Positions 1-57,276 of a stretch of 57,276 bases of DNA are shown piece after piece; the first letter of the stretch is position 1, and each line of letters starts with the position of its first letter. A program made the translations under genes and the position numbers. This DNA comes from Gemmatimonadota bacterium (lineage in GTDB: Bacteria > JAAXHH01), in assembly GCA_026702745.1 (NCBI GenBank), contig JAPPBT010000034.1, forward strand, positions 1 to 57,276, in the 5' to 3' direction. The notes below the pieces were generated by a model that worked only from the letters and a program-made list of their open reading frames with translations, searched no databases and had not been told where the DNA came from.

Positions 1-1079
1 CGCAGCGCGCCGGCCGTGGCGCAGCCTACCGCGGCGACGCGGACCCCGCACAGGGCCCGGGCATCCAGCCCTTTGTGATTGAGCCGGGAGAAAAACGCCT
101 CCACGGCGTTCCGACTGGTGAATACTACGTGATCGAAACCGGAGAGATCGGCCAGCGCGGCATCTGCCGCCGACCAGTCATCGGGCGCTTCGAACCGTAT
201 CAGCGGCGCTTCGACCGGTTCCGCGCCGTGCCGGACGAGCGACTCCGACAGCTCGCCGGCCTGGTCCCGTGCGCGGGTAATCAGCACGCGGACACCGAAA
301 AGCGGTTTCGATTCGAACCAGTCGAGCTGCTTCCGCAGCGCCACCACCTCGCCCACGACGATCAGCACGGGCGGTGTGAACGTCGCGGTTCGGGCCCTGG
401 ACGCGATATTGTCCAGCGTGCCGACCAAGGTCCGCTGCTGTGGCGTGGTGCCCCACTGGATCAGCGCGACGGGCGTGTCCTTCGGACGCCCGTGTTCGGT
501 CAGTTTTTCCGCGATGAAGGGCAGATTCCGCGCGCCCATGTAGAAGATCAACGTACCGATCCGTCTGGCGAGAGCGTCCCAATCGAGATCCGTCCGTTCC
601 TTGTCCGGCGACACGTGGCCGGTGACGACCGTCATGGACGAAGTGATCTCCCGGTGGGTCACCGGTATGCCGGCGTAGGCCGGTACCGCGACGGCCGCCG
701 TGATGCCGGGAACCACCTCGAAGGGGATCCCGGAGCGCTGGAGGTGCAGTCCCTCTTCGCCGCCCCGGCCGAACACGAATGGATCGCCGCCCTTCAATCG
801 GACCACGGTCTTCCCGTTCCGGCTGTGCCGCACCAGCAGGTCGTTGATCTCCGCCTGCCGACCCGGCCGCCAGGGCACGCGGATGCACTCGGCGTGCTCC
901 GGCGCCTTCGCCACCAGCCGGTCGTCGGCGAGGAAGTCGGCAATGACGATGTCGGCCCGCCGCACGCAGTCCAGGCCCTTCACGGTGATCAGTCCGGGGT
1001 CGCCGGGGCCCGCGCCGACCAGATATACCATGCCTGGTGTCGGGGTGGATGTGGACTTGCCAGGGGATTCGTTGTTCAT
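1..1079 (-). CDS. cobA-hemD: Uroporphyrinogen-III C-methyltransferase / uroporphyrinogen-III synthase fusion (partial)
   Basis: Reading from the ATG at 1079, the protein opens with a short polar leader and then the SUMT signature VGAGPGDPGLIT, followed by the methyltransferase landmarks GGDPFVFGRGGEE and VVPGITAAVAVPAYAGIPVTH. After roughly residue 250 it continues into a HemD-type domain (VRVLITRARDQAGELSE, VVFTSRNAVEAFF), and it runs off the left edge of the window. Known role: HemD closes hydroxymethylbilane to uroporphyrinogen III, and the SUMT domain methylates that to precorrin-2 for siroheme or cobalamin. Its ATG overlaps the hemC stop by the ATGA arrangement, so translation is probably coupled. 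It is the last visible gene of the minus-strand tetrapyrrole operon. The C-terminal end is not visible. Confidence 0.93.
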   Translation of the reverse strand, partial: MNNESPGKSTSTPTPGMVYLVGAGPGDPGLITVKGLDCVRRADIVIADFLADDRLVAKAPEHAECIRVPWRPGRQAEINDLLVRHSRNGKTVVRLKGGDPFVFGRGGEEGLHLQRSGIPFEVVPGITAAVAVPAYAGIPVTHREITSSMTVVTGHVSPDKERTDLDWDALARRIGTLIFYMGARNLPFIAEKLTEHGRPKDTPVALIQWGTTPQQRTLVGTLDNIASRARTATFTPPVLIVVGEVVALRKQLDWFESKPLFGVRVLITRARDQAGELSESLVRHGAEPVEAPLIRFEAPDDWSAADAALADLSGFDHVVFTSRNAVEAFFSRLNHKGLDARALCGVRVAAVGCATAGAL

Positions 1080-2083
1080 TGGGATTCCGTGGTAGGCCTG
1101 GACGGACTGGATGGCCTTGATGGGCTGGGAGGATCGGTCTGCGCGGCCTGCCTGTTCTGGCCGTCGGGTTCGGCCTGCCTGGCCCGCGCGGTCCGATCCA
1201 GCACCGCCTCCGCCAGCCGCCGGCCCAGATCGGCGCCTTCTTCCGGCTGTCCGCACAGGGATTGACGCACGAGCCATTCGCCGTCATCGGCGGCCAGGAC
1301 GGCGTCCAGTACCAGGCTGCCGTCCTCGATCCTCCCCCACGCACCGACCGGGGTATGACAACCGCCGCCGATACGGTGGAGAAAGGACCGTTCCGCCGTC
1401 ACCGCCTGCCTGGCCGGAAGGTCTTCGATACGCCGCGCCGCTTCCAGGGAGGGCCCATCGTCATTCCGGGTTTCGATCGCGAGCGCGGCCTGACCCACGG
1501 CCGGCATGCAGACTTCCTGAGCCAGTATCTCGGAAACGCGGTCCGTCCAGCCGAGTCGTTGCAGCCCCGCCACGGCCAGCACGATGGCGTCCGGGCCGTC
1601 CGGTTCTTCCAGTTTCTTCAGCCGGGTGTCGATGTTCCCGCGGATCCCCGTGAAGCGCAGGTCCGGCCGGTAGTGCTGCAGTTGAGCCCGCCGCCTCGGA
1701 CTCCCCGTGGCGACGCGGGCACCTGGCGGAAGGTCGTCCAGCCCGGCGCCTGTGCGGCTGATCAGGGCGTCGCGCGGGTCCACGCGCTCCGGTACCGAGG
1801 CGAGCGCCAGGCCTTCGGGGAGGGACGTGGGCAGGTCCTTTAAGCTGTGCACGGCCGCGTCGATCTCTCCCGAGGCCAGGGCCCGCTCCAGCTCCTTGAC
1901 GAAGACGCCCTCGCCGCCGAAGGTGTCCAGAGAGGCGTCCCGGTCCGCGTCGCCCTTCGTCGTGAGGACGCGAACCTCCACGGCCAGGTCGTCGCGACCC
2001 GCTACCAGGTCCCTGGCCACCGAATGGGCCTGGACGAGGGCCAGCCTGCTGCCGCGGGTGCCTATGATGAGTGAAGAGTCCAT
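1076..2083 (-). CDS. hemC: Hydroxymethylbilane synthase (porphobilinogen deaminase)
   Basis: Polymerises four porphobilinogens into hydroxymethylbilane. It begins with the canonical IIGTRGSRLALVQA, carries AAVHSLKDLPT and ATGSPRRRAQL, and has the dipyrromethane-cofactor cysteine at residue 242 in GGGCHTPVG. I chose the ATG at 2083 because the conserved fold starts four residues later. An in-frame GTG at 2116 would add 11 residues, and neither start has a clear Shine-Dalgarno. The last 35 or so residues are a Pro/Ser/Arg-rich tail not expected in the family, which may derive from repeat expansion. It lies downstream of hemA and overlaps cobA-hemD by four bases. Confidence 0.95.
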   Translation of the reverse strand: MDSSLIIGTRGSRLALVQAHSVARDLVAGRDDLAVEVRVLTTKGDADRDASLDTFGGEGVFVKELERALASGEIDAAVHSLKDLPTSLPEGLALASVPERVDPRDALISRTGAGLDDLPPGARVATGSPRRRAQLQHYRPDLRFTGIRGNIDTRLKKLEEPDGPDAIVLAVAGLQRLGWTDRVSEILAQEVCMPAVGQAALAIETRNDDGPSLEAARRIEDLPARQAVTAERSFLHRIGGGCHTPVGAWGRIEDGSLVLDAVLAADDGEWLVRQSLCGQPEEGADLGRRLAEAVLDRTARARQAEPDGQNRQAAQTDPPSPSRPSSPSRPTTESQ

Positions 2084-2110
2084 GGACAGGGGATAGGGGA
2101 TCGGTGTCGC

Positions 2111-2162
2111 GGCCACCCGGACGCGCCGCGTATTACGTGCTCGGCCACCCGGACGCGCCGCG
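2111..2162. repeat. Two-copy tandem duplication at the hemA/hemC junction
   Basis: A 20-base unit occurs identically at 2111-2130 and 2143-2162 (period 32). The copies fill the space between the hemA stop at 2163 and the hemC start region and contain the alternative hemC GTG. Confidence 0.85.
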
Positions 2163-3473
2163 CTATTCGTTCCCGGCGCCGCTCCCGGCGCCGTTCTTGT
2201 CGTTCCCGTGCTCGTCGAGGCCGAAGAGATGACGCAGGCTGTAGAGGTGGTAGTCCCGGTGCTCCGGATCGGAAGTGTTCCTGAGCTGGACCGTCGGTTG
2301 ATGGAGCAGCTTGTTCACGATGGCACGGGTCATCTTCTCCACCGTCTCCCGGTCCTCATCGGAGAGATGGTCGAGCTGGGTGAAGGCGCGGCCGACCTCC
2401 TGGTGCCGGACATCCTCCGCGAAGTGGCGGAGTTGGGCGATGGTAGGCGCGATGGAAAGGTTCTGGTACCACGCGAGCAACCGCTCTACCTCGGTCTCGA
2501 CGATCCCCTCCACCTTCAGCGCTTCCGCCTTCCGCGCCTCCGCGTTGTCGTCCACCACCGACTGCAGGTCGTCCATGTCGTAGAGGATGACGTTGTAGAG
2601 ATCGCGCACGCGGGGGTCGATGTCCCGGGGTGCGGCGATATCGATCAGGAATATGGGGCGGTTGCGGCGGTCGTGCATGATCTCCGCCATCCGGTCCCTG
2701 CCCACCACCGGTTCCGTGGCGCCGGTGGAACTGATGACGATGTCGACGTCGGAGATCATCTGCAGTCCGTCCTGAAGGGAAACGGCGATCCCGTCGTAGC
2801 GGTGGGCCAGGTCGGCGGCCCGGTCGTAGGTCCGGTTGGCGACGATCAGCCGCTTCACGCCCTGGTCGACGAGGTACTCCGCGGTCCGTTCGCCGGTCTC
2901 CCCCGCGCCGATCAGCATGGCAGTATGCTGCCGCAGGTCCTTGAAGATCTTCCGCGCGAGTTCGACCGCCACGGAACTGACGGAAACCGAGCCCGTCCCG
3001 ATCTCCGTGGTCTCCCGCACCTGCTTGCCCACGGCCAACGCCTTTTCGAACAACCGGTTGAGGACCAGTCCCGTGTTCTTCGTGTTCAGCGACTGCATGT
3101 AGGCCTCTCTGACCTGGCCGAGGATCTGCTGCTCCCCGACGACCATCGAATCCAGGCTGGAGACCACCCGGAACAGGTGCCGGATGACCGCCTCGTCCCT
3201 CCGGTGATAGAGGTAGGGAGACAGCACGCCCTCGTCCACGCCGTGGATCTCGTGAAACCACGCCTCGATCGGGCCGGGATCGATGTGTTCCTCGTCTGTG
3301 GTCGCGTACATCTCGCTGCGGTTGCACGTGGACAGCAGCACCGCTTCCAGGATGCCGCTCGAGGCCTTCACGAAAGAGAGGGCCTTATCCTGGAGTGATT
3401 TCGTCAGGACCGCCTGGTCGCGCACATCGATAGGCGCGGTATGGTGACTCAGTCCGACGAGTGTAAGATGCAT
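2163..3473 (-). CDS. hemA: Glutamyl-tRNA reductase
   Basis: Reduces glutamyl-tRNA to glutamate-1-semialdehyde, the first step of C5-pathway haem synthesis. The 436-residue protein has GLSHHTAPIDVRD at its N-terminus, the catalytic cysteine at residue 50 in LLSTCNRSEMYA, an NADPH-binding GAGETGERTAEYL and VANRTYDRA, and the C-terminal dimerisation helix. The start at 3473 is fixed by GGTGGAG about five bases upstream and by the family N-terminus. A longer frame to 3554 lacks similarity. It overlaps the 3' end of the precorrin-2 dehydrogenase gene by 25 bases. The C-terminal tail is Gly/Ala/Ser-rich, coded by a short GC repeat. Confidence 0.97.
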   Translation of the reverse strand: MHLTLVGLSHHTAPIDVRDQAVLTKSLQDKALSFVKASSGILEAVLLSTCNRSEMYATTDEEHIDPGPIEAWFHEIHGVDEGVLSPYLYHRRDEAVIRHLFRVVSSLDSMVVGEQQILGQVREAYMQSLNTKNTGLVLNRLFEKALAVGKQVRETTEIGTGSVSVSSVAVELARKIFKDLRQHTAMLIGAGETGERTAEYLVDQGVKRLIVANRTYDRAADLAHRYDGIAVSLQDGLQMISDVDIVISSTGATEPVVGRDRMAEIMHDRRNRPIFLIDIAAPRDIDPRVRDLYNVILYDMDDLQSVVDDNAEARKAEALKVEGIVETEVERLLAWYQNLSIAPTIAQLRHFAEDVRHQEVGRAFTQLDHLSDEDRETVEKMTRAIVNKLLHQPTVQLRNTSDPEHRDYHLYSLRHLFGLDEHGNDKNGAGSGAGNE

Positions 3474-4093
3474 GACTCCACCCTGTCGCGCGCTTCTTCC
3501 GCGCGTCCGGCGCGCAGGAGATCGAGGAGGTCGGAATCGACCAGGGACGTCCACAACCTCGCGCGGGTTTCGGTTTCATCGGGGTACGCGGCCTTCATCC
3601 GGGGGCGGTACGCGCCAAGCAGGTCGAGCAGTTCGGCGTATTCGGGTCCGTAGGCCCCTTCCAGCTGCCCGCGGATCTTCTTCGCCAGCGCGGGACTCTT
3701 GCCTCCCGTGGAAATGGCGATGCACAGGTCGCCCTGCCGGACGATGGAAGGAACGATGTACCGGCACAACGCGGGCACGTCCACCACGTTGACCATGATG
3801 CCCTCCGCCTCGGCGTCCCGGTAGACCCGCTCGTTGACTTCAGTGGAATCGGTCGCCGAGATGACCAGCCTGTAGCCGCGGACGTCGCCGGGTTCGTAGG
3901 TCTTCGCGAACCAGCGCAAGGCGCCGCGTTCCGCCTGGTCGCGCAGTTCGTCCGTCAGATCCGGACTGATCACGGTAACGACCCCTCCGCATTCGAGCAG
4001 CGATCCCGCCTTTTCCTCCGCGATCGCACCGCCGCCCACCACCAGGCACGGCTGTTCTTCGATGTCGACGAAGGCGGGATAGTATTTTTTCAT
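3449..4093 (-). CDS. Precorrin-2 dehydrogenase / sirohydrochlorin ferrochelatase-type protein (CysG N-terminal/Met8 family)
   Basis: NAD-dependent oxidation of precorrin-2 to sirohydrochlorin, possibly also iron insertion, on the way to siroheme. The protein has 214 residues. It has a Rossmann motif CLVVGGGAIAEEKAGSLLECG, the ISATDSTEVNERVY segment that carries the catalytic aspartate in this family, and the sulfate/porphyrin-pocket stretch VPSIVRQGDLCIAISTGGKSPALAKKIR. The SUMT domain is absent here and encoded instead by the cobA-hemD gene three genes downstream, so together they replace a full CysG. It is directly upstream of hemA and overlaps it. A siroheme-using reductase occurs at 50130. 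Confidence 0.92.
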   Translation of the reverse strand: MKKYYPAFVDIEEQPCLVVGGGAIAEEKAGSLLECGGVVTVISPDLTDELRDQAERGALRWFAKTYEPGDVRGYRLVISATDSTEVNERVYRDAEAEGIMVNVVDVPALCRYIVPSIVRQGDLCIAISTGGKSPALAKKIRGQLEGAYGPEYAELLDLLGAYRPRMKAAYPDETETRARLWTSLVDSDLLDLLRAGRAEEARDRVESCILHSSD

Positions 4094-4117
4094 GGTTTAA
4101 TTACCGTCAGTTGTTGT

Positions 4118-4170
4118 CCAGTAGTCGTAAGTTGTCCAGTTGTTGTGCAGTCGACGTCCAGTCGACGTCG
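4118..4170. repeat. Degenerate short repeat in the ccsA/precorrin-2 dehydrogenase gap
   Basis: The 92-base gap carries several degenerate copies of GTCCAGT. It also has two exact copies of GTCGACGTC (4148-4156, 4159-4167). Nothing else is visible in the gap. Confidence 0.6.
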
Positions 4171-4185
4171 TCTGGTTTGCCGTCG

Positions 4186-5007
4186 TCAGTCGAATATGTG
4201 CAGATTGGTCCAGAGACCGGCGCCGAGATAGGCCAGCAGCACGGAGGCGAACCCCGCCATGGAAATGATGGCCGCCCGTTCGCCCTGCCAGCCCGCGGTA
4301 TAGCGGGTAACCAGCTGGCAGGTGTAGATGACCCAGGTCAGCATCACGCACAGTACTTTCGGATCCAGCAGCCAGGGCGTAATTGAGTCCCACGCGGCGG
4401 TCGCCCACCAGATGCCCGTGGCGATACCCGCGGACAGGAACACCCAGCCGATGAGCGTCGCTTTCAGGTTCATTTCGTCCAGCATGCCCAGCGCGGGCAG
4501 CCGGGAGAACACCAGGCCCACACGCCGGTGGTGGATGTAGTACATCTGCATCACGTACAGCAGCCCGGTGATGAAGGTGAAGGAAAAGGCCGCGTAGGCC
4601 AGGAAGCTCGCTGTTACGTGGAAGTTGAACCACGGGCTCTGAAGCAGCGGCGGCAACGGATCGACGGGGCTCATGAATAACGTGGAAGCGGTCTGCGCCG
4701 CCAGGACCAGGGGCAGGACGAACACACCCAGCGACCGGTCGTGAAATCGGCGTTCCAGGAAGAGATAGACCACAGCGATGAGCCAGGCGAAGAAGCTCAT
4801 CGACTCGTGCAGACCCACGAAAGGCGCGTGGCTGGATTCGACGGCTCGGGCGATCAGAAAGGCGCTGTGACAGGCCAGGGCGAACACCAGGAAGAGGCTG
4901 GCATAGATCCCGGACCCGGGATGCTTCGTCCAGAAATGGCGGAAGTAGACCACCGTGGCGACCGCGTAACCCGCCAGAATCATCCCATGCAGAATGTAGA
5001 TGCCCAT
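4186..5007 (-). CDS. HemX/CcsA-like cytochrome c assembly membrane protein
   Basis: A 273-residue polytopic membrane protein with about eight hydrophobic segments. It shows the CcsA/HemX-type arrangement, including FHVTASFLAYAAFSFTFITGLLYVMQ and the degenerate tryptophan-rich loop GIWWATAAWDSITPWLLDPK. The classical WGxxWxWD haem-handling motif is only partly preserved. Position first in a hemX-hemA-hemC-hemD order resembles the Bacillus hem operon, where HemX affects HemA level, so either that role or haem handling for cytochrome c is possible. The ATG at 5007 follows GGAGG at 8 bases, better than the GTG at 5022. Confidence 0.85.
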   Translation of the reverse strand: MGIYILHGMILAGYAVATVVYFRHFWTKHPGSGIYASLFLVFALACHSAFLIARAVESSHAPFVGLHESMSFFAWLIAVVYLFLERRFHDRSLGVFVLPLVLAAQTASTLFMSPVDPLPPLLQSPWFNFHVTASFLAYAAFSFTFITGLLYVMQMYYIHHRRVGLVFSRLPALGMLDEMNLKATLIGWVFLSAGIATGIWWATAAWDSITPWLLDPKVLCVMLTWVIYTCQLVTRYTAGWQGERAAIISMAGFASVLLAYLGAGLWTNLHIFD

Positions 5008-5106
5008 GGATCCAGCCTCCACGTGATACCGCTCCAGGAATTCAGGCCCGACAAGGTATCGTAAAATACCGTCTTATCAAGTATTTATCAAGTCGAAAGG
5101 GGCGGT

Positions 5107-6024
5107 TCAGTCCGTGTTCTCGATCTGCGCCAGGATGTCCATGCCCACCCGCTGGCTCCAGGCTTCCATGGTCCGGCCGAACAGCGGACCGGGGCGGCCG
5201 TCGCCGATGGGCGTGTCGTTGATGCGCGTACAGGGCGCCAGGCAGTACGGCGTACTCGTCAGCCAGGCCTCGTCGGCATTGACGGCGTCGTAGGGCTGCA
5301 GTTCCTTCTCGACCCAGCCCAGCCCCAGTTCCGGCGCCAGCTCCCGCAACGTCACCAGGCTGACCCCTTCCAGGATATTGCGGCTGGTGGGCGTATAGAT
5401 GGTGTCGTCCTCCACCACGACGAAGTTGGCGCCCGAACACTCCGTGAGGTTGCCGTCCAGGTCGAGGAGCAGCGAGGTGGCGGCGGGGTCCACGGCCTGC
5501 GTCTGCCGGTCGGCGAGCCAGTAGTGCAGGCGCGAGCGGTTCTTGGTTTTGGGATCGACACACTGGGGTGGCACGTGGCGGATAGAGGGCGTGACCACGT
5601 GGGCGCCCTGCCGGAAGAAGGGACGCCACACGGAGAAGGGCAGCGGAAAGGAGTGAATGCACAATGTAGGCTTGAGGCGCACCGGCCTGCCCGCGCTCCC
5701 CGCGTAGATCGGGTTCTCTCCCGGCGTCACGAAATGGACGACGCCCAGGTCCTGATCCGGGCCGATCAGCCCGCCGTTGGTCTCGATCAGGCTCCGCGTG
5801 CACTCGACCAGCCCGTCGTGGTCCAGGTCCAGCTCGAAGCCCGCGTATTTGCACGACCGCAGAAGCCGCCGTACATGTTCGTCGAGGCGGAACGGTTCAT
5901 GCCTGAAGGTCCGGGTCATTTCGGTCACGGTGGCCCCCAGGACGATCCCCAGGTCGTAGATGTTCAGATGGGCCCGGGAGGCGGGGACGAATCCTTCGTT
6001 GAGATAGACGACCGGTTCACTCAT
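5107..6024 (-). CDS. Class IV aminotransferase (branched-chain or D-amino acid aminotransferase family)
   Basis: A 305-residue PLP enzyme of the BCAT/4-amino-4-deoxychorismate lyase fold. It begins VYLNEGFVPASRAHLNIYDLG, has the PLP lysine in DPKTKNRSRLHYWLA, the phosphate-site stretch LTECSGANFVVVEDDTIYTP and ILEGVSLVTLRELA. Which amino acid it uses cannot be told from sequence. The ATG at 6024 is supported by AAAGGAG 11 bases upstream. A longer frame from 6060 would begin inside that Shine-Dalgarno region. It lies upstream of the hem operon on the same strand with an 84-base gap to the HemX-like gene (stop 5107, start 5007). Confidence 0.9.
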   Translation of the reverse strand: MSEPVVYLNEGFVPASRAHLNIYDLGIVLGATVTEMTRTFRHEPFRLDEHVRRLLRSCKYAGFELDLDHDGLVECTRSLIETNGGLIGPDQDLGVVHFVTPGENPIYAGSAGRPVRLKPTLCIHSFPLPFSVWRPFFRQGAHVVTPSIRHVPPQCVDPKTKNRSRLHYWLADRQTQAVDPAATSLLLDLDGNLTECSGANFVVVEDDTIYTPTSRNILEGVSLVTLRELAPELGLGWVEKELQPYDAVNADEAWLTSTPYCLAPCTRINDTPIGDGRPGPLFGRTMEAWSQRVGMDILAQIENTD

Positions 6025-6445
6025 GGCGCGCTTTGCTCCTTTGGGTAAAACCAATGCCAACAGTTATCTAAGGAAACGGTTCAGTGTTCGCCCGTCGAGG
6101 AGGTATATAGATGCAGTAAATCTATACCATTTGAGAATCAAAATGGTAAATGTAAAATCAAGATGTCCGGAGCTTTTGCGTGTTGAATTTACCGGGCATG
6201 TTCCCATTGAAGAATCAACAGTCGATGCAGAAGCGCGTTTGATGGCTCAAGCCAGTACCAGATCGTCCTTGACTCATGAGTGCAAATCCGCTATCAACGT
6301 TAAACTTTGCCGGCTAAGACATTTCATAACCGCTAATATCGTTGAAAAATCAAATAGTTTTCCGATCAGGCCTGTTTTTCTGACCGATCTGACTCTCCGA
6401 CTTTACCGCAGTTGCACTATTCACCCTCTCAAAAGGAAGTATGCA
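6025..6445. other. AT-rich intergenic region
   Basis: About 420 bases between two divergent genes. The 60 bases from 6121 are only 35% G+C by count, against about 75% in nearby housekeeping genes. An open frame continues upstream of the lipoprotein gene through it but shows no recognisable protein. I see only the candidate promoter at 6269-6297 in it. Confidence 0.7.
6269..6297 (+). promoter_or_regulatory. Candidate sigma-70 promoter for the LRR lipoprotein gene
   Basis: TTGACT (6269-6274), 17-base spacer, TATCAA (6292-6297), about 150 bases upstream of the start at 6446. Matches are 5/6 and 4/6 to consensus. Confidence 0.35.
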
Positions 6446-8398
6446 ATGGTACGCAGTGGATCGCTGTTTATGCGCTATGCAGTCATGCTGTCCCTGGCGA
6501 CGTTAACGGCATGCGGGAAGGACAGTCCCACTCAGCCGCAGGCGCGGGTTTCCTCCAGCATCGTACTCTCGTCGAATTCCGCGACGCTCACCACCATAGG
6601 ACAGACGTTACAGATCAATGCAACGGTACTGGATCAGGAAAACAACCCCCTTTCTGGCGCGATCGTTGCCTGGTCGAGCAATAACCCGGCCGTCGCCTCG
6701 GTCAGCAGCAGCGGTCTCGTGACGGCAGTGTCGGGCGGCACCGCCCAAATCAGAGCCACGTCCGGCAGCGCCTCTGCCAATGCCAGCGTAACCGTCATGC
6801 AGGTGGCGGTCAGTGTCGCCATCGCCCCGACTACCTCCACGCTGGCGTTGCTGGGTGAAAGCGTCCAACTCGAGGCCGCGGTGTATGACAGCGGGAACGC
6901 GCCTATCGCCGGTGCGGCCGTGGTGTGGTCCAGCAGCAATCCACTCATTGCCGCGGTGAGTGCGAACGGACTGGTAACAGCGGTTTCGAACGGCACGACC
7001 CGGATCACAGCCACGTCGGGCGGTGTCTCGGCCAACGCAACGATCACGGTCATGCAGACCGTCGGAAGCATCACCCTGGTACCTTCCGTTGTCACGCTCA
7101 CGGCGATTGGCGAAACCGAACAGCTTTCCGCCAGCGTGTATGACGGAGGCGGACAGCCCTTCGCAGATGCTGAAGTGAGCTGGTTCAGCAGCAATCCGGC
7201 CATCGTGTCTGTCGATGCGAACGGTCTGTTGACGGCCGTATCGAACGGTACCGTGCTGATTGAGGCCAGGTCGAATGGCCAGTCCGCAAGTGCGGCGGTT
7301 ACGGTCTTGCAGTCCGCGAGCCGTATCGAGATTGCACCGCCGACGGCAATGTTGACATATGTTGGTGAGACCGTGCAACTGACCGCCAAGGTACGGGACG
7401 GGAACGGACACCCCATAGCTGATGCCGCGGTCAACTGGACCAGTGACGACACCGGTGTTGCGACCGTCAGCATGCAAGGCCTGGTGGCGGCGGTTATGAG
7501 CGGTACCGCAGAGATAACTGCCGAATCGGGAACGGTATCCGCACGTATCGAAGTCGTCGTGGATATACCCGATACAGACCGGGACACATTGGTGGAGTTT
7601 TACACCACCACCGGAGGACCAGACTGGTTGAACAGCTCAAACTGGCTGAGTGACGCACCGCTAGGGGAATGGTACGGTGTGACTGACGATGAAGATGGTA
7701 AGGTGACCGAACTAAGGCTGCGAAGTAACAACCTCAGGGGCTCACTTCCCTCGAAGCTGGCCAATCTCGACAACCTGAGGGTTCTGGATCTCAACACCAA
7801 TCGGCTGACTGGAACTATACCACAGGAACTGGGCGGCCTTTCAAACCTTATTGACTTCAATCTCGGGGCAAATAACCTGAGTGGAACGATACCATCGTCA
7901 TTAGGCAATCTTCAGAACGCCATTAACTTCAAACTCGACCGCAACCTCCTTACCGGGCCTATACCTTCGGCACTAGGGAATCTAACATCGGTCACTAACT
8001 TCGACCTGTGTTCCAACATGCTGAGCGGCTCAATACCATCGGAATTAGGCAATTTGTCATCCGTAGGATTCCTCTGCCTCGGAGCGAACCGGTTTACAGG
8101 ATCATTGCCATCGGCACTTGGAGATTTATCGACAGTGTGGTATTTTCATGTTGGACAGAACATGTTGAGCGGCAGGATCCCATTGTGGTTCGGGAACTTT
8201 AGCAACTTGCAGGAGCTTTTGCTCTTCAACAACAATTTCACAGGTGCATTCCCACGTACTCTCGCCGACCTACCTGCTCTGATCCGTTTGAGCATATCGG
8301 GCAATAGTTTGACCGGATGCATCCCCCCTTCGCTTCGCAGTCTGCCCAGAAACGACTTGAATAGTCTGAACCTGCCTAACTGCAGTACGGGACAGTGA
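6446..8398 (+). CDS. Big_2-repeat and plant-type leucine-rich-repeat surface lipoprotein
   Basis: A 650-residue predicted lipoprotein. The signal peptide ends in the lipobox LTAC (lipid cysteine 23). Four bacterial Ig-like Big_2 domains follow (roughly residues 37-360), each with the pattern SSNPxVASVSxxGLVTAVSxGTxxI. Then comes a domain opening DRDTLVEFYTTTGGPDWLNSSNWL and about nine LRRs of the LxxNxLTGxIPxxLGxL type typical of plant receptor kinases. It is likely a surface adhesion or binding protein. The ATG at 6446 has AAAAGGAAG seven bases upstream and places the signal peptide correctly. Coding composition is lower in G+C than the neighbours (32 of 60 bases in the line from 8041), suggesting horizontal acquisition. 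Confidence 0.88.
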   Translation: MVRSGSLFMRYAVMLSLATLTACGKDSPTQPQARVSSSIVLSSNSATLTTIGQTLQINATVLDQENNPLSGAIVAWSSNNPAVASVSSSGLVTAVSGGTAQIRATSGSASANASVTVMQVAVSVAIAPTTSTLALLGESVQLEAAVYDSGNAPIAGAAVVWSSSNPLIAAVSANGLVTAVSNGTTRITATSGGVSANATITVMQTVGSITLVPSVVTLTAIGETEQLSASVYDGGGQPFADAEVSWFSSNPAIVSVDANGLLTAVSNGTVLIEARSNGQSASAAVTVLQSASRIEIAPPTAMLTYVGETVQLTAKVRDGNGHPIADAAVNWTSDDTGVATVSMQGLVAAVMSGTAEITAESGTVSARIEVVVDIPDTDRDTLVEFYTTTGGPDWLNSSNWLSDAPLGEWYGVTDDEDGKVTELRLRSNNLRGSLPSKLANLDNLRVLDLNTNRLTGTIPQELGGLSNLIDFNLGANNLSGTIPSSLGNLQNAINFKLDRNLLTGPIPSALGNLTSVTNFDLCSNMLSGSIPSELGNLSSVGFLCLGANRFTGSLPSALGDLSTVWYFHVGQNMLSGRIPLWFGNFSNLQELLLFNNNFTGAFPRTLADLPALIRLSISGNSLTGCIPPSLRSLPRNDLNSLNLPNCSTGQ

Positions 8399-8477
8399 TG
8401 CTCAAGATGTGGATTAACACGGACCGGCAGCACTATGGTGAGACTGGTTTACACTGGCTCTCGATTTTCCGAGCAGG

Positions 8478-9167
8478 ATGTCTATGAGCAGAATTAGAGA
8501 GCTATCCGGCTCACTGGATAAGATTGTAAGGTTCCTGGCATATCACACGCCAAGACCCTTCAGGGATTTCATATTACCCACTTATCCTTATGCGATTAAC
8601 CCCGCCATGCTTTCTTTTCTGACCCAGGCTATTGACAAAAACCGGGGAAAGGGTGGCGCCGTGTGTGAGATCGGTGTCGGATGGGGACATACTTCCGTTT
8701 TCCTTCTGGAACATATGCGCAGTGCGGGATACAATGACAAAGTGGTTTTCGTCGATACCTTTCGAGGTTTTACGTCGGAGTCGATGGACCATGAAGTAGC
8801 GCATCGCGGTAAACTCAAAGGGGAGATCGACCGTTTTGGATACGCGTCTCCAATTGTCTACGAGAAGAACCTGCGAAAGCAAGGATATGATTACTTCGAA
8901 GTCATTGCCGGTAATTGTGAGAAAGTGGACTGGGCACGTTTCGGTACCCTGGCTGTAGTTCTTCTTGACGTCGACCTATATCTACCGACGATTAGGACAC
9001 TGGAAGCAATATATCCCTTACTTGTACCTGGCGGTGTCATACTGATCGACGACTGTCAGCCGGATCAGACGTTTGACGGCGCGTTGCAGGCCTATATTGA
9101 GTTTACCAAGGCCAGGGACCTGCCCTTTGAAATCGTCGGAGGGAAAGCGGGACTCATAACCGGATAA
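8478..9167 (+). CDS. TylF/MycF-like class I SAM-dependent methyltransferase
   Basis: 229 residues. It has a SAM-binding motif CEIGVGWGHTSVFLL near residue 65, VVFVDTFRGFTSES, and the TylF-type metal/substrate segment VVLLDVDLYLPTIRTLEAIYPLLVPGGVILIDDC. The family O-methylates sugars or small molecules in a metal-dependent way. The target here is unknown. Codon composition is also lower in G+C than average, like the LRR lipoprotein 79 bases upstream, so the two may have arrived together. A second in-frame ATG lies two codons downstream of the chosen start. Confidence 0.8.
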   Translation: MSMSRIRELSGSLDKIVRFLAYHTPRPFRDFILPTYPYAINPAMLSFLTQAIDKNRGKGGAVCEIGVGWGHTSVFLLEHMRSAGYNDKVVFVDTFRGFTSESMDHEVAHRGKLKGEIDRFGYASPIVYEKNLRKQGYDYFEVIAGNCEKVDWARFGTLAVVLLDVDLYLPTIRTLEAIYPLLVPGGVILIDDCQPDQTFDGALQAYIEFTKARDLPFEIVGGKAGLITG

Positions 9168-9173
9168 CACCTC

Positions 9174-10103
9174 ATGGAAAGCACCGGGCAAATGGCAGAC
9201 GCCGCCGGCGATGGATCCCATCGCGCGGGGTTCGTGGCCCTGGTCGGGAAGCCGAACGTGGGCAAGTCCACCCTGATGAACGCGCTGCTGCAGCACCGGC
9301 TTTCCATCGTGACGCCGAGGCCCCAGACGACCCGCCAGCGGGTACTGGGCATTCTGACGAAAGACGAATGCCAGGTCCTTTTCCTCGATACGCCCGGACT
9401 GCTCGAACCCGGCTACCGGCTCCAGGAATACATGCTGCAGTCCGCGGTCCATACGCTGCACGACTCGGACGCGGCCGTGGCCATCGTGGACGCCACACGT
9501 TTCGAACGCGATCTCGACGACCGGGTCGCCGGCTTCCTCGAGCAGAGCCGCGGACCGGTCATCCTGGCCATCAACAAGATCGACCGGATACCCAGGACTT
9601 CCCTGCTGCCCATGATCGAACGGGCCGCGGGCCGGTTCCCCTTCACCGAAATCGTGCCCGTGTCCGCCCTCAAGGGAGATGGCCTCGAACCGCTTTTGTC
9701 CGCCGTGATCCGCGTGCTTCCGGCGGGTCCGGCGCTCTACCCCGCCGACATGCTCTCGGACCAGCCGGAGCGGTTCTTCGCGGGAGAAATCATCCGCGAG
9801 CACCTGTTCCTGGCCCTGCGCGAGGAACTGCCCTACGCGTCGGCCGTGATCGTCGAGGATTTCACGGACCGACCCAACGGCACGGCGTTCATCCAGGCCG
9901 GCATCATCATCGAACGGGATTCCCAGAAGGGCATCATCATCGGCAAGAACGGGCGCATGCTAAAACGCATCGGATCGTCCGCGAGGAAGGCCATCGTCGA
10001 ATTCCTGGACCGCCCCGTCTACCTCGACCTGCGGGTCAAGGTCCGGCCCTCCTGGCGGAAGAAAGAGCAGGAGCTGAGGCGGCTGGGCTACAGCGGGCGA
10101 TGA
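9174..10103 (+). CDS. era: GTPase Era
   Basis: Ribosome-assembly GTPase that binds the 3' end of 16S rRNA. The G1 loop GKPNVGKST lies at residues 25-33, then TTRQRVLGI (G2), DTPGLLEPG (G3), NKIDRI (G4) and SALKGDG (G5). It ends in a KH domain with GKNGRMLKRIGSSARKAI. The 309-residue length is normal. The first 18 residues are a variable leader, and an ATG at 9192 is an alternative start. It begins six bases after the methyltransferase stop. Confidence 0.97.
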   Translation: MESTGQMADAAGDGSHRAGFVALVGKPNVGKSTLMNALLQHRLSIVTPRPQTTRQRVLGILTKDECQVLFLDTPGLLEPGYRLQEYMLQSAVHTLHDSDAAVAIVDATRFERDLDDRVAGFLEQSRGPVILAINKIDRIPRTSLLPMIERAAGRFPFTEIVPVSALKGDGLEPLLSAVIRVLPAGPALYPADMLSDQPERFFAGEIIREHLFLALREELPYASAVIVEDFTDRPNGTAFIQAGIIIERDSQKGIIIGKNGRMLKRIGSSARKAIVEFLDRPVYLDLRVKVRPSWRKKEQELRRLGYSGR

Positions 10104-10119
10104 GCGGCGGGACGCGAGG

Positions 10120-11139
10120 TCACGCCGGCCCCCGCAGCGCAGCGCCAAGTCGCTCGCCGGCCAGCCCGATGTAGCGTTCCAGGTCCTCCCACAGCGCCTC
10201 CGGCGGCCGGGGTTCGTTCCAGGGCTGGACCGCCTGCCGGCCGTAACCTTCGATCAGGGTCAGGATCCTTACGCACCACTGCACGGGTAGTATGGCCTGG
10301 TACACTTCTATCTTTTCGCGCGCGTGGGGGTCGGTGATTCGTTCACAGTAATCCGCGATGGCCTGCTCCCGCAGCCCCGCTTCCAGGTCCGTGCTCTCCG
10401 GATGCCAGAAGAAACCTGCGACCTCGTAGAACGGGTCCATGATCCCCGCGTGTTCCCAGTCGATCAGCGCGACGCGGTCCGGATCCGCTTTGATCACGTT
10501 GGCCGGCCGGAAATCCCCGTGACACAGCCGGGGCGTTGCGTCCGCCCATAGCGCGGGCCGCAGGTCCATCCTGTCCAGGCCCCTTCTCAGGTCGAGCAGC
10601 CGGTCCACTGTCCGGCGAAAGGACGGGTCGTTCATGGCGGCGGACGCGTACAGCGTGCGCAGGGTCTCATCCATGTACCGGAGGCAGTCTTCGGGACGGG
10701 ACGGACCCGCCGACTGAGCCAGCACCGGATCGCCGGGATTCCGAATACCGTGTACACGGGTCACGATCCCAAGGAGCCGGTCGAGGTCTTCCCGGTTCAT
10801 CCCGGCGGGCTCCACCGGCGATCCCGGGAGTTTCTCGTAGATCAGCACGGGCGCATTCAGTCCGGCGGCCCGTGCGTCCGCCGATACGGCGACCGGCACG
10901 CCTTCCAGGGTGGAAAGCCGCCTCATAACGGCGTATTCCCGTTCAAGGCGCCGGACGCGGTCATGCGGATACACCTTGAGGAGGTAGGACCCGCCGCCTG
11001 TATCTACTTCGAATATACGGTTGTTGAATCCGCCCGCCATCGGCAGGATACGGTGCTGTCCGGCGGCGAACGCGTGTCCGTTTGAAGCCAGCCGGGCCAG
11101 GTAACTTGAAACGGCCTCAGGGGCCGATGGTTGATTCAT
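10120..11139 (-). CDS. Aminoglycoside-phosphotransferase-family (APH/ChoK-like) kinase
   Basis: 339 residues with a protein-kinase-like fold. It has the N-terminal strand MAGGFNNRIFEVDTGGGSYLLKVYP, the catalytic Brenner motif LCHGDFRPANVIKADPDRVALIDWEHAG and a helical C-lobe. Family members phosphorylate small-molecule hydroxyls (antibiotics, choline, sugars). The substrate is not predictable. I take the ATG at 11139 because the nine extra residues of the frame from 11166 are coded by a tandem repeat. It is convergent with era. Confidence 0.82.
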   Translation of the reverse strand: MNQPSAPEAVSSYLARLASNGHAFAAGQHRILPMAGGFNNRIFEVDTGGGSYLLKVYPHDRVRRLEREYAVMRRLSTLEGVPVAVSADARAAGLNAPVLIYEKLPGSPVEPAGMNREDLDRLLGIVTRVHGIRNPGDPVLAQSAGPSRPEDCLRYMDETLRTLYASAAMNDPSFRRTVDRLLDLRRGLDRMDLRPALWADATPRLCHGDFRPANVIKADPDRVALIDWEHAGIMDPFYEVAGFFWHPESTDLEAGLREQAIADYCERITDPHAREKIEVYQAILPVQWCVRILTLIEGYGRQAVQPWNEPRPPEALWEDLERYIGLAGERLGAALRGPA

Positions 11140-11146
11140 GGCTGGC

Positions 11147-11168
11147 GGTCTCCACCCGGTCTCCACCC
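11147..11168. repeat. Two-copy 11-base tandem repeat before the APH-like gene
   Basis: GGTCTCCACCC occurs twice in tandem immediately upstream of the start codon at 11139. Confidence 0.7.
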
Positions 11169-11330
11169 GGCCTTTTCCGATTGCCCACGGTACTTGAGGT
11201 CCGTATCTTCAGTGCTCAGAACCTGCGGCCGGCTTGGTCAGCATGACCGGCCTGGTCCACGCCCGGCCTGTCCTGGATTCCGGGGTGTTTCGAGATGAGA
11301 TCCCTTTACCTTATTCGGCGCGCCACAAAT

Positions 11331-11457
11331 CGCCTGGTCCGCCTGGTCCGCCTGGTCCGCCTGGTCCGCCTGTCCCGGTTCCTGACGCTCGGGACGGCCG
11401 CCAATCGCCTGGTCCGCATGACCCGCTCGGTCCGGTTCCTGACGCTCAGGACGGCCG
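11331..11457. repeat. Nested tandem repeats at the 5' end of the M48 protease gene
   Basis: Four to five 9-base units (CGCCTGGTC) at 11331-11378. A second level repeats a roughly 25-base segment at 11376-11400 and 11433-11457 (period 57). If translated, the first array codes an Arg-Leu-Val string. Confidence 0.85.
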
Positions 11458-12275
11458 TCGCACTGCTCTCCGTCTTCCTGCTGGCGACGTCGGGCTGTGG
11501 CAGCGTTTTTAAAGACGTCAACGTGCTTTCCGAGTCGGATGAAATCGCGCTCGGGCGCGAGTTTTCGAGAGAGATCGAAAGGGAGCTCAAGCTGTACCGG
11601 GACCCGGAGGTGGTCCGCTACGTCGACGAACTGTGCCAGGCCCTCGCCCTGCATTCCAAACGTTCGAATATACCTTACTACATAAAGGTCGTGGATACGG
11701 ATGAAGTCAACGCCTTTGCCCTTCCCGGCGGCTTTCTCTACGTCAACCGGGGGCTCATTTCCATCTCCGGAACCGAGGCGGAACTGGCCGGGGTGATCGC
11801 CCATGAAATCGCCCACGTGGTAGCGCGCCACGGGGCCAAGGCCCTGACCAGGCAACTCGGGCTGGAGATCATTCTGGGCTTGATATCGGGACGAAACCCC
11901 ACGGGCGTCCGGCGCGTTGCGTCGCAACTGGCCGGAGTCGGGGGCATCCTCTCCATGCTGCACCATTCCCGGGAGGCGGAACGGGAGGCAGACGCTCTCG
12001 CGGTCGTGAACCTCCGGGAGGCCGGTTACGATCCCGAGGGCTTCTCGGTGTTCTTCGAGAAACTGCTTGAGATCAACGACCGTGATCCCGGTGCGTTTGC
12101 TACCCTGTTCACCACCCATCCACCGAGCAGGGAACGTATCGAGAACACCCGTAAACAGGCCGCGGCGCTGCCGGTCCTGGAGGGACTGATTACGGATTCG
12201 GAACGGTTCAGGCAGGTCAAGGACATGCTGCCGCCGCTTGAGAAAAACCCACTGGAAAACGAGAAAGCAGAATAA
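11418..12275 (+). CDS. M48-family metalloprotease lipoprotein
   Basis: A 285-residue zinc protease of the BepA/YcaL/LoiP type, probably acting on envelope proteins in the periplasm. The signal peptide ends at a lipobox-like ATSGC (cysteine 27). The HEIAH zinc motif is at residues 129-133, and a third ligand lies in SREAEREADALAV about 50 residues later. The frame is open from 11295, but that start would add 41 residues of repeat-derived Arg-Leu-Val sequence before the signal peptide. The ATG at 11418 gives a normal signal. Neither start has a good Shine-Dalgarno, so this choice is uncertain. Confidence 0.88.
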   Translation: MTRSVRFLTLRTAVALLSVFLLATSGCGSVFKDVNVLSESDEIALGREFSREIERELKLYRDPEVVRYVDELCQALALHSKRSNIPYYIKVVDTDEVNAFALPGGFLYVNRGLISISGTEAELAGVIAHEIAHVVARHGAKALTRQLGLEIILGLISGRNPTGVRRVASQLAGVGGILSMLHHSREAEREADALAVVNLREAGYDPEGFSVFFEKLLEINDRDPGAFATLFTTHPPSRERIENTRKQAAALPVLEGLITDSERFRQVKDMLPPLEKNPLENEKAE

Positions 12276-12317
12276 CCGGCCGCATGCGACGCACGGTTCG
12301 CAAAGGCCGATCAGTAC

Positions 12318-13463
12318 ATGCCAACAGTCATCGAAAACCAATCCGGCATACTGCTTCGCGGCGGGACCGTCGTGGACCCGTCGCAGGCATTGAACCGAAT
12401 CTGCGACGTCGCCATACGCGACGGCTCGATTTCGGCCGTCGGCGACGGCCTGCCGGACGATGGCCACCGCGTCATTGACGTGTCCGGGCGATACGTCTTC
12501 CCCGGCCTGGTCGACCTGCACGCCCATATCTGCTGGGGGTTCACCGACATCGGACTGGTGCCGGACGACATCTGTCCCTCCACCGGGGTGACGGCCATCG
12601 TGGACGCCGGCAGCTCGAGCTGGCCGAGTCAGAACGCCTTCCGCAGTAACGTGGCGGAACCATCCAGGACACGGGTCTTCGGTTTCTCCAATATCTCCAG
12701 CGTGGGCATCCCGACGGCGGGCACACCCGAACTGGCCAGCCTGCGGTTCGTGGACGTGGACCGGTCCGTGGCCGCGGTGGCCGGGAACCGGGACCTCATG
12801 ACCGGCATCAAGATCCGCATGGGCCGGCACCTCATCGGCGACAATGGGATCGAACCGATGCACCTGGCGGTGGAGGCGGCCGGGCAACTCGGCGTCCCCG
12901 TCATGGTCCACGTAGGCAATACGCCCTGTCCCCTGGCCGGTATCATGGACCTGCTCCGGCCGGGCGACATCATCACGCACACCTATCACGGCCACCCCCA
13001 CGGCATCCTCGACGATCACCGGGCTATCTGGGAAGACGTCATCGAGGGGCGGTCCCGGGGCATCCTGATGGATGTGGGGCACGGCGCCGGCAGCTTCAGT
13101 TTCGACGTGGCCAAATCGGCCTTCGAACAGGGGTTCTTCCCGGACGCCATCAGCACGGACCTGTACACCGTGAACGTCAACGGACCGGTTTTCGACCTGC
13201 CGACCACCATGTCCAAGATGCTGAACCTGGGTATGCCCCTCGAAGACATCGTAGAGAGCACGACCTCCATACCGGCCGCGGCGATCGGGAGAAACGAGCT
13301 GGGCACGCTCCGTCCGGGCGCGGCCGCCGACGTGGCAGTATTCGAACTGGAAGAAGGCGAATTCGAATTCAGCGATTCGCACGGGAACCGCCGAAGGTGG
13401 CCGCGGCGCCTGACCTGTGAAATGACCCTGCTGGACGGGGAAATCGTATTTGAACGGAGATAA
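12318..13463 (+). CDS. Amidohydrolase/deacetylase-family metallohydrolase (dihydroorotase-like)
   Basis: A 381-residue amidohydrolase-superfamily TIM barrel. Its N-terminal beta-sandwich (LLRGGTVVDPSQALNRICDVAIRDGSISAVG) leads into the metal motif FPGLVDLHAHICWG, then VMVHVGNTPCP, ITHTYHGHP and the late aspartate in AISTDLYTVNV. The C-terminal GTLRPGAAADVAVFELEEGE closes the sandwich. The pattern resembles the amidohydrolase/deacetylase subgroup near dihydroorotase and D-aminoacylase. The natural substrate is unknown. Confidence 0.85.
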   Translation: MPTVIENQSGILLRGGTVVDPSQALNRICDVAIRDGSISAVGDGLPDDGHRVIDVSGRYVFPGLVDLHAHICWGFTDIGLVPDDICPSTGVTAIVDAGSSSWPSQNAFRSNVAEPSRTRVFGFSNISSVGIPTAGTPELASLRFVDVDRSVAAVAGNRDLMTGIKIRMGRHLIGDNGIEPMHLAVEAAGQLGVPVMVHVGNTPCPLAGIMDLLRPGDIITHTYHGHPHGILDDHRAIWEDVIEGRSRGILMDVGHGAGSFSFDVAKSAFEQGFFPDAISTDLYTVNVNGPVFDLPTTMSKMLNLGMPLEDIVESTTSIPAAAIGRNELGTLRPGAAADVAVFELEEGEFEFSDSHGNRRRWPRRLTCEMTLLDGEIVFERR

Positions 13464-13469
13464 TACACC

Positions 13470-14093
13470 ATGAAAGCCAGGTACTGGGTGGGCGGATGCC
13501 TGTCCGCGATCATCCTGCTCGCCGTAATCGCCGGCGCAGCCTACTATTTCCTCCTTCAGGCGAGTGATGAGCTGGTGGACACCTACACAAGCCCGGAACC
13601 CCGCGATTTCGCCCGCGCGGAGGAGGGACGGGATGAAGTACTTTCCGTAATCGACCGGTTCCGGGATTTCGCCATTGCCCTCGAACGGGGCGAGGAGACC
13701 GAGCGCTTTTCGCTGTCGGCAGACGACATCAATGCCCTCCTGGAAAATGAGGACCTGCTGCGGGAGTTCCACGGGATGGCGCGCGTGGACATCCAGGACG
13801 ACAGGCTGCTGGCCGAGATCAGCGTGCCCCTCGACCTGTTCAACGAACGATTCGAGGGCAGGTACCTCAACGGCACGGGCGAACTCTCCATCGAGATGAA
13901 GGACGACCGACTCGAAGTCAACATCGACCGGCTGGAGGTCGGCGGCCGGAACATTCCCGAAGAGTTCATGAATGAGATCCGGAAGAACAACCTGGTTGAT
14001 ACCCTTCTCCAGGATCCCTCCCTGGAGCGGTTCATGGGCCTGGTGAAGTCCGTGAAGGTCGAGGACGGCCGGGTCGTCATCGAGCCCAAATAG
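13470..14093 (+). CDS. Membrane-anchored protein of unknown function
   Basis: 207 residues. One N-terminal membrane segment (residues about 7-30) is followed by an acidic soluble domain with alternating beta strands (VDIQDDRLLAEISVPLDL, GELSIEMKDDRLEVNIDRLEVGG) that looks lipid-binding-barrel or AsmA-like, though I cannot assign a family. It starts six bases after the amidohydrolase stop, so it is probably in the same transcript. The soluble part would face the periplasm. Confidence 0.75.
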   Translation: MKARYWVGGCLSAIILLAVIAGAAYYFLLQASDELVDTYTSPEPRDFARAEEGRDEVLSVIDRFRDFAIALERGEETERFSLSADDINALLENEDLLREFHGMARVDIQDDRLLAEISVPLDLFNERFEGRYLNGTGELSIEMKDDRLEVNIDRLEVGGRNIPEEFMNEIRKNNLVDTLLQDPSLERFMGLVKSVKVEDGRVVIEPK

Positions 14094-14189
14094 GGACGTG
14101 ACCAGACACGGTCCGGCCCAGACAGGATCTGGGACCAGGTAGCACACGGCCCAGATAGCACCGGGCCTTCGCACCGCGGAAACCTCCAC

Positions 14190-15035
14190 ATGCCCGTCCT
14201 CCTCGCCATCGCCCTGCACGCGGAAGCACGGCCCGTGATCGAACGGTTCCGCCTGAAGCAGGACGCTTCCTCAGGCCTGCCCGTTTTCCGGCGGGACGAA
14301 GTATGGCTCACCGTGACGGGCACGGGGAGTATGAAGTCAGCCATCGCAACTGCCTGTCTGCTTACACGGGTCGAACAGGATGAAGACACGGTCCTGTTCA
14401 ACCTCGGCATCGCCGGCCATACGCAGAAGGCGGGGGAAGGTCCCGTTTCGGTGGGAGACCGGTTCCTCGCGAACAAGATCACGGAGCGGAGCACGGGCCG
14501 TTCCTTCTTCCCCGACCTGTTGGCGAGAACGTCCCTGGCGGAATCCGTGGTCACCACCGTGGAACACCCCCTGGACCGGGCCGATGCCGGGACCGTGGAA
14601 CCGGGCCTGGCCGACATGGAGGCGGCCGGGTTCTACCAAGCGGCGGCGCCCTTCCTCCCGCCCCACCGGATCGGGTGCGTGAAGGTCGTTTCCGACCACC
14701 TTGAAACGCGGCGGCTCGACAAAAACCGGGTAGGCGAACTGATCGCGGGCGCCCTGGATGAATTCGAAGCAGCTGTCGCGGCCTACAGGTCGATCGACGA
14801 TGGGGGGCCGGACGTATTGACCGACGCGGACCTGCAACTCGTAGAAGACATCCGCGACCGGCTGCGTCTGACGGCCAGCCGGCACCGGATGCTGTCCGAC
14901 CTGGCCCGGTCCTACAAGCTCCACACCGGGTCGGCCCTGCCCGATCTGACGCGGTTTACCCACGTCTCGGTGAATACGAGACAGGAAGGCGATGCGCAAT
15001 TTGAGCGACTTCGAGGCATCCTCTCGGTGGAGTAA
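14190..15035 (+). CDS. Nucleoside-phosphorylase-like protein linked to the SplB-like gene
   Basis: 281 residues. The N-terminal 190 resemble the PNP/MTA nucleosidase fold: LLAIALHAEARPVIERF, a TGTGSMKSAIATACLL glycine-rich turn, FNLGIAGH, VEPGLADMEAAGFYQAA (the family ME substrate motif) and CVKVVSDHLE. The last 75 residues form an additional helical segment not seen in plain nucleosidases. It probably cleaves or senses an N-glycosidic nucleoside. Its 3' end overlaps the next gene by 44 bases, indicating tight coupling with the radical SAM enzyme. Confidence 0.72.
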   Translation: MPVLLAIALHAEARPVIERFRLKQDASSGLPVFRRDEVWLTVTGTGSMKSAIATACLLTRVEQDEDTVLFNLGIAGHTQKAGEGPVSVGDRFLANKITERSTGRSFFPDLLARTSLAESVVTTVEHPLDRADAGTVEPGLADMEAAGFYQAAAPFLPPHRIGCVKVVSDHLETRRLDKNRVGELIAGALDEFEAAVAAYRSIDDGGPDVLTDADLQLVEDIRDRLRLTASRHRMLSDLARSYKLHTGSALPDLTRFTHVSVNTRQEGDAQFERLRGILSVE

Positions 15036-16032
15036 CTTCTCCCACCTCTACATCGAGCGCGGCGCGATGGAATACCCGCTCACGCGGCGCATCCGTGAAC
15101 GCTTCGCCAGGGCCCGAGTGGTGGAGATCGACGACTACAAAACGGTCTTCGCCCGGCCGCGGCAGCGGTTCCAGGCGCAGAAGGAGAGCATGAAACTGAT
15201 CCTGGCCGTGAAGAAAGACCGGTTCCTGTACGACGGATCGGGAAACAGCCAGGACTTCAGCCTCGAGGACTTCCACTACAACACGCTCATGTTCAACTGC
15301 GTGTACAACTGCGACTACTGCTATCTCCAAGGCATGTACCCCTCGGCGAATATCGTGGTTTTCGTGAACCTTGTAGACTATTTTACCGCGACGCGCGAGG
15401 GCATACGCGGCAGGTCGAACCCTGCGCAGCCGTTTTACCTGTGCATCTCGTACGACACCGACCTGCTCGCTTTCGAATCGGTCGTACCTTATTGCCGCGC
15501 GTGGATCGAATTCGCCCGCGAGGAGCCGGACCTGCTGATCGAGATCCGTACCAAGAGCGCCGCGTACCACGCCATCCGGGATCTGCCGCCCACGGACCGC
15601 GTCATCCTGGCCTGGACACTGTCTCCCGAACCGGTCGCCGCGCGTTACGAACACGGGACGGCGCCGCTCCACCGGAGGCTGGAGGCCGTCCGGTCGGCCA
15701 TAGACGACGGCTGGCCGGTCCGTCTCTGCTTCGACCCGGTCCTGGCCGTTCCGTCATGGTCCACCCTTTACGGGGACCTGGTCGAGGAGGTCGTCCGGCG
15801 GATCGACCCGGCCGAGGTTCGCGACGTGACCGTCGGCGCCTTCCGCCTGTCGAAGCACCATTTCCAGCGAATGAGACGCCAGCGGAAGGATACGCCGCTT
15901 CTGTACGGCGAATTCGTGCAGGAGGACGCGACCGTGACCTACCCCGCCGAACGTCGGGAGGAGATGACCGCCTTCATGCGACGGCGCCTGGGAGACCACT
16001 TCGGAGAGGAGCGGATCTTCGCATGGACGTAG
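14992..16032 (+). CDS. Spore-photoproduct-lyase-like radical SAM protein
   Basis: 346 residues. The N-terminus HLYIERGAMEYPLTRRIRERF matches the start of Bacillus SplB. The radical SAM cluster motif is C103-x3-C107-x2-C110 in FNCVYNCDYCYLQ, the C-x3-C-x2-C form of SPL rather than a UV photolyase. Conserved segments FYLCISYDTDLLAFE and TKSAAYHAIRDLP follow. The activity could be repair of 5-thyminyl-dihydrothymine lesions, but in a probable non-sporulating organism an alternative radical reaction is equally plausible. It overlaps the phosphorylase-like gene upstream and the SDR gene downstream. Confidence 0.85.
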   Translation: MRNLSDFEASSRWSNFSHLYIERGAMEYPLTRRIRERFARARVVEIDDYKTVFARPRQRFQAQKESMKLILAVKKDRFLYDGSGNSQDFSLEDFHYNTLMFNCVYNCDYCYLQGMYPSANIVVFVNLVDYFTATREGIRGRSNPAQPFYLCISYDTDLLAFESVVPYCRAWIEFAREEPDLLIEIRTKSAAYHAIRDLPPTDRVILAWTLSPEPVAARYEHGTAPLHRRLEAVRSAIDDGWPVRLCFDPVLAVPSWSTLYGDLVEEVVRRIDPAEVRDVTVGAFRLSKHHFQRMRRQRKDTPLLYGEFVQEDATVTYPAERREEMTAFMRRRLGDHFGEERIFAWT

Positions 16033-16742
16033 CACTGGTCACCGGTGCTTCCTCCGGGATCGGCCTGGCTATCGCCGCGCGCCTGGTCGAGATGGGCTGC
16101 GACGTATATGGATATGCACGGGACCATGGGAAGACCGCATTCCACCACGCCCGGTTCAAAGCGATCGAATGCGACATTACCGATACCAAGGGCCTGCTGG
16201 ACCGCACCGAGGAACTGCTCAGAACGGCCGGAGGCCTGAAGATCCTGGTCAACAACGCCGGCGTCGGTTTCTTCGGTCCCCACGCCGCCATGGCGCCCGA
16301 CCGGATAGAACGCATGGTCCGGACCAACCTGATCGCGCCCATGGTCCTGACCCGGGCGACCCTGCGGCACCTGGAGGCATCCAGGGGGTATGTCGTCAAC
16401 ATCGCATCGACCGCGGCGTTGAGTCCCGGTCCCTTCGGGGCCGCCTACGGCGCGACGAAGGCCGGTCTCCACCAGTTCGGGCAGGCGCTCTTCAGCGAGG
16501 TGCGCAAGAGCGGCGTCCGGGTGGTGACCCTGTACCCGGACATGACCCGGACGCCGTTCTACGACCACGCGGATTTCGAGCCCGGTGAGGATCCCGGAGC
16601 CCACATCACGCCCGAATGTGTGGCCGACGCCGTCGCACAGGCCGTGGACCAGCGGGAGGGGACGGTGATTACGCAGATCGTCCTCCGGCCGCAACGGACG
16701 CAGGTAGCCCGCAAGGGTCCGTCTCGGCGGGAGAAGGAATGA
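16023..16742 (+). CDS. Short-chain dehydrogenase/reductase (SDR)
   Basis: 239 residues, classical SDR. It has the TGASSGIG cofactor loop near residue 8, NNAGVG, a catalytic serine in VNIASTAAL and the YxxxK pair in AAYGATKAGL. NAD(P)H-dependent oxidoreductase, substrate unknown. Its ATG overlaps the end of the SplB-like gene by ten bases, so the phosphorylase-like, SplB-like and SDR genes form one translational unit. Confidence 0.88.
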   Translation: MDVALVTGASSGIGLAIAARLVEMGCDVYGYARDHGKTAFHHARFKAIECDITDTKGLLDRTEELLRTAGGLKILVNNAGVGFFGPHAAMAPDRIERMVRTNLIAPMVLTRATLRHLEASRGYVVNIASTAALSPGPFGAAYGATKAGLHQFGQALFSEVRKSGVRVVTLYPDMTRTPFYDHADFEPGEDPGAHITPECVADAVAQAVDQREGTVITQIVLRPQRTQVARKGPSRREKE

Positions 16743-16769
16743 CCGACCGCATGCGAAACCGCACGAACG

Positions 16770-16815
16770 AACACCCGGGTTCCGGTGTTTTGGCTAAAGA
16801 ACAAATCGTTTAGCC
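16770..16815. other. Pair of adjacent hairpins between the SDR and MOSC genes
   Basis: Two perfect inverted repeats: AACACC/GGTGTT (16770-16775 with 16784-16789) and GGCTAAA/TTTAGCC (16792-16798 with 16809-16815). There is no uridine run after them, so they may be processing or weak termination signals. Confidence 0.5.
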
Positions 16816-16840
16816 GACAGCTTTCTCGAAAGGAACATCC

Positions 16841-17662
16841 ATGCCCTACATTTCCTCCCTCCACGTCTATCCAATCAAGTCCTGCGCCGGACACGAACTG
16901 ACACGGGCGGAGCTGGACGCCCGGGGCATCCGAAACGACCGATCGTGGATCGTCGTCGGAGACGGCGGCGGGCCGCCCGGAATGCTTACCCAGCGTGAAG
17001 CGCCTGCCCTGGCGCTCGTCCAGCCCGCCCTTTCCTCCGGCGGACTGGCGCTTTCGGCGCCGGGCATGGAGGACCTGAAGGTACCGCGTATCGAGGAGGG
17101 TCCTGCCCGGAACGTGGACGTGTGGGGAGACCTCTGCGACGGGATCGACCAGGGCGACGTTGCTGCGGACTGGTTCAGCACGTACCTGGATAAGTCTTGC
17201 CGATTGCTGTATTTCAAGCCTGATTTCGTGCGGCCCGTGGACCCTGACTACGCAGCGCAACCCGGCGACCAGGTGGGTTTCGCGGACGGGTTTCCGCTGC
17301 TGGTGATCTCCGAGGCTTCCCTGGCGGATCTGAATGCGCGGCTCGAGACCCCGCTCCGAATGAACCGCTTCAGGCCCAATGTCGTGGTGGCCGACTGCCC
17401 GCCCTACGCGGAGGACACGTGGAAGCGCGTCCGCGCCGGCGACCTCGAAATCGACCTGGTCAAACCCTGCGGCCGGTGCGCCACGACCCTGGTCGAGCAG
17501 GAGAGCGGGACGCCGGGCAAGGAACCGCTGCGTACGCTGGCGACCTATCGCAAGTTCGACCGGCCGGCACCGTCCTTCGGCCATAATGCCGTGCACCGGT
17601 CACCCGGTGTGCTCGAAGCCGGGATGGCCCTTCAGATCCTGGTCATGCGGGACACTACCTGA
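16841..17662 (+). CDS. MOSC-domain molybdenum-cofactor protein (YcbX/mARC type)
   Basis: 273 residues. An N-terminal MOSC_N beta-barrel (SSLHVYPIKSCAGHELTRAEL) is followed by the MOSC domain with MNRFRPNVVVAD and KPCGRCATTLVEQESG, whose second cysteine corresponds to the molybdenum ligand of mARC/YcbX proteins. Such enzymes reduce N-hydroxylated compounds with an external electron donor. Start supported by AAAGGA six bases upstream. Confidence 0.87.
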   Translation: MPYISSLHVYPIKSCAGHELTRAELDARGIRNDRSWIVVGDGGGPPGMLTQREAPALALVQPALSSGGLALSAPGMEDLKVPRIEEGPARNVDVWGDLCDGIDQGDVAADWFSTYLDKSCRLLYFKPDFVRPVDPDYAAQPGDQVGFADGFPLLVISEASLADLNARLETPLRMNRFRPNVVVADCPPYAEDTWKRVRAGDLEIDLVKPCGRCATTLVEQESGTPGKEPLRTLATYRKFDRPAPSFGHNAVHRSPGVLEAGMALQILVMRDTT

Positions 17663-17684
17663 GAACTCCGGAAAGGAAGACCCC

Positions 17685-19130
17685 TTGAGCCAGCGCACAA
17701 TCACCATGCCGGCCGGCCGGTGCAACCTCGGTTTCGCACGGATCGACATCACCCCGCCCGCGGGGATCTATCATCGCAGCTGGGGCGCGGCGAAGCATGA
17801 CGCATCCACGGGCGTGCATCGGGAACTGACCGCCTCCGCACTGGTGTTCGCGGACCCCGGGGCCGGGGAGGAACACGCCCTCGTCGCCCTCGAACTGGGC
17901 TGGCTGCAGGCCCGCGACTTACAGCGTCTTTCGGATACCGTTTCCGCCGGTTCCGGCCTGCCGGCCGAACGGGTCGTCATCACTTTTTCCCATACCCACG
18001 CCGCGGGTAACTACGATCCGGACCGCCTGGAGCACGAGGGCGGCGCGCTGATCCCTGGATACCTGGACGATCTCGGCAAGGGGCTTGCCGGCCTCGTGGA
18101 GGAGGCCAGGACCGCCGTTCAGCCGGTCGACCTGGCCTTCGGATACGGCCGGTGCGACCTGGCCTGCAACCGGGACTACTGGGACGAAGAAAACCGGCTG
18201 TACGCCGTAGGGTCCAACCCGGACCGGGCCGCAGACGACACGGTCGTGGTCACCCGCGCGAGCGACCGGGAAGGCCGGCTGGTCGCCACCCTGGTCAACT
18301 ACAGCTGCCACCCGACGACCCTGGCCTGGGACAATACGCTGATCAGCCCCGACTACCCCGGCGCCATGCGGGAAGTCGTGGAGCGGGAGACCGGCGCGCC
18401 CTGCGTGTTCTTGCTGGGCGCGAGCGGGGATCTCGGCCCGCGGTACGGGTTCGTGGGCGAAACAGAGGCGGCGGACTCGAACGGCCTCCAACTGGGCTAC
18501 GCCGCACTGTCGGCCCTGCAGGGCCTGCTGCCCGACAGGACCGAGATGCACTACGACGGCCCGGTGATATCGGGCGCCACCATAGGGGTCTGGCATCAAA
18601 GCCCCATGGATGACGCGCGCGCACAAGGGCTCGAAACCTTCGACACCGCCGCGATGACCGTGGACCTGCCCCTGCTGGACTTGCCCGGGCAGGCGGAGCT
18701 CGACGGGCAACTCGCCGAATGGACGTCCCGGGAAGAGACCGCCAGGCAGGATGGGCAGGACCGCGAAGCCGCCGACTGCCGCGCGCACATCGAACGGGTC
18801 CGGCGGGCTATGCGGCGCATCGAAAGCATCCCGCCGGACAGGCAGTCCGCCCCCTACGGCGTCACGCTCTGGCGCATCGGCGAAGGCGCCCTCGTGATGG
18901 TGAGCGGCGAACCCTACAGCGTGCTGCAACGTGAACTCAGGGCGCGCTTCCCGGCGACCGCCATCGTCGTTGTCGTCCTGTGCAACCGGGGGACGGGCGG
19001 TTACCTGCTGCCCGCGGACGACTACGGCAAGGGACTCTACCAGGAAGAGGCGGCGGCCATCGGCCCGGGCGGGCTCGAAGCGGTGACCGCCGCCATCGAG
19101 CTTCAGCTTGTAGCCTGGGGCCTGAAGTAG
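17685..19130 (+). CDS. Neutral/alkaline ceramidase-like metallohydrolase
   Basis: 481 residues. It shows the ceramidase pattern LGFARIDITPPAGIYHRSWGAAKHDASTGVHRELTA (quoted in parts: GFARIDITPP, then SWGAAKH), a metal-ligand pair in TFSHTHAAG, VNYSCHPTTLAW, FLLGASGDLGPR and a C-terminal NRGTGGYLLPADDYGKGLYQEE. The family hydrolyses amide or ester bonds, classically ceramide. I chose TTG at 17685 because GAAAGGAAGA lies four to five bases upstream. An ATG at 17706 is the alternative and lacks a site. No signal peptide, so it is likely cytoplasmic. Confidence 0.78.
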   Translation: MSQRTITMPAGRCNLGFARIDITPPAGIYHRSWGAAKHDASTGVHRELTASALVFADPGAGEEHALVALELGWLQARDLQRLSDTVSAGSGLPAERVVITFSHTHAAGNYDPDRLEHEGGALIPGYLDDLGKGLAGLVEEARTAVQPVDLAFGYGRCDLACNRDYWDEENRLYAVGSNPDRAADDTVVVTRASDREGRLVATLVNYSCHPTTLAWDNTLISPDYPGAMREVVERETGAPCVFLLGASGDLGPRYGFVGETEAADSNGLQLGYAALSALQGLLPDRTEMHYDGPVISGATIGVWHQSPMDDARAQGLETFDTAAMTVDLPLLDLPGQAELDGQLAEWTSREETARQDGQDREAADCRAHIERVRRAMRRIESIPPDRQSAPYGVTLWRIGEGALVMVSGEPYSVLQRELRARFPATAIVVVVLCNRGTGGYLLPADDYGKGLYQEEAAAIGPGGLEAVTAAIELQLVAWGLK

Positions 19131-19159
19131 CCGGAAGTCCGACGTTAAGGGAGCCGGAG

Positions 19160-19250
19160 TGCCGGACGAGGTAGAGCCGGACCAGGAAGAGCCGGACCAG
19201 GAAGAGCCGGACCAGGAAGAGCCGAACCAGGCGCAAGCATTCGGACCAGG
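19160..19250. repeat. 15-base tandem repeat upstream of the Gfo/Idh/MocA gene
   Basis: Three near-identical copies of GACCAGGAAGAGCCG plus degenerate flanking copies, in the 150-base gap between the ceramidase-like stop and the next start. Confidence 0.85.
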
Positions 19251-19282
19251 AACAGGTCGTAGATCAGACAGGAGCTTAAGAC

Positions 19283-20380
19283 ATGTCGACAGGCAACATA
19301 CGCATCGGGCTCATTGGACTCGGTACGGTTTGCGAATTCGTGCATTATCCGGGGTTTTCCCGTATCCCGGGCGTGGAAATCGCCGGTCTGTGCGAAGTGG
19401 ACGAAGACCTGCTGGCCCGCAGGCAGGCACTGTGGGGCGTCACGGCCGGATTCACGGACGTGGACCGGTTCCTGGCCGCCGTCAGGCCGGACGCCGTGGC
19501 CGTCGCCGTGCCGAACGTGTACCACCGCGATATCGTGCTCAAAGCCGTCCGGGCGGGTTGCCACGTGCTGTGTGAAAAACCCATCGGCATGACCGTCGCG
19601 GAGACCGTTGACATGCACGAGTCCGCCCGGAACGCCGGCGTCCGCCACATGACCGCCTTTACCTACCGGTTCGTGCCGGGCATGCGCTACCTGAAACACC
19701 TGGTCGATGAAGGCGAGCTCGGTGAGATACGCCACGCCCGCTTCCAGCGTCTCCAGGACTGGGGAGAGCGTTCCGTGGGATGGCGCCAGTACCGGCGCAT
19801 GGCGGCGACGGGAGAACTCGGCGACATGGGTATCCACCGTATCGACTTCGCCGAGGACCTGCTCGGCCCGATCAGGTCGGTATGCGCGTCGCTCAAGCAG
19901 GTCGTTCCCCGGGACCGCACGGAGGACGGACGGCCCTGCGAGGCGCAGGACGTGGAAGACTGGATCGCGTGGATCGCCGAGTTCGAATCGGGGGCCACGG
20001 GCGTGTTCGAAATGGGTAAACTGACCAAGGGCCACGGGCCCGCCGGCGACCACGACCTCTGCGAGTTGAACGGGAGCAATGGCTCCGCCGCCTACCGGCT
20101 TCACACTCCCTTTGCCATCCAGGCCGGACCGCGGCGGGAGAAATACCGGCGGCGCAGCGTACCGAAGCGCTTCCTCACCCTGCCCGGTTCGCCCCGCGAC
20201 CCGAGAGAGGGCGACCCACTTCAGACCTTTCGCTTCGACCAGGCCTGGGAGTTCGTCAGCGCCATCCGCGAGGGACGGGACTGCGTGCCTTCCTTCTACC
20301 ACGGCATGCGCGCCCAGGTCGTGGCGGAGGCCATCCTCGAGGCGGCCGCGTCCCGTAAGTGGGTGGACGTGCCGGGATGA
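19283..20380 (+). CDS. Gfo/Idh/MocA-family oxidoreductase
   Basis: 365 residues. N-terminal Rossmann domain with IGLIGLGTVCEFVHYPGF, the EKP motif in HVLCEKPIGMTVAE, and the substrate-domain signature TGELGDMGIHRIDFAEDLLG. NAD(P)-dependent dehydrogenase of sugars, inositols or their derivatives. AGGAG nine bases upstream supports the start. The upstream gap is filled with the 15-base repeat. Confidence 0.9.
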   Translation: MSTGNIRIGLIGLGTVCEFVHYPGFSRIPGVEIAGLCEVDEDLLARRQALWGVTAGFTDVDRFLAAVRPDAVAVAVPNVYHRDIVLKAVRAGCHVLCEKPIGMTVAETVDMHESARNAGVRHMTAFTYRFVPGMRYLKHLVDEGELGEIRHARFQRLQDWGERSVGWRQYRRMAATGELGDMGIHRIDFAEDLLGPIRSVCASLKQVVPRDRTEDGRPCEAQDVEDWIAWIAEFESGATGVFEMGKLTKGHGPAGDHDLCELNGSNGSAAYRLHTPFAIQAGPRREKYRRRSVPKRFLTLPGSPRDPREGDPLQTFRFDQAWEFVSAIREGRDCVPSFYHGMRAQVVAEAILEAAASRKWVDVPG

Positions 20381-20400
20381 GATTCCCTACGACGTTAACT

Positions 20401-20434
20401 CGTAATCGTCACCAAAATCAATTACGCTTTAAAA
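20401..20434 (+). terminator. Possible terminator hairpin after the Gfo/Idh/MocA gene
   Basis: CGTAAT (20401-20406) pairs with ATTACG (20421-20426), followed by CTTTAAAA. The stem is short and the loop is 14 bases, so it is only a candidate. Confidence 0.3.
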
Positions 20435-20575
20435 GAGGGAACACGCTGAGGTTTCGTTCGTATCATTCAGATATAGAATCATTCAAAATATAGTATAGTT
20501 GTTGACCAATGAGTATAAAGTACTTACACACCTACCGTATAAACCAAATCACACGTCAACCAAGGTAGGGTCTTC

Positions 20576-21931
20576 GTGAAGTATATATCAGGATGGGCGA
20601 TTGGCGCCGCCGTGTTGCTACTGTGCGAAGGGGGCATTTCCGCCGGTCGCGCTCAATATGATCTCGATCCCCGGACTATCTCCCAGTTGAAGGAAGTGAT
20701 AGCCGGTGCGGAACAGGACAAACAATACCGCGTTGAACGGTCGGCTTATTCAAAAAACACGCCGCCGGTACTATCGGAAAAAGGCCTTGTTTTGATATCG
20801 TCGGACAATCAGACATTACGTGCCCTGGACCATAAGGGTACGACGTTATGGGAGTTTACCCCTTTATCTAAAACGACCTATTCAGAATATCAAATTCATC
20901 AGGTTGGACTCTTTGGGAGCTTGCTGACGACGTCACTGGATGGCCGGTTCCTCATGTTTTCCAACAAACTAAGCTGGGCAACTGAAAGTATCAGCAACAA
21001 TCTCTTGATTGTCTTAGACTCTGAGTGGGGAACTCCTCTTTTCATGAGATTTCCGGATCCAGTTCCCCGGTTTTCCAGTTCGGAAGATTATCTGATTTCG
21101 GGGGTCTACTGGTTTGAAGGTCCCAGTCCTTCTCCCGTGAAAGTGTACGAAACTCAATCCGGCAAAACCTTATGGACACATGACGTTGAAGCAGTGGTGA
21201 TTACGGAACTAGGCTCGAATGAGGTTGCATACATCAACACAGCCGATAGAAACGCGGTTCTGACCATTGTGAAATTGGCTACGGGAGAGCATGTGCTGAC
21301 CACACCTATCAAGTGGTTGGTGCCAGAAAAGTCAAGAGAGCCATGCCAATTTTGGAAACTTACGACATCCAAAGACGGGACAAGGTTCTTGGTTTCTGTC
21401 AGTGATTATTGCTTTGACGGTCCATTGACAAGTTATCAGCATTCTGTGATGTTCGACAGGGAAGGTCGTCCACTTTGGAATGAGATGAGACAGATTGCGG
21501 GAGTTGATGCCATAGTTGGCAACGCCATAGGTTTTAGTCCCAATAGCAGGTATCTTTTGTTTAAACGGTGGCGTAGAAGCAGGTTCGAAACTCAACATGA
21601 CCAGTTAATCATGGCTGATACGGATACCGGTGATATACTTTGGTCGCTAAATGTTGATAATCTCACCAGTTATGATTTAATGCTGATGACGGATGACTAT
21701 ATCGTCCTTTCCCATAGCTATAAGTCTACCACACTCATTCTCAGCATAGATGAATCCGGACAAATCCGCGACCAGGCGCAACTGGACCGGAGAATAGTAT
21801 GGACCGGCCTTCGAGTCGACAAGCCTGTAAGTGACATGCCTCAGAAGCGGTACCGGCATTCTCTTCTTTTTGAGGAAGTCGAGCAGGACAGTATAACCTA
21901 CAAAGCTGAATACGTGCCCTTTAGTCCTTAA
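20576..21931 (+). CDS. Secreted beta-propeller-like (PQQ/WD40-type) protein of low G+C
   Basis: 451 residues with an N-terminal signal peptide (GAAVLLLCEGGISAGRA). Repeated blade-like strings follow, such as LRALDHKGTTLWEF, VYETQSGKTLWTHD, MFDREGRPLWNE and MADTDTGDILWSL, typical of a PQQ-type eight-bladed propeller. No PQQ or enzyme active site is evident. The start is a GTG preceded by AAGGTAGGG. The line at 20881 is 45% G+C against 75% in the preceding gene, and the upstream 195 bases are AT-rich, pointing to acquired DNA. Function unknown. Confidence 0.75.
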   Translation: MKYISGWAIGAAVLLLCEGGISAGRAQYDLDPRTISQLKEVIAGAEQDKQYRVERSAYSKNTPPVLSEKGLVLISSDNQTLRALDHKGTTLWEFTPLSKTTYSEYQIHQVGLFGSLLTTSLDGRFLMFSNKLSWATESISNNLLIVLDSEWGTPLFMRFPDPVPRFSSSEDYLISGVYWFEGPSPSPVKVYETQSGKTLWTHDVEAVVITELGSNEVAYINTADRNAVLTIVKLATGEHVLTTPIKWLVPEKSREPCQFWKLTTSKDGTRFLVSVSDYCFDGPLTSYQHSVMFDREGRPLWNEMRQIAGVDAIVGNAIGFSPNSRYLLFKRWRRSRFETQHDQLIMADTDTGDILWSLNVDNLTSYDLMLMTDDYIVLSHSYKSTTLILSIDESGQIRDQAQLDRRIVWTGLRVDKPVSDMPQKRYRHSLLFEEVEQDSITYKAEYVPFSP

Positions 21932-22379
21932 AACTAATGCTGAATTATACAGGGCTTTCACGCAGCTAAGTACAGTTTGTCGAAAATGTACCACCGGAGT
22001 TTCCCGTTTCTTGAGACCCTGGTGATTTCTTCCGGTTCGCACCACACACCAGTTGTGAGAGAGCAAAGTAATAGAGGTTAATCCGCTGACCTACCGGTCT
22101 GAATCGCATCCAGCCCAACCTTCCACACACCCGCGCTATACCGCCTACCACCGAATTTTCATTTCACCGTCATGGATTCGTCATACTCCGCATTTATCTT
22201 ACGTCCGGTCCGGAAATGGGACATCCGATCCGGAAATGGGACGCATGATGCGCATGAAGCCGACAAAGGCCGGGTACGATCCCATTCGATTATCGCAAGC
22301 TATCCGCGACCGACGCGACCGGTAGAAATTTAGTTGTCCTGACGGGATAAAAAGGGGAGATTGGGTTGGAGGAGAAAAC
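21932..22379. other. Intergenic region with a short direct repeat
   Basis: 448 bases without a convincing gene. It contains two copies of TCCGGAAATGGGAC (22209-22222, 22229-22242, period 20), which could be a regulator half-site array for the PorV-like gene. A 61-codon minus-strand frame here has no family resemblance. Confidence 0.55.
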
Positions 22380-23318
22380 GTGAGAAAGCTAAGCTACCTG
22401 CTCATTGCAACGCTGCTGGCGATCCCGGCCGGGCCGTCCCGGGCCGGTGTCGGTCAGGGTGGCGGCCTGTTCCTGCAGATCGCTCCCGACGCGCGGTCCA
22501 CGGCCATGGGCGAAACCGGCGTCGCCCACGCCCGGGGCGCCCAGGTCCCCGCGTGGAATCCCGGCGGACTTGGATTTCTGGAGTACAGCGGTGTGTCGGG
22601 GACCTATTTCAAATGGCTGCCCTACCTGGCGGACGATCTCTACTACCTGCACTTCTCCTACGTGCACCCGGTCGAAGGCATCGGGACCTTCGGCGTCAGT
22701 GTGCCTTATCTCTCGCTGGGTGAACAACAGCGGGTGAGCGCGACCGGGGACAGCCAGGGGACGTTCAAGAGTTCGGACATGGCGGTGTCCCTCTCTTACG
22801 GCGCCCTGATCAACGACCGCCTGGGGGTCGGATCCAATCTGAAGATCATCCGGAGCGCTCTTTCCGACGAGGACGACGGGGTGGGCTCGAGCTTCGCCCT
22901 GGACGTCGGCGTGACCGCCCGCGTCATGCCCCGGTTCACCCTGGCCGGCGTCCTTCAGAACCTGGGGACGGAAATCAAGTACACGGATTCGAACCAGGGA
23001 GATCCGCTGTCCCGGAACCTCAAGGTGGGCGCCGCGCTCAAGGCGCTCGAAGACGAGTCGAACAGCCTGATGCTTGCTGTCGACCTCAACCGCATGCTGC
23101 TGGAGAACAGCGGAAACATCCTGAACGTCGGGTTGGAATACTGGTACCAGGACCTGATCGCGCTGCGGACGGGGTACGTGCACGACGCGGACGGCGATGT
23201 GAAAACGCCCACGTTCGGCGGCGGACTGCAGTGGAAGATGTACCGCATCGACTTCAGCTACACCACGAGTTCGACGCTCCAGGACATCACCAAGTTCACC
23301 ATTTCGGCCAGGTTTTAA
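22380..23318 (+). CDS. PorV/PorQ-family outer-membrane beta-barrel protein
   Basis: 312 residues with a signal peptide ending around SRAG. The N-terminal hallmark FLQIAPDARSTAMGETGVA is followed by ARGAQVPAWNPGGLGFLE and a series of amphipathic strands ending in F (SARF), as in PorV/PorQ and UPF0164-type proteins. PorV is a type IX secretion shuttle component in Bacteroidetes. Related proteins occur across FCB bacteria without proven T9SS function. The GTG start has GGAGGAG about six bases upstream. Confidence 0.85.
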   Translation: MRKLSYLLIATLLAIPAGPSRAGVGQGGGLFLQIAPDARSTAMGETGVAHARGAQVPAWNPGGLGFLEYSGVSGTYFKWLPYLADDLYYLHFSYVHPVEGIGTFGVSVPYLSLGEQQRVSATGDSQGTFKSSDMAVSLSYGALINDRLGVGSNLKIIRSALSDEDDGVGSSFALDVGVTARVMPRFTLAGVLQNLGTEIKYTDSNQGDPLSRNLKVGAALKALEDESNSLMLAVDLNRMLLENSGNILNVGLEYWYQDLIALRTGYVHDADGDVKTPTFGGGLQWKMYRIDFSYTTSSTLQDITKFTISARF

Positions 23319-23371
23319 GATAAGAAAGGCAGAGATCCAATAGCCGGTATGGTCGAACAGGGCAGGACTAG

Positions 23372-23391
23372 CCGGGTAAACGGTTACCCGG
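23372..23391. terminator. Bidirectional hairpin between convergent genes
   Basis: CCGGGTAA (23372-23379) and TTACCCGG (23384-23391) form a perfect 8-base-pair stem with a four-base loop between the PorV-like gene and the convergent glutaminyl cyclase gene. It includes the cyclase stop codon. No long T run follows directly. Confidence 0.55.
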
Positions 23392-24262
23392 AGGGGTCCT
23401 GTTTTTCGACCAGCCGGATCTCGAAGAGCCGGGGCCACCACTTCCCGGTGACGAACAGTCGGTCCCCCGCGGCATCGTAGGCGATGCCATTGAGCACATC
23501 CACCGTACCGCCCCCCTCGCCGAGTCCATGCTGACCGCCCGATTCGAGCAGTCCCTCCAGGTCGATCCACCCCGTGACCCGACCCGTTTCGGGATCGATG
23601 CGGGCGATGCGGTCCTCCTGCCAGACATTGGCGTAGACCTCGCCCTTCACGTACTCCAGTTCGTTCAGGTTGCGCACCGGACCGTCCCCGTCCCGCACGA
23701 CCACCCGGCCGGTCTCCGCGAAGGTCACCTTGTCGCGGAAGTACAGGTTGGAAGACCCGTCGGACATGATGAACCGCGCGCCGTCGTAGGTGATGCCCCA
23801 TCCCTCGCCGGGATAGGACACGCTCCGCAGCAGCTCGAAGTCCTCCCGGTCGTAGATGAACCCGATACCGGATTTCCAGGTGAGCTGGATGATCTTGTCG
23901 TCGTAGAGGGCGAGTCCTTCCCCGAAGATCGTCGCGGCAATCCGGCGGACCCGTTCCACTTCTCCGGTCTGCAGCGCCACTTGGCGCAGGGAGGACTGGC
24001 CGTAGTTCCCGGTGCTCTCGTACAGCGTTTCGCCCTGGATCGCCAGGCCTTGGGTAAAGGCACCCGTATCGTGGGGGAAGGACCGGACCACCTCGTAGGT
24101 ATAGGACTTCGACGCGACCGCCGTGGAGTCGTTCCCTGCCTGCGCATCAGCGGGGCTGGTGCTCGAATTCGTGGGCTCGGTACAGGCGGCGAGGCCGGTC
24201 AGGACCGCGAGGCCGGTCAGGGCCGCGAGGCAAACCAGGATGGCGATCAGGTTCCGTTTCAT
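23384..24262 (-). CDS. Glutaminyl-peptide cyclotransferase (plant-type QC), lipoprotein
   Basis: 292 residues. A signal peptide ends at the lipobox LAAC. The mature part is a five-bladed propeller of the plant/bacterial glutaminyl cyclase family: VVRSFPHDTGAFTQGLAIQGETLYESTGNYGQS, then GEGLALYDDKIIQLTWKSGIGFIYD, GWGITYDG, RNLNELEYVKGEVYANVW and LNGIAYDAAGDRLFVTGKWWPRLFEI (shown in pieces). It converts N-terminal glutamine to pyroglutamate on exported proteins. An 18-base tandem repeat (24189-24224) lengthens the hydrophobic core of the signal. Four-base overlap with the GNAT gene upstream. Confidence 0.88.
   Translation of the reverse strand: MKRNLIAILVCLAALTGLAVLTGLAACTEPTNSSTSPADAQAGNDSTAVASKSYTYEVVRSFPHDTGAFTQGLAIQGETLYESTGNYGQSSLRQVALQTGEVERVRRIAATIFGEGLALYDDKIIQLTWKSGIGFIYDREDFELLRSVSYPGEGWGITYDGARFIMSDGSSNLYFRDKVTFAETGRVVVRDGDGPVRNLNELEYVKGEVYANVWQEDRIARIDPETGRVTGWIDLEGLLESGGQHGLGEGGGTVDVLNGIAYDAAGDRLFVTGKWWPRLFEIRLVEKQDPSG
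24189..24230. repeat. 18-base tandem repeat inside a signal peptide
   Basis: Two copies (24189-24206, 24207-24224) and a partial third, coding the duplicated LTGLA segment of the glutaminyl cyclase signal peptide. Confidence 0.8.
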
Positions 24263-24759
24263 GGGTCAGGTTCCTGCAACTTCCGGTACATGATGTGTGC
24301 ATCCACGAGGCCGTGCTCCGGATGGTCGAACGCGCCCGGGACGGTGCCGATGATCGAGAACCCCAGGTCCCGCCAGAGCGCGACCGCCCTGTGGTTCGTG
24401 CCGACGACCATGTTGAACTGCATGGACAGGTATCCTGCGCGGCGCGCCTCTTCGAGGGCGTGAGTGCCCATGGCCCGCCCCACGCCGCGGCCCTGGATGT
24501 CCGGATCGACCATGAACCCCGCGTTCGCCACGTGGGCGCCCTGTCCCGGCTGGTTGGGACGGATATAGTAGGTACCCACCACCTTGCGCCCGTCCAGCGC
24601 GACGTAGGCCCGGTTCGGCGGCGCCATCCACAGCGCGCGGGCCTGGTCCCTGTCCGTATCGGGCGGATAGGGATAGGTGTCGGCCGACCGGACGACCGGG
24701 TGGAAGATGGACCAGATGGCTTCGAAATCGTCTTCGCCGGCTCGGCGTATCCGGATCAT
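24259..24759 (-). CDS. GNAT-family N-acetyltransferase
   Basis: 166 residues. IRIRRAGEDDFEAIW at the start, acetyl-CoA-binding VDPDIQGRGVGRAMG (Q/RxxGxG/A form) and C-terminal NMVVGTNHRAVALWRDLGFSIIGTVPGAF. The acceptor is unknown. The reading frame stays open far upstream but over the ankyrin gene. The ATG at 24759 overlaps that gene's stop in the ATGA arrangement, and its own stop overlaps the next ATG likewise. Confidence 0.88.
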   Translation of the reverse strand: MIRIRRAGEDDFEAIWSIFHPVVRSADTYPYPPDTDRDQARALWMAPPNRAYVALDGRKVVGTYYIRPNQPGQGAHVANAGFMVDPDIQGRGVGRAMGTHALEEARRAGYLSMQFNMVVGTNHRAVALWRDLGFSIIGTVPGAFDHPEHGLVDAHIMYRKLQEPDP

Positions 24760-25823
24760 CCGCGGCCTCTTTCCACGAGCATGGTCTCGATGGCCTTCCT
24801 TTTCTTCTCGCGGGCGATGTCCAGCGCCGTGGCGCCGTCCAGGTCCCGGATCGACGGATCGGACCCCTGGTCGAGCAGGTAGTTGACGAATGCCTTCCCG
24901 GCGCCGCGGACAGCGGCCCAGTGCAGCGCGGTACGCCCGCGGTGATCGTCGACGGCGTTCACGTTGGCGCCGCGGTCTACCAGGAAACGGGCCATGTTGT
25001 AGCTTCCGTACTGCACCAGTTCGCTCAGGGTGTCGTCCACCGCGGGATGCCGGATGTCCGCCCCCGCCGCCAGCAGCATTTCGACCGAATCGTAATCCAC
25101 GCTCCACAGGGCGTTGACCAGGCCGGGATCGGGCTTGGCGCCGGCGTCCAGCATCGCCTGCATCATGGCCGGGTTGCCGATGGCGGAGGTCAGCGGCGGG
25201 GGAGGCCGGTTGACCTCGGCGCCCCTCTCCAGGAGCAGCACGACGATCGCCTCCAGGCGGGCGGCGACCGCCGCGTCGTCCTGACCCGCGCGGGAAGCCG
25301 CGGCGTAGTTCAGGGGCCGCCACCGGTTCTCGTCCACCGCGTCGACCAGGCCTTCGTCCCCGTCCAGGAGCGCCCGGATACTGTCCGCTTCGCCCAGGGC
25401 CACACTGGTGAATATATCCCAGTCCTCGATGTATTCTCGGAGCACCGGCAGGAACTGGATCTCCCCGCCCACGGCGGCGAGACAGGGCGCCGTCATGCGG
25501 CCGTGGCCGCCCCGCAGTTCGACGCGCGCGCCGAGTTCGAGGAGGGCGCGCACGGTTTCTACGTGGTGCGGTCCTTTGGGAATCGTCTTCTTGTGTTCCA
25601 GCACGCGATGCAGCGGCCGGTGACGATGGTTGTTGCGGCTGATCACGTTGGGATCGGCGCCGTGTTCGACCAGCAGCCTGACGATCTCCGTACTCCCCGT
25701 GAAGGCGGCCGTCATGATGGGCTGCCAGTGCCGGGCGGCCTCCGGGTCCTCCTTCAGCAGGGCTTTCGCGGCGTCCAGGTCGCCGGACCACGCCGCGCTC
25801 GTCAGTTGCTTTTCCAGGGCCAT
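24756..25823 (-). CDS. Ankyrin-repeat protein
   Basis: 355 residues of ankyrin repeats, for example IMTAAFTGSTEIVRLLVEHGADPNV, VRALLELGARVELRGGHGRM, EMLLAAGADIRHP and TALHWAAVRGAGKAFVNYLLDQGSDPS (each a separate repeat). No signal peptide and no enzymatic domain. A protein-protein interaction role is likely, partner unknown. First gene of a three-gene overlapping set with the acetyltransferase and the exported cyclase. Confidence 0.87.
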   Translation of the reverse strand: MALEKQLTSAAWSGDLDAAKALLKEDPEAARHWQPIMTAAFTGSTEIVRLLVEHGADPNVISRNNHRHRPLHRVLEHKKTIPKGPHHVETVRALLELGARVELRGGHGRMTAPCLAAVGGEIQFLPVLREYIEDWDIFTSVALGEADSIRALLDGDEGLVDAVDENRWRPLNYAAASRAGQDDAAVAARLEAIVVLLLERGAEVNRPPPPLTSAIGNPAMMQAMLDAGAKPDPGLVNALWSVDYDSVEMLLAAGADIRHPAVDDTLSELVQYGSYNMARFLVDRGANVNAVDDHRGRTALHWAAVRGAGKAFVNYLLDQGSDPSIRDLDGATALDIAREKKRKAIETMLVERGRG

Positions 25824-25849
25824 ATATCTCGCCCTCCGTTTTCTCGATA

Positions 25850-25970
25850 CCCTACGGTCATCTTACGGCCACTCTACAGACACCCTACCGCCACCGTAAG
25901 GCAACCCTGCGACCACCTTACGGCCACCGCACGGCGACCTTACGGCCGGCTTACGGCCATCTTGCCGCCA
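25850..25970. repeat. Degenerate 10-12-base repeat field downstream of the alcohol dehydrogenase
   Basis: Many variants of TTACGGCCACC fill the gap between the dehydrogenase stop and the ankyrin gene start. The same string forms the last codons of the dehydrogenase, as if the gene end had been repeatedly copied. Confidence 0.75.
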
Positions 25971-27003
25971 CCTTGATCACCTCATCCGGCGCGTGCCGCA
26001 TCTTTCCGTACGCTTCCGGCAATTCTTCCGGCGTCACGACGGGATCGGGCAGACCGTGCGGATGGAGCGTGCCCTCCCGGAAGAGGCGGACCAGGATTTC
26101 GAAGATACGGTCCTCTTCCCAAAACAGGTTCCGCTGCGGGCGGCTGCAGGCCCGCGCCGAGACGATGTCGATCTGGTTGAAGTGAAACTCCTCGCCCAGG
26201 TAAAGTCCCTTCGCGTCTCCCAGGTAGAAGGCCAGGGGCACCACCCGCCCCGCGTATCGTGTGGCCCGGATCGCCTGGTTGAGCGCGTGGTAGCTCCCGC
26301 TGGCCTCGATGGCGACGTCCGCGCCGTGTTCGAGCCATTCGCGGGAAGCCATGCCGAAATCGCCGACCTTCTTCGGATCGACCGCCCGGGTCGCGCCGTG
26401 CCGCAGGGCCAGTTCGCGCCGGCGGTCGATCGGGTCCACCGCCACCACGTCGACCGCACCGGAAAGCCGGGCCAGCTGGACGGTGAAGAGCCCGATGGCG
26501 CCCATGCCGAAGACAATGACCCGCTCGCCGATTCGCACCTGTCCGTCCCGCACGGCCGCCAGGGCGAAATCGGCGGGGTCCATGCAACAGGCGGCCTCCT
26601 CGGTGAATCCGGGAAGCAGCGGTTTGAAATGACGGCCCTGGTGGACCGGCCTGAAACCGCCGTAGCCGTATACCCGGTCACCCTCCCTCAGGCCTTCGAC
26701 TTCCCCGCCGGCGGCCATGACCGTACCCACGGTTGTATTGCCCACGGGTTTCCACGCTGTCGGGTCGTATGGGCGGGTACGCGACCGGTCGAAGACCCGG
26801 CCGTCCGGGTCCATGGGCACGCTGCAGTAGATGGATTCTCCCGTGATCTCGCCTTTCTCCGTCCCGTGTTTCGCCGCGGTGAGTTCGCTGCGGACGCGGA
26901 CTTCATCGGGAGCGAGATCGTCCAGCGTATAGGGTTCCCAACGGGGTTCGAAGGCGTTGTTGCAGACGAGTTGCTTGAGCTCGATGCCATCCACGGTGGC
27001 CAT
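25951..27003 (-). CDS. Zinc-type medium-chain alcohol/polyol dehydrogenase
   Basis: 350 residues of the MDR superfamily. GroES-like N-domain (DDLAPDEVRVRSELTAAKHGTEKGE), then a Rossmann domain with VIVFGMGAIGLFTVQLARLSGAVDVVAVDP. The usual catalytic-zinc cysteine and GHE motif are not obvious: the position after SELTAA reads KHGTEK, as in bacteriochlorophyllide/threonine-dehydrogenase-like subgroups. Substrate unknown. ATG at 27003 has GGAGG five bases upstream. A longer frame to 27093 is coded by the repeat array. Confidence 0.82.
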   Translation of the reverse strand: MATVDGIELKQLVCNNAFEPRWEPYTLDDLAPDEVRVRSELTAAKHGTEKGEITGESIYCSVPMDPDGRVFDRSRTRPYDPTAWKPVGNTTVGTVMAAGGEVEGLREGDRVYGYGGFRPVHQGRHFKPLLPGFTEEAACCMDPADFALAAVRDGQVRIGERVIVFGMGAIGLFTVQLARLSGAVDVVAVDPIDRRRELALRHGATRAVDPKKVGDFGMASREWLEHGADVAIEASGSYHALNQAIRATRYAGRVVPLAFYLGDAKGLYLGEEFHFNQIDIVSARACSRPQRNLFWEEDRIFEILVRLFREGTLHPHGLPDPVVTPEELPEAYGKMRHAPDEVIKVAARWP

Positions 27004-27027
27004 GCTTACCTCCATGCCTGTCGGACT

Positions 27028-27111
27028 GATGCCGGGCCGTCCTCCTACGCCTGCCGGATTGATGCCGGGCCGTCCTCCGGTGCCGCTACTCACGTTGATG
27101 CCGGGCCGTCC
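27028..27111. repeat. Three-copy interspersed tandem repeat upstream of the dehydrogenase
   Basis: GATGCCGGGCCGTCC occurs at 27028-27042, 27061-27075 and 27097-27111 (periods 33 and 36) between the GH32-like gene and the dehydrogenase start. Confidence 0.85.
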
Positions 27112-27129
27112 ACCTGGGCTACGGGCGGT

Positions 27130-28659
27130 TCAGACCCATATCGATTTCATCTTGTAGGCCCGGAGCGACCGGACCCGGCTGTCGACGCCCTGGGAGCGAA
27201 AGGACACGCCCGTGCTGTCCGACCGTTCGGGATAGACCCGCAGCGCGACGCACTGGCGGCCGTTGGCGAAGACCTCCACGACGCTCCGGTCCACGAACAC
27301 CCGCAGTTTGAGCGTTTCGTCCTCTTCCGGCGCCAGCGGCGCGGTCTCGGGCGCCCGGGACTGGACGTCGGGCGCGGTGGACGCGAAGGAGGTATCGACG
27401 GAAAGCAGGCTCGTGCCATGGAACCCGCGGCCCCGGTAGAAGGCGATGCGCGTGAATTCCTCCCGGTCCGGAGACCGCAGCACGTTCATTTCCACCATGG
27501 GTGACGAACCCGTGTCGATCTCCACCTCGAACTCCATGGTGTTGCCGCCCTCCGGCGCGGGCAGGACGACCTCCCGGTTGGCCGGAAGGTTGAAGCCGTC
27601 GAACCGGATCGGGGCTTCCCGCAGCGATTCGAGGGCCTCGACCGGTTCCTGGTACAGGTCGTCGCCGTCGACGGTCAGGCGCCGGGGCAGGGACATGATC
27701 TGGTTCCACCCCTCCGTCGGCTTGCCGTGGTTCATGTTGAAGATCGCGACAAGACCACCCTCGCCGTCCGGTGTGGCCGAAGGCGCGTGGAGCCCGGACG
27801 GCTTGTACGCGCCGAAATTGAACTTGGCGCCGTAAGTGACCACGAACTTGTCCCGATCCGTGTCATAGTCGCCGATCAGGTACTGGGGACCGCTCATGTG
27901 GCTGAAGAAGAGCAGGATGTGGCGGTTGCCGATGGGCCAGAAGTACGGGCACGCGCCGTCGTCCCCCACCAGGGTGTAGTCGTCGTCCTCGACGAAGGGA
28001 TGGAGGTAGGTCCAGCGGGCCAGGTCCTCGGAGCGGAACAGGTAGTTCGCACGCCTCTTCTTGCCGGCCGGTCCTGTCGGCTTGGTGCCCGCGGAGAGCG
28101 AATAGTAGACCCCGTCCTTCTTCCAGATGCACGGATCGAACACGTTGTAGGGCACGGACGGACCATCCTTCGGCGGCATGGGGATGACGGGCGCTCCGGT
28201 GACCTTCTCCCAGTTGAGGAGCAGGGGATCGCTGGATACGGCGACCATGTTGCCCGCGACCGTGCCGTGGTACATGGCGATCACCCGGCTTTCCTCCACA
28301 AGCGTGGCGCCCGAGTAGCAGCAGCGCTCCGGGTTCGGATAGATGCAGTAGGGCAGGTCGCGCCAGTGGACGAGATCGTCGGATATGGCGTGTCCCCAGT
28401 GCTGCCGCGTATCCTCGGGCGGGTAAGCCTGGTAGAACAGATGCCATAGTCCCTGCCAGAAGCACAGGCCGTTGGGGTCGTTGAGCATGGCCTCCGGGTT
28501 CACGTAATGGTACGCGGGACGATGGGGATCCCCATCGTAGCTCCTGCGGGACGCGTTCAGACGCTGCAGCAGCGGGTTGTCCGCCAGCGCGGCCTCCTGC
28601 GCCTCGAGCGAATCTGTGGGAAAGGTGTAGTGGGGGACCAGAGAGGTGTAGTCTTTCAT
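27130..28659 (-). CDS. Glycoside hydrolase family 32-like protein with altered active site
   Basis: 509 residues. N-terminal five-bladed propeller with NDPNG (residues 60-64, nucleophile Asp61) and a second conserved Asp175 in NVFDPCIWKKDG, then a C-terminal beta-sandwich ending LRVFVDRSVVEVFANGRQCVALRVYP. In characterised GH32 enzymes the acid/base glutamate sits in a WECP motif. Here the aligned segment reads GDDGACPYFWPIG, with alanine at residue 236. The second motif has Phe instead of Arg before Asp-Pro. It may act on a non-fructan substrate or be a binding protein. No signal peptide. The ATG at 28659 follows GGAG by six bases. Confidence 0.82.
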   Translation of the reverse strand: MKDYTSLVPHYTFPTDSLEAQEAALADNPLLQRLNASRRSYDGDPHRPAYHYVNPEAMLNDPNGLCFWQGLWHLFYQAYPPEDTRQHWGHAISDDLVHWRDLPYCIYPNPERCCYSGATLVEESRVIAMYHGTVAGNMVAVSSDPLLLNWEKVTGAPVIPMPPKDGPSVPYNVFDPCIWKKDGVYYSLSAGTKPTGPAGKKRRANYLFRSEDLARWTYLHPFVEDDDYTLVGDDGACPYFWPIGNRHILLFFSHMSGPQYLIGDYDTDRDKFVVTYGAKFNFGAYKPSGLHAPSATPDGEGGLVAIFNMNHGKPTEGWNQIMSLPRRLTVDGDDLYQEPVEALESLREAPIRFDGFNLPANREVVLPAPEGGNTMEFEVEIDTGSSPMVEMNVLRSPDREEFTRIAFYRGRGFHGTSLLSVDTSFASTAPDVQSRAPETAPLAPEEDETLKLRVFVDRSVVEVFANGRQCVALRVYPERSDSTGVSFRSQGVDSRVRSLRAYKMKSIWV

Positions 28660-28751
28660 GATGCGCTCCATTCGTAGATTCGATCGCACCCGGCGGTCCC
28701 GGCTGCCTGTCTCGGATCGGGCGGCCGTCGGCCGGACTACGTTCAACTTCG

Positions 28752-29744
28752 TTAAGGACCGGATACCTCCGAAACCCAGGAATCGACCAGGAACCGGGCG
28801 ATGGAATCTCGGCGCGGCAGGGCGCATTCGACCGATTCGTCGCCCCATTCGCCGAAACCCCGGACCTCTTCGGCGGTAAACCACCGGGCCTCCACGAGTT
28901 CCTCCGGGTTCACCACGATGGCGGTGGACACCGCCCGCGCGCGGAAACCCAGCATCAGCGACGAGGGGAAGGGCCAGGGCTGGGAGGCCTGGTAGTTCGC
29001 CGCGCTCACGTGAACGCCGACCTCTTCGAACACCTCCCGGGCCACGGTTTCCTCCAGGCTCTCCCCCGGTTCCGTGAAGCCGGATAGGGTGGAAAAAACG
29101 TTCGGCGGCGGCCGGTGGTGGTTGCCCAGGAGACACATGGGCGGACGTCCGTCTTCCGGCCGGTATTCCACCAGCGTGATCACCGCGGGGTCGATGCGTG
29201 GAAAGGCGTTCCTGCGGCAATCCGCGTTCGTGCACCGGCGCCGGCGGCCCCCCTCCTGGCTTACGGTCGCATGGCCGCACCGGCCGCAGTACCGGTTCTC
29301 GCGGTGCCAGTACAGCATCCCCCGCGCATACGCCATGAGCGCGGCCCCGCGCGCGTCGATCGACGGACCGGCGCGCCAGAGGTCCTGGAACTTCCCCCGG
29401 TCTCCGGCCGTCGCGACCGCTTCTTCTTCATCGGAATCCGAGAGGTCCACCGCGAAAAAGGCGCGGTCTCCTTCCATACCCAGGAAAACGGTTTCGCAAC
29501 TGGCCGCCAGCACGTCCGCATTGGCCGGATCGGTCGGACCGGCCGCACCGGCCGGGCCCCCACAGATGACAGCGGACGGCAGGGACGTCCCATGCCCGTC
29601 ATCGATCAGGTTCAGGTCACGCCAGACGGGTATGAATCGGGTGTCGTCCCGGGCCAGCTGTCCGGCGAGCCACTCCGGATCGCCGCGCCTTCCCTCCGCC
29701 CGATCCAACGGGACGTCCGCGAATTTCAGCACCGGATTGTCCAT
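28752..29744 (-). CDS. nudC: NAD+ diphosphatase / NAD-cap RNA hydrolase NudC
   Basis: 330 residues. Zinc ribbon CGRCGH...CTNADC (about residues 150-175), Nudix box GFTEPGESLEETVAREVFEEVGV and the NADH-specific SQPWPFPSSLM motif downstream. Hydrolyses NADH to NMNH and AMP and can remove NAD caps from RNA. The N-terminal domain is slightly extended with a Gly/Ala/Pro segment (GGPAGAAGPTDPA). Confidence 0.93.
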   Translation of the reverse strand: MDNPVLKFADVPLDRAEGRRGDPEWLAGQLARDDTRFIPVWRDLNLIDDGHGTSLPSAVICGGPAGAAGPTDPANADVLAASCETVFLGMEGDRAFFAVDLSDSDEEEAVATAGDRGKFQDLWRAGPSIDARGAALMAYARGMLYWHRENRYCGRCGHATVSQEGGRRRRCTNADCRRNAFPRIDPAVITLVEYRPEDGRPPMCLLGNHHRPPPNVFSTLSGFTEPGESLEETVAREVFEEVGVHVSAANYQASQPWPFPSSLMLGFRARAVSTAIVVNPEELVEARWFTAEEVRGFGEWGDESVECALPRRDSIARFLVDSWVSEVSGP

Positions 29745-29772
29745 GGGACCCGTGTCTCGCCCGAATGCCGCG

Positions 29773-30993
29773 CTACAACACCGCTTCCAGCGTGTTGATG
29801 AAGGCCTCGTTCTCGTCCGGCGTACCGACGGTCACGCGCAAATACCCCTTCAGCCCCCACCACATGGCGTCGCCGATCCAGACGTTGCGCTCCTGGAGCG
29901 CGTTGAACACGGATTCGGCCTTGTCCCCGAGCCTGAACAGGACGAAGCAGGAATCGCTGGGCGTATACGCGATACCCAGCCGGTTAAAGGCCTCGCCCAG
30001 ATAGGCCTTGCCTTCCTCCACCGTCCTCCGGCTCCGCTCGTAGTGGGCGTGGTCGTCCAGCGCGGCGAGCGCGCCGTATACGCCCAGGTTGCTCGGCGGG
30101 CCGCCCAGGTTGTAGAGCGAAAGTTTTCGTCTCAGCCGGGGCGAGAGCACGGCGTACCCGACGCGCATGCCCGCCATGCCGTGAATCTTGGAGAACGTCC
30201 GGGAGACGATCACGTTGTCCTGTTCCCGAGCCAGGTACACCGCGTCGCGGTAACCCGGATCGGAGGTGTAGTCGATATACGCTTCGTCGATGAACACCGT
30301 AACGCGCGAAGGTACGGACCGCACGAAATCCAATAGCGCGTCATGTTCCACCAACGTGCTGGTAGGATTATTGGGATTCGTCACGACAACGACCGTCGTG
30401 TGGTCGTTGATCTTCTCAAACATGGCGTTCAGATTGTGCCGCAGGTCCCGGGTCAGTCGGACGTAATTGACCTTGACGTCGACACCTTCTTCCTCCCTGA
30501 GCCGTCCCCAGACGGCAGCGGTGTCGTAGTAGGCGGGCTGGGCCTGGACCAGTTCGGCCTTGTCCCGGGCCGTTGCCAGACCGACCGAGTGAAGGATCAT
30601 GCTGGAACCCGCGCTCAGGATGACCCGGCGGTTCTCCGTAACCTCTTCCCAGTTGTCCCACGTCGTCTCGGTGACCGGCAACCCGTGCTTCCGTTCGAGG
30701 GCGTTGATCAGGCCTTCCACCGGGTCCGGCAGGAAACTCCAGTGGTAACGGTTCACGTCGAAAATGCGCGCGGCGACCGCCTCGACGGCCCGCGGAGACG
30801 GCCCCAGGGGGTTTTCATTGGACGACAGGTTCACGTAACCCGGTGCGACACCATGACCCTGAATATCTTCCGGTTTCTTGCCCGATACCAGCGCCTGCGC
30901 CATCACCAGGGGATCGGCCGCCAGGGCGCCCAGGCCTCCCAGCAGCGTTCCCCCGATGAATCCCCGGCGCGACAGGTTGGAATCTGGTTTCAT
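29773..30993 (-). CDS. Tat-exported histidinol-phosphate-aminotransferase-like PLP enzyme
   Basis: 406 residues. The start MKPDSNLSRRGFIGG gives a twin-arginine signal (RR at residues 9-10) with hydrophobic LLGGLGALAA. The enzyme part is fold-type I: SSNENPLGPSPRAVEAV, NPNNPTSTLV, FIDEAYIDY, and the PLP lysine in SRTFSKIHGMAGMRVGYAV. Cytoplasmic HisC has no export signal, so this is a periplasmic aminotransferase-like enzyme of unknown substrate. I chose ATG 30993 (GGAG 11 bases upstream). A longer frame from 31086 adds 31 residues ahead of the Tat motif and overlaps a repeat. Confidence 0.85.
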   Translation of the reverse strand: MKPDSNLSRRGFIGGTLLGGLGALAADPLVMAQALVSGKKPEDIQGHGVAPGYVNLSSNENPLGPSPRAVEAVAARIFDVNRYHWSFLPDPVEGLINALERKHGLPVTETTWDNWEEVTENRRVILSAGSSMILHSVGLATARDKAELVQAQPAYYDTAAVWGRLREEEGVDVKVNYVRLTRDLRHNLNAMFEKINDHTTVVVVTNPNNPTSTLVEHDALLDFVRSVPSRVTVFIDEAYIDYTSDPGYRDAVYLAREQDNVIVSRTFSKIHGMAGMRVGYAVLSPRLRRKLSLYNLGGPPSNLGVYGALAALDDHAHYERSRRTVEEGKAYLGEAFNRLGIAYTPSDSCFVLFRLGDKAESVFNALQERNVWIGDAMWWGLKGYLRVTVGTPDENEAFINTLEAVL

Positions 30994-31011
30994 GAGGTCA
31001 TAAGCTCCTTT

Positions 31012-31043
31012 TGTCACGTGGTCTATTGTGTCACGTGGTCTAT
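31012..31043. repeat. 17-base-period tandem repeat upstream of the HisC-like gene
   Basis: TGTCACGTGGTCTAT at 31012-31026 and 31029-31043, just upstream of the ribosome binding site. Confidence 0.75.
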
Positions 31044-31098
31044 AAGCAGTTCGCCAGGTAATTCCCCTTACAGCTCGACTTATCACGCTTCGACGAAC

Positions 31099-32457
31099 TC
31101 AAGCCCTTGTCTTCTTTACCGTTTCCCGGATGCTGTCCGCCAATATGTCCAGCATGAGGTCCGTCTCTTCCCGGGTGATGACGAGCGGGGGCGCCAGGGC
31201 GATCCAGTTGGGATCGAAGCGCGTCAGCAGTCCTTTTCCGAGCGCCGCCTGGCCGGCCTGCACGCCAAACTTCACCGATGGATCGAAGGACGCGCGGGTT
31301 TCGGGATCTTCCACGAATTCAATGCCGGCCAGCAGGCCGCAGCCCCGGATATCGCCCACGATGCCGAATGCCCGCAGTTCCTCCAGCCGCTGCCGGACAT
31401 AAGCGCCCGTCTCCCGCGCCCGGGCGCACAGGTCCCTTTCACGGATCTCCGCCAGGTTCGCCAGGCCGGCGGCCGCGGCCAGCGGGTTGCCGCCGTAGGT
31501 GTGGCCGTGGGAAAACTCCACCTCGTCCTCTTCGCGACCAAGAAAGGCGGCTGCGATGGAATCCCGGAAGGCGATCCCCGCCAGGGGCACGTATCCGCTG
31601 GACATGCCCTTGCCCATGCAGAGGATGTCGGGCGACGCCTCGAAGGTCTGGGCCGCGAACATGTTGCCGGTGCGGCCGAAGCCGGTGATGATCTCGTCGT
31701 ATATCAGGAGGATTCCGTGCCGGTCGCAGATATCCCGCAGCTCGGGCAGATATCCCGGAGGCGGCATGATGATCCCCCCGGTGTTCCCCACGGGTTCCAG
31801 GATGAACGCGGCGATGGTCTCGGCGCCTTCCAGCTCGATGAGGTCCTCCACCGTCCGGGCGCAGAAGATCTCGCAGTCCGGGAAGGTCTTTTCATAGGGA
31901 CACCGGTAGCAGGTCGGCGGGTGGACGTGCAGGAATCCGTGCAGCGTGGGTTCGAACATGGTCTTGCGCCGGCGCGTGCCCGTCGCCGACAGGGCGCCCA
32001 TGGTCGCGCCGTGGTACCCGTGAAACCGCGAGATCACCTTGAACTTGCCCGGGTTGCCGGTCTGCCGGTGGTATTGCCGCGCCAGCTTCATGGCCGCCTC
32101 GGTGGCTTCCGAACCGCCGGACAGGAGCTTGATGGTGTTCAGGTCTTCCGGCGTGACTTCCGCCAGCCGCTGGACCAGCTCGATGGCCGGGGGGCTGGTG
32201 GCGTGGAGGGGAGGCGCGAAGGCCATCGTGTCCAACTGGGCCTTGATCGCCTCGATGATCCTCCGGTTGCCGTGGCCGGCGTTCACGGTGAAGATGCCCG
32301 ACAGGCCGTCCAGGATCCGCCGCCCGTTTACGTCTTCGTACCAGACCCCGTCCGCCTTCCGGACGACGAGGGGTTCCTCGATGAAGGTCTCCATCTGGCG
32401 CAGGTCGAGGACGAGCCGCCGGAGGGTTTCAGGCGCGGTGAGCTGTTCGGTATTCAT
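31099..32457 (-). CDS. Class III (omega) aminotransferase
   Basis: 452 residues. GVWYEDVNGRRILDGLSGIF, LLSGGSEATEAAMKLARQYH (PLP phosphate site), ISRFHGYHGATMGALSATG, LLIYDEIITGFGRTG and the PLP lysine in DILCMGKGMSSGYVPLAG. Typical substrates are beta-alanine, taurine, GABA or other omega-amino compounds with pyruvate. Specificity is not readable. It lies just upstream of the Tat aminotransferase-like gene on the same strand with a 105-base repeat-containing gap. Confidence 0.9.
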   Translation of the reverse strand: MNTEQLTAPETLRRLVLDLRQMETFIEEPLVVRKADGVWYEDVNGRRILDGLSGIFTVNAGHGNRRIIEAIKAQLDTMAFAPPLHATSPPAIELVQRLAEVTPEDLNTIKLLSGGSEATEAAMKLARQYHRQTGNPGKFKVISRFHGYHGATMGALSATGTRRRKTMFEPTLHGFLHVHPPTCYRCPYEKTFPDCEIFCARTVEDLIELEGAETIAAFILEPVGNTGGIIMPPPGYLPELRDICDRHGILLIYDEIITGFGRTGNMFAAQTFEASPDILCMGKGMSSGYVPLAGIAFRDSIAAAFLGREEDEVEFSHGHTYGGNPLAAAAGLANLAEIRERDLCARARETGAYVRQRLEELRAFGIVGDIRGCGLLAGIEFVEDPETRASFDPSVKFGVQAGQAALGKGLLTRFDPNWIALAPPLVITREETDLMLDILADSIRETVKKTRA

Positions 32458-32513
32458 CGGGTAATCTCATGAGCGCGGGCAGAACGGGGGCGTGCATGTG
32501 GCCGCCGACTAGA

Positions 32514-33047
32514 CTAATACAGCCGGTCGATGACGACGTCCGCCCCGGAGTCTCCAACGACCACCCGCGGGTTGAACCCTTCCATGTCGCCGGCCTGCGG
32601 GACACCGGCGTTTCCGTCCAGGTCGATGCGCGCGACGATGGTGACTTCTCCGTTGAACGGCGGGCCCTGGACGGCCTGGTCCGCGCCGGTCAGCGTGTAC
32701 GGCATGGGGAACCGCAGGCTCCTGAAGCGCTTGACGGCCATGGGCGGGCCGCCCTCGCCCCGTCTCGCCATGACGAACATGGTCTCCGACCCCCTGAGCC
32801 GCGCGAAGAGTTCCGGCGCAATGTCGATGGTTCCCGAAACGCTGGGGCCGCCTGCCGGGGGTGCGGTGGGCTGGCCTTCCTCGAAGCTTCGGCCGGCCAC
32901 CCGGCTGCCGTCGATCGGCCGCTGCGCTTCCACGAAGGACCTGCCGGACGCCTGCCCGCCATCTTCGGGCAGGGGACGCAGGTTCTGGTCGCATCCGCAC
33001 CAGATCAGCGCACCCAGCAATATCGATTTAAGAGGTAACAGGCGCAT
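32514..33047 (-). CDS. Exported protein with CcmI/CycH C-terminal Ig-like domain
   Basis: 177 residues. The signal peptide LLGALIWCGC suggests a lipoprotein. A Pro/Gly-rich linker leads to a domain running GTIDIAPELFARLRGSETMFVMAR, GGPPMAVKRFRSLRFPMPYTLT, and ending GDMEGFNPRVVVGDSGADVVIDRLY. This closely follows the C-terminal periplasmic domain of the cytochrome c maturation factor CcmI (apocytochrome chaperone). No TPR or membrane segments of CcmI are present. It may assist cytochrome c biogenesis, but stands alone here. Confidence 0.72.
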   Translation of the reverse strand: MRLLPLKSILLGALIWCGCDQNLRPLPEDGGQASGRSFVEAQRPIDGSRVAGRSFEEGQPTAPPAGGPSVSGTIDIAPELFARLRGSETMFVMARRGEGGPPMAVKRFRSLRFPMPYTLTGADQAVQGPPFNGEVTIVARIDLDGNAGVPQAGDMEGFNPRVVVGDSGADVVIDRLY

Positions 33048-33484
33048 GTTAACTAAGGGGCCCGATTATGGGTCCCGGTTATGGGTCCCGGTTATGGGCC
33101 CTGGTAACAAGCCCTGGTCAGCGGGAAGACCCTGTTGTTACGGGTGTTTTTCATCGTCCGGACACTCCGGATAGTCTAGGCGAACCCCCGCCGGTTGTCA
33201 ACCTCTATGTACCTGCTGTGTACCTGCAATGTACCTGCGCGAGGGAAGAAGAAAACCCTTGACTTGACCGGTTAAGCAAACCTAACATGGAACTTCGCCG
33301 GCGACTCCGTTTCCGGGGTTGGCCGGCATGTTGTTTCAGGCAGGCGAAGTACGGGTAATTATCTCCTTTGCCATACCTGCCTCGGGTGGGAATGGCCCGC
33401 ATGGTCTCGCCAGATTCCACCTCCTCTTTTCGATAAACCGGGTCTTCTTCAAAGGCGGTTCTCCGGAACCGGGACTGGACAGTC
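33048..33484. other. Intergenic region with 13-base repeat and candidate promoter
   Basis: 437 bases between divergent genes. Copies of GTTATGGGTCCCG occur in tandem at about 33064-33102, next to the lipoprotein start. A candidate promoter lies at 33259-33288. The rest shows no gene I can support. Confidence 0.65.
33259..33288 (+). promoter_or_regulatory. Candidate promoter for the cold-shock/VOC and glucokinase genes
   Basis: TTGACT (33259-33264), 18-base spacer, TAACAT (33283-33288), about 200 bases upstream of the start at 33485. Confidence 0.35.
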
Positions 33485-34117
33485 ATGCCGCAGGGTACGA
33501 TCACCAGGCTGAACCACACCAGGGGTTACGGGTTCATCAACACGCCGGAGAACGAGGACCTGTTTTTCCATCGATCCAACATCACGGAAGGGCAGTTTTC
33601 ACTGCTGCAGGTCGGAGACCGGGTGACGTATAGCGTCCAGTTCACCTCCCGCGGTCCCCGGGCCGACCAGGTCCAGGTCCAGAGTGAGTCCGTGAGGCTC
33701 CAGGTCAACCTGGCCGTGAAGGACCTGCAGGTGTCCGCGGCATTCTACACGGAGACCTTCGGCTTCAAGGAACTGTCGAACGATCCCGGTTACATCCTGC
33801 TCCAGCGGAACGAACTGGTCCTCGGACTGAAGACCGACGAACTGCTCTGGTATCCGGAACCAGGCGAACAGCCCGTCGAGTCGCTCGCCCGCGGCGTGGG
33901 GGTCGAACTGGTCCTGGAGATCTCGGATATCGGCCAGTTCCATGCGAAGATGCAACAGGCCGGGGTGGCCATACACGAACCGCTGAAGGAACAGCCCTGG
34001 GGCGCCACGGACTTCCGCATGCTGGACCCGGACGGCTACTACTGGCGGATCTCGTCCCCGCGCGAACGCGATGCCGTCCGGGCCGAAGAAGAACCGACGG
34101 AAGGTGAACCCGCATGA
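33485..34117 (+). CDS. Cold-shock domain fused to a VOC (glyoxalase-fold) domain
   Basis: 210 residues. Residues 1-65 form a cold-shock OB fold: QGTITRLNHTRGYGFINTPENEDLFFHRSNI, with RNP1-like GYGFI and RNP2-like DLFFH, then LQVGDRVTYSV. Residues 75-200 form a VOC domain: NLAVKDLQVSAAFYTETFGFKEL and ending DFRMLDPDGYYWRISSPRE. The two parts are in one uninterrupted frame. The combination of a nucleic-acid-binding fold with a small-molecule fold is unusual. Stop and the next ATG overlap (ATGA), coupling it to the polyphosphate glucokinase gene. Confidence 0.87.
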   Translation: MPQGTITRLNHTRGYGFINTPENEDLFFHRSNITEGQFSLLQVGDRVTYSVQFTSRGPRADQVQVQSESVRLQVNLAVKDLQVSAAFYTETFGFKELSNDPGYILLQRNELVLGLKTDELLWYPEPGEQPVESLARGVGVELVLEISDIGQFHAKMQQAGVAIHEPLKEQPWGATDFRMLDPDGYYWRISSPRERDAVRAEEEPTEGEPA

Positions 34118-34851
34118 GTCTTCTGGGGATCGACATCGGCGGAACGGGCATCAAAGGCGCGCCGGTCTGCCTGGAATCCGGAAGACTCGAAACGGAACGC
34201 TTCAGGATCGGCACCCCCAGGCCGGCCACGCCAAAGAAAGTCATCGAGACCGCGGCGGAGATCGTCCGGCACTTCGACCTGCAGGGTCCCGTGGGAATCG
34301 GCTTTCCCGCGGTCATCAAGCACGGTATGGTGCGGACCGCCGCAAACATCGACGCGTCCTGGATCGGCGTCAACGCCGTCGAACGCATGGCCAAGGCCAC
34401 GGACCGGCCGGTTGTTTTCGTGAACGACGCAGATGCCGCGGGCATGGCGGAAATGCGGTTTGGCGCGGGCCGGGGCCGGGACGGCGTGGTGGTCATCGCG
34501 ACCCTGGGAACCGGCATCGGCACCTCCCTTTTCGTCGACGGCACGCTCGTGCCCAGCACGGAATTCGGACACATCGAGATGAAAGGCCGCGTCGCGGAGA
34601 AATACGCCGCCGAAAGCGTTCGGAAGGCGAAGGGCCTGAGCTGGGAGGAATGGGGCGGACGGGTGAACGAGTACCTGCGCAGGCTGGACGAGTTGATCCG
34701 CCCGGACCTGATCATCGTGGGCGGCGGCGCCAGCAACAAGTACGAGAAGTTCTCGTCGTGCTTCACCGTGGATACCGAGGTCGTGCCCGCCCGGATGAGG
34801 AACCAGGCCGGGATCATCGGGGCGGCCCTGGCCGCGCAGACCGCCGCGTAA
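34114..34851 (+). CDS. ppgK: Polyphosphate glucokinase (ROK family)
   Basis: 245 residues. LLGIDIGGTGIKGA (phosphate loop), VGIGFPAVIKHGMVRTAANID, FVNDADAAGMAEMRFGAG with the catalytic aspartate, and TLGTGIGTSLFVDGTLVPSTEFGH, which matches polyphosphate-dependent rather than ATP-only ROK kinases. Phosphorylates glucose with inorganic polyphosphate. Translationally coupled to the cold-shock/VOC gene. The 3' end including the stop is duplicated downstream. Confidence 0.88.
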   Translation: MSLLGIDIGGTGIKGAPVCLESGRLETERFRIGTPRPATPKKVIETAAEIVRHFDLQGPVGIGFPAVIKHGMVRTAANIDASWIGVNAVERMAKATDRPVVFVNDADAAGMAEMRFGAGRGRDGVVVIATLGTGIGTSLFVDGTLVPSTEFGHIEMKGRVAEKYAAESVRKAKGLSWEEWGGRVNEYLRRLDELIRPDLIIVGGGASNKYEKFSSCFTVDTEVVPARMRNQAGIIGAALAAQTAA

Positions 34852-34925
34852 GCCGCGTAACCGACGTATAGCGGCCCTGGCCGCGCAGACCGCCGCGTAA
34901 GCCGCAGACCGCCGCGTGACCCGCA
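34822..34925. repeat. Duplication of the ppgK 3' end
   Basis: A 35-base segment containing the last codons and stop of ppgK (34822-34856) recurs at 34871-34905 (period 49), followed by a further partial copy. Confidence 0.9.
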
Positions 34926-34938
34926 GAAAGCGCAGTAC

Positions 34939-35823
34939 ATGTCCATACTCACCAAGTCGAAACTGTTTCCCTTGCTGCCCGACGGCGTCCGCGGGCGCGT
35001 GACCGAAAGCCACCGCCTGTCCCCGTCACACCGCCTGAAGAGCAGGAAACAGGCCGGCGAGTTCATCCTGGAACGATGTTTCGTCTCGGTATACTCCGGC
35101 ACCGAACTTCCCAGTATCCAGGAGGCCATAGACGGCAGGACCGGCCTTGACGGCAACGGTAACCGGATCAGCACGGGACAGGGCATCGCGAGCATCTGGC
35201 TGAGCGACCTGCCCGAAGCCGTGCCCTGCCTGTTCGGCACCTTCGTGAAGCGCAAGCCCACGCTGGTCGCCCGGAAGCACTGGGCGGCCCTGCTGGCCAT
35301 GGAAGGGGAGGGTTTCCAGGGCGCCCGGGAGCGCAACCGGATCTCCCCGGCGGCGTTCCGCCTTGCCGACTGCATCGAACGGGACGGGCCGGCCACGGGC
35401 CGGGCGCTACGGGACCGGCTTGCCTGTTCCACCCGCATGGACGGGCGGACCTTCCGCAAGGCGTTGCTGGAACTCGAGAAGCTGTGGTTGATCGTACCCG
35501 GACGGTCCGGACGGCCTGGAAAGAACGTCCATGACGCGGCCTCGTGCGTATGGGAACTGACGAATCGGTGGGTGCCCGACGAGACGGCGAGGGAAGCCCT
35601 TTCCATGACCCGCCGTCATGCCATGCGCAGCCTGCTCGTGGGTGCCGTGGAGTCCGCCGGGGCCGTCGACGAGAAGGCGGTCTACCGGTGGTTCGGCTGG
35701 CCCCGGTCCATGACGGGCGTGCTCATGGACGAAGCCCTTTCGGCGGAGGAGTGCTTCCGGGTGGACGGCCCCAGTCCCGTGATCATTTCGAGCGCCCTGG
35801 CCGAAATCTGGCCCGAAGCCTGA
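34939..35823 (+). CDS. AlkZ-related (winged-helix DNA glycosylase-like) protein
   Basis: 294 residues. The first half, FILERCFVSVYSGTELPSIQEAIDGRT and LPEAVPCLFGTFVKRKPTLVARKHWAAL, resembles AlkZ-related proteins. The central part has winged-helix features (ADCIERDGPATGRALRDRL, RTFRKALLELEKLWLIV). AlkZ/YcaQ enzymes unhook interstrand crosslinks, but the catalytic QxQ motif is not seen here, so enzymatic activity is unproven. It is 39 bases upstream of a DNA methyltransferase gene on the same strand. Confidence 0.55.
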   Translation: MSILTKSKLFPLLPDGVRGRVTESHRLSPSHRLKSRKQAGEFILERCFVSVYSGTELPSIQEAIDGRTGLDGNGNRISTGQGIASIWLSDLPEAVPCLFGTFVKRKPTLVARKHWAALLAMEGEGFQGARERNRISPAAFRLADCIERDGPATGRALRDRLACSTRMDGRTFRKALLELEKLWLIVPGRSGRPGKNVHDAASCVWELTNRWVPDETAREALSMTRRHAMRSLLVGAVESAGAVDEKAVYRWFGWPRSMTGVLMDEALSAEECFRVDGPSPVIISSALAEIWPEA

Positions 35824-35862
35824 TACGGCTGTACCGGCCGCCGCCATCCCTTACTTCCCATT

Positions 35863-36609
35863 ATGCGACTCTTCCACGATGACGACCAGGTCCAGCTCTG
35901 GCTGGGCGACGCGCGCCGTATGGACCCGATTCCCGACCGGTGCGCCGGCATGGTCCTGACCTGTCCACCCTGGTGGGAGAGCGGCGACTACGGCCACCCG
36001 GACCAGATCGGTTTCGGCCAGACCTATCCGGACTTCCTGGCCTCGCTCTCCGAGGTTTGGGCGCAATGTTACCGGTGCCTCATGCCCGGCAGGGCGATGA
36101 TCGTCTGGATCGCCGACCTGCTCTGGCGGGATGAACCGGTCGCCCTTGCGGCGGATACGCACCGCAGTCTCCAGGATGCGGGATTTCAGTACGAGGCCAC
36201 CTGGTACTGGTTTGAACCGGGGAAGGCGGTGCGGGAGGAACCGGCGGATGCCCGGATGCCGCTCCGATGCCGGCCCAAGGTGCACGCCGAGACCATACTG
36301 GTATACCGGAAGCCGGGCGAATCCGAAGCGCCGCTACCTGGCGTGTTGGAGGAAAGCGAAGTACCCGGGGATGAATGGCGAGCGGGCCGCCAGGCCGTCT
36401 GGACGCCCGACGATAACCTCGAACATCCCTACAGGCGCCTGATCCGCCTCTGGTCATACGCGGGCGATACGGTCCTGGACCCCTTTGCCGGGCAGGGCAC
36501 CATCGCACTGGCCGCCCGCGCGCTGGGGCGCCGCAGCATTTCCGTGGAACTGAACCCCGATTCCTGCCGGCACATCACTTCGCTACTCTCGCAGCCTCAC
36601 ATGCCGTGA
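35863..36609 (+). CDS. Beta-class DNA methyltransferase (N4-cytosine or N6-adenine)
   Basis: 248 residues. Motif IV comes first (LTCPPWWESGDYGHPDQIGFGQTYPDFL), the target-recognition region lies in the middle, and the SAM motif I is near the C-terminus (TVLDPFAGQGTIALAARALGRRSISVELN), which is the beta-class order. The TCPPWW form of the (S/T)PP(Y/W) motif is compatible with m4C or m6A. No restriction endonuclease lies beside it, so it is an orphan or works with the AlkZ-related neighbour. Its last codons fall inside a 42-base tandem duplication. Confidence 0.85.
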   Translation: MRLFHDDDQVQLWLGDARRMDPIPDRCAGMVLTCPPWWESGDYGHPDQIGFGQTYPDFLASLSEVWAQCYRCLMPGRAMIVWIADLLWRDEPVALAADTHRSLQDAGFQYEATWYWFEPGKAVREEPADARMPLRCRPKVHAETILVYRKPGESEAPLPGVLEESEVPGDEWRAGRQAVWTPDDNLEHPYRRLIRLWSYAGDTVLDPFAGQGTIALAARALGRRSISVELNPDSCRHITSLLSQPHMP

Positions 36610-36678
36610 TCGGCCAGCAGGCGCCGCAGGTAGGCGCCTCACATGCCGTGATCGGCCAGCAGGCGCCGCAGGTAGGCG
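36595..36678. repeat. Perfect 42-base tandem duplication at convergent gene ends
   Basis: 36595-36636 and 36637-36678 are identical. Copy 1 holds the DNA methyltransferase stop (36607-36609). Copy 2 holds the stop of the convergent isomerase gene (36639-36641). Confidence 0.95.
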
Positions 36679-37475
36679 ACGGCCTTGGGTACCGCGACCT
36701 CTTCGGCCTCGACGTCCTGCCCTTCGTAGACGACCGACATCCAGCCATTGTAACCGACCTGCTTCAGGATCTCCAGAATGCGGGGATAGTCCAGCCACTC
36801 CTCCTCGCCGGACTGGACGCGGTAGAACTTCGCCCGCACGTGCGCGGCGTACGGCGCGCTCTTCTCCATGCTGCCGTAGAAATCGTAGGCAGGGTCCGGG
36901 TTGCCCCTGCTGCCCGAAGCGCCCGGCGAGCCCGCGTACTGACCCGTGTCGAGGATATGGGTGAACGTGGGACGATCCACCTGGTTCAGGATGCGTACGA
37001 CGTCGTCGCCGGTGCGGGTCACGCAGCCGTGATTGTGGTTGTGAAGCCCGACGGCCACGCCCCGGGCGGCCCCGTGATCCACCACCTCGGAGATGCCGTA
37101 GATCATACGGGACCAGGTGACGCGCGCGGGCGTGTCCTCCCGGTCCCAGGCCGCGAAGATCCGGACCAGGGGCACGTTCAGCCGCGCGGCCACGTCGATC
37201 CAGTGCTTGACCATCTGGATTTCGGCGGCGATCTCCCCGGGCGGCTTCCCGAAGTTGTTGCTGATGCCCAGGTAGGAGATGGCAAGCCCCCGCTGCAGGC
37301 ACCGCATGCGGACGTCCCGCAGGTACGCGTCGTCTTCCGATTCCAGCGCCCGGGTATGGATGTCGATCCCGTCGAGTCCCATTTCGCGGGCGAGGTCGAT
37401 GAAGTCGAACAGGTCCATGCGGCCTTCGGAAATGGCGTGGCCGTAACTCAAGGACATGCAACCGAGCTTGATCAC
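36639..37475 (-). CDS. Sugar phosphate isomerase/epimerase-family TIM barrel
   Basis: 278 residues of the xylose-isomerase-like/AP-endonuclease-2 fold. KLGCMSLSYGHAISEGRMDL, GLDGIDIHTRALES, VGLHNHNHG (metal His) and FTHILDTGQYAG (metal Asp). These usually isomerise or dehydrate unusual sugars or inositols. Followed upstream by an overlapping unknown gene (ATGA at 37472-37475). Confidence 0.85.
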   Translation of the reverse strand: MIKLGCMSLSYGHAISEGRMDLFDFIDLAREMGLDGIDIHTRALESEDDAYLRDVRMRCLQRGLAISYLGISNNFGKPPGEIAAEIQMVKHWIDVAARLNVPLVRIFAAWDREDTPARVTWSRMIYGISEVVDHGAARGVAVGLHNHNHGCVTRTGDDVVRILNQVDRPTFTHILDTGQYAGSPGASGSRGNPDPAYDFYGSMEKSAPYAAHVRAKFYRVQSGEEEWLDYPRILEILKQVGYNGWMSVVYEGQDVEAEEVAVPKAVAYLRRLLADHGM

Positions 37476-38551
37476 TGCGTGTCGTCCTTTCTTCTGTCGG
37501 CCCGGTCGCCAGCGGTGTCGGTCCGGTCGCCGTCCATCGAGCAGGACTGTTCCAGGAAATAGACCATGACGTATTCTTCGGCCGTGCGCTTGGGACCGGG
37601 CAGGTTTCTTATCCGCCGCGCGTGGGCTTCGAGGTGGCGCTTGACGAAGAACAGGTAGAGCTGGGTAACAAAGTCGGTGGCCGTATGGTTATAGAGATAG
37701 GTGGGCGACAGGGAAAGGGTGGTATCGACGCCCGGATAAGACTCCCTTTGCCGACCCTCGATCATTTTCTCGCTCAGGGATTCGAGTTCCTCGGTGGACA
37801 CGCTGAAGAGGAACTCGCGAAAGGCCTGCAGTTCCTCCGGCGGACAGGTCTTCCTGGAGAAATAGTCGAGGAACCGGATGTCGCCACCCGCGCGCATCAG
37901 GGCGAATACCTCGGAAACCCCCATGAGGGTACCCAGCTGCACGGTGGTCTGCCGCCGGGCTTCCCAGGTGGTCTCGAGAACGGGCAGGAAGGCTTCGATC
38001 CGGCGGGAGAACCGGTCCTCCCAGAGGTGGGTCAGGGCGGTGGCCGCCTTGGTGCGGACCGCGCGGCCCAAGCTGTCGTCGCAGACGATGGCGATCAGCA
38101 GCGATTCGATCACCTTGTTGTGTATGCTCTGGCTGATCCGGGCGCCGATGGCGTCTTCCACGACCGTGAATTCGTCCCGGCCGCCCAGCGCTTCCTGGGC
38201 AACCTGGTGCAGGAGACGGAACAGGTTTAGACGCGCCATGACGTACACCTGCCCGACCGCTGCCCGCATGGGAAGCAGCATGTCGACGGTGAAGAGCGTG
38301 GCGTTGGACAACGCCTCGATGAGGGAAGCGGCATCCCGCCGCTGCTGGCCGAGGGACTGGCTTTCCAACAGGGAGGGATAGGCGTTCATGACCCTGGCCA
38401 GGTCGCTCAACCGGGCGATGGACTCGCAAATCGCCTGGTCGAGGTGCGCGGCGTCCGGATTCCTGCATTCCTTCAGTGAATCGGTGATGTCCCGGATCAG
38501 CCGCTTTTCGTCTTGCGTCAGGACGGGCGTATCGAGGGTGGTGGTGTCCAA
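37472..38551 (-). CDS. Alpha-helical protein of unknown function
   Basis: 359 residues, predicted almost entirely helical, no signal peptide, no motif I recognise. Notable segments are QSIHNKVIESLLIAIVCDD and AVRTKAATALTHLWEDRFSRRIEAFLPVLE, which look HEAT-like. The start codon is TTG with only a distant AAGGT. It overlaps the isomerase gene by four bases, so the two are probably cotranslated. The C-terminal tail is Asp/Arg-rich. Confidence 0.72.
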   Translation of the reverse strand: MDTTTLDTPVLTQDEKRLIRDITDSLKECRNPDAAHLDQAICESIARLSDLARVMNAYPSLLESQSLGQQRRDAASLIEALSNATLFTVDMLLPMRAAVGQVYVMARLNLFRLLHQVAQEALGGRDEFTVVEDAIGARISQSIHNKVIESLLIAIVCDDSLGRAVRTKAATALTHLWEDRFSRRIEAFLPVLETTWEARRQTTVQLGTLMGVSEVFALMRAGGDIRFLDYFSRKTCPPEELQAFREFLFSVSTEELESLSEKMIEGRQRESYPGVDTTLSLSPTYLYNHTATDFVTQLYLFFVKRHLEAHARRIRNLPGPKRTAEEYVMVYFLEQSCSMDGDRTDTAGDRADRRKDDTQ

Positions 38552-38622
38552 GTGGTCTAGTTTTACCTTATTACCCTGCGCGCGGGGGGCGCGCTTTACT
38601 TTTATTTCGGGTAGAAACCTGG

Positions 38623-38655
38623 CATTCCAGGTAGAAAATCATTCCAGGTAGAAAA
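38623..38655. repeat. Duplication of the rhaM 3' end
   Basis: A 16-base segment coding the last residues of the mutarotase (38640-38655) recurs directly downstream of its stop at 38623-38638 (period 17), with a degenerate third copy near 38609. Confidence 0.8.
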
Positions 38656-38959
38656 CCTGCTCCAGCGGCACCATGTTCTCGTCGGCGTGCTTGCCGCCGA
38701 GGTTTTCGAAATACGGTGCCATGAACTCCTGCCAGCGCGCGTTGACGTCCGTCTCCGCCATCCTGGCCAGCGCCTTCTCGAAATCCGGGGTCTCGCAGTA
38801 ACCGAAGAGCAGTCCGTCCTCGCGCATAAACAGCGAGTAATTACGCCAGCCCGCGTCTTGCAATGCCTCCAGCATCTCGGGCCAGACCTCCCGGTGGTGC
38901 TTCTTGTAGCCTTCGATCATGTCTTCCTTGACTTTGAGAATGAATCCCACCCGCTGCAT
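38639..38959 (-). CDS. rhaM: L-rhamnose mutarotase
   Basis: 106 residues. RVGFILKVKEDMIEGYKKHHREVWPEML with the catalytic histidine, ALQDAGWRNYSLFMREDGLLFGYCE, and NARWQEFMAPYFENL. Interconverts the alpha and beta anomers of L-rhamnose. Other rhamnose genes are not in the window, so it may serve related methylpentoses. Followed upstream on the same strand by a PIG-L deacetylase. Confidence 0.92.
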   Translation of the reverse strand: MQRVGFILKVKEDMIEGYKKHHREVWPEMLEALQDAGWRNYSLFMREDGLLFGYCETPDFEKALARMAETDVNARWQEFMAPYFENLGGKHADENMVPLEQVFYLE

Positions 38960-39002
38960 GGTTGTCTCCTTCGCGCTTCCTGCCTGCTACAGGCCTGTTC
39001 TG

Positions 39003-39863
39003 TCACGCTTCGTACTTGTAACTGACTTTCTCGATGTTCTCGTGGTCCGACCTGCGCGCCCGTTCGAGGGCGTAGGACGAGACGGGGAAGTAGTAGTGGG
39101 TTTCGGCATTGAGCGAAATGAAACCCTCGGCGTAGGCGACGTGGCCCGCGCTTCCGAAGGCCCCGTCGGACGTCTCGATGCGCTTGCGCGCGTAGGCGCC
39201 GCCGTAGCCCTGGCTCACCAGGGCGTCCAGCGCGGCCAGTTTCTTGTCGACCACGTCCGTGATGTCGATGAATACGTCGTTGTAATACCCGCCGCGGGCG
39301 TCCCAGACGTTCCTGGGCAGGCTCGCACCGCCGCAGCCCCAGTAGAACACCTGGGCCACCTGGTGGGGCGGACGCCGGTCGCCCGGATCGACGGAACCGG
39401 CCAGGCCCATGGCGAGCATCACGATGCGGCCGGCCACGGCGTGGGGGTTCCAGGTGCCGCCGCCCTCGTCGGGGAAATGGGTGAGGATGATATCCGGCTT
39501 CAGTTCCCGCAGCAGGCTGGCGAGCTGGCGCACGATCGGCCGGTCGGGCAGGAACACGGCATCGTCCGCGCCCATGAAATAGACGTCCTCCACGCCGAGG
39601 GCGCGGCACGCCGATTTCACCTCTTCCGCCTTCACGTCGGACCGTTCCGCCATCATTTGCTTCAGGGAGTCCCCGTCCGGCACCTCTTCCGCGTGGAACA
39701 AGTCGTCGCTGATGACCTTGTCGTGCACGCGGGCGCCGTGGGTCAGCACGACGCATCCCACCCAGTCGCCGCGGGCGGTGTGATGGGCCATGGCGCCGCC
39801 CGACTGGTCAAATATGTCCGCCGGATGCGCACCGATGGACAGGATGCGAAGCCCGTCGCTCAT
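39003..39863 (-). CDS. PIG-L/LmbE-family deacetylase
   Basis: 286 residues. Metal motif SIGAHPADIFDQSGGAMAHH (the AHPxD form), VVLTHGARVHDK, and ILTHFPDEGGGTWNPHAVAGRI carrying a later metal histidine. Zn-dependent N-deacetylation of acetylated sugars or conjugates is expected. Substrate unknown. Lies 43 bases upstream of rhaM on the same strand. Confidence 0.88.
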   Translation of the reverse strand: MSDGLRILSIGAHPADIFDQSGGAMAHHTARGDWVGCVVLTHGARVHDKVISDDLFHAEEVPDGDSLKQMMAERSDVKAEEVKSACRALGVEDVYFMGADDAVFLPDRPIVRQLASLLRELKPDIILTHFPDEGGGTWNPHAVAGRIVMLAMGLAGSVDPGDRRPPHQVAQVFYWGCGGASLPRNVWDARGGYYNDVFIDITDVVDKKLAALDALVSQGYGGAYARKRIETSDGAFGSAGHVAYAEGFISLNAETHYYFPVSSYALERARRSDHENIEKVSYKYEA

Positions 39864-40086
39864 AACGACACTCCCCTGTTTCGAGCAGGTGTGATCACGG
39901 CGTTCGATAGGGTATGCGGAACGCTTGACTGTGGCCGATAGAAAGGCTTACTTGTCCCAGAATCACCGGCGGATCGAATGGTCGGCAGACGAGGAGATCC
40001 GGTTATCGGTGGTGCCGATCGCTTAAGATAAATCGGAATATAGATGGTCCCACCTGCCCGTCAACAGGATTTTCCACAGGGCGTCC

Positions 40087-41316
40087 ATGTTCGTCCGGCT
40101 CGGCTCACGCTGGAAAGCGGCCCGCCTGCTTTCCATCCCCGATTTCCGTAACCTCTGGATATCCAGCAGCATCTGGTGGCAGACGCGCTGGATGGATGAA
40201 CTGATCGTCGGCTGGGTCGTGCTGGAACTGACCGACTCGGCCGGCATGGTGGCGCTGGTCAGCTTCTGCCGCATGGCGCCGTTCATGCTCTTCGGTCCCT
40301 TCTTCAGCACAGTGGTCCGGTACGTGAGCTACCGGTGGCTCATCGTCAACGCCCAGTTCATCAACTGCTTTGTCAACGGTCTCTTCTGGGTCCTCGCCCT
40401 GCTTGGCCACCTGGCCTTCTGGCACGTCGTCCTCGGATCCGTCCTGATCGGCCTGGGCAGCGCCTATGACTGGTCCTGCCGCCGGGCGCTCATCCCGGAC
40501 CTGGTGGGCAAGGACCGGACGACGGACGCCATGGTGCTGGAGACGGTGCCCCAGAACATCTCCCGGCTGATCGGGCCGCTCATGAGCGGTATCCTGCTCG
40601 AGTTCGCCGGGACGAAGGGCGGTTTCCTGGCCCTCTTCCTCCTGCAGGTCGTCCAGATCGTCGTGATCGTCCGGCTTTCCGCCGCTACGGACCGGAAGGG
40701 CCGGAAGAAGGGCCGGCTCGGCCCAATGAAGGACCTGCTCCTCGGCTACCGTTATTCACGCCGGCATCCCAGGATCTCGGGCGTGCTGATGATTACCTTC
40801 ATCATGAACGCCTTCGCCTTCTCCTACCAGGTCCTGTTGCCCGTCTTCGTCCGCGACGTCCTCTTCCTCGGCCCCCTGGAACTGGGCATCCTCGGCGCGG
40901 GCACCGGCATCGGCTCCATCCTCGGCATCGCCCTCATCGACCGGCTGGGCCAACACTACCGCGACGGCCTGGTCTTCACCATCAGCTCCCTGGTCAACGC
41001 CCTGGCCACGCTGGTCTTCGCCCTGTCGACGTCCTTCCCGCTTTCGCTCATGATGCTGATCCTGGTGGGCGTCGGGCAGACCGGGTTCGGCATCATGCAG
41101 TCCTCCATCGTCCTCCGCACGTCCAGCGACGCCATGCGGCCCCGGGTCATGGGCCTCCTCGTCCTCGCCATCGGCGGCGGTCCGCCCGGCCGCCTGCTCG
41201 TCGGCGGACTGGCCGCGGTCGCGGGCGCGCCCCTGGCCCTCACGATCTGCGGTGGGATCGCCAGCCTGGGAGTAGTCAGCGTGCTATGGAGAGTGGGTGG
41301 ATTGCGGAAGGACTGA
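40087..41316 (+). CDS. MFS transporter (MFS_3/EntS-like)
   Basis: 409 residues with about 12 membrane segments. FRNLWISSSIWWQTRWMDELIVGWVVLELT, then GSAYDWSCRRALIPDLVGKD in the A-motif-like loop, GAGTGIGSILGIALIDRLG and a C-terminal half ending at GLRKD. The arrangement resembles enterobactin-exporter-like efflux carriers. Substrate unknown. The upstream 220-base gap to the PIG-L gene shows nothing else. Confidence 0.88.
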   Translation: MFVRLGSRWKAARLLSIPDFRNLWISSSIWWQTRWMDELIVGWVVLELTDSAGMVALVSFCRMAPFMLFGPFFSTVVRYVSYRWLIVNAQFINCFVNGLFWVLALLGHLAFWHVVLGSVLIGLGSAYDWSCRRALIPDLVGKDRTTDAMVLETVPQNISRLIGPLMSGILLEFAGTKGGFLALFLLQVVQIVVIVRLSAATDRKGRKKGRLGPMKDLLLGYRYSRRHPRISGVLMITFIMNAFAFSYQVLLPVFVRDVLFLGPLELGILGAGTGIGSILGIALIDRLGQHYRDGLVFTISSLVNALATLVFALSTSFPLSLMMLILVGVGQTGFGIMQSSIVLRTSSDAMRPRVMGLLVLAIGGGPPGRLLVGGLAAVAGAPLALTICGGIASLGVVSVLWRVGGLRKD

Positions 41317-41434
41317 GATGCGGCCGCGTTGGCGGCGGGCGGTGCAGTCGACCTTGGCTGCGCGTGGACGACTGGCGGCCGGCCTGGTGATGCGGTGAGC
41401 GAGGCGGCGCGGGCGGCCTGGTGGCGCGGCTCGT

Positions 41435-42817
41435 TTACCGCAGCCAGCCCAGCCGGTCCTTGCGCCAGCCCAGCCGGTCGAGATGGTTCGCCCGGATCGC
41501 CTCGATGTGGCGAGTGTGCAGAGCCTGCATCTCCTCGGTCCATCGGTACTCGTCCAGCAGGTCTTGGTCGAGTTCCACGCCAAGCCCGGGTCCCTCGGGA
41601 ACGCGGAGGCACCCGTCCTCGTAAGGCATCTTGCCGCCCTTGATGATGTCGCCGACCCACTGGTTGTAGTGGGCGTCCAGGCCGTGGAGCGACATGGGCA
41701 TGGTCCCGTTGCCGTGCACGATGTGGTACGGAATGGTGTAGGGGAAGGCGAAGGCAGCGACGTGGAGGCGTATGGCCGTGCCCGGTCCCAGTTCGTAGGC
41801 GCTGTGCATGCCCAGTTCCATGCCCATGAACCGGGCGGTGTCGTAGTACCGCTTGAGGGCCAGCGGCCCCGCGTAGGCGTCCGGCGCGGTCACGTCGGCG
41901 GCCACGTGGCGGCGCATGACGTCCAGGTCCAGCGGCTGGTCCAGCGTCTCGTCGCCGTAACGGCCGGAAACGTAGGTGCCGTAGGGACGGGGCGCCGCAT
42001 CCCTGCGGAGCGGCGGCAGCCAGGCATGGGACGATATGGGGATGCTGCTCATGAGCCGCAGGCGGTGGCCGGCGCGGAAGATGTTCTCGAACCGGCCGCC
42101 GACGGGTTCCTCGATCCACTCGATCCGGCAGTCCTCCACCCCCTGCATGAACCGCAGGGCTTCGCTCTCGCTCCACGACGCGTGGGGATCGACGCGGATG
42201 TCCACGTCGAAGCCGGCCTCGTCCCGGATGTTGTGGACGAGCTCGACGTAACGATGGGGCTCGAAATCGCACATGGACAGCTTGATAATGCGGAAGGTCT
42301 CGTCCTCCATGAGCGACTTCACGTGCTGTGGATAGGTATCGAAGGTCACCTCGTGCTCGCCGTTGACATCGGGGAAACGGTACCAGGTATAGGCTGCGAT
42401 GGGGATCTTCGTGACCACGGGCGAATCGAGTTCGAAAACATCCCGCAGGTACCGGAAGAGGGGCTTGCCGGCGACCTTGCCGGCCAGGTCCCAGTAGGCC
42501 AGGCCCATCAGCCCCCGGATCTCCGGTTCGAAGGGGTTTTTACCCAGGACCCGGGAACGCAGCGCGTCGGCCTCGCTGGACAAACCTTCGGCTACGCCCA
42601 CCAGGCCCTGGTCTGTTTCGAATTCGGCGAATGAGAACCCCTCTGCGGACCCGTCCCATCGCTTCGTGCCCCGCCACGGCATCAACACGCGCCAGGTGCG
42701 CACGTCCGTGATCTTCAGCCCGGCTGCGCGTCCGTCCTCGTTGATCCGGTTCTGGCGGGCCTTGATGTCTGCTACGTTCTCCCGGTCGAAGGCGGCGACG
42801 GCGTCCACGTCATACAT
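41435..42817 (-). CDS. Enolase-superfamily (mandelate racemase/muconate-lactonising) enzyme
   Basis: 460 residues. N-terminal capping domain (ITDVRTWRVLMPW) and barrel with KLSMCDFEPHRYVELVHNIR, IRVDPHASWSESEALRFM (metal Asp), CRIEWIEEPVGG (metal Glu) and C-terminal MELGMHSAYELGPGTAIRLHVAAF. Probably a sugar-acid dehydratase or related enzyme. Start at 42817 (AGAGG upstream) because the conserved fold begins shortly after. The gene start is preceded by two tandem copies of its own leader (see repeat). Confidence 0.86.
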   Translation of the reverse strand: MYDVDAVAAFDRENVADIKARQNRINEDGRAAGLKITDVRTWRVLMPWRGTKRWDGSAEGFSFAEFETDQGLVGVAEGLSSEADALRSRVLGKNPFEPEIRGLMGLAYWDLAGKVAGKPLFRYLRDVFELDSPVVTKIPIAAYTWYRFPDVNGEHEVTFDTYPQHVKSLMEDETFRIIKLSMCDFEPHRYVELVHNIRDEAGFDVDIRVDPHASWSESEALRFMQGVEDCRIEWIEEPVGGRFENIFRAGHRLRLMSSIPISSHAWLPPLRRDAAPRPYGTYVSGRYGDETLDQPLDLDVMRRHVAADVTAPDAYAGPLALKRYYDTARFMGMELGMHSAYELGPGTAIRLHVAAFAFPYTIPYHIVHGNGTMPMSLHGLDAHYNQWVGDIIKGGKMPYEDGCLRVPEGPGLGVELDQDLLDEYRWTEEMQALHTRHIEAIRANHLDRLGWRKDRLGWLR

Positions 42818-42900
42818 GGCGAGCGTTCCTCTTAACGGCGTCCACGTCATACATGCCCGGCGCTCCTCTGGATGGCGTCCACGTCATACACGGCCGGCGC
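42817..42900 (-). repeat. 37-base tandem copies of the vapC-stop/enzyme-start junction
   Basis: Start codons recur every 37 bases at 42817, 42854 and 42891 (ATG, ATG, GTG). Each upstream copy is a 14-codon frame (MYDVDAVKRNARHV and MYDVDAIQRSAGHV) whose stop overlaps the next start. The vapC C-terminus reads VQRSAGRV in the same register. Confidence 0.9.
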
Positions 42901-43321
42901 TCCTCTGGACGGCAGGGCCCTTCTCGTATGGATTCAGCGTTTCGACGCCGAGCCGGTCATAGGATTCCGGATCACCGGTGACCACGGTCAGCCGGTGCAC
43001 CACGGCCGTCGCGGCGATCATGGCGTCGGTCATGCGGACGTCCCATCGGCGGTAAAGAAGCTTTCCCCACACGCGGAAGACCGCCGGATCCATGGGAAGG
43101 ACACGTTGGGAATCCATCAGTTTTCCCATCCAGGACTCCAGTTCCGCCGCCCGGGAAGCATCCTTCGCCCGGGCGAACTCGATACCCGTCTGAATCTCGC
43201 CCACGGTCACGGCGGAAAGGTAGACCTGGTCCGGGGCCAGTCCCATAAACCACTCCAGCGCATCCTGGTGCGGCTGGCTCCTGCGCAGTTCCGATACGAC
43301 TTCGGTATCCAGTAGATACAT
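42884..43321 (-). CDS. VapC-type PIN-domain toxin
   Basis: 145 residues. PIN acidic residues in MYLLDTEVVSEL (Asp5), VTVGEIQTGIEFA, MTDAMIAATAVVHRL and VVTGDPESYDRLGVETLNPY. VapC toxins are Mg-dependent RNases that cleave tRNA or rRNA. It is 13 bases downstream of an antitoxin gene on the same strand. Its last codons are the source of the 37-base repeat that follows. Confidence 0.88.
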   Translation of the reverse strand: MYLLDTEVVSELRRSQPHQDALEWFMGLAPDQVYLSAVTVGEIQTGIEFARAKDASRAAELESWMGKLMDSQRVLPMDPAVFRVWGKLLYRRWDVRMTDAMIAATAVVHRLTVVTGDPESYDRLGVETLNPYEKGPAVQRSAGRV

Positions 43322-43400
43322 GGGTCATTCCGGATCATTCCGGGTCTGCAGGATTTGCAGGATTTGCAGGATCTGCAGGGTTTGCAGGGTCCGCCACGTT
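43322..43400. repeat. 9-10-base tandem repeats at the antitoxin 3' end
   Basis: Two 10-base copies (43322-43341) spanning the antitoxin stop, then about five copies of a GGATTTGCA-type 9-base unit from 43342, coding the Ala-Asp-Pro-Ala-Asn-Pro tail. Confidence 0.85.
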
Positions 43401-43658
43401 TGCAGGGCTTGCCGCCCCGCGCGATGGACGCCGTTCACGCAGCGGCGTCAGGGACTCGGTGCGCGCTTCCGGCGACAGCAGCAGGTCCTTCAGGCCGAGC
43501 CGGGCTGACCGCTCCATCCGTTCCCACGTTTCGATGGAAACCAGGACGGCCGTTTTCACGCCCCGCTTGGTCACAACCTGAGGACCCTCCTCCCGGCTCG
43601 TTTCGAGGAGTTCGCTGAACTTCGCCTTCGCTTCCTGGACCTGCCATTCCCTGCCCAT
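43335..43658 (-). CDS. Phd/YefM-family antitoxin of the VapC-type toxin
   Basis: 107 residues. WQVQEAKAKFSELLETSREEGPQVVTKRGVKTAVLVSIETWERME is the Phd fold in fragments. The C-terminal 30 residues are a repeat-coded tail of ADPANP units, an odd addition at the position that normally wraps the toxin. It starts the toxin-antitoxin operon and has its own promoter/operator upstream (43715-43751). Confidence 0.88.
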   Translation of the reverse strand: MGREWQVQEAKAKFSELLETSREEGPQVVTKRGVKTAVLVSIETWERMERSARLGLKDLLLSPEARTESLTPLRERRPSRGAASPANVADPANPADPANPANPADPE

Positions 43659-43714
43659 GATACCGTGGCCTGTTCTAAGATCGACGTTCCCATTTGGATC
43701 GAAGAACGATAATC

Positions 43715-43751
43715 TAACTAGTCAGATAACTAGTTATTTTGAGAATGTCAA
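43715..43751 (-). promoter_or_regulatory. Toxin-antitoxin promoter with palindromic operator
   Basis: On the minus strand TTGACA (43751-43746), a 17-base spacer and TATCTG (43728-43723). A perfect inverted repeat TAACTAGT/ACTAGTTA (43715-43722 and 43729-43736) has its two arms on either side of the -10 hexamer, as expected for antitoxin autorepression. The region is AT-rich against its surroundings. Confidence 0.65.
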
Positions 43752-43902
43752 GAAAAACCGGCCCATCGGACGATCATCTTCCAATGCCGTTCAGTCGGAC
43801 TTATCTCTTGCCTTGACCTTTCCGCCGGGTTTTATTCGATGCTACGTACGCTGGAACACACTTGCTTTGTACGTGACCTTAAACACCAAAATCGGAAACG
43901 GC

Positions 43903-44706
43903 ATGACCACCGGCACAATCTCCCTGGGTGGCAAAGTCGCCGGACCGGCGCTGGTCCAGGAATGGGTCGATACGTTCAACCGCCAGGGATTCCTCTTTTT
44001 GGAGAATGTGCTGCCGCCCGACTGGTGCGAAGCCCTGCGCGAGGACCTGGACTTCGGCCTGCGGGAGAACCCGAATGGGCTCAATTCGGTCAGCGAGCAC
44101 ATGGCGCTGTGCCACCGCATGTTCGAGTTCAGCGAGACGAACCGCCGCCTCTTCGACCTCGAGCCCATCGTCAGCTTCGCCGAGGCATTGGTGGCCGAGA
44201 ACTGCCACGTCATCCACAACAACTCCTTTAAGACGCGTCCCGGCGGTTCCTTCCGGTGGCACCAGGACGACGCGCCGCATTTCCTGGTGACGAACGGAGA
44301 CCCTCCGGACAACATCCGCCTTCCGGTCCTCTTCTTCACCTGCAACTACTATCTCACCGACGTCACCGAACCCGAACACGGCGGCACGGAAGTCATCCCG
44401 GGTTCCCACCTCTTCGGCCGTCCCTGTCCCGATTCGCTGGAGGGCACCGAGTGGGAGGACCGGATCCACTACAACCTCGGCCCGGCGGGCAGCGTCACTA
44501 TGTTCAACAACCAGGTCTGGCACCGGGGCGGGCCGAACCGGAGTGACCGCACGCGGTACATCACCCAGATCACCTACGCGCGGCGCGTCATTGGCCATAA
44601 ATACTTTCCCTTCATCGACTACACCATGCCCGAGCACGTGTACCGGGACGCCGATCCCCGGCAGAAACGCCTGTTCGGGTTCCTGGAGCATGGCGCGTAC
44701 GGGTGA
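43903..44706 (+). CDS. Phytanoyl-CoA dioxygenase-family protein
   Basis: 267 residues, Fe(II)/2-oxoglutarate oxygenase. FNRQGFLFLENVLPPDWCEALR at the start, metal ligands in FRWHQDDAPHFLV (HxD) and VWHRGGPNRSDRTRY (distal His and the 2-oxoglutarate Arg). Hydroxylates small organic acids or natural products, substrate unknown. Start at ATG 43903. The frame is open upstream but without similarity. The last codons are duplicated in tandem. Confidence 0.88.
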   Translation: MTTGTISLGGKVAGPALVQEWVDTFNRQGFLFLENVLPPDWCEALREDLDFGLRENPNGLNSVSEHMALCHRMFEFSETNRRLFDLEPIVSFAEALVAENCHVIHNNSFKTRPGGSFRWHQDDAPHFLVTNGDPPDNIRLPVLFFTCNYYLTDVTEPEHGGTEVIPGSHLFGRPCPDSLEGTEWEDRIHYNLGPAGSVTMFNNQVWHRGGPNRSDRTRYITQITYARRVIGHKYFPFIDYTMPEHVYRDADPRQKRLFGFLEHGAYG

Positions 44707-44743
44707 CGGCGGGTTTCTGGAGCATGGTTCGTACGGGTGACGG
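44676..44743. repeat. 34-base tandem duplication of the dioxygenase 3' end
   Basis: 44676-44709 and 44710-44743 differ at only three positions. Each carries the final codons and a TGA stop. Confidence 0.92.
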
Positions 44744-44813
44744 AAGACGACACAGGACAGGCCGGGCGGCCAACCCGGGCGGTAACGCGCGCCAAATCTG
44801 ACAGGAGACTCAA

Positions 44814-45575
44814 ATGAGCAACATCAGGCAGTCCATCTGTTTCGGCTGTTTCAACCGTGGCGGCTTAACCCCGGAATCGCTCATCCGGGAAGCGGCGCGT
44901 ATGGGCTACGCGTCCGTCGAGATGCTGCCGGAGGAGCACTGGGACCAGGTGCGCTACGCGGGCATGGACATCGCCATCGTCGTGGGCCACGCTTCCCTGC
45001 CCGACGGGTTGAACAAGCGGGAGAACCACGACCGTATCGAGGACGAACTGCTGGCCAGCATGGACCAGGCCGTCGCGTACGGCATCCCCGGCCTGATCTG
45101 CTTCTCGGGCAACCGGGAGGGCAAGTCCGACGACGAAGGCCGCGACAACTGCATCGAGGGCCTGCTGCGCGTCGCGAAGGCGGCCGAGGAGAAGGGCGTG
45201 ACCCTGTGCATGGAACTGCTCAACAGCAAGGTGAACCACCCGGACTACCAGTGCGATTACACGGACTGGGGCGTGTCCGTCTGCGAAGGGGTCGGTTCGC
45301 CGCGCGTCAAGCTGCTCTACGACATCTACCACATGCAAATCATGGAAGGCGACCTGATCCGGACCATCCGGGACCACATCGCGCACATCGGCCACTTCCA
45401 CACGGCGGGCAACCCCGGCCGGAATGACCTCGACGAGACCCAGGAGATCTTCTACCCGCCCGTCATGCGCGCCATCGCCGAGACCGGTTACACGGGATTC
45501 GTCGGCCACGAATTCGTACCCCTGGGCGACCCGCTGGCGGCGATGCAGGCGGCCTATGATACGTGCAATGTGTGA
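44814..45575 (+). CDS. Hydroxypyruvate isomerase-family TIM barrel
   Basis: 253 residues. ICFGCFNRGGLTPESLIREAARMGYASVEMLP, VTLCMELLNSKVNHPDYQCDYT (the Hyi-type Glu and substrate loop) and VKLLYDIYHMQIMEGDLI, HIGHFHTAGNPGRNDL. Expected to isomerise hydroxypyruvate or a similar alpha-hydroxyketone. AGGAG is seven bases upstream of the ATG. It follows the dioxygenase gene after the 34-base repeat. Confidence 0.87.
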   Translation: MSNIRQSICFGCFNRGGLTPESLIREAARMGYASVEMLPEEHWDQVRYAGMDIAIVVGHASLPDGLNKRENHDRIEDELLASMDQAVAYGIPGLICFSGNREGKSDDEGRDNCIEGLLRVAKAAEEKGVTLCMELLNSKVNHPDYQCDYTDWGVSVCEGVGSPRVKLLYDIYHMQIMEGDLIRTIRDHIAHIGHFHTAGNPGRNDLDETQEIFYPPVMRAIAETGYTGFVGHEFVPLGDPLAAMQAAYDTCNV

Positions 45576-45623
45576 TAGTCTGATGCACCTTAAACTGCCG
45601 TAACACCTGAAAGGACGCGCTCC

Positions 45624-46469
45624 ATGCTCGTCGACACCCACGTACACGTCTGGGAGATTGACCCGCCCCGGTACCCGGTGGGGCCCACCGCACCAACGTG
45701 GACGGCGGAACCGGACGAACCTGGCACGGCCGACGAGTTGATCGAGGACATGGACGCCAACGGCGTGGACGTAAGCGTGCTGGTGCAGACGTCGTGGTCG
45801 ACGTGGGACAACGGGTACATGTCCGATTCCGTGGCCAGGTTTCCGGACCGGTTCGTGGGGCACGGCCTGATCGACCCGCAGAATACCGGAGGGAACGCGG
45901 AGCTGGTCCGGTACTGGATGGAAGACCGGGGGCTGGTCGGTTTCCGTTTCCACCCCTTCTACTATCCGGACGAGCAGATTCTCGTGAAAGAAGACAACCG
46001 GGCCATGTGGGAGGAACTCGCCGCGCGCGACGCGATGGTCCAGTTCCACATGAAGCCATGGGACGCGCCTCAGGTCGACGAGATTGCCCGGCGCCATCCG
46101 GACATGACGCTGATCATCGACCACATGGGATATCCCGATCCGGAAACCGGGATGGAGGTTTTTCAGCCCATTCTCGACCTCGCCCGGCACGAGCGGATGT
46201 TCGTGAAGATATCGGACGTGAAGGGGCGGTCGAGGGAGCCCTTCCCCTTCTGCGACGTGCACCCTTTCATCCGCGCGCTCCTGGACGCCTTCGGGGTGGA
46301 ACGGGCCATGTGGGGCACCGGGTACCCGGGCCATCACCGGGTGAAGCACAACTGGCTTTCGCTGGCCGACGAGCTGCGGCTGGTCCGGGAGGGGTACGAC
46401 TTCCTGACCGACGATCAGAAAGACCGATTGCTGGGGGGTACGGCAGCGGAGGTGTGGGGGCTAGGGTGA
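45624..46469 (+). CDS. Amidohydrolase-2 family protein
   Basis: 281 residues. LVDTHVHVWEIDPPRYP (HxH metal motif), GFRFHPFYYPDEQ, MVQFHMKPW, LIIDHMGYPDP and the late aspartate-equivalent region MWGTGYPGHH. Related enzymes are lactonases or decarboxylases of the L-fuconolactonase/ACMS-decarboxylase group. It has AAAGGA upstream and follows the Hyi-like gene by 48 bases, probably in one operon. Confidence 0.85.
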   Translation: MLVDTHVHVWEIDPPRYPVGPTAPTWTAEPDEPGTADELIEDMDANGVDVSVLVQTSWSTWDNGYMSDSVARFPDRFVGHGLIDPQNTGGNAELVRYWMEDRGLVGFRFHPFYYPDEQILVKEDNRAMWEELAARDAMVQFHMKPWDAPQVDEIARRHPDMTLIIDHMGYPDPETGMEVFQPILDLARHERMFVKISDVKGRSREPFPFCDVHPFIRALLDAFGVERAMWGTGYPGHHRVKHNWLSLADELRLVREGYDFLTDDQKDRLLGGTAAEVWGLG

Positions 46470-46681
46470 CTGAGCGCACAAAGGCCAGTGATAATTCTCA
46501 AAGATTAAAGCACATTTTCAAATAAAACTCGATACCGGCGACCCGTAATCTCGACTATTTCAATTAACATCGTGATAAATCGGGTACGGCTGGCATGTTC
46601 GGGATCGTCTTATCAGATGCCAGGCGTTCCCGGGAACAGTTGTACGAAACACGTCGGGCATTCCCGGAAGGAGTCACGAAA

Positions 46682-47053
46682 ATGGGTGCGACCCATGCCA
46701 AGGTCAGGATTACCAACCCCGCGGATGCAAGGAAGTACTGGGAGGGACTGTTTCTTGTAGACACAGGCGCCACCGACTCCCTCGTCCCCGGTCCGTATCT
46801 AGAAAGTATCGGTTTGAAGTCAGAAGCAACTCGCGTCTATGAGCTGGCGGACGGCAGCGAAATCTCGGTGGACGTCACCGTGGCCATGCTCGAATTGATG
46901 GGCGAGAAAATCGGGGGTACGGTAATCTTCGGTGAACCAGGCGCCGAACCGCTGCTCGGTGTGACCGCGCTGGAATCCGCGGGCGTTGAAGTGGATCCGG
47001 TCAATCAACGTTTGAAGAAACTCCCGTCCGTCCGCCTGAAGACCGTAGCGTAA
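46682..47053 (+). CDS. Retropepsin-like aspartyl protease-family protein
   Basis: 123 residues, single domain. FLVDTGATDSLVPGPYLESIG has the aspartyl protease DTGA active-site motif. YELADGSEISVDV and FGEPGAEPLLGVTALESAGVEVDP complete a retropepsin-type half domain that would act as a homodimer. I chose ATG 46682, preceded by GGAG at eight bases. An upstream frame from 46595 has no similarity. The preceding 200 bases are AT-rich. Cytoplasmic, target unknown. Confidence 0.83.
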   Translation: MGATHAKVRITNPADARKYWEGLFLVDTGATDSLVPGPYLESIGLKSEATRVYELADGSEISVDVTVAMLELMGEKIGGTVIFGEPGAEPLLGVTALESAGVEVDPVNQRLKKLPSVRLKTVA

Positions 47054-47067
47054 GCAAAAGGACCATC

Positions 47068-47964
47068 ATGGTCATCGACATTCACGCCCACGTCTTCCGC
47101 TGGCCGGTGCTGAAGAAACGCAACAGTGACCTGTCCATGATGTCGGCCGAGCAGCAGGTCCGGCGCATGGACGAGAAAGGGATCGACAAGGCGGTGATCC
47201 TGCCGCTCACGTCCGCCGAGGTGATCGGGGAACCCCAGAGCATGGGCGAGGTCTTCGACATCTGCCGGCTCTACCCCGGGCGGTTCATCCCCTTCTGCGA
47301 TTTCGACGTGCGCCGCTACGACCTGGATAGCGTGGACGCGTTCCGCGATGTGCTGGACCAGTACGTGGCCCGCGGGGCAAAGGGCGTGGGGGAATTGACC
47401 TGCCGGGTGTTCTGGGACGATCCCCGGCTCTGGAACCTCTTCGCCGCGTGCGAGGACCTGGGTCTGCCCGTGACCTTTCACACCTCGCCGCCGGAAGTCA
47501 TCACGTACGGACTGATCGACGAACTGGGTTTTCCACGTTTCGAGAAAGCCCTGCAGCGGTTCCCGGACCTGCGCTTCTTCGGCCACAGCGCCTCCTTCTG
47601 GAGCGAGATCAGCGGCGACCTGACGGCCGACCGGAAGGAAGGTTATCCCAATACGCCGGTCGCGCCCGGCGGAACCTTGCTCCGGCTGTTCAGGACCTAT
47701 CCCAACCTGTGCGGCGACCTGTCGGCGGGCTCCGGCTTCAATGCCCTGACCCGCGACCCGGCCTTCACCTACGAGTTCCTGGACGAATTCCAGGACCGCC
47801 TGTTGCTCGGGCTCGATCATACGGACGCCGAGCTTGATTTCCAGCATATCGAATGGCTTCGCGCCCGGCGGGACGAGGGGCACATCGCCCCCGATGTGTG
47901 CGAGAAGATCCTCTGGCGCAATGCCGACCGGATCATCGGGCTGGGCATCGCGGATGGGAGCTGA
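47068..47964 (+). CDS. Amidohydrolase-family metallohydrolase
   Basis: 298 residues. MVIDIHAHVFRWPVLKK (HxH), KAVILPLTSAEV, GVGELTCRVFWDDPRL, VTFHTSPPE, FFGHSASFWSE and LLLGLDHTDAELDF, the full amidohydrolase-2 pattern. It lies 14 bases after the retropepsin-like gene and has AAAAGGA upstream. A second family member lies at 45624, but the two share little beyond the motifs. Substrate unknown. Confidence 0.85.
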   Translation: MVIDIHAHVFRWPVLKKRNSDLSMMSAEQQVRRMDEKGIDKAVILPLTSAEVIGEPQSMGEVFDICRLYPGRFIPFCDFDVRRYDLDSVDAFRDVLDQYVARGAKGVGELTCRVFWDDPRLWNLFAACEDLGLPVTFHTSPPEVITYGLIDELGFPRFEKALQRFPDLRFFGHSASFWSEISGDLTADRKEGYPNTPVAPGGTLLRLFRTYPNLCGDLSAGSGFNALTRDPAFTYEFLDEFQDRLLLGLDHTDAELDFQHIEWLRARRDEGHIAPDVCEKILWRNADRIIGLGIADGS

Positions 47965-48165
47965 ACCCCGGATGCGATGATCGCATGATCACCACAGCAA
48001 GATGGCCGGCCTAGGTCGGCGCCGAGTTGGATGCCTGGGGACGGCGTGCTGTAATGGCCTGATTACCAGATCGCGCGATTAATCATTTACACGCAGCGAA
48101 ATAAAGACCACATTAAGCACATCTCCGTTTAACAATCCATCCGGAAAATCTCGTTCGAGGCAGCC

Positions 48166-49611
48166 ATGAGCGATGCTCAGAGGGACGCCCGATCCGATTC
48201 CTTCGGGGAAGAGACCGAACTCAAGCGGGACCTGGGACCGGTCACGGCGACGACCGTGATCATCGGCGGGATCATCGGTTCCGGCATCTTCGCGGGTCCC
48301 GCCATCGTGGCCGGATACGTGGGTACTTCCGGCTGGAACCTCCTGGTCTGGGTCATCTGCGCCTTCATGGCCTTCTGCGGCGCGGTGACTTTCGCCGAAC
48401 TGGGCGGCCTCATGCCGCGTTCAGGCGGCGTGTACGTATTCCTGAAGGAAGCCTACGGGCGACTGTGGGGTTTTCTCTTCGGGTGGACGTCGCTCCTGGT
48501 CATACGTCCCTGCGACCTGGCGGCCATCTCCCTCGTATTCGCCACCTACCTGGGTTATTTCGTCAGCCAGTTCAGTCCATACCCGGACTGGGCTATGCGG
48601 GGCGTGGCGATTATCGCCCTGATCATACTGGCCTTCATCAATTACGTGGGCGTGCGGTTCGGCGGTCTCGTCCAGAACCTGTCTTCCTTCCTGAAGGTAG
48701 GCGGGTTGCTCCTCATGGTCGCGCTGGCCTTCGGGATCACGCCGGACACGAGTAACTTCCAACCGGTCTGGCCTTCCGACTCTACCCTCACCATCGGGTT
48801 CCTCAGCCTGGTCAGCCTCGGCATGATGGCGTCCTTCGGCGCCTACGACGGGTGGGACGGGTCGACCTACGTGGCGGAGGAGATCAAGAACCCGAGACGC
48901 TGGGTGCCCCTGTCCATCATACTGGGTCTCGCCATCACCACCGTCGTCTACCTGCTCGTGAACAGCGCCTACCTGCTGGTGCTTTCCAACGAGGGCGTCG
49001 CAGAAAGCGAACGCGTCGCATCCGAGACCATGCAATCCCTCGTCGGACCGATCGGAGCGGCTTTCATCGCCGCGACCGCCATGATCTCCACCTTCGGTAC
49101 CGTGAACGCCGGCATGCTCACCGGACCGCGCGTCTTCTTCGCCATGGCCCGCGAGAAGATGTTCTTCTCATGGGTAGCCCGCGTCCACCCGCGCTACCGT
49201 ACGCCGGCCAACGCCGTCGTGTTCCTGGCCGCTGTGGGCATCCTCAATATCATTTTCCTGGGCGACTGGGGCGCCATTATCGCGGCGCGGACCGGCTCCC
49301 TGTGGCTCTTCTACATCACGACCACCTTCAGCGTGTTCATATTCCGGCGCACCCGTCCCGACGTGCCCCGGCCCTACCGCACCCTCGGGTATCCCGTCAC
49401 ACCCGCGATCTTCGTGCTCATCGGCGTGATCTTCTTCGTGTCCATCGTCATAAGCGACCCCGGAAATACCCTGATCGGGCTGACCATCACCTCGTTGGGC
49501 ATCCCGGCGTACTGGCTGTGGATGCGGAACAGGCGAAACGAAGAGTCCGGTGATGAATCGGGTGAAGGATCGCCTGAAGGATCGCCTGAAGGCTCCGGTA
49601 ACGACCGTTGA
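48166..49611 (+). CDS. APC-family amino acid permease
   Basis: 481 residues with about 12 membrane segments. The first helix motif VIIGGIIGSGIFAGPAIVAG is typical of APC/LAT-type carriers. FAELGGLMPRSGGVYVFLKEAYG and ASFGAYDGWDGSTYVAEEIKNPRRWVPLS follow. It probably exchanges or imports amino acids. The hydrophilic C-terminal tail is coded by a 15-base tandem repeat (about 49560-49600) giving GEGSPEGSPEGS. Confidence 0.9.
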   Translation: MSDAQRDARSDSFGEETELKRDLGPVTATTVIIGGIIGSGIFAGPAIVAGYVGTSGWNLLVWVICAFMAFCGAVTFAELGGLMPRSGGVYVFLKEAYGRLWGFLFGWTSLLVIRPCDLAAISLVFATYLGYFVSQFSPYPDWAMRGVAIIALIILAFINYVGVRFGGLVQNLSSFLKVGGLLLMVALAFGITPDTSNFQPVWPSDSTLTIGFLSLVSLGMMASFGAYDGWDGSTYVAEEIKNPRRWVPLSIILGLAITTVVYLLVNSAYLLVLSNEGVAESERVASETMQSLVGPIGAAFIAATAMISTFGTVNAGMLTGPRVFFAMAREKMFFSWVARVHPRYRTPANAVVFLAAVGILNIIFLGDWGAIIAARTGSLWLFYITTTFSVFIFRRTRPDVPRPYRTLGYPVTPAIFVLIGVIFFVSIVISDPGNTLIGLTITSLGIPAYWLWMRNRRNEESGDESGEGSPEGSPEGSGNDR

Positions 49612-49651
49612 TTCTGATAGTTTTGGTCCCGGCGACCTCCCGATTCATTAC

Positions 49652-49813
49652 TCACAGTGACCACAGTTTAACCAGAATCGTAGCAACGCCGGCCAACAGG
49701 ACCGCGAGTAGCGTTAAGCCCACCCTTTCAATCGTTCCCAATCTCTTGTCGATCTGTTCGATAATCCCCTCAAGCCGACTTATCCTTCCTTCGTGATTCA
49801 GATAGTCGGTCAT
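49652..49813 (-). CDS. 53-residue coiled-coil/transmembrane small protein
   Basis: From ATG 49813 the frame reads 53 codons to TGA. Residues 8-30 (EGRISRLEGIIEQIDKRL) are a heptad coiled coil. Residues 31-52 (VGLTLLAVLLAGVATILVK) are one membrane helix. A strong GGAGGG lies eight bases upstream. The layout resembles small XhlA-like membrane proteins found with phage holins, but also stand-alone anchors. It is transcribed away from the nirA-like promoter. Function unknown. Confidence 0.72.
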   Translation of the reverse strand: MTDYLNHEGRISRLEGIIEQIDKRLGTIERVGLTLLAVLLAGVATILVKLWSL

Positions 49814-50007
49814 CGATAATCCCTCCATTCACCTGAAGTGCCCTTTTTGAGATCCTCTAACGCGGCCGGTTCCCATCCGGCTATAACGGAATTTGACCTG
49901 CTAATCGAATCAGTATGATTTGGCAACCCGGATCTCGTATACCAAACACTTTCGCCATGCCAGATCGCTAATATTTACTATTTTGATCAAGATTGTGATT
50001 TTTTATG

Positions 50008-50036
50008 TTGACACCCCATTTCGAGCCCGGTATACT
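50008..50036 (+). promoter_or_regulatory. Consensus sigma-70 promoter for the sulfite reductase operon
   Basis: TTGACA (50008-50013), 17-base spacer, TATACT (50031-50036). The start codon is 94 bases further on. The leader carries repeats of AGACACATCTG (about 50079-50107). Confidence 0.75.
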
Positions 50037-50129
50037 GGGACTTCGTTCTCAACGAATCCGTGGCCAGACGTACCTGGCAGACACATCTGGAAGACACATC
50101 TGCAAGACGCACCAGAAATGGGAAGATAA

Positions 50130-51785
50130 ATGGCAAAAGCGGTCCGAAGACCTCGGCGCGAACAACCGGAACCCACCTGGGACCTGGTCCGGAAGCGCAA
50201 CTACGTGGAGCGGCTCAAGCACGAGAAGGCGCCCATGGAGGTCATCAACGACCTGCCGGAACTGATCGACCAGGGCTACGAGGAGATATCGGAGGAGGAC
50301 GTGGTGCGCCTGCAGTGGTACGGGCTGTATCACGACAAGCCCAAGGTGGGCCACTTCATGATGCGGGTCAAGCTGCCGGGCGGACAGTTGACGCCACACA
50401 AGCTGCGCACCATCGGCCGGGTGTCCCAGGATTTCGGCGGCGACTACGGCGAGCTGACCACGCGCCAGAACATCCAACTCCACGGCATGAAGCTGAACGA
50501 CCTGCCCCGGATCTTCGAAACGCTGAACGGCGCGGGGCTGTCCACGAGCGGAGGATGCGGCGACACCGTGCGGAACATCACGGGCTGCCCCGTGGCTGGA
50601 CTGGCCGCCGACGAACTTTTCAATGCCCGTCCGGTCATCGAGGCAGTCGCCGATTTCTTCTACGGGAACCCAGATTACTGCGACCTCCCTCGCAAGCACA
50701 AGATCACCATCTCATGCTGCCCCCACCAGTGCAACGCGCCCGAGATCAACTGCATCAGCCTGATTGGGATCATGCAGGCGGGCAACCCCGGATTCGCCGT
50801 ACGCATCGGCGGCGGGCTGTCCACCTGGCCGCGGCTGTCGAGCGACCTGGGCGTCTTCGTGCCCGTGGACGACGTGATCCCGGTACTGCGCGCCATCATC
50901 GACGTGTGGAAGGAAGACCTCAAGTACCGCATGTCCCGCGTGAAGGCCCGGCTGAAGTTCATGGTCGCCGACCTGGGCGTCGAAGCCTACCGCGAGCGCG
51001 TGGAAACCCGGCTGGGATACCGGCTGGACGATGGCGAGGCACCCGCGCCGCCCGAGGTGGAGCACGACCACACGGGCATACACGAACAGGTGCAGGAAGG
51101 ACTGTACTACGCCGGTTTTCCCGTGTTCCTGGGACTGTGCACCGGCACGCAGATGATCCAGCTGGCCGACCTGGCCGACGAATACGGGGGCGAATTCCGG
51201 CTGACCCGCCGCCAGAACGTCATCCTCACGGACATTCCCGGAGACAAGCTCGTATCGGTCACCACTGCGGTGGCCGGTATCGGCTTTCCCATGGAGGTCA
51301 ACGACCTGCGCGGTACCAGCATCGCGTGCACGGGCGAGCCCTTCTGCAACTACTCGGTCGGGGAGACCAAGACCAAGATGGCGGAAATCGTGGAACACAT
51401 GGAGCGGGTCTTCGGCGACCGGGCGAAGGGCCTGCGGCTGAACCTGGACGGCTGTCCCCACGCCTGCGCTCACCACTGGATCGGCGATATCGGGTTTCAG
51501 GCCACGACGCTCCGCGAGCGGGGCGAGGGCGGCGAGCGGCTGCGGGGATACGACCTGTTCCTCCGCGGCGGACTGAGCGGACAGGCCGCCATCGGCCAGC
51601 CCGTGCTCCGACGCGTGCCCGCGGAGTTCGTTCATCTCTATACCGAACGGCTGTTCGGCGCTTACCTGGATCAGAAAACGGACGACGAGACCATACAGAA
51701 GTTCTTTCACCGCCACAGCGACGACGAGTTGACCGCGATTGCCACCGGAATCGAAGTCGCCGCGACTGTCACAGGAGAGGAATGA
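50130..51785 (+). CDS. Siroheme-dependent nitrite/sulfite reductase (ferredoxin type)
   Basis: 551 residues. Two repeated ferredoxin-like halves (VGHFMMRVKLPGGQLTPHKLRTIG; GDYGELTTRQNIQLHG), LSTSGGCGDTVRNITGCPVAG, and the siroheme/4Fe-4S cysteines in ACTGEPFCNYS and LDGCPHACAHHWIGDIGFQ. Six-electron reduction of sulfite or nitrite. The adjacent cysH argues for sulfite. Siroheme would come from the enzymes at 1-1079 and 3449-4093. Strong promoter upstream. Its stop overlaps the cysH start. Confidence 0.9.
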   Translation: MAKAVRRPRREQPEPTWDLVRKRNYVERLKHEKAPMEVINDLPELIDQGYEEISEEDVVRLQWYGLYHDKPKVGHFMMRVKLPGGQLTPHKLRTIGRVSQDFGGDYGELTTRQNIQLHGMKLNDLPRIFETLNGAGLSTSGGCGDTVRNITGCPVAGLAADELFNARPVIEAVADFFYGNPDYCDLPRKHKITISCCPHQCNAPEINCISLIGIMQAGNPGFAVRIGGGLSTWPRLSSDLGVFVPVDDVIPVLRAIIDVWKEDLKYRMSRVKARLKFMVADLGVEAYRERVETRLGYRLDDGEAPAPPEVEHDHTGIHEQVQEGLYYAGFPVFLGLCTGTQMIQLADLADEYGGEFRLTRRQNVILTDIPGDKLVSVTTAVAGIGFPMEVNDLRGTSIACTGEPFCNYSVGETKTKMAEIVEHMERVFGDRAKGLRLNLDGCPHACAHHWIGDIGFQATTLRERGEGGERLRGYDLFLRGGLSGQAAIGQPVLRRVPAEFVHLYTERLFGAYLDQKTDDETIQKFFHRHSDDELTAIATGIEVAATVTGEE

Positions 51786-52645
51786 GCACCATGGACCGCC
51801 CGGAACACCTGGACCACCCGGAACACCCCGACCACCCGGCCCACCTGGAGCGCCCGGACCACCCCGGCCGCGACTTCCTGGATGAGTTTGAAGCCGGTCA
51901 ATTGGCCATCGAGTTCGACGGGGAATCCCCTGAAGCCGTGATCGAATGGGCCCTGGACCGCTGGGGCCGGCGCGCCGGACTGTGTACGAGCTTCCAGGCG
52001 GAGGGGATGGTCCTGCTGGACATGGCCTGGCAGATCGATCCGAACATCCACGTGTTCACGGTGGACACGGGACGGCTGCACCAGGAGACTTACGACTTCA
52101 TCGACCGGGTCCGGGACCATTACGAAATCGACATCCAGGTGTATTTCCCCGACCTGCTCCAGGTGGAGAACATGGTGGGCGCCCACGGCGTGAACCTGTT
52201 CTACAAGTCCGTGGAATCGCGCTTCAAATGCTGCAACGTGCGCAAGGTCGAGCCGATCCGGCGCGCACTCGAGGGCCTGGACGGGTGGTTCACCGGGCTG
52301 CGGCGCGACCAGTGGGCCAGCCGGGCGAACATCCGCAAAATCGAGATCGACCACGACCACGGCGGACTGGCGAAGATCAGCCCCCTGGCGGACTGGACCG
52401 AGGAAGAGGTCTGGGACTACATCGAGCTTTATGACATCCCGAAGCATCCCCTCTACGAACAGGGCTATACCAGCATCGGCTGCATGCCGTGCACGCGGGT
52501 CACGAAGCCCGGCGAAGACTCGCGCGCGGGGCGTTGGTGGTGGGAGAAGAACGCGCCCAAGGAATGCGGCATGCACTGCCCGGTGGAGACCGGCGGCTTC
52601 GAGCACGAGATGGAAGCGCTGGTGGCGGAGGAGGTGGAAAAATGA
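51782..52645 (+). CDS. cysH: Adenylyl/phosphoadenylyl-sulfate reductase
   Basis: 287 residues. VIEWALDRWGRRAGLCTSFQAEG, VDTGRLHQETYDFID, a 4Fe-4S-type CC pair (FKCCNVRKVEPIRRAL) with CMPCTR, and the catalytic ECGMHCP near the C-terminus. The iron-sulfur cysteines suggest APS rather than PAPS as substrate. The first 30 residues are a His/Pro/Asp-rich stretch (RPEHLDHPEHPDHPAHLERP) coded by a degenerate tandem repeat and absent from normal homologues. Overlaps the preceding gene by ATGA. Confidence 0.92.
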   Translation: MSTMDRPEHLDHPEHPDHPAHLERPDHPGRDFLDEFEAGQLAIEFDGESPEAVIEWALDRWGRRAGLCTSFQAEGMVLLDMAWQIDPNIHVFTVDTGRLHQETYDFIDRVRDHYEIDIQVYFPDLLQVENMVGAHGVNLFYKSVESRFKCCNVRKVEPIRRALEGLDGWFTGLRRDQWASRANIRKIEIDHDHGGLAKISPLADWTEEEVWDYIELYDIPKHPLYEQGYTSIGCMPCTRVTKPGEDSRAGRWWWEKNAPKECGMHCPVETGGFEHEMEALVAEEVEK

Positions 52646-52887
52646 GTGGTGCGGCCATCCTCTACCTGCGGTTGTTGCGCAGGATCGTCCGTGAATCCGC
52701 CTGGCGGCTCGGCGGGGCCGAGGAATCCTTCCTGGCCGCGGGGTTTTCCGCAAACGACACCTTGTTGTCACCGCGACCCGTGGAACGGGATAGACGGTGC
52801 ACACCGCCCGCGGTACGCGAAAGACGGCGCACGCAGCCCGTGGTGTGCGGCGGAGCGGTCGAAAGGGACAACCGTGCCGGGTCGTGA
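52642..52887 (+). CDS. Small hypothetical protein after cysH
   Basis: An 81-codon frame beginning with an ATGA overlap on the cysH stop. MSGAAILYLRLLRRIVRESAWRLGG is amphipathic, and the C-terminal half (CTPPAVRERRRTQPVV, VERDNRAGS) is basic and coded by degenerate repeats. The frame is supported only by the overlapping start and continuity. It may be a true small protein or an expansion product. Confidence 0.4.
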   Translation: MSGAAILYLRLLRRIVRESAWRLGGAEESFLAAGFSANDTLLSPRPVERDRRCTPPAVRERRRTQPVVCGGAVERDNRAGS

Positions 52888-53350
52888 CGGCGGCGTCCCG
52901 AGGCTTGACGAACAGGACCGGGAACTGCTGCTGGAAGAGCTGGACGGATTCACCGCGTCCCTGCCGGACGAGGATGCCAGGATCCCCTACCTCGCCCTGC
53001 GGCGGGACATCGAAACGGGACAGGTTTCCCCGGAAAACGTCCCCAGCCTCGAGAACGTTCTCGAACTCACCCTGCAGTCCGGCCGCGTGCGACGACGCCA
53101 GAGCGCCGTGGCCGAGAAGCGGCTCCTACGGCTGTTCAACGGCACCCCCAGGGGAGCGGCCGTCAAGCAGGCCGTCGCGGAGACCAACGAAGCCCTGGCC
53201 GCCCTCAAGGGCCAGGTCATCGACACCGTTTCCTTCGCCCCGGGTACGCCGGGCGCCTACCGGCTCCTCATCGACACGGAAGCGTGCCGGGTCGACCTCG
53301 AGATCACCCGCCGGGGCGTGTCGGTCAAGAACGTCGAGATCGGTATCTGA
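52874..53350 (+). CDS. Hypothetical protein
   Basis: 158 residues from GTG 52874 (GAAAGGGA upstream). Helical N-terminal region (DEQDRELLLEELDGF) and a compact C-terminal beta segment (GAYRLLIDTEACRVDLEITRRGVSVKNVEIGI). No family recognised. Overlaps the preceding 81-codon frame by 14 bases. Confidence 0.65.
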   Translation: MPGRDGGVPRLDEQDRELLLEELDGFTASLPDEDARIPYLALRRDIETGQVSPENVPSLENVLELTLQSGRVRRRQSAVAEKRLLRLFNGTPRGAAVKQAVAETNEALAALKGQVIDTVSFAPGTPGAYRLLIDTEACRVDLEITRRGVSVKNVEIGI

Positions 53351-53438
53351 AAAACGTTGGCGCGACCCGCCCCGGCCGTATATTAGCCTTCAGGCAGGCG
53401 ATCGATCCTCTCCTCCATGCATCATTTCTCCGGAACGG

Positions 53439-54563
53439 ATGCCCATGGGCTACCCGCGCATCGATGGCCGCAGGGTGCAGGTTGAATCGCTGGCGGACCG
53501 GGAAAGCAAGCATCATATCGACGACATTCGCGTCGATCCCGATGGTCAGCTGCCCCCGGCTACATCCCGCCAGACCAGCCAGATCGGGACGATAGCGGAC
53601 CGCATGCGCGCGGCCCGTTCCAGGGGCGCTTCCGTCATGCTGGCCTACGGGGCGCACCTCGTGAAGAACGGGCTCGCCCCCGTGGTCACGCGCATGATGG
53701 AAGACGGCTGGGTCACCCACCTGGCCACCAACGGCGCGGGCGTGATCCACGACTGGGAATACGCGTTCCACGGAAGGTCCGAGGAGGACGTGCGCGGCCA
53801 TGTCGCCCTAGGACGTTTCGGCACGTGGGACGAGACCGGCCGGCATACGGCGCTGGCCGTACTGACCGGCACGGCGGGCGGCATGGGGTACGGGGAGTCG
53901 GTGGGTCGGATGATCGTCGAGGACGGGTACCATATTCCCGATCCGGCCGCACTTCGGCAGGCGCTCGCGGACTGGTCCGCCGATCCCGTGGACGACGAGG
54001 CCATGCCCGCCCGCGCCGACCTCCTGCAGATGATCGTGCGGCATGGTATCGCACCGGGCCGCCACGCCGTCGAACATCCCCACAAGCAACATTCATTGAC
54101 CGGGAACGCCTGTCGTCTGGGCGTGCCGCTCACCGTGCATCCCGGTATCGGGTACGACATCGTATATACACATCCCCTGGCCAGCGGCACAGCGGGCGCC
54201 GCGTACGGGCGGGGCGGGATGATCGATTTCCAGGTCTTCGCCGAGGGCGTCTCGCGCATCGACGGCGGCGCGTTCCTGTCCGTCGGTTCCTCGATCATGG
54301 CGCCCCAGGTCTTCGAAAAATCCGTCTCGATCGCCAACAACCTGCGGCGGCAGGACGGGCTCGGACCCGTGCGGCCCTTCATCGCGGTGAACGACCTCAC
54401 GGAGGAGGACTGGGACTGGAACGCCGGGGAGCCGCCCATGGACGACCCGGCCTACTACAACCGCATGGGCAAGAGTTTCAGCCGCATGGGGGGCGAACTG
54501 ATCTACGTCGCGGCCGACAACCGGCTGTTCATTCCCCATCTGTGCCGGCTGCTGACCTCGTAA
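53439..54563 (+). CDS. Deoxyhypusine-synthase-like protein
   Basis: 374 residues. VMLAYGAHLVKNGLAPVVTRMMEDGWVTHLATNGAGVIHDWEYAFHGRSEEDV (quoted in pieces) matches bacterial deoxyhypusine-synthase-like (COG1899-type) proteins with a Rossmann NAD site. Deoxyhypusine synthase modifies archaeal/eukaryotic IF5A, so in bacteria these likely act on polyamines (homospermidine-type chemistry) or another substrate. ATG at 53439, with a second in-frame ATG two codons on and no strong Shine-Dalgarno. Confidence 0.62.
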   Translation: MPMGYPRIDGRRVQVESLADRESKHHIDDIRVDPDGQLPPATSRQTSQIGTIADRMRAARSRGASVMLAYGAHLVKNGLAPVVTRMMEDGWVTHLATNGAGVIHDWEYAFHGRSEEDVRGHVALGRFGTWDETGRHTALAVLTGTAGGMGYGESVGRMIVEDGYHIPDPAALRQALADWSADPVDDEAMPARADLLQMIVRHGIAPGRHAVEHPHKQHSLTGNACRLGVPLTVHPGIGYDIVYTHPLASGTAGAAYGRGGMIDFQVFAEGVSRIDGGAFLSVGSSIMAPQVFEKSVSIANNLRRQDGLGPVRPFIAVNDLTEEDWDWNAGEPPMDDPAYYNRMGKSFSRMGGELIYVAADNRLFIPHLCRLLTS

Positions 54564-54575
54564 AAGGAGACCGAA

Positions 54576-55928
54576 ATGGAAGCCTGGATATTCGTCCATA
54601 ACCCCCTCGAACGGTACATTACCGACTACAAGCGGATCTTCGACGCGTGGCAGGACGGGGGCGTCACCGGCATCGTGGTGGGCTATCTCCACTTCGAACG
54701 GGAGGACGGCACGAGGATGCCGGTTTTCGAAAGCGATCCCGCCGTGTACCGGTCCTTCGGCGTCGATCCGCCCGTGGAGGGACCGCGCGACCCTGAAAAG
54801 AAACGCCTCTTCGCCGCAATGCTCGATGACGCCAGGGAGCGGGGCTGGCACATCATCACCTTCGGCGCTGGTCTGGGCGGGGGCCAGCGTCCCGTGGAGG
54901 AAGATCCATACGGCGTGATCGGCCACGCCGCGACGGTCCAGGACGCCATGAACGCCCTGCCCCAGGCCCATGGCTTCCTCATCGACGGACCGGGGGAGCA
55001 GCACTACGAACTCGCCTTCCACCACGGGGGTGAACTCTTCGAGATCCGACCCGGCGAGGACACGCGCTTCGCCGCCCTGGGGTACGATATGGACCGTCTG
55101 CAGCGCGGCATCGAACACCTCTGGGACCGGTTTCACCAGCTCACCCCGGCCGAGGTGCGTTACCGCGCGCCGGGCGGCATGCTGGCGGGCATGCAGCTCT
55201 TCGACATCAACGAGGACGCCCTCTACTGGCTCCGCGCCCGCCGGGAGACGGCCCTCGGACACATGGCCGCCATCGCCGAACAAGTCGGCAAGCTCAACCG
55301 GAAGGTGGAGCTCGGCGGCATCCCCCGCACGGCGGCCTTCTCCTCGCTGACCTGCCAGGACTACCACGCCATGGCGTCCTGGTTCGACTTCATCTTCCCC
55401 AAGCACTACTACTGGCACCGGGGCTTCGACGGCATGTACGGGACGGTCTCCCGCTGGGTGCAGCGGCTGCGGAAGTGGAACCCGTCGCTTACCGAGGAAG
55501 ACGCCTTCGACGTGGTGAAGCTGCTCTTCGGCATCGACCTGCCGGGCGTACGCACCCTGATGGACATGGAAATGGGATTTCCCGAGGAGTTCTTCTCCAC
55601 CATCGTGTACGGGGAGACCCGCCGCGCCCTGGAGGCCATCGGAGATACGGACAAGTGCATCTGCTGGGTCTCCACGGGGCGCGCGCCCCACGCGGGCGAC
55701 GCCATGCCGGCCCGGGACCTGGCCGGTATCCTGAACGCCTCCCGGGAAGCCGGACTCAAGCGCTTCCTCTTCCATCCCGACCCCGATATCGGCGCGGCCG
55801 AGTGGCACATCCTCACCAACATGTGCGGCAACCCCTGGCAGGAGTCCAACGAAGCGGTGTACTGGCCGCCCGATACGCCCCGGCTCGATTCCTTCAGTCA
55901 CAGTCGCAAGCCGACGCGGACGGACTAG
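54576..55928 (+). CDS. Conserved-looking protein of unknown function
   Basis: 450 residues. Starts MEAWIFVHNPLERYITDYKR, with GGVTGIVVGYLHFERED and segments FSSLTCQDYHAMASWFDFIFPKHYYWHRGFDG and DMEMGFPEEFFSTIVYG (quoted in pieces) suggesting a TIM-barrel glycosidase-like fold. No catalytic motif I can assign. AAAGGAG precedes the ATG. It follows the deoxyhypusine-synthase-like gene by 12 bases. Confidence 0.7.
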   Translation: MEAWIFVHNPLERYITDYKRIFDAWQDGGVTGIVVGYLHFEREDGTRMPVFESDPAVYRSFGVDPPVEGPRDPEKKRLFAAMLDDARERGWHIITFGAGLGGGQRPVEEDPYGVIGHAATVQDAMNALPQAHGFLIDGPGEQHYELAFHHGGELFEIRPGEDTRFAALGYDMDRLQRGIEHLWDRFHQLTPAEVRYRAPGGMLAGMQLFDINEDALYWLRARRETALGHMAAIAEQVGKLNRKVELGGIPRTAAFSSLTCQDYHAMASWFDFIFPKHYYWHRGFDGMYGTVSRWVQRLRKWNPSLTEEDAFDVVKLLFGIDLPGVRTLMDMEMGFPEEFFSTIVYGETRRALEAIGDTDKCICWVSTGRAPHAGDAMPARDLAGILNASREAGLKRFLFHPDPDIGAAEWHILTNMCGNPWQESNEAVYWPPDTPRLDSFSHSRKPTRTD

Positions 55929-55982
55929 GGAGGCCGGTGCGGCGCAGCGGAAGCAGTTGCGGACCGACCAGGGAGCGAGAAG

Positions 55983-56669
55983 ATGGCGCTGTCCGATTTC
56001 ACGGGACCGGACTACATCGATGCGTGGACGAAGGACCTGGACCGAAGATGGCCCGAGCGGGCGGCAATGGCGGATTGCGTCGTACGGACGCTCGTCGGAT
56101 GGCGGGGTGAGTGGCGCGAACATCACCAGGTGGAATCGCCCGGGAGCGATCATCTCGCAATGATCCGGCTGCTGGAACTTGGTGTTGGCGCAGGTGGACT
56201 AGTCCACACTGTGCTAAGTGCGTTTTTCGATGGGTCGGAGTCGGGAAAGATAAGTTCCGTCGAATACACGGGGATCGAGGTCGAGCCGGCACTGGTCTTA
56301 CACGTAGACGAACTGCTCGAAGAATCTGGCCACCAAGACTCACGCCTGATTCAAGCCGACCTGAGAGGCGACGGCTGGACCTGCGGGCTCAGTCCCTTCG
56401 ACGCCATCTTCACCCTTCAGACCCTACACGATCTCGGCGGCGTCGACGCCCTCGAAGCCGTCTACCGGCCAGCCTACGGACTCCTGGCACCCGGCGGGAT
56501 CCTGGTCAACGCGGATTTCGTGGTTCCTTTCGAGAAAGACGACCCCGAGCGACCCCGGAGATTACCAGTCGAAACGCACCAGGGCCTGCTTTCCAGATTG
56601 GGATTTGTCGATTTCAGGTGTGGACTACGACGAGGAAAGATGGCGTGCATGTCGGCAAGGCGGCTGTAG
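55983..56669 (+). CDS. Class I SAM-dependent methyltransferase
   Basis: 228 residues. SAM site MIRLLELGVGAGGLVHTVL, acidic IEVEPAL, DLRGD and AIFTLQTLHDLGG, followed by LLAPGGILVNADFV. Substrate not predictable. Codon use is less GC-rich than the flanks in the middle part. A 5-adenine-rich Shine-Dalgarno is absent but GGGAGCGAGAAG precedes the ATG. Confidence 0.8.
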   Translation: MALSDFTGPDYIDAWTKDLDRRWPERAAMADCVVRTLVGWRGEWREHHQVESPGSDHLAMIRLLELGVGAGGLVHTVLSAFFDGSESGKISSVEYTGIEVEPALVLHVDELLEESGHQDSRLIQADLRGDGWTCGLSPFDAIFTLQTLHDLGGVDALEAVYRPAYGLLAPGGILVNADFVVPFEKDDPERPRRLPVETHQGLLSRLGFVDFRCGLRRGKMACMSARRL

Positions 56670-56793
56670 CAGGTATTTCCAGCATCCCCGGAATGCTCAG
56701 ACGTCGCAGGCGCATGGCAAGCATCATTGAGGTTGTATTTGGCATCGAAGCCTAAAAGCTGGAAACATGAACAAACTTTTTTTCGTAACCCGC

Positions 56794-56822
56794 TTGACAT
56801 ATCTACAAAACACCTGTATAGT
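56794..56822 (+). promoter_or_regulatory. Consensus sigma-70 promoter
   Basis: TTGACA (56794-56799), 17-base spacer, TATAGT (56817-56822). Predicted transcription start near 56829. Confidence 0.75.
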
Positions 56823-56828
56823 GTAATC

Positions 56829-56958
56829 GTCATGCCCATTTAACGGGCGTAACGACAACGCATCAGGATACCCTCGCGTCCCTCAAGCGGACCCGCACCC
56901 CGCGGACCATCAAGCGTCCCCGTGCTACTTCTGATCCACCCACGGCACGGGGATTTTT
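56829..56958 (+). ncRNA. Candidate terminated small RNA or attenuator leader
   Basis: About 130 bases from the predicted start to the terminator. It contains a GCCC/GGGC hairpin at 56834-56848, two four-base-pair stems with similar TCAAGC-type loops (56878-56892, 56904-56919) and then a terminator. The second small stem shares bases with the terminator 5' arm, so alternative folding is possible. No known family recognised. Confidence 0.35.
56918..56958 (+). terminator. Intrinsic terminator
   Basis: CCCCGTGC (56918-56925) pairs with GCACGGGG (56945-56952), followed by ATTTTT. The eight-base-pair stem is GC-rich with a loop of 19. Confidence 0.6.
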
Positions 56959-57136
56959 CATGCCCTTTTTCTCTTCAGCCTCACATCCGGATCAAACGTC
57001 GCGAGACGTAGGCCCGGCACACCCGGCGGTTCGCGCCGGATCTGTCGTGTCAGCGATCATCCCTTTCATTCATGCGTTAACGTCGCGCCTTCAGCGCAAT
57101 CACACAACCACAGCAACTACTGCAAAGGAGCTCATC

Positions 57137-57276
57137 ATGCCACGTCGCCACCTGTACCGTTTCGCCCTGAGAACGCTCCTCGGCCTCCTCATCCTTTCCA
57201 TGGCAGCACTGAACGTGCACGGCCAGACGACGATCACCGATGCCGCCAAAGGCGCCTATGACTTCGACAGCCTCTC
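57137..57276 (+). CDS. Secreted protein (partial, N-terminus only)
   Basis: From ATG 57137, preceded by AAAGGAG at six bases, a typical signal peptide (RRHLYRFALRTLLGLLILSM, cleavage likely after VHG) and then QTTITDAAKGAYDFDSL at the window edge. The mature domain is cut off. It lies about 180 bases downstream of the promoter/terminator unit, so its expression may be attenuated there. Confidence 0.75.
   Translation, partial: MPRRHLYRFALRTLLGLLILSMAALNVHGQTTITDAAKGAYDFDSL

Follow-up and report, generated by a model that had tools for sequence, protein, structure and literature searches.

Short tandem duplications in the spacers and across the gene ends of a Gemmatimonadota genome

Known tandem-repeat systems and the arrays of the window

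Bacterial minisatellites, or variable-number tandem repeat (VNTR) loci, consist of locus-specific tandem units of about 9-60 bp that lie mainly between genes and vary in copy number among relatives. A close parallel, as far as the accessible part of that source goes, is found in the tandem repeats of Borg elements, which are described there as perfect in their units, enriched in A and extrachromosomal (PMC9879509). The accessible part of a further study reports small variable segments of bacterial genomes, some of them flanked by short direct repeats, and invokes slippage to account for them (PMC2884548).

The window analyzed here, 57,276 nucleotides of contig JAPPBT010000034.1 from a Gemmatimonadota genome assembly, had been described from its sequence alone as holding tandem duplications at many gene junctions, for which no standard feature type was known. 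A script check found a direct repeat of the claimed kind of period at all 12 coordinates (Table 1), although those at 2111 and 34822 are near-tandem and not strictly head-to-tail. A feature type does exist: the arrays fit minisatellite or VNTR loci, with head-to-tail units of about 9-100 bp (the two near-tandem places among the 12 excepted) and copy numbers that vary between species. They share the locus specificity and mainly intergenic position of such loci, but hold mostly 2-3 imperfect copies, and their density per spacer exceeds that of the replicons used for comparison. Unlike the Borg repeats as presented in the accessible text (PMC9879509), only 29 of 206 arrays are perfect (100% match), and the spacers that carry them are richer in G+C (68% vs 56% in other spacers) and depleted in A (15.8% vs 22.4% of bases, plus strand). 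The short repeats and the slippage explanation are likewise shared with the replication slippage or short-homology illegitimate recombination of PMC2884548; that work, in its accessible part, treats strains of well-studied species and notes no bias toward 3' ends.

Table 1 Tandem and near-tandem repeats examined in the window, with their place, the gene-edge codons that they include and their state in related genomes (TRF, Tandem Repeats Finder)
Position	Repeat	Place	Codon in repeat	Genomes compared
2111-2162	near-tandem, 21 exact bases at period 32	hemA-hemC junction, over hemC start (- strand, start 2116)	start	two or three copies in 6/6 genomes (by eye); not scored by TRF in all six
11331-11457	9-bp x4.7 and 57-bp x1.9, in frame (TRF)	within M48 peptidase gene, near 5' end	none	five relatives: 9-bp x2.2 in G003, no 9-bp array in the other four
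19161-19231	15-bp x4.7 (TRF)	spacer only	none	source genome alone among those compared; distance 152 nt vs 21-117 nt in seven relatives, none scored there
25849-25959	11-bp x10 (TRF)	reaches stop of zinc-binding dehydrogenase gene	stop	11- or 22-bp arrays in 6/8 genomes (source included), copy number unequal; 11-bp array 2.5 to 10 copies
27009-27078	33-bp x2.2 (TRF)	spacer only, directly upstream of start codon	none	no scored array in 7/8 relatives; G008 34-bp x2.0
31012-31043	two copies, 17-bp period, 15 exact bases	spacer only	none	source genome alone among nine; G005 spacer has a different 12-bp triplication instead
34822-34927	49-bp period (35 exact bases), near-tandem, and 19-bp x2.3	gene end	stop	other arrays at this gene end in G002, G007, G009
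36594-36678	exact 42-bp duplication	facing ends of DNA methylase and xylose-isomerase-like genes	stop	3/12 genus genomes; single copy in remaining 9
38623-38655	17-bp duplication	over stop of L-rhamnose mutarotase gene	stop	altered form in G009; single by eye in seven other genomes
42797-42913	37-bp x3.2	MR_MLE (enolase-like) start and PIN stop	start and stop	three copies in G000, G001, G002; one in G003, G004, G005, G008, G009; a different array in G007
43325-43388	10-bp x1.9 and 9-bp x4.7 (TRF)	end of Phd/YefM antitoxin gene	stop	units of different length in G003, G005
44676-44743	34-bp duplication	over stop of PhyH dioxygenase gene	stop	private insertion of source genome among nine; eight relatives single-copy

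Density, gene edges and reading frame

To compare densities, we ran TRF (score >=50) over 725 kb of the source genome. Spacers held 17.7 arrays per 10 kb, whereas genes held 2.0 over their outer 45 nt and 1.3 further inside; the figure for shuffled spacers was 0.11. Genes are thus 13.6 times sparser than spacers, though above zero, which agrees with the few intragenic repeats of the sequence-only reading, for which equal density inside genes had been named as evidence against it. In 28.5 kb of spacer, 47 arrays reached a score of at least 50, while five dinucleotide shuffles gave 0, 0, 0, 0 and 1. The midpoint fell in a spacer for 112 of the 206 arrays in the 725-kb sample and in masked stretches for 7. 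TRF returned no row for the period-32 repeat at 2111, the period-49 repeat at 34822 or the period-17 repeat at 31012. A plasmid origin was set aside for window positions 34000-46000, which had no near match in a plasmid collection.

The repeats had also been said to include gene edges with their start and stop codons. An edge lies within the repeat at eight of the 12 places, and the other four have none, three being confined to spacers and one to a gene; stop codons are included at seven of the 12, whereas starts had been overstated and are included at only two. On a larger scale, arrays cross 77 of 1032 stops and 11 of 1076 starts (37 of 482 and 6 of 496 in the source genome alone), so that arrays span 3' edges about 7 times as often as 5' edges. 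The edges at the 12 places come from our own gene caller and from three further genes recognized by Pfam matches, and the arguments from frame and edge depend on this same caller. Array coverage reaches its maximum 30-60 nt into the spacer, away from the gene edge. Among coding arrays, 81 of 85 have a period divisible by 3, compared with 35 of 114 arrays that touch spacers. The arrays are therefore not aimed at gene edges, contrary to the earlier proposal of a process directed there: coverage peaks inside the spacer, start edges are avoided and coding arrays are filtered by frame. Taken together, the frame-keeping coding arrays, the spacer peak and the preference for stops over starts form the pattern expected of selection acting on a genome-wide process.

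Variation between species

Aligned across relatives, the same junctions differ between species in copy number and in the arrays themselves. Among 28 array-bearing junctions, each compared in at least six of nine species, none scored 50 in every species, a result that was unchanged at TRF scores of 40 and 30 and that concerns scored arrays only, since TRF misses some old repeats. Junction length differed by at least 9 nt at 39 of 45 junctions. Of the species-private insertions, 11 of 33 were tandem copies of neighboring sequence (2 of 33 with shuffled inserts). Pairwise comparison, in genome pairs that overlap, yielded 253 spacer indels; 49 of them (9-26% per pair) were recognizable as tandem copies, against 12 with shuffled inserts. 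Most spacer change is, judging from these alignments, of other or eroded origin. A FastTree tree has short inner branches.

The units are unrelated between loci, with one weak cross-locus pair among 103 source-genome units, and an interspersed repeat family (REP, BIME, STRR), which needs a shared unit, was rejected on this ground. The repeat over the hemC start, common to all six genomes compared, is evidently old and runs counter to a universally recent origin. At the methylase/isomerase junction the stop position appeared unequal between species by eye, and a gap of -13 in relatives was discarded as an artefact of assuming an identical stop.

Origin of the duplications

Microhomology of at least 3 bases was present at 29 of 46 exact duplications, compared with 6.2% in simulation, and this enrichment favors a slippage-like process; differences at orthologous junctions between species support an ongoing one. 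The earlier suggestion of an ongoing slippage or recombination process, tolerated or directed at gene boundaries, thus stands as far as slippage and tolerance outside genes are concerned, but finds no support as to direction. Our preferred reading, with a probability of about 0.8, is slipped-strand duplication occurring genome-wide at a rate raised in the genus, followed by purifying selection. Here we infer that the physical step is slippage, that selection acts as the filter and that a raised mutation rate underlies the raised density. Short tandem duplications would arise chromosome-wide from slipped-strand, microhomology-mediated mispairing during DNA synthesis. Purifying selection would then clear most intragenic copies, nearly all those that shift the frame, and also copies that disturb start codons, ribosome-binding sites or promoters. 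A duplication across the 3' end of a gene would spare the first stop codon and the entire protein, so it would be nearly neutral and persist. Once two copies are present, slippage could lengthen or shorten the array, and point mutations would degrade it. This suggests a rule for the clustering of repeats at gene ends, namely that a stop-spanning tandem duplication keeps the gene intact, and the lineage would let the filter be read directly as frame, start avoidance and stop tolerance. Running counter to pure slippage, the other 17 of the 46 duplications have a microhomology of 0-1 base, and the repeats at 2111 and 34822 contain an unmatched interval; such low-microhomology and near-tandem cases imply that a second route may exist.

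A process directed at gene boundaries, for example by transcription termination or by replication-transcription conflict at 3' ends, would fit the excess at 3' edges, the exact-pair density by spacer type, which is highest in convergent spacers (14.3 per 10 kb, vs 6.5 in co-directional and 3.4 in divergent ones), and the edge-crossing arrays, which at 30 of 81, almost all at 3' ends, lie somewhat above the 27% under uniform placement. We nevertheless consider it improbable, given a coverage maximum away from the stop, similar frame-keeping arrays within genes and a fold energy that reveals no clear difference in hairpin potential (mean z -0.67 for arrays vs -0.32 for other spacers, SD about 1.3, n=60 each). 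Even less probable are functional spacer elements under positive selection, such as regulatory repeats, leader peptides or decoupling devices: arrays do occur in many spacers and junction lengths do vary, but units at different loci bear no relation to one another, none of the TRF-scored junction arrays occurs in all species, DNA near starts is avoided and no Rfam family reaches threshold anywhere in the window. That the arrays are assembly artefacts is very improbable; the genus records checked for origin are indeed metagenome assemblies, but independent assemblies hold the same arrays, with diverged copies, and genomes from the rest of the phylum carry few of them.

Several further readings were rejected. 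Against Ku-dependent fill-in of staggered breaks, none of 12 genus genomes gave a Ku match. Against loss of mismatch repair, RecJ or ExoVII, RecJ was present in all 16 phylum genomes, and so was a MutS_V match (in G011 only the weaker of two copies found in other genus members); the ExoVII large subunit was present in 15 of 16, the exception, G015, lying outside the genus and being 83% complete. No SbcCD is recognizable in any of the 12 genus genomes, each of which encodes a second DnaE as well as an ImuB-like protein; in four relatives SbcCD is present and an ImuB-like protein is absent. As a cause this gene-content pattern offers a lead only. It is possible, though rather unlikely, that the genus ancestor became a tandem-duplication mutator through loss of SbcCD, a hairpin nuclease, acquisition of a translesion polymerase, the LexA-linked ImuB-DnaE2, or both, and that 15-60 bp duplications have since reshaped spacers and C-terminal tails, with selection confining them to gene ends and spacers. 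Such a link, if true, would explain in genetic terms why lineages differ in minisatellite formation.

Units of at least 15 bases are 14 times denser in the genus than in the rest of the sampled phylum, at a split by period chosen after the data were seen and lying just below the 17-49 bp of the first description. A density raised beyond the genus was suggested by G015 (25.5 per 10 kb) and rejected, its arrays being mainly 7-bp repeats. G015 and G012, relatives from the same phylum, likewise carry spacer arrays, but of 7- and 8-bp units, and the identical heptamers at several loci of G015 set them apart as a separate class from the arrays of the source genome.

Short tandem arrays in spacers

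The window, the whole of contig 34 in an assembly of 3.88 Mb and 102 contigs, gave 61 Tandem Repeats Finder (TRF) rows, here called arrays, at a score of at least 30. A sequence-only reading had named 12 places in it where short tandem duplications include the end or beginning of a neighboring gene; we read these sequences directly and checked their periods by script. A repeat was present at all 12; those at 2111 (21 exact bases, period 32) and 34822 (35 exact bases, period 49) are near-tandem, with an unmatched interval. The repeat holds a gene edge at eight of the 12 (seven stops and two starts, one place having both), and the remaining four lack one. Gene edges are those of our own gene caller; three hand-added genes were used for junction work and excluded from density counts.

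Across 725 kb of this genome, spacers carry 17.7 arrays of score at least 50 in every 10 kb; the matching figures are 2.0 for the outermost 45 nt of genes and 1.3 for gene interiors, all three omitting 7 of 206 arrays that lie in masked stretches (uncalled over more than 700 nt, or piece ends). Shuffled spacers held 0.11 per 10 kb, and the pattern seen at the junctions is real and above chance. Gene interiors, described as almost free of such repeats, are indeed 13.6-fold poorer than spacers, but are not empty. Spacers with arrays have a G+C content of 68%, against 56% in other spacers.

Gene edges and reading frame

In the pooled genomes, arrays cross 77 of 1032 3' gene edges and 11 of 1076 5' edges. 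As the pool includes orthologous junctions from several species, its edges are not entirely independent of one another; in this genome taken by itself the counts are 37 of 482 and 6 of 496 (Fisher p 4e-7). Array coverage is 0.5-2% within genes, rises over the last 30 nt ahead of the stop, is greatest, at ~16%, in spacer DNA 30-60 nt beyond the stop, and stands at 2.2% in the 10 nt preceding the start codon. Exact pairs are densest in convergent spacers, at 14.3 per 10 kb, against 6.5 in co-directional and 3.4 in divergent ones. Among 81 units in spacers or at edges, 30 span an edge, versus 27% expected under uniform placement, with 29 crossings at 3' edges and 3 at 5' edges; this excess and skew together disfavor the purest model of uniform placement and neutrality. 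The skew fits a loss of start-proximal duplications; the mutation itself may also weakly favor 3' ends. In small samples, C. metallidurans shows the same direction (7 of 96 3' edges, 2 of 100 5' edges), and the same-family pair G012 and G013 does not (0 of 162 and 2 of 154).

Periods divisible by three make up 81 of 85 arrays inside genes versus 35 of 114 spacer-touching arrays in this genome, and all 47 exact pairs inside genes in the genus pool. The same process thus strikes genes, and frame-shifting products are lost. Since in-frame arrays in genes are also scarcer than arrays in spacers, selection probably acts on them too.

Differences between species

The phylum set comprised 16 genomes, 12 of them in the genus (completeness 87-98%), and one junction, methylase/isomerase, was matched in all 12. 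Nine HemA loci were compared: one is 70% identical, and the other eight, at 88-97% identity, belong to metagenome bins titled Candidatus Latescibacterota or Gemmatimonadetes bacterium; sponges are a frequent source of such bins. Base-by-base alignment of single junctions in relatives, the comparison proposed with the original observation, revealed gain or loss of units at several of them (see table), and one spacer can hold different units in different species.

Window features compared among relatives
Position in window	Feature	Occurrence
36594	42-bp duplication	three of the 12 genus genomes, the form differing in each; single-copy in nine (G001, G003, G004, G005, G006, G007, G008, G010, G011)
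42797	37-bp triple	three species; single copy in five
44676	34-bp duplication	only this genome among nine compared
6050-9162	Big_2/leucine-rich-repeat protein and TylF-like methyltransferase gene; G+C ~55-56%, below surroundings	missing in G002, G005, G007 and G009, flanks almost adjoining; part in G003
20380-22316	beta-propeller gene in low-G+C (~50%) stretch	only G003 anchored through among relatives compared
43753-43886	near PhyH gene 5' end, beside PIN and Phd/YefM pair	~100 nt unalignable in several relatives; ~10 kb additional DNA at matching site in G009

At least six of nine species could be compared at 45 junctions; 39 of these differ in length by at least 9 nt, and 28 carry an array of score at least 50 in at least one species, none of them in all. 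Lowering the score to 40 and 30 (period at least 9) raised the array junctions to 29 and 30, again with none arrayed in every species, in a count that near-tandem repeats escape. The hemA-hemC repeat at 2111 could be made out by eye in each of the six genomes compared, so repeats that are old and shared do occur. Species-private insertions of at least 8 nt were tandem copies of their neighbor in 11 of 33 cases (2 of 33 for shuffled inserts), including 7 of the 12 private to this genome; there were also twenty private deletions. Among spacer indels of 9-80 nt in eight overlapping pairs, 49 of 253 were recognizable tandem copies (shuffled inserts, 12 of 253). Tandem duplication is thus one source of spacer change among others.

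Mechanism and distribution

Most duplications would arise by slippage between short direct repeats. Among 46 distinct exact two-copy spacer duplications, microhomology extending beyond the unit, a measure that third-unit remnants could inflate, was at least 3 bases in 29, exactly 2 in none and 0-1 in 17 (83% expected), while simulated random-end duplications run through the identical finder reached 3 bases in 6.2%. The majority therefore resemble slippage products, and a minority may be of another origin. Ku-dependent fill-in is an unlikely route, as no genus genome of the 12 has a Ku match.

At periods of at least 15, the genus has 198 arrays in 163.5 kb of spacer, a density of 12.1 per 10 kb; this covers 10 of its 12 genomes, five of which were pooled as one row, and the rows range from 6.7 to 14.1. 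The density is 0.84 in the rest of the phylum (3 in 35.9 kb) and 1.42 in a set of seven further replicons (9 arrays in 63.4 kb). These replicons are E. coli K-12, S. meliloti pSymB, the M. extorquens and C. metallidurans megaplasmids, S. avermitilis SAP1, Gemmatirosa plasmid 1 and R. jostii pRHL1; six of the seven are not main chromosomes. Gemmatirosa, with 3 arrays in 5.5 kb, is the highest of them at 5.5. G+C partly confounds the comparison, being 51-57% in three of the four outgroups; five replicons at 62-69% G+C are likewise low in arrays. Over all periods the genus has 15.1 and the four other phylum members 6.4, and C. metallidurans and Gemmatirosa reach 7.3, placing other bacteria within a factor of ~2.4. 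Periods below 9 account for 16 of the other phylum members' 23 arrays, mainly the 7- and 8-bp repeats of G015 and G012, which are a different class. Many arrays with 7-bp (AGTGACG, AATCCAA) and 8-bp units occur in G015 (loci L141-L150) and G012 (L102-L108); identical heptamers recur at several G015 loci and resemble cyanobacterial STRRs.

The sequence-only reading had suggested a process tolerated, or even directed, at gene boundaries. Per 10 kb of gene interior, G000 and G007 have 1.2-1.5 arrays of period at least 15, the remaining genus rows 0.34-0.90, the outgroups 0-0.32 and the other replicons 0 to 2.3, densities that favor, short of proof, a genome-wide rise in rate over a junction device. 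We put at roughly 80% the reading that slippage duplications form at an unusually high rate and are displayed at gene ends by selection, a confidence lowered slightly because some of the named places hold near-tandem repeats and the repeat at one of them is common to all species compared.

The closest account concerns Borg tandem repeats (PMC9879509); two further papers treat small variable segments and slippage (PMC2884548) and, in Salmonella, small deletions enriched between genes and attributed to selection (PMC3411829). Our search, which mostly covered journals other than subscription titles and is weak evidence of absence, returned no account of this genus or of a stop-over-start bias.

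SbcCD cuts hairpins, and single-strand exonucleases stabilize tandem repeats. SbcD exceeds its cut-off in all four other phylum genomes and in none of the 12 from the genus, where G001 alone has a weak partial match. SbcC matches full-length in those four, under a model cut-off that just one of 14 control genomes passes, and only weakly and partially in seven of the 12. All 12 genus genomes, and none of the other four, encode a second Y-family-type protein of ~500 aa; all 12, and one of the four (G014), encode a second DnaE-type polymerase. The two genes lie within ~3 kb in 10 of 12 (on different contigs in G001 and G006), and here adjoin lexA (locus L017). From Pfam domains and gene order we read them as putatively ImuB-like and DnaE2; no NCBIfam model gave the former that name in this genome. 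Resting on a single branch of one tree, the match between this gene pattern and array density is only a correlation and may serve as a lead; among the papers that a literature search listed, no title or abstract opening pointed to a test linking SbcCD to tandem repeats or tandem duplication. MutS_V and RecJ occur in all 16 phylum genomes and ExoVII in 15. In the genus, the family match of the ExoVII large subunit is split by a longer unmatched middle (e.g., G000:C25:93143-93955), and its frame is 448-504 aa in all 12 members versus 437-443 aa in three relatives.
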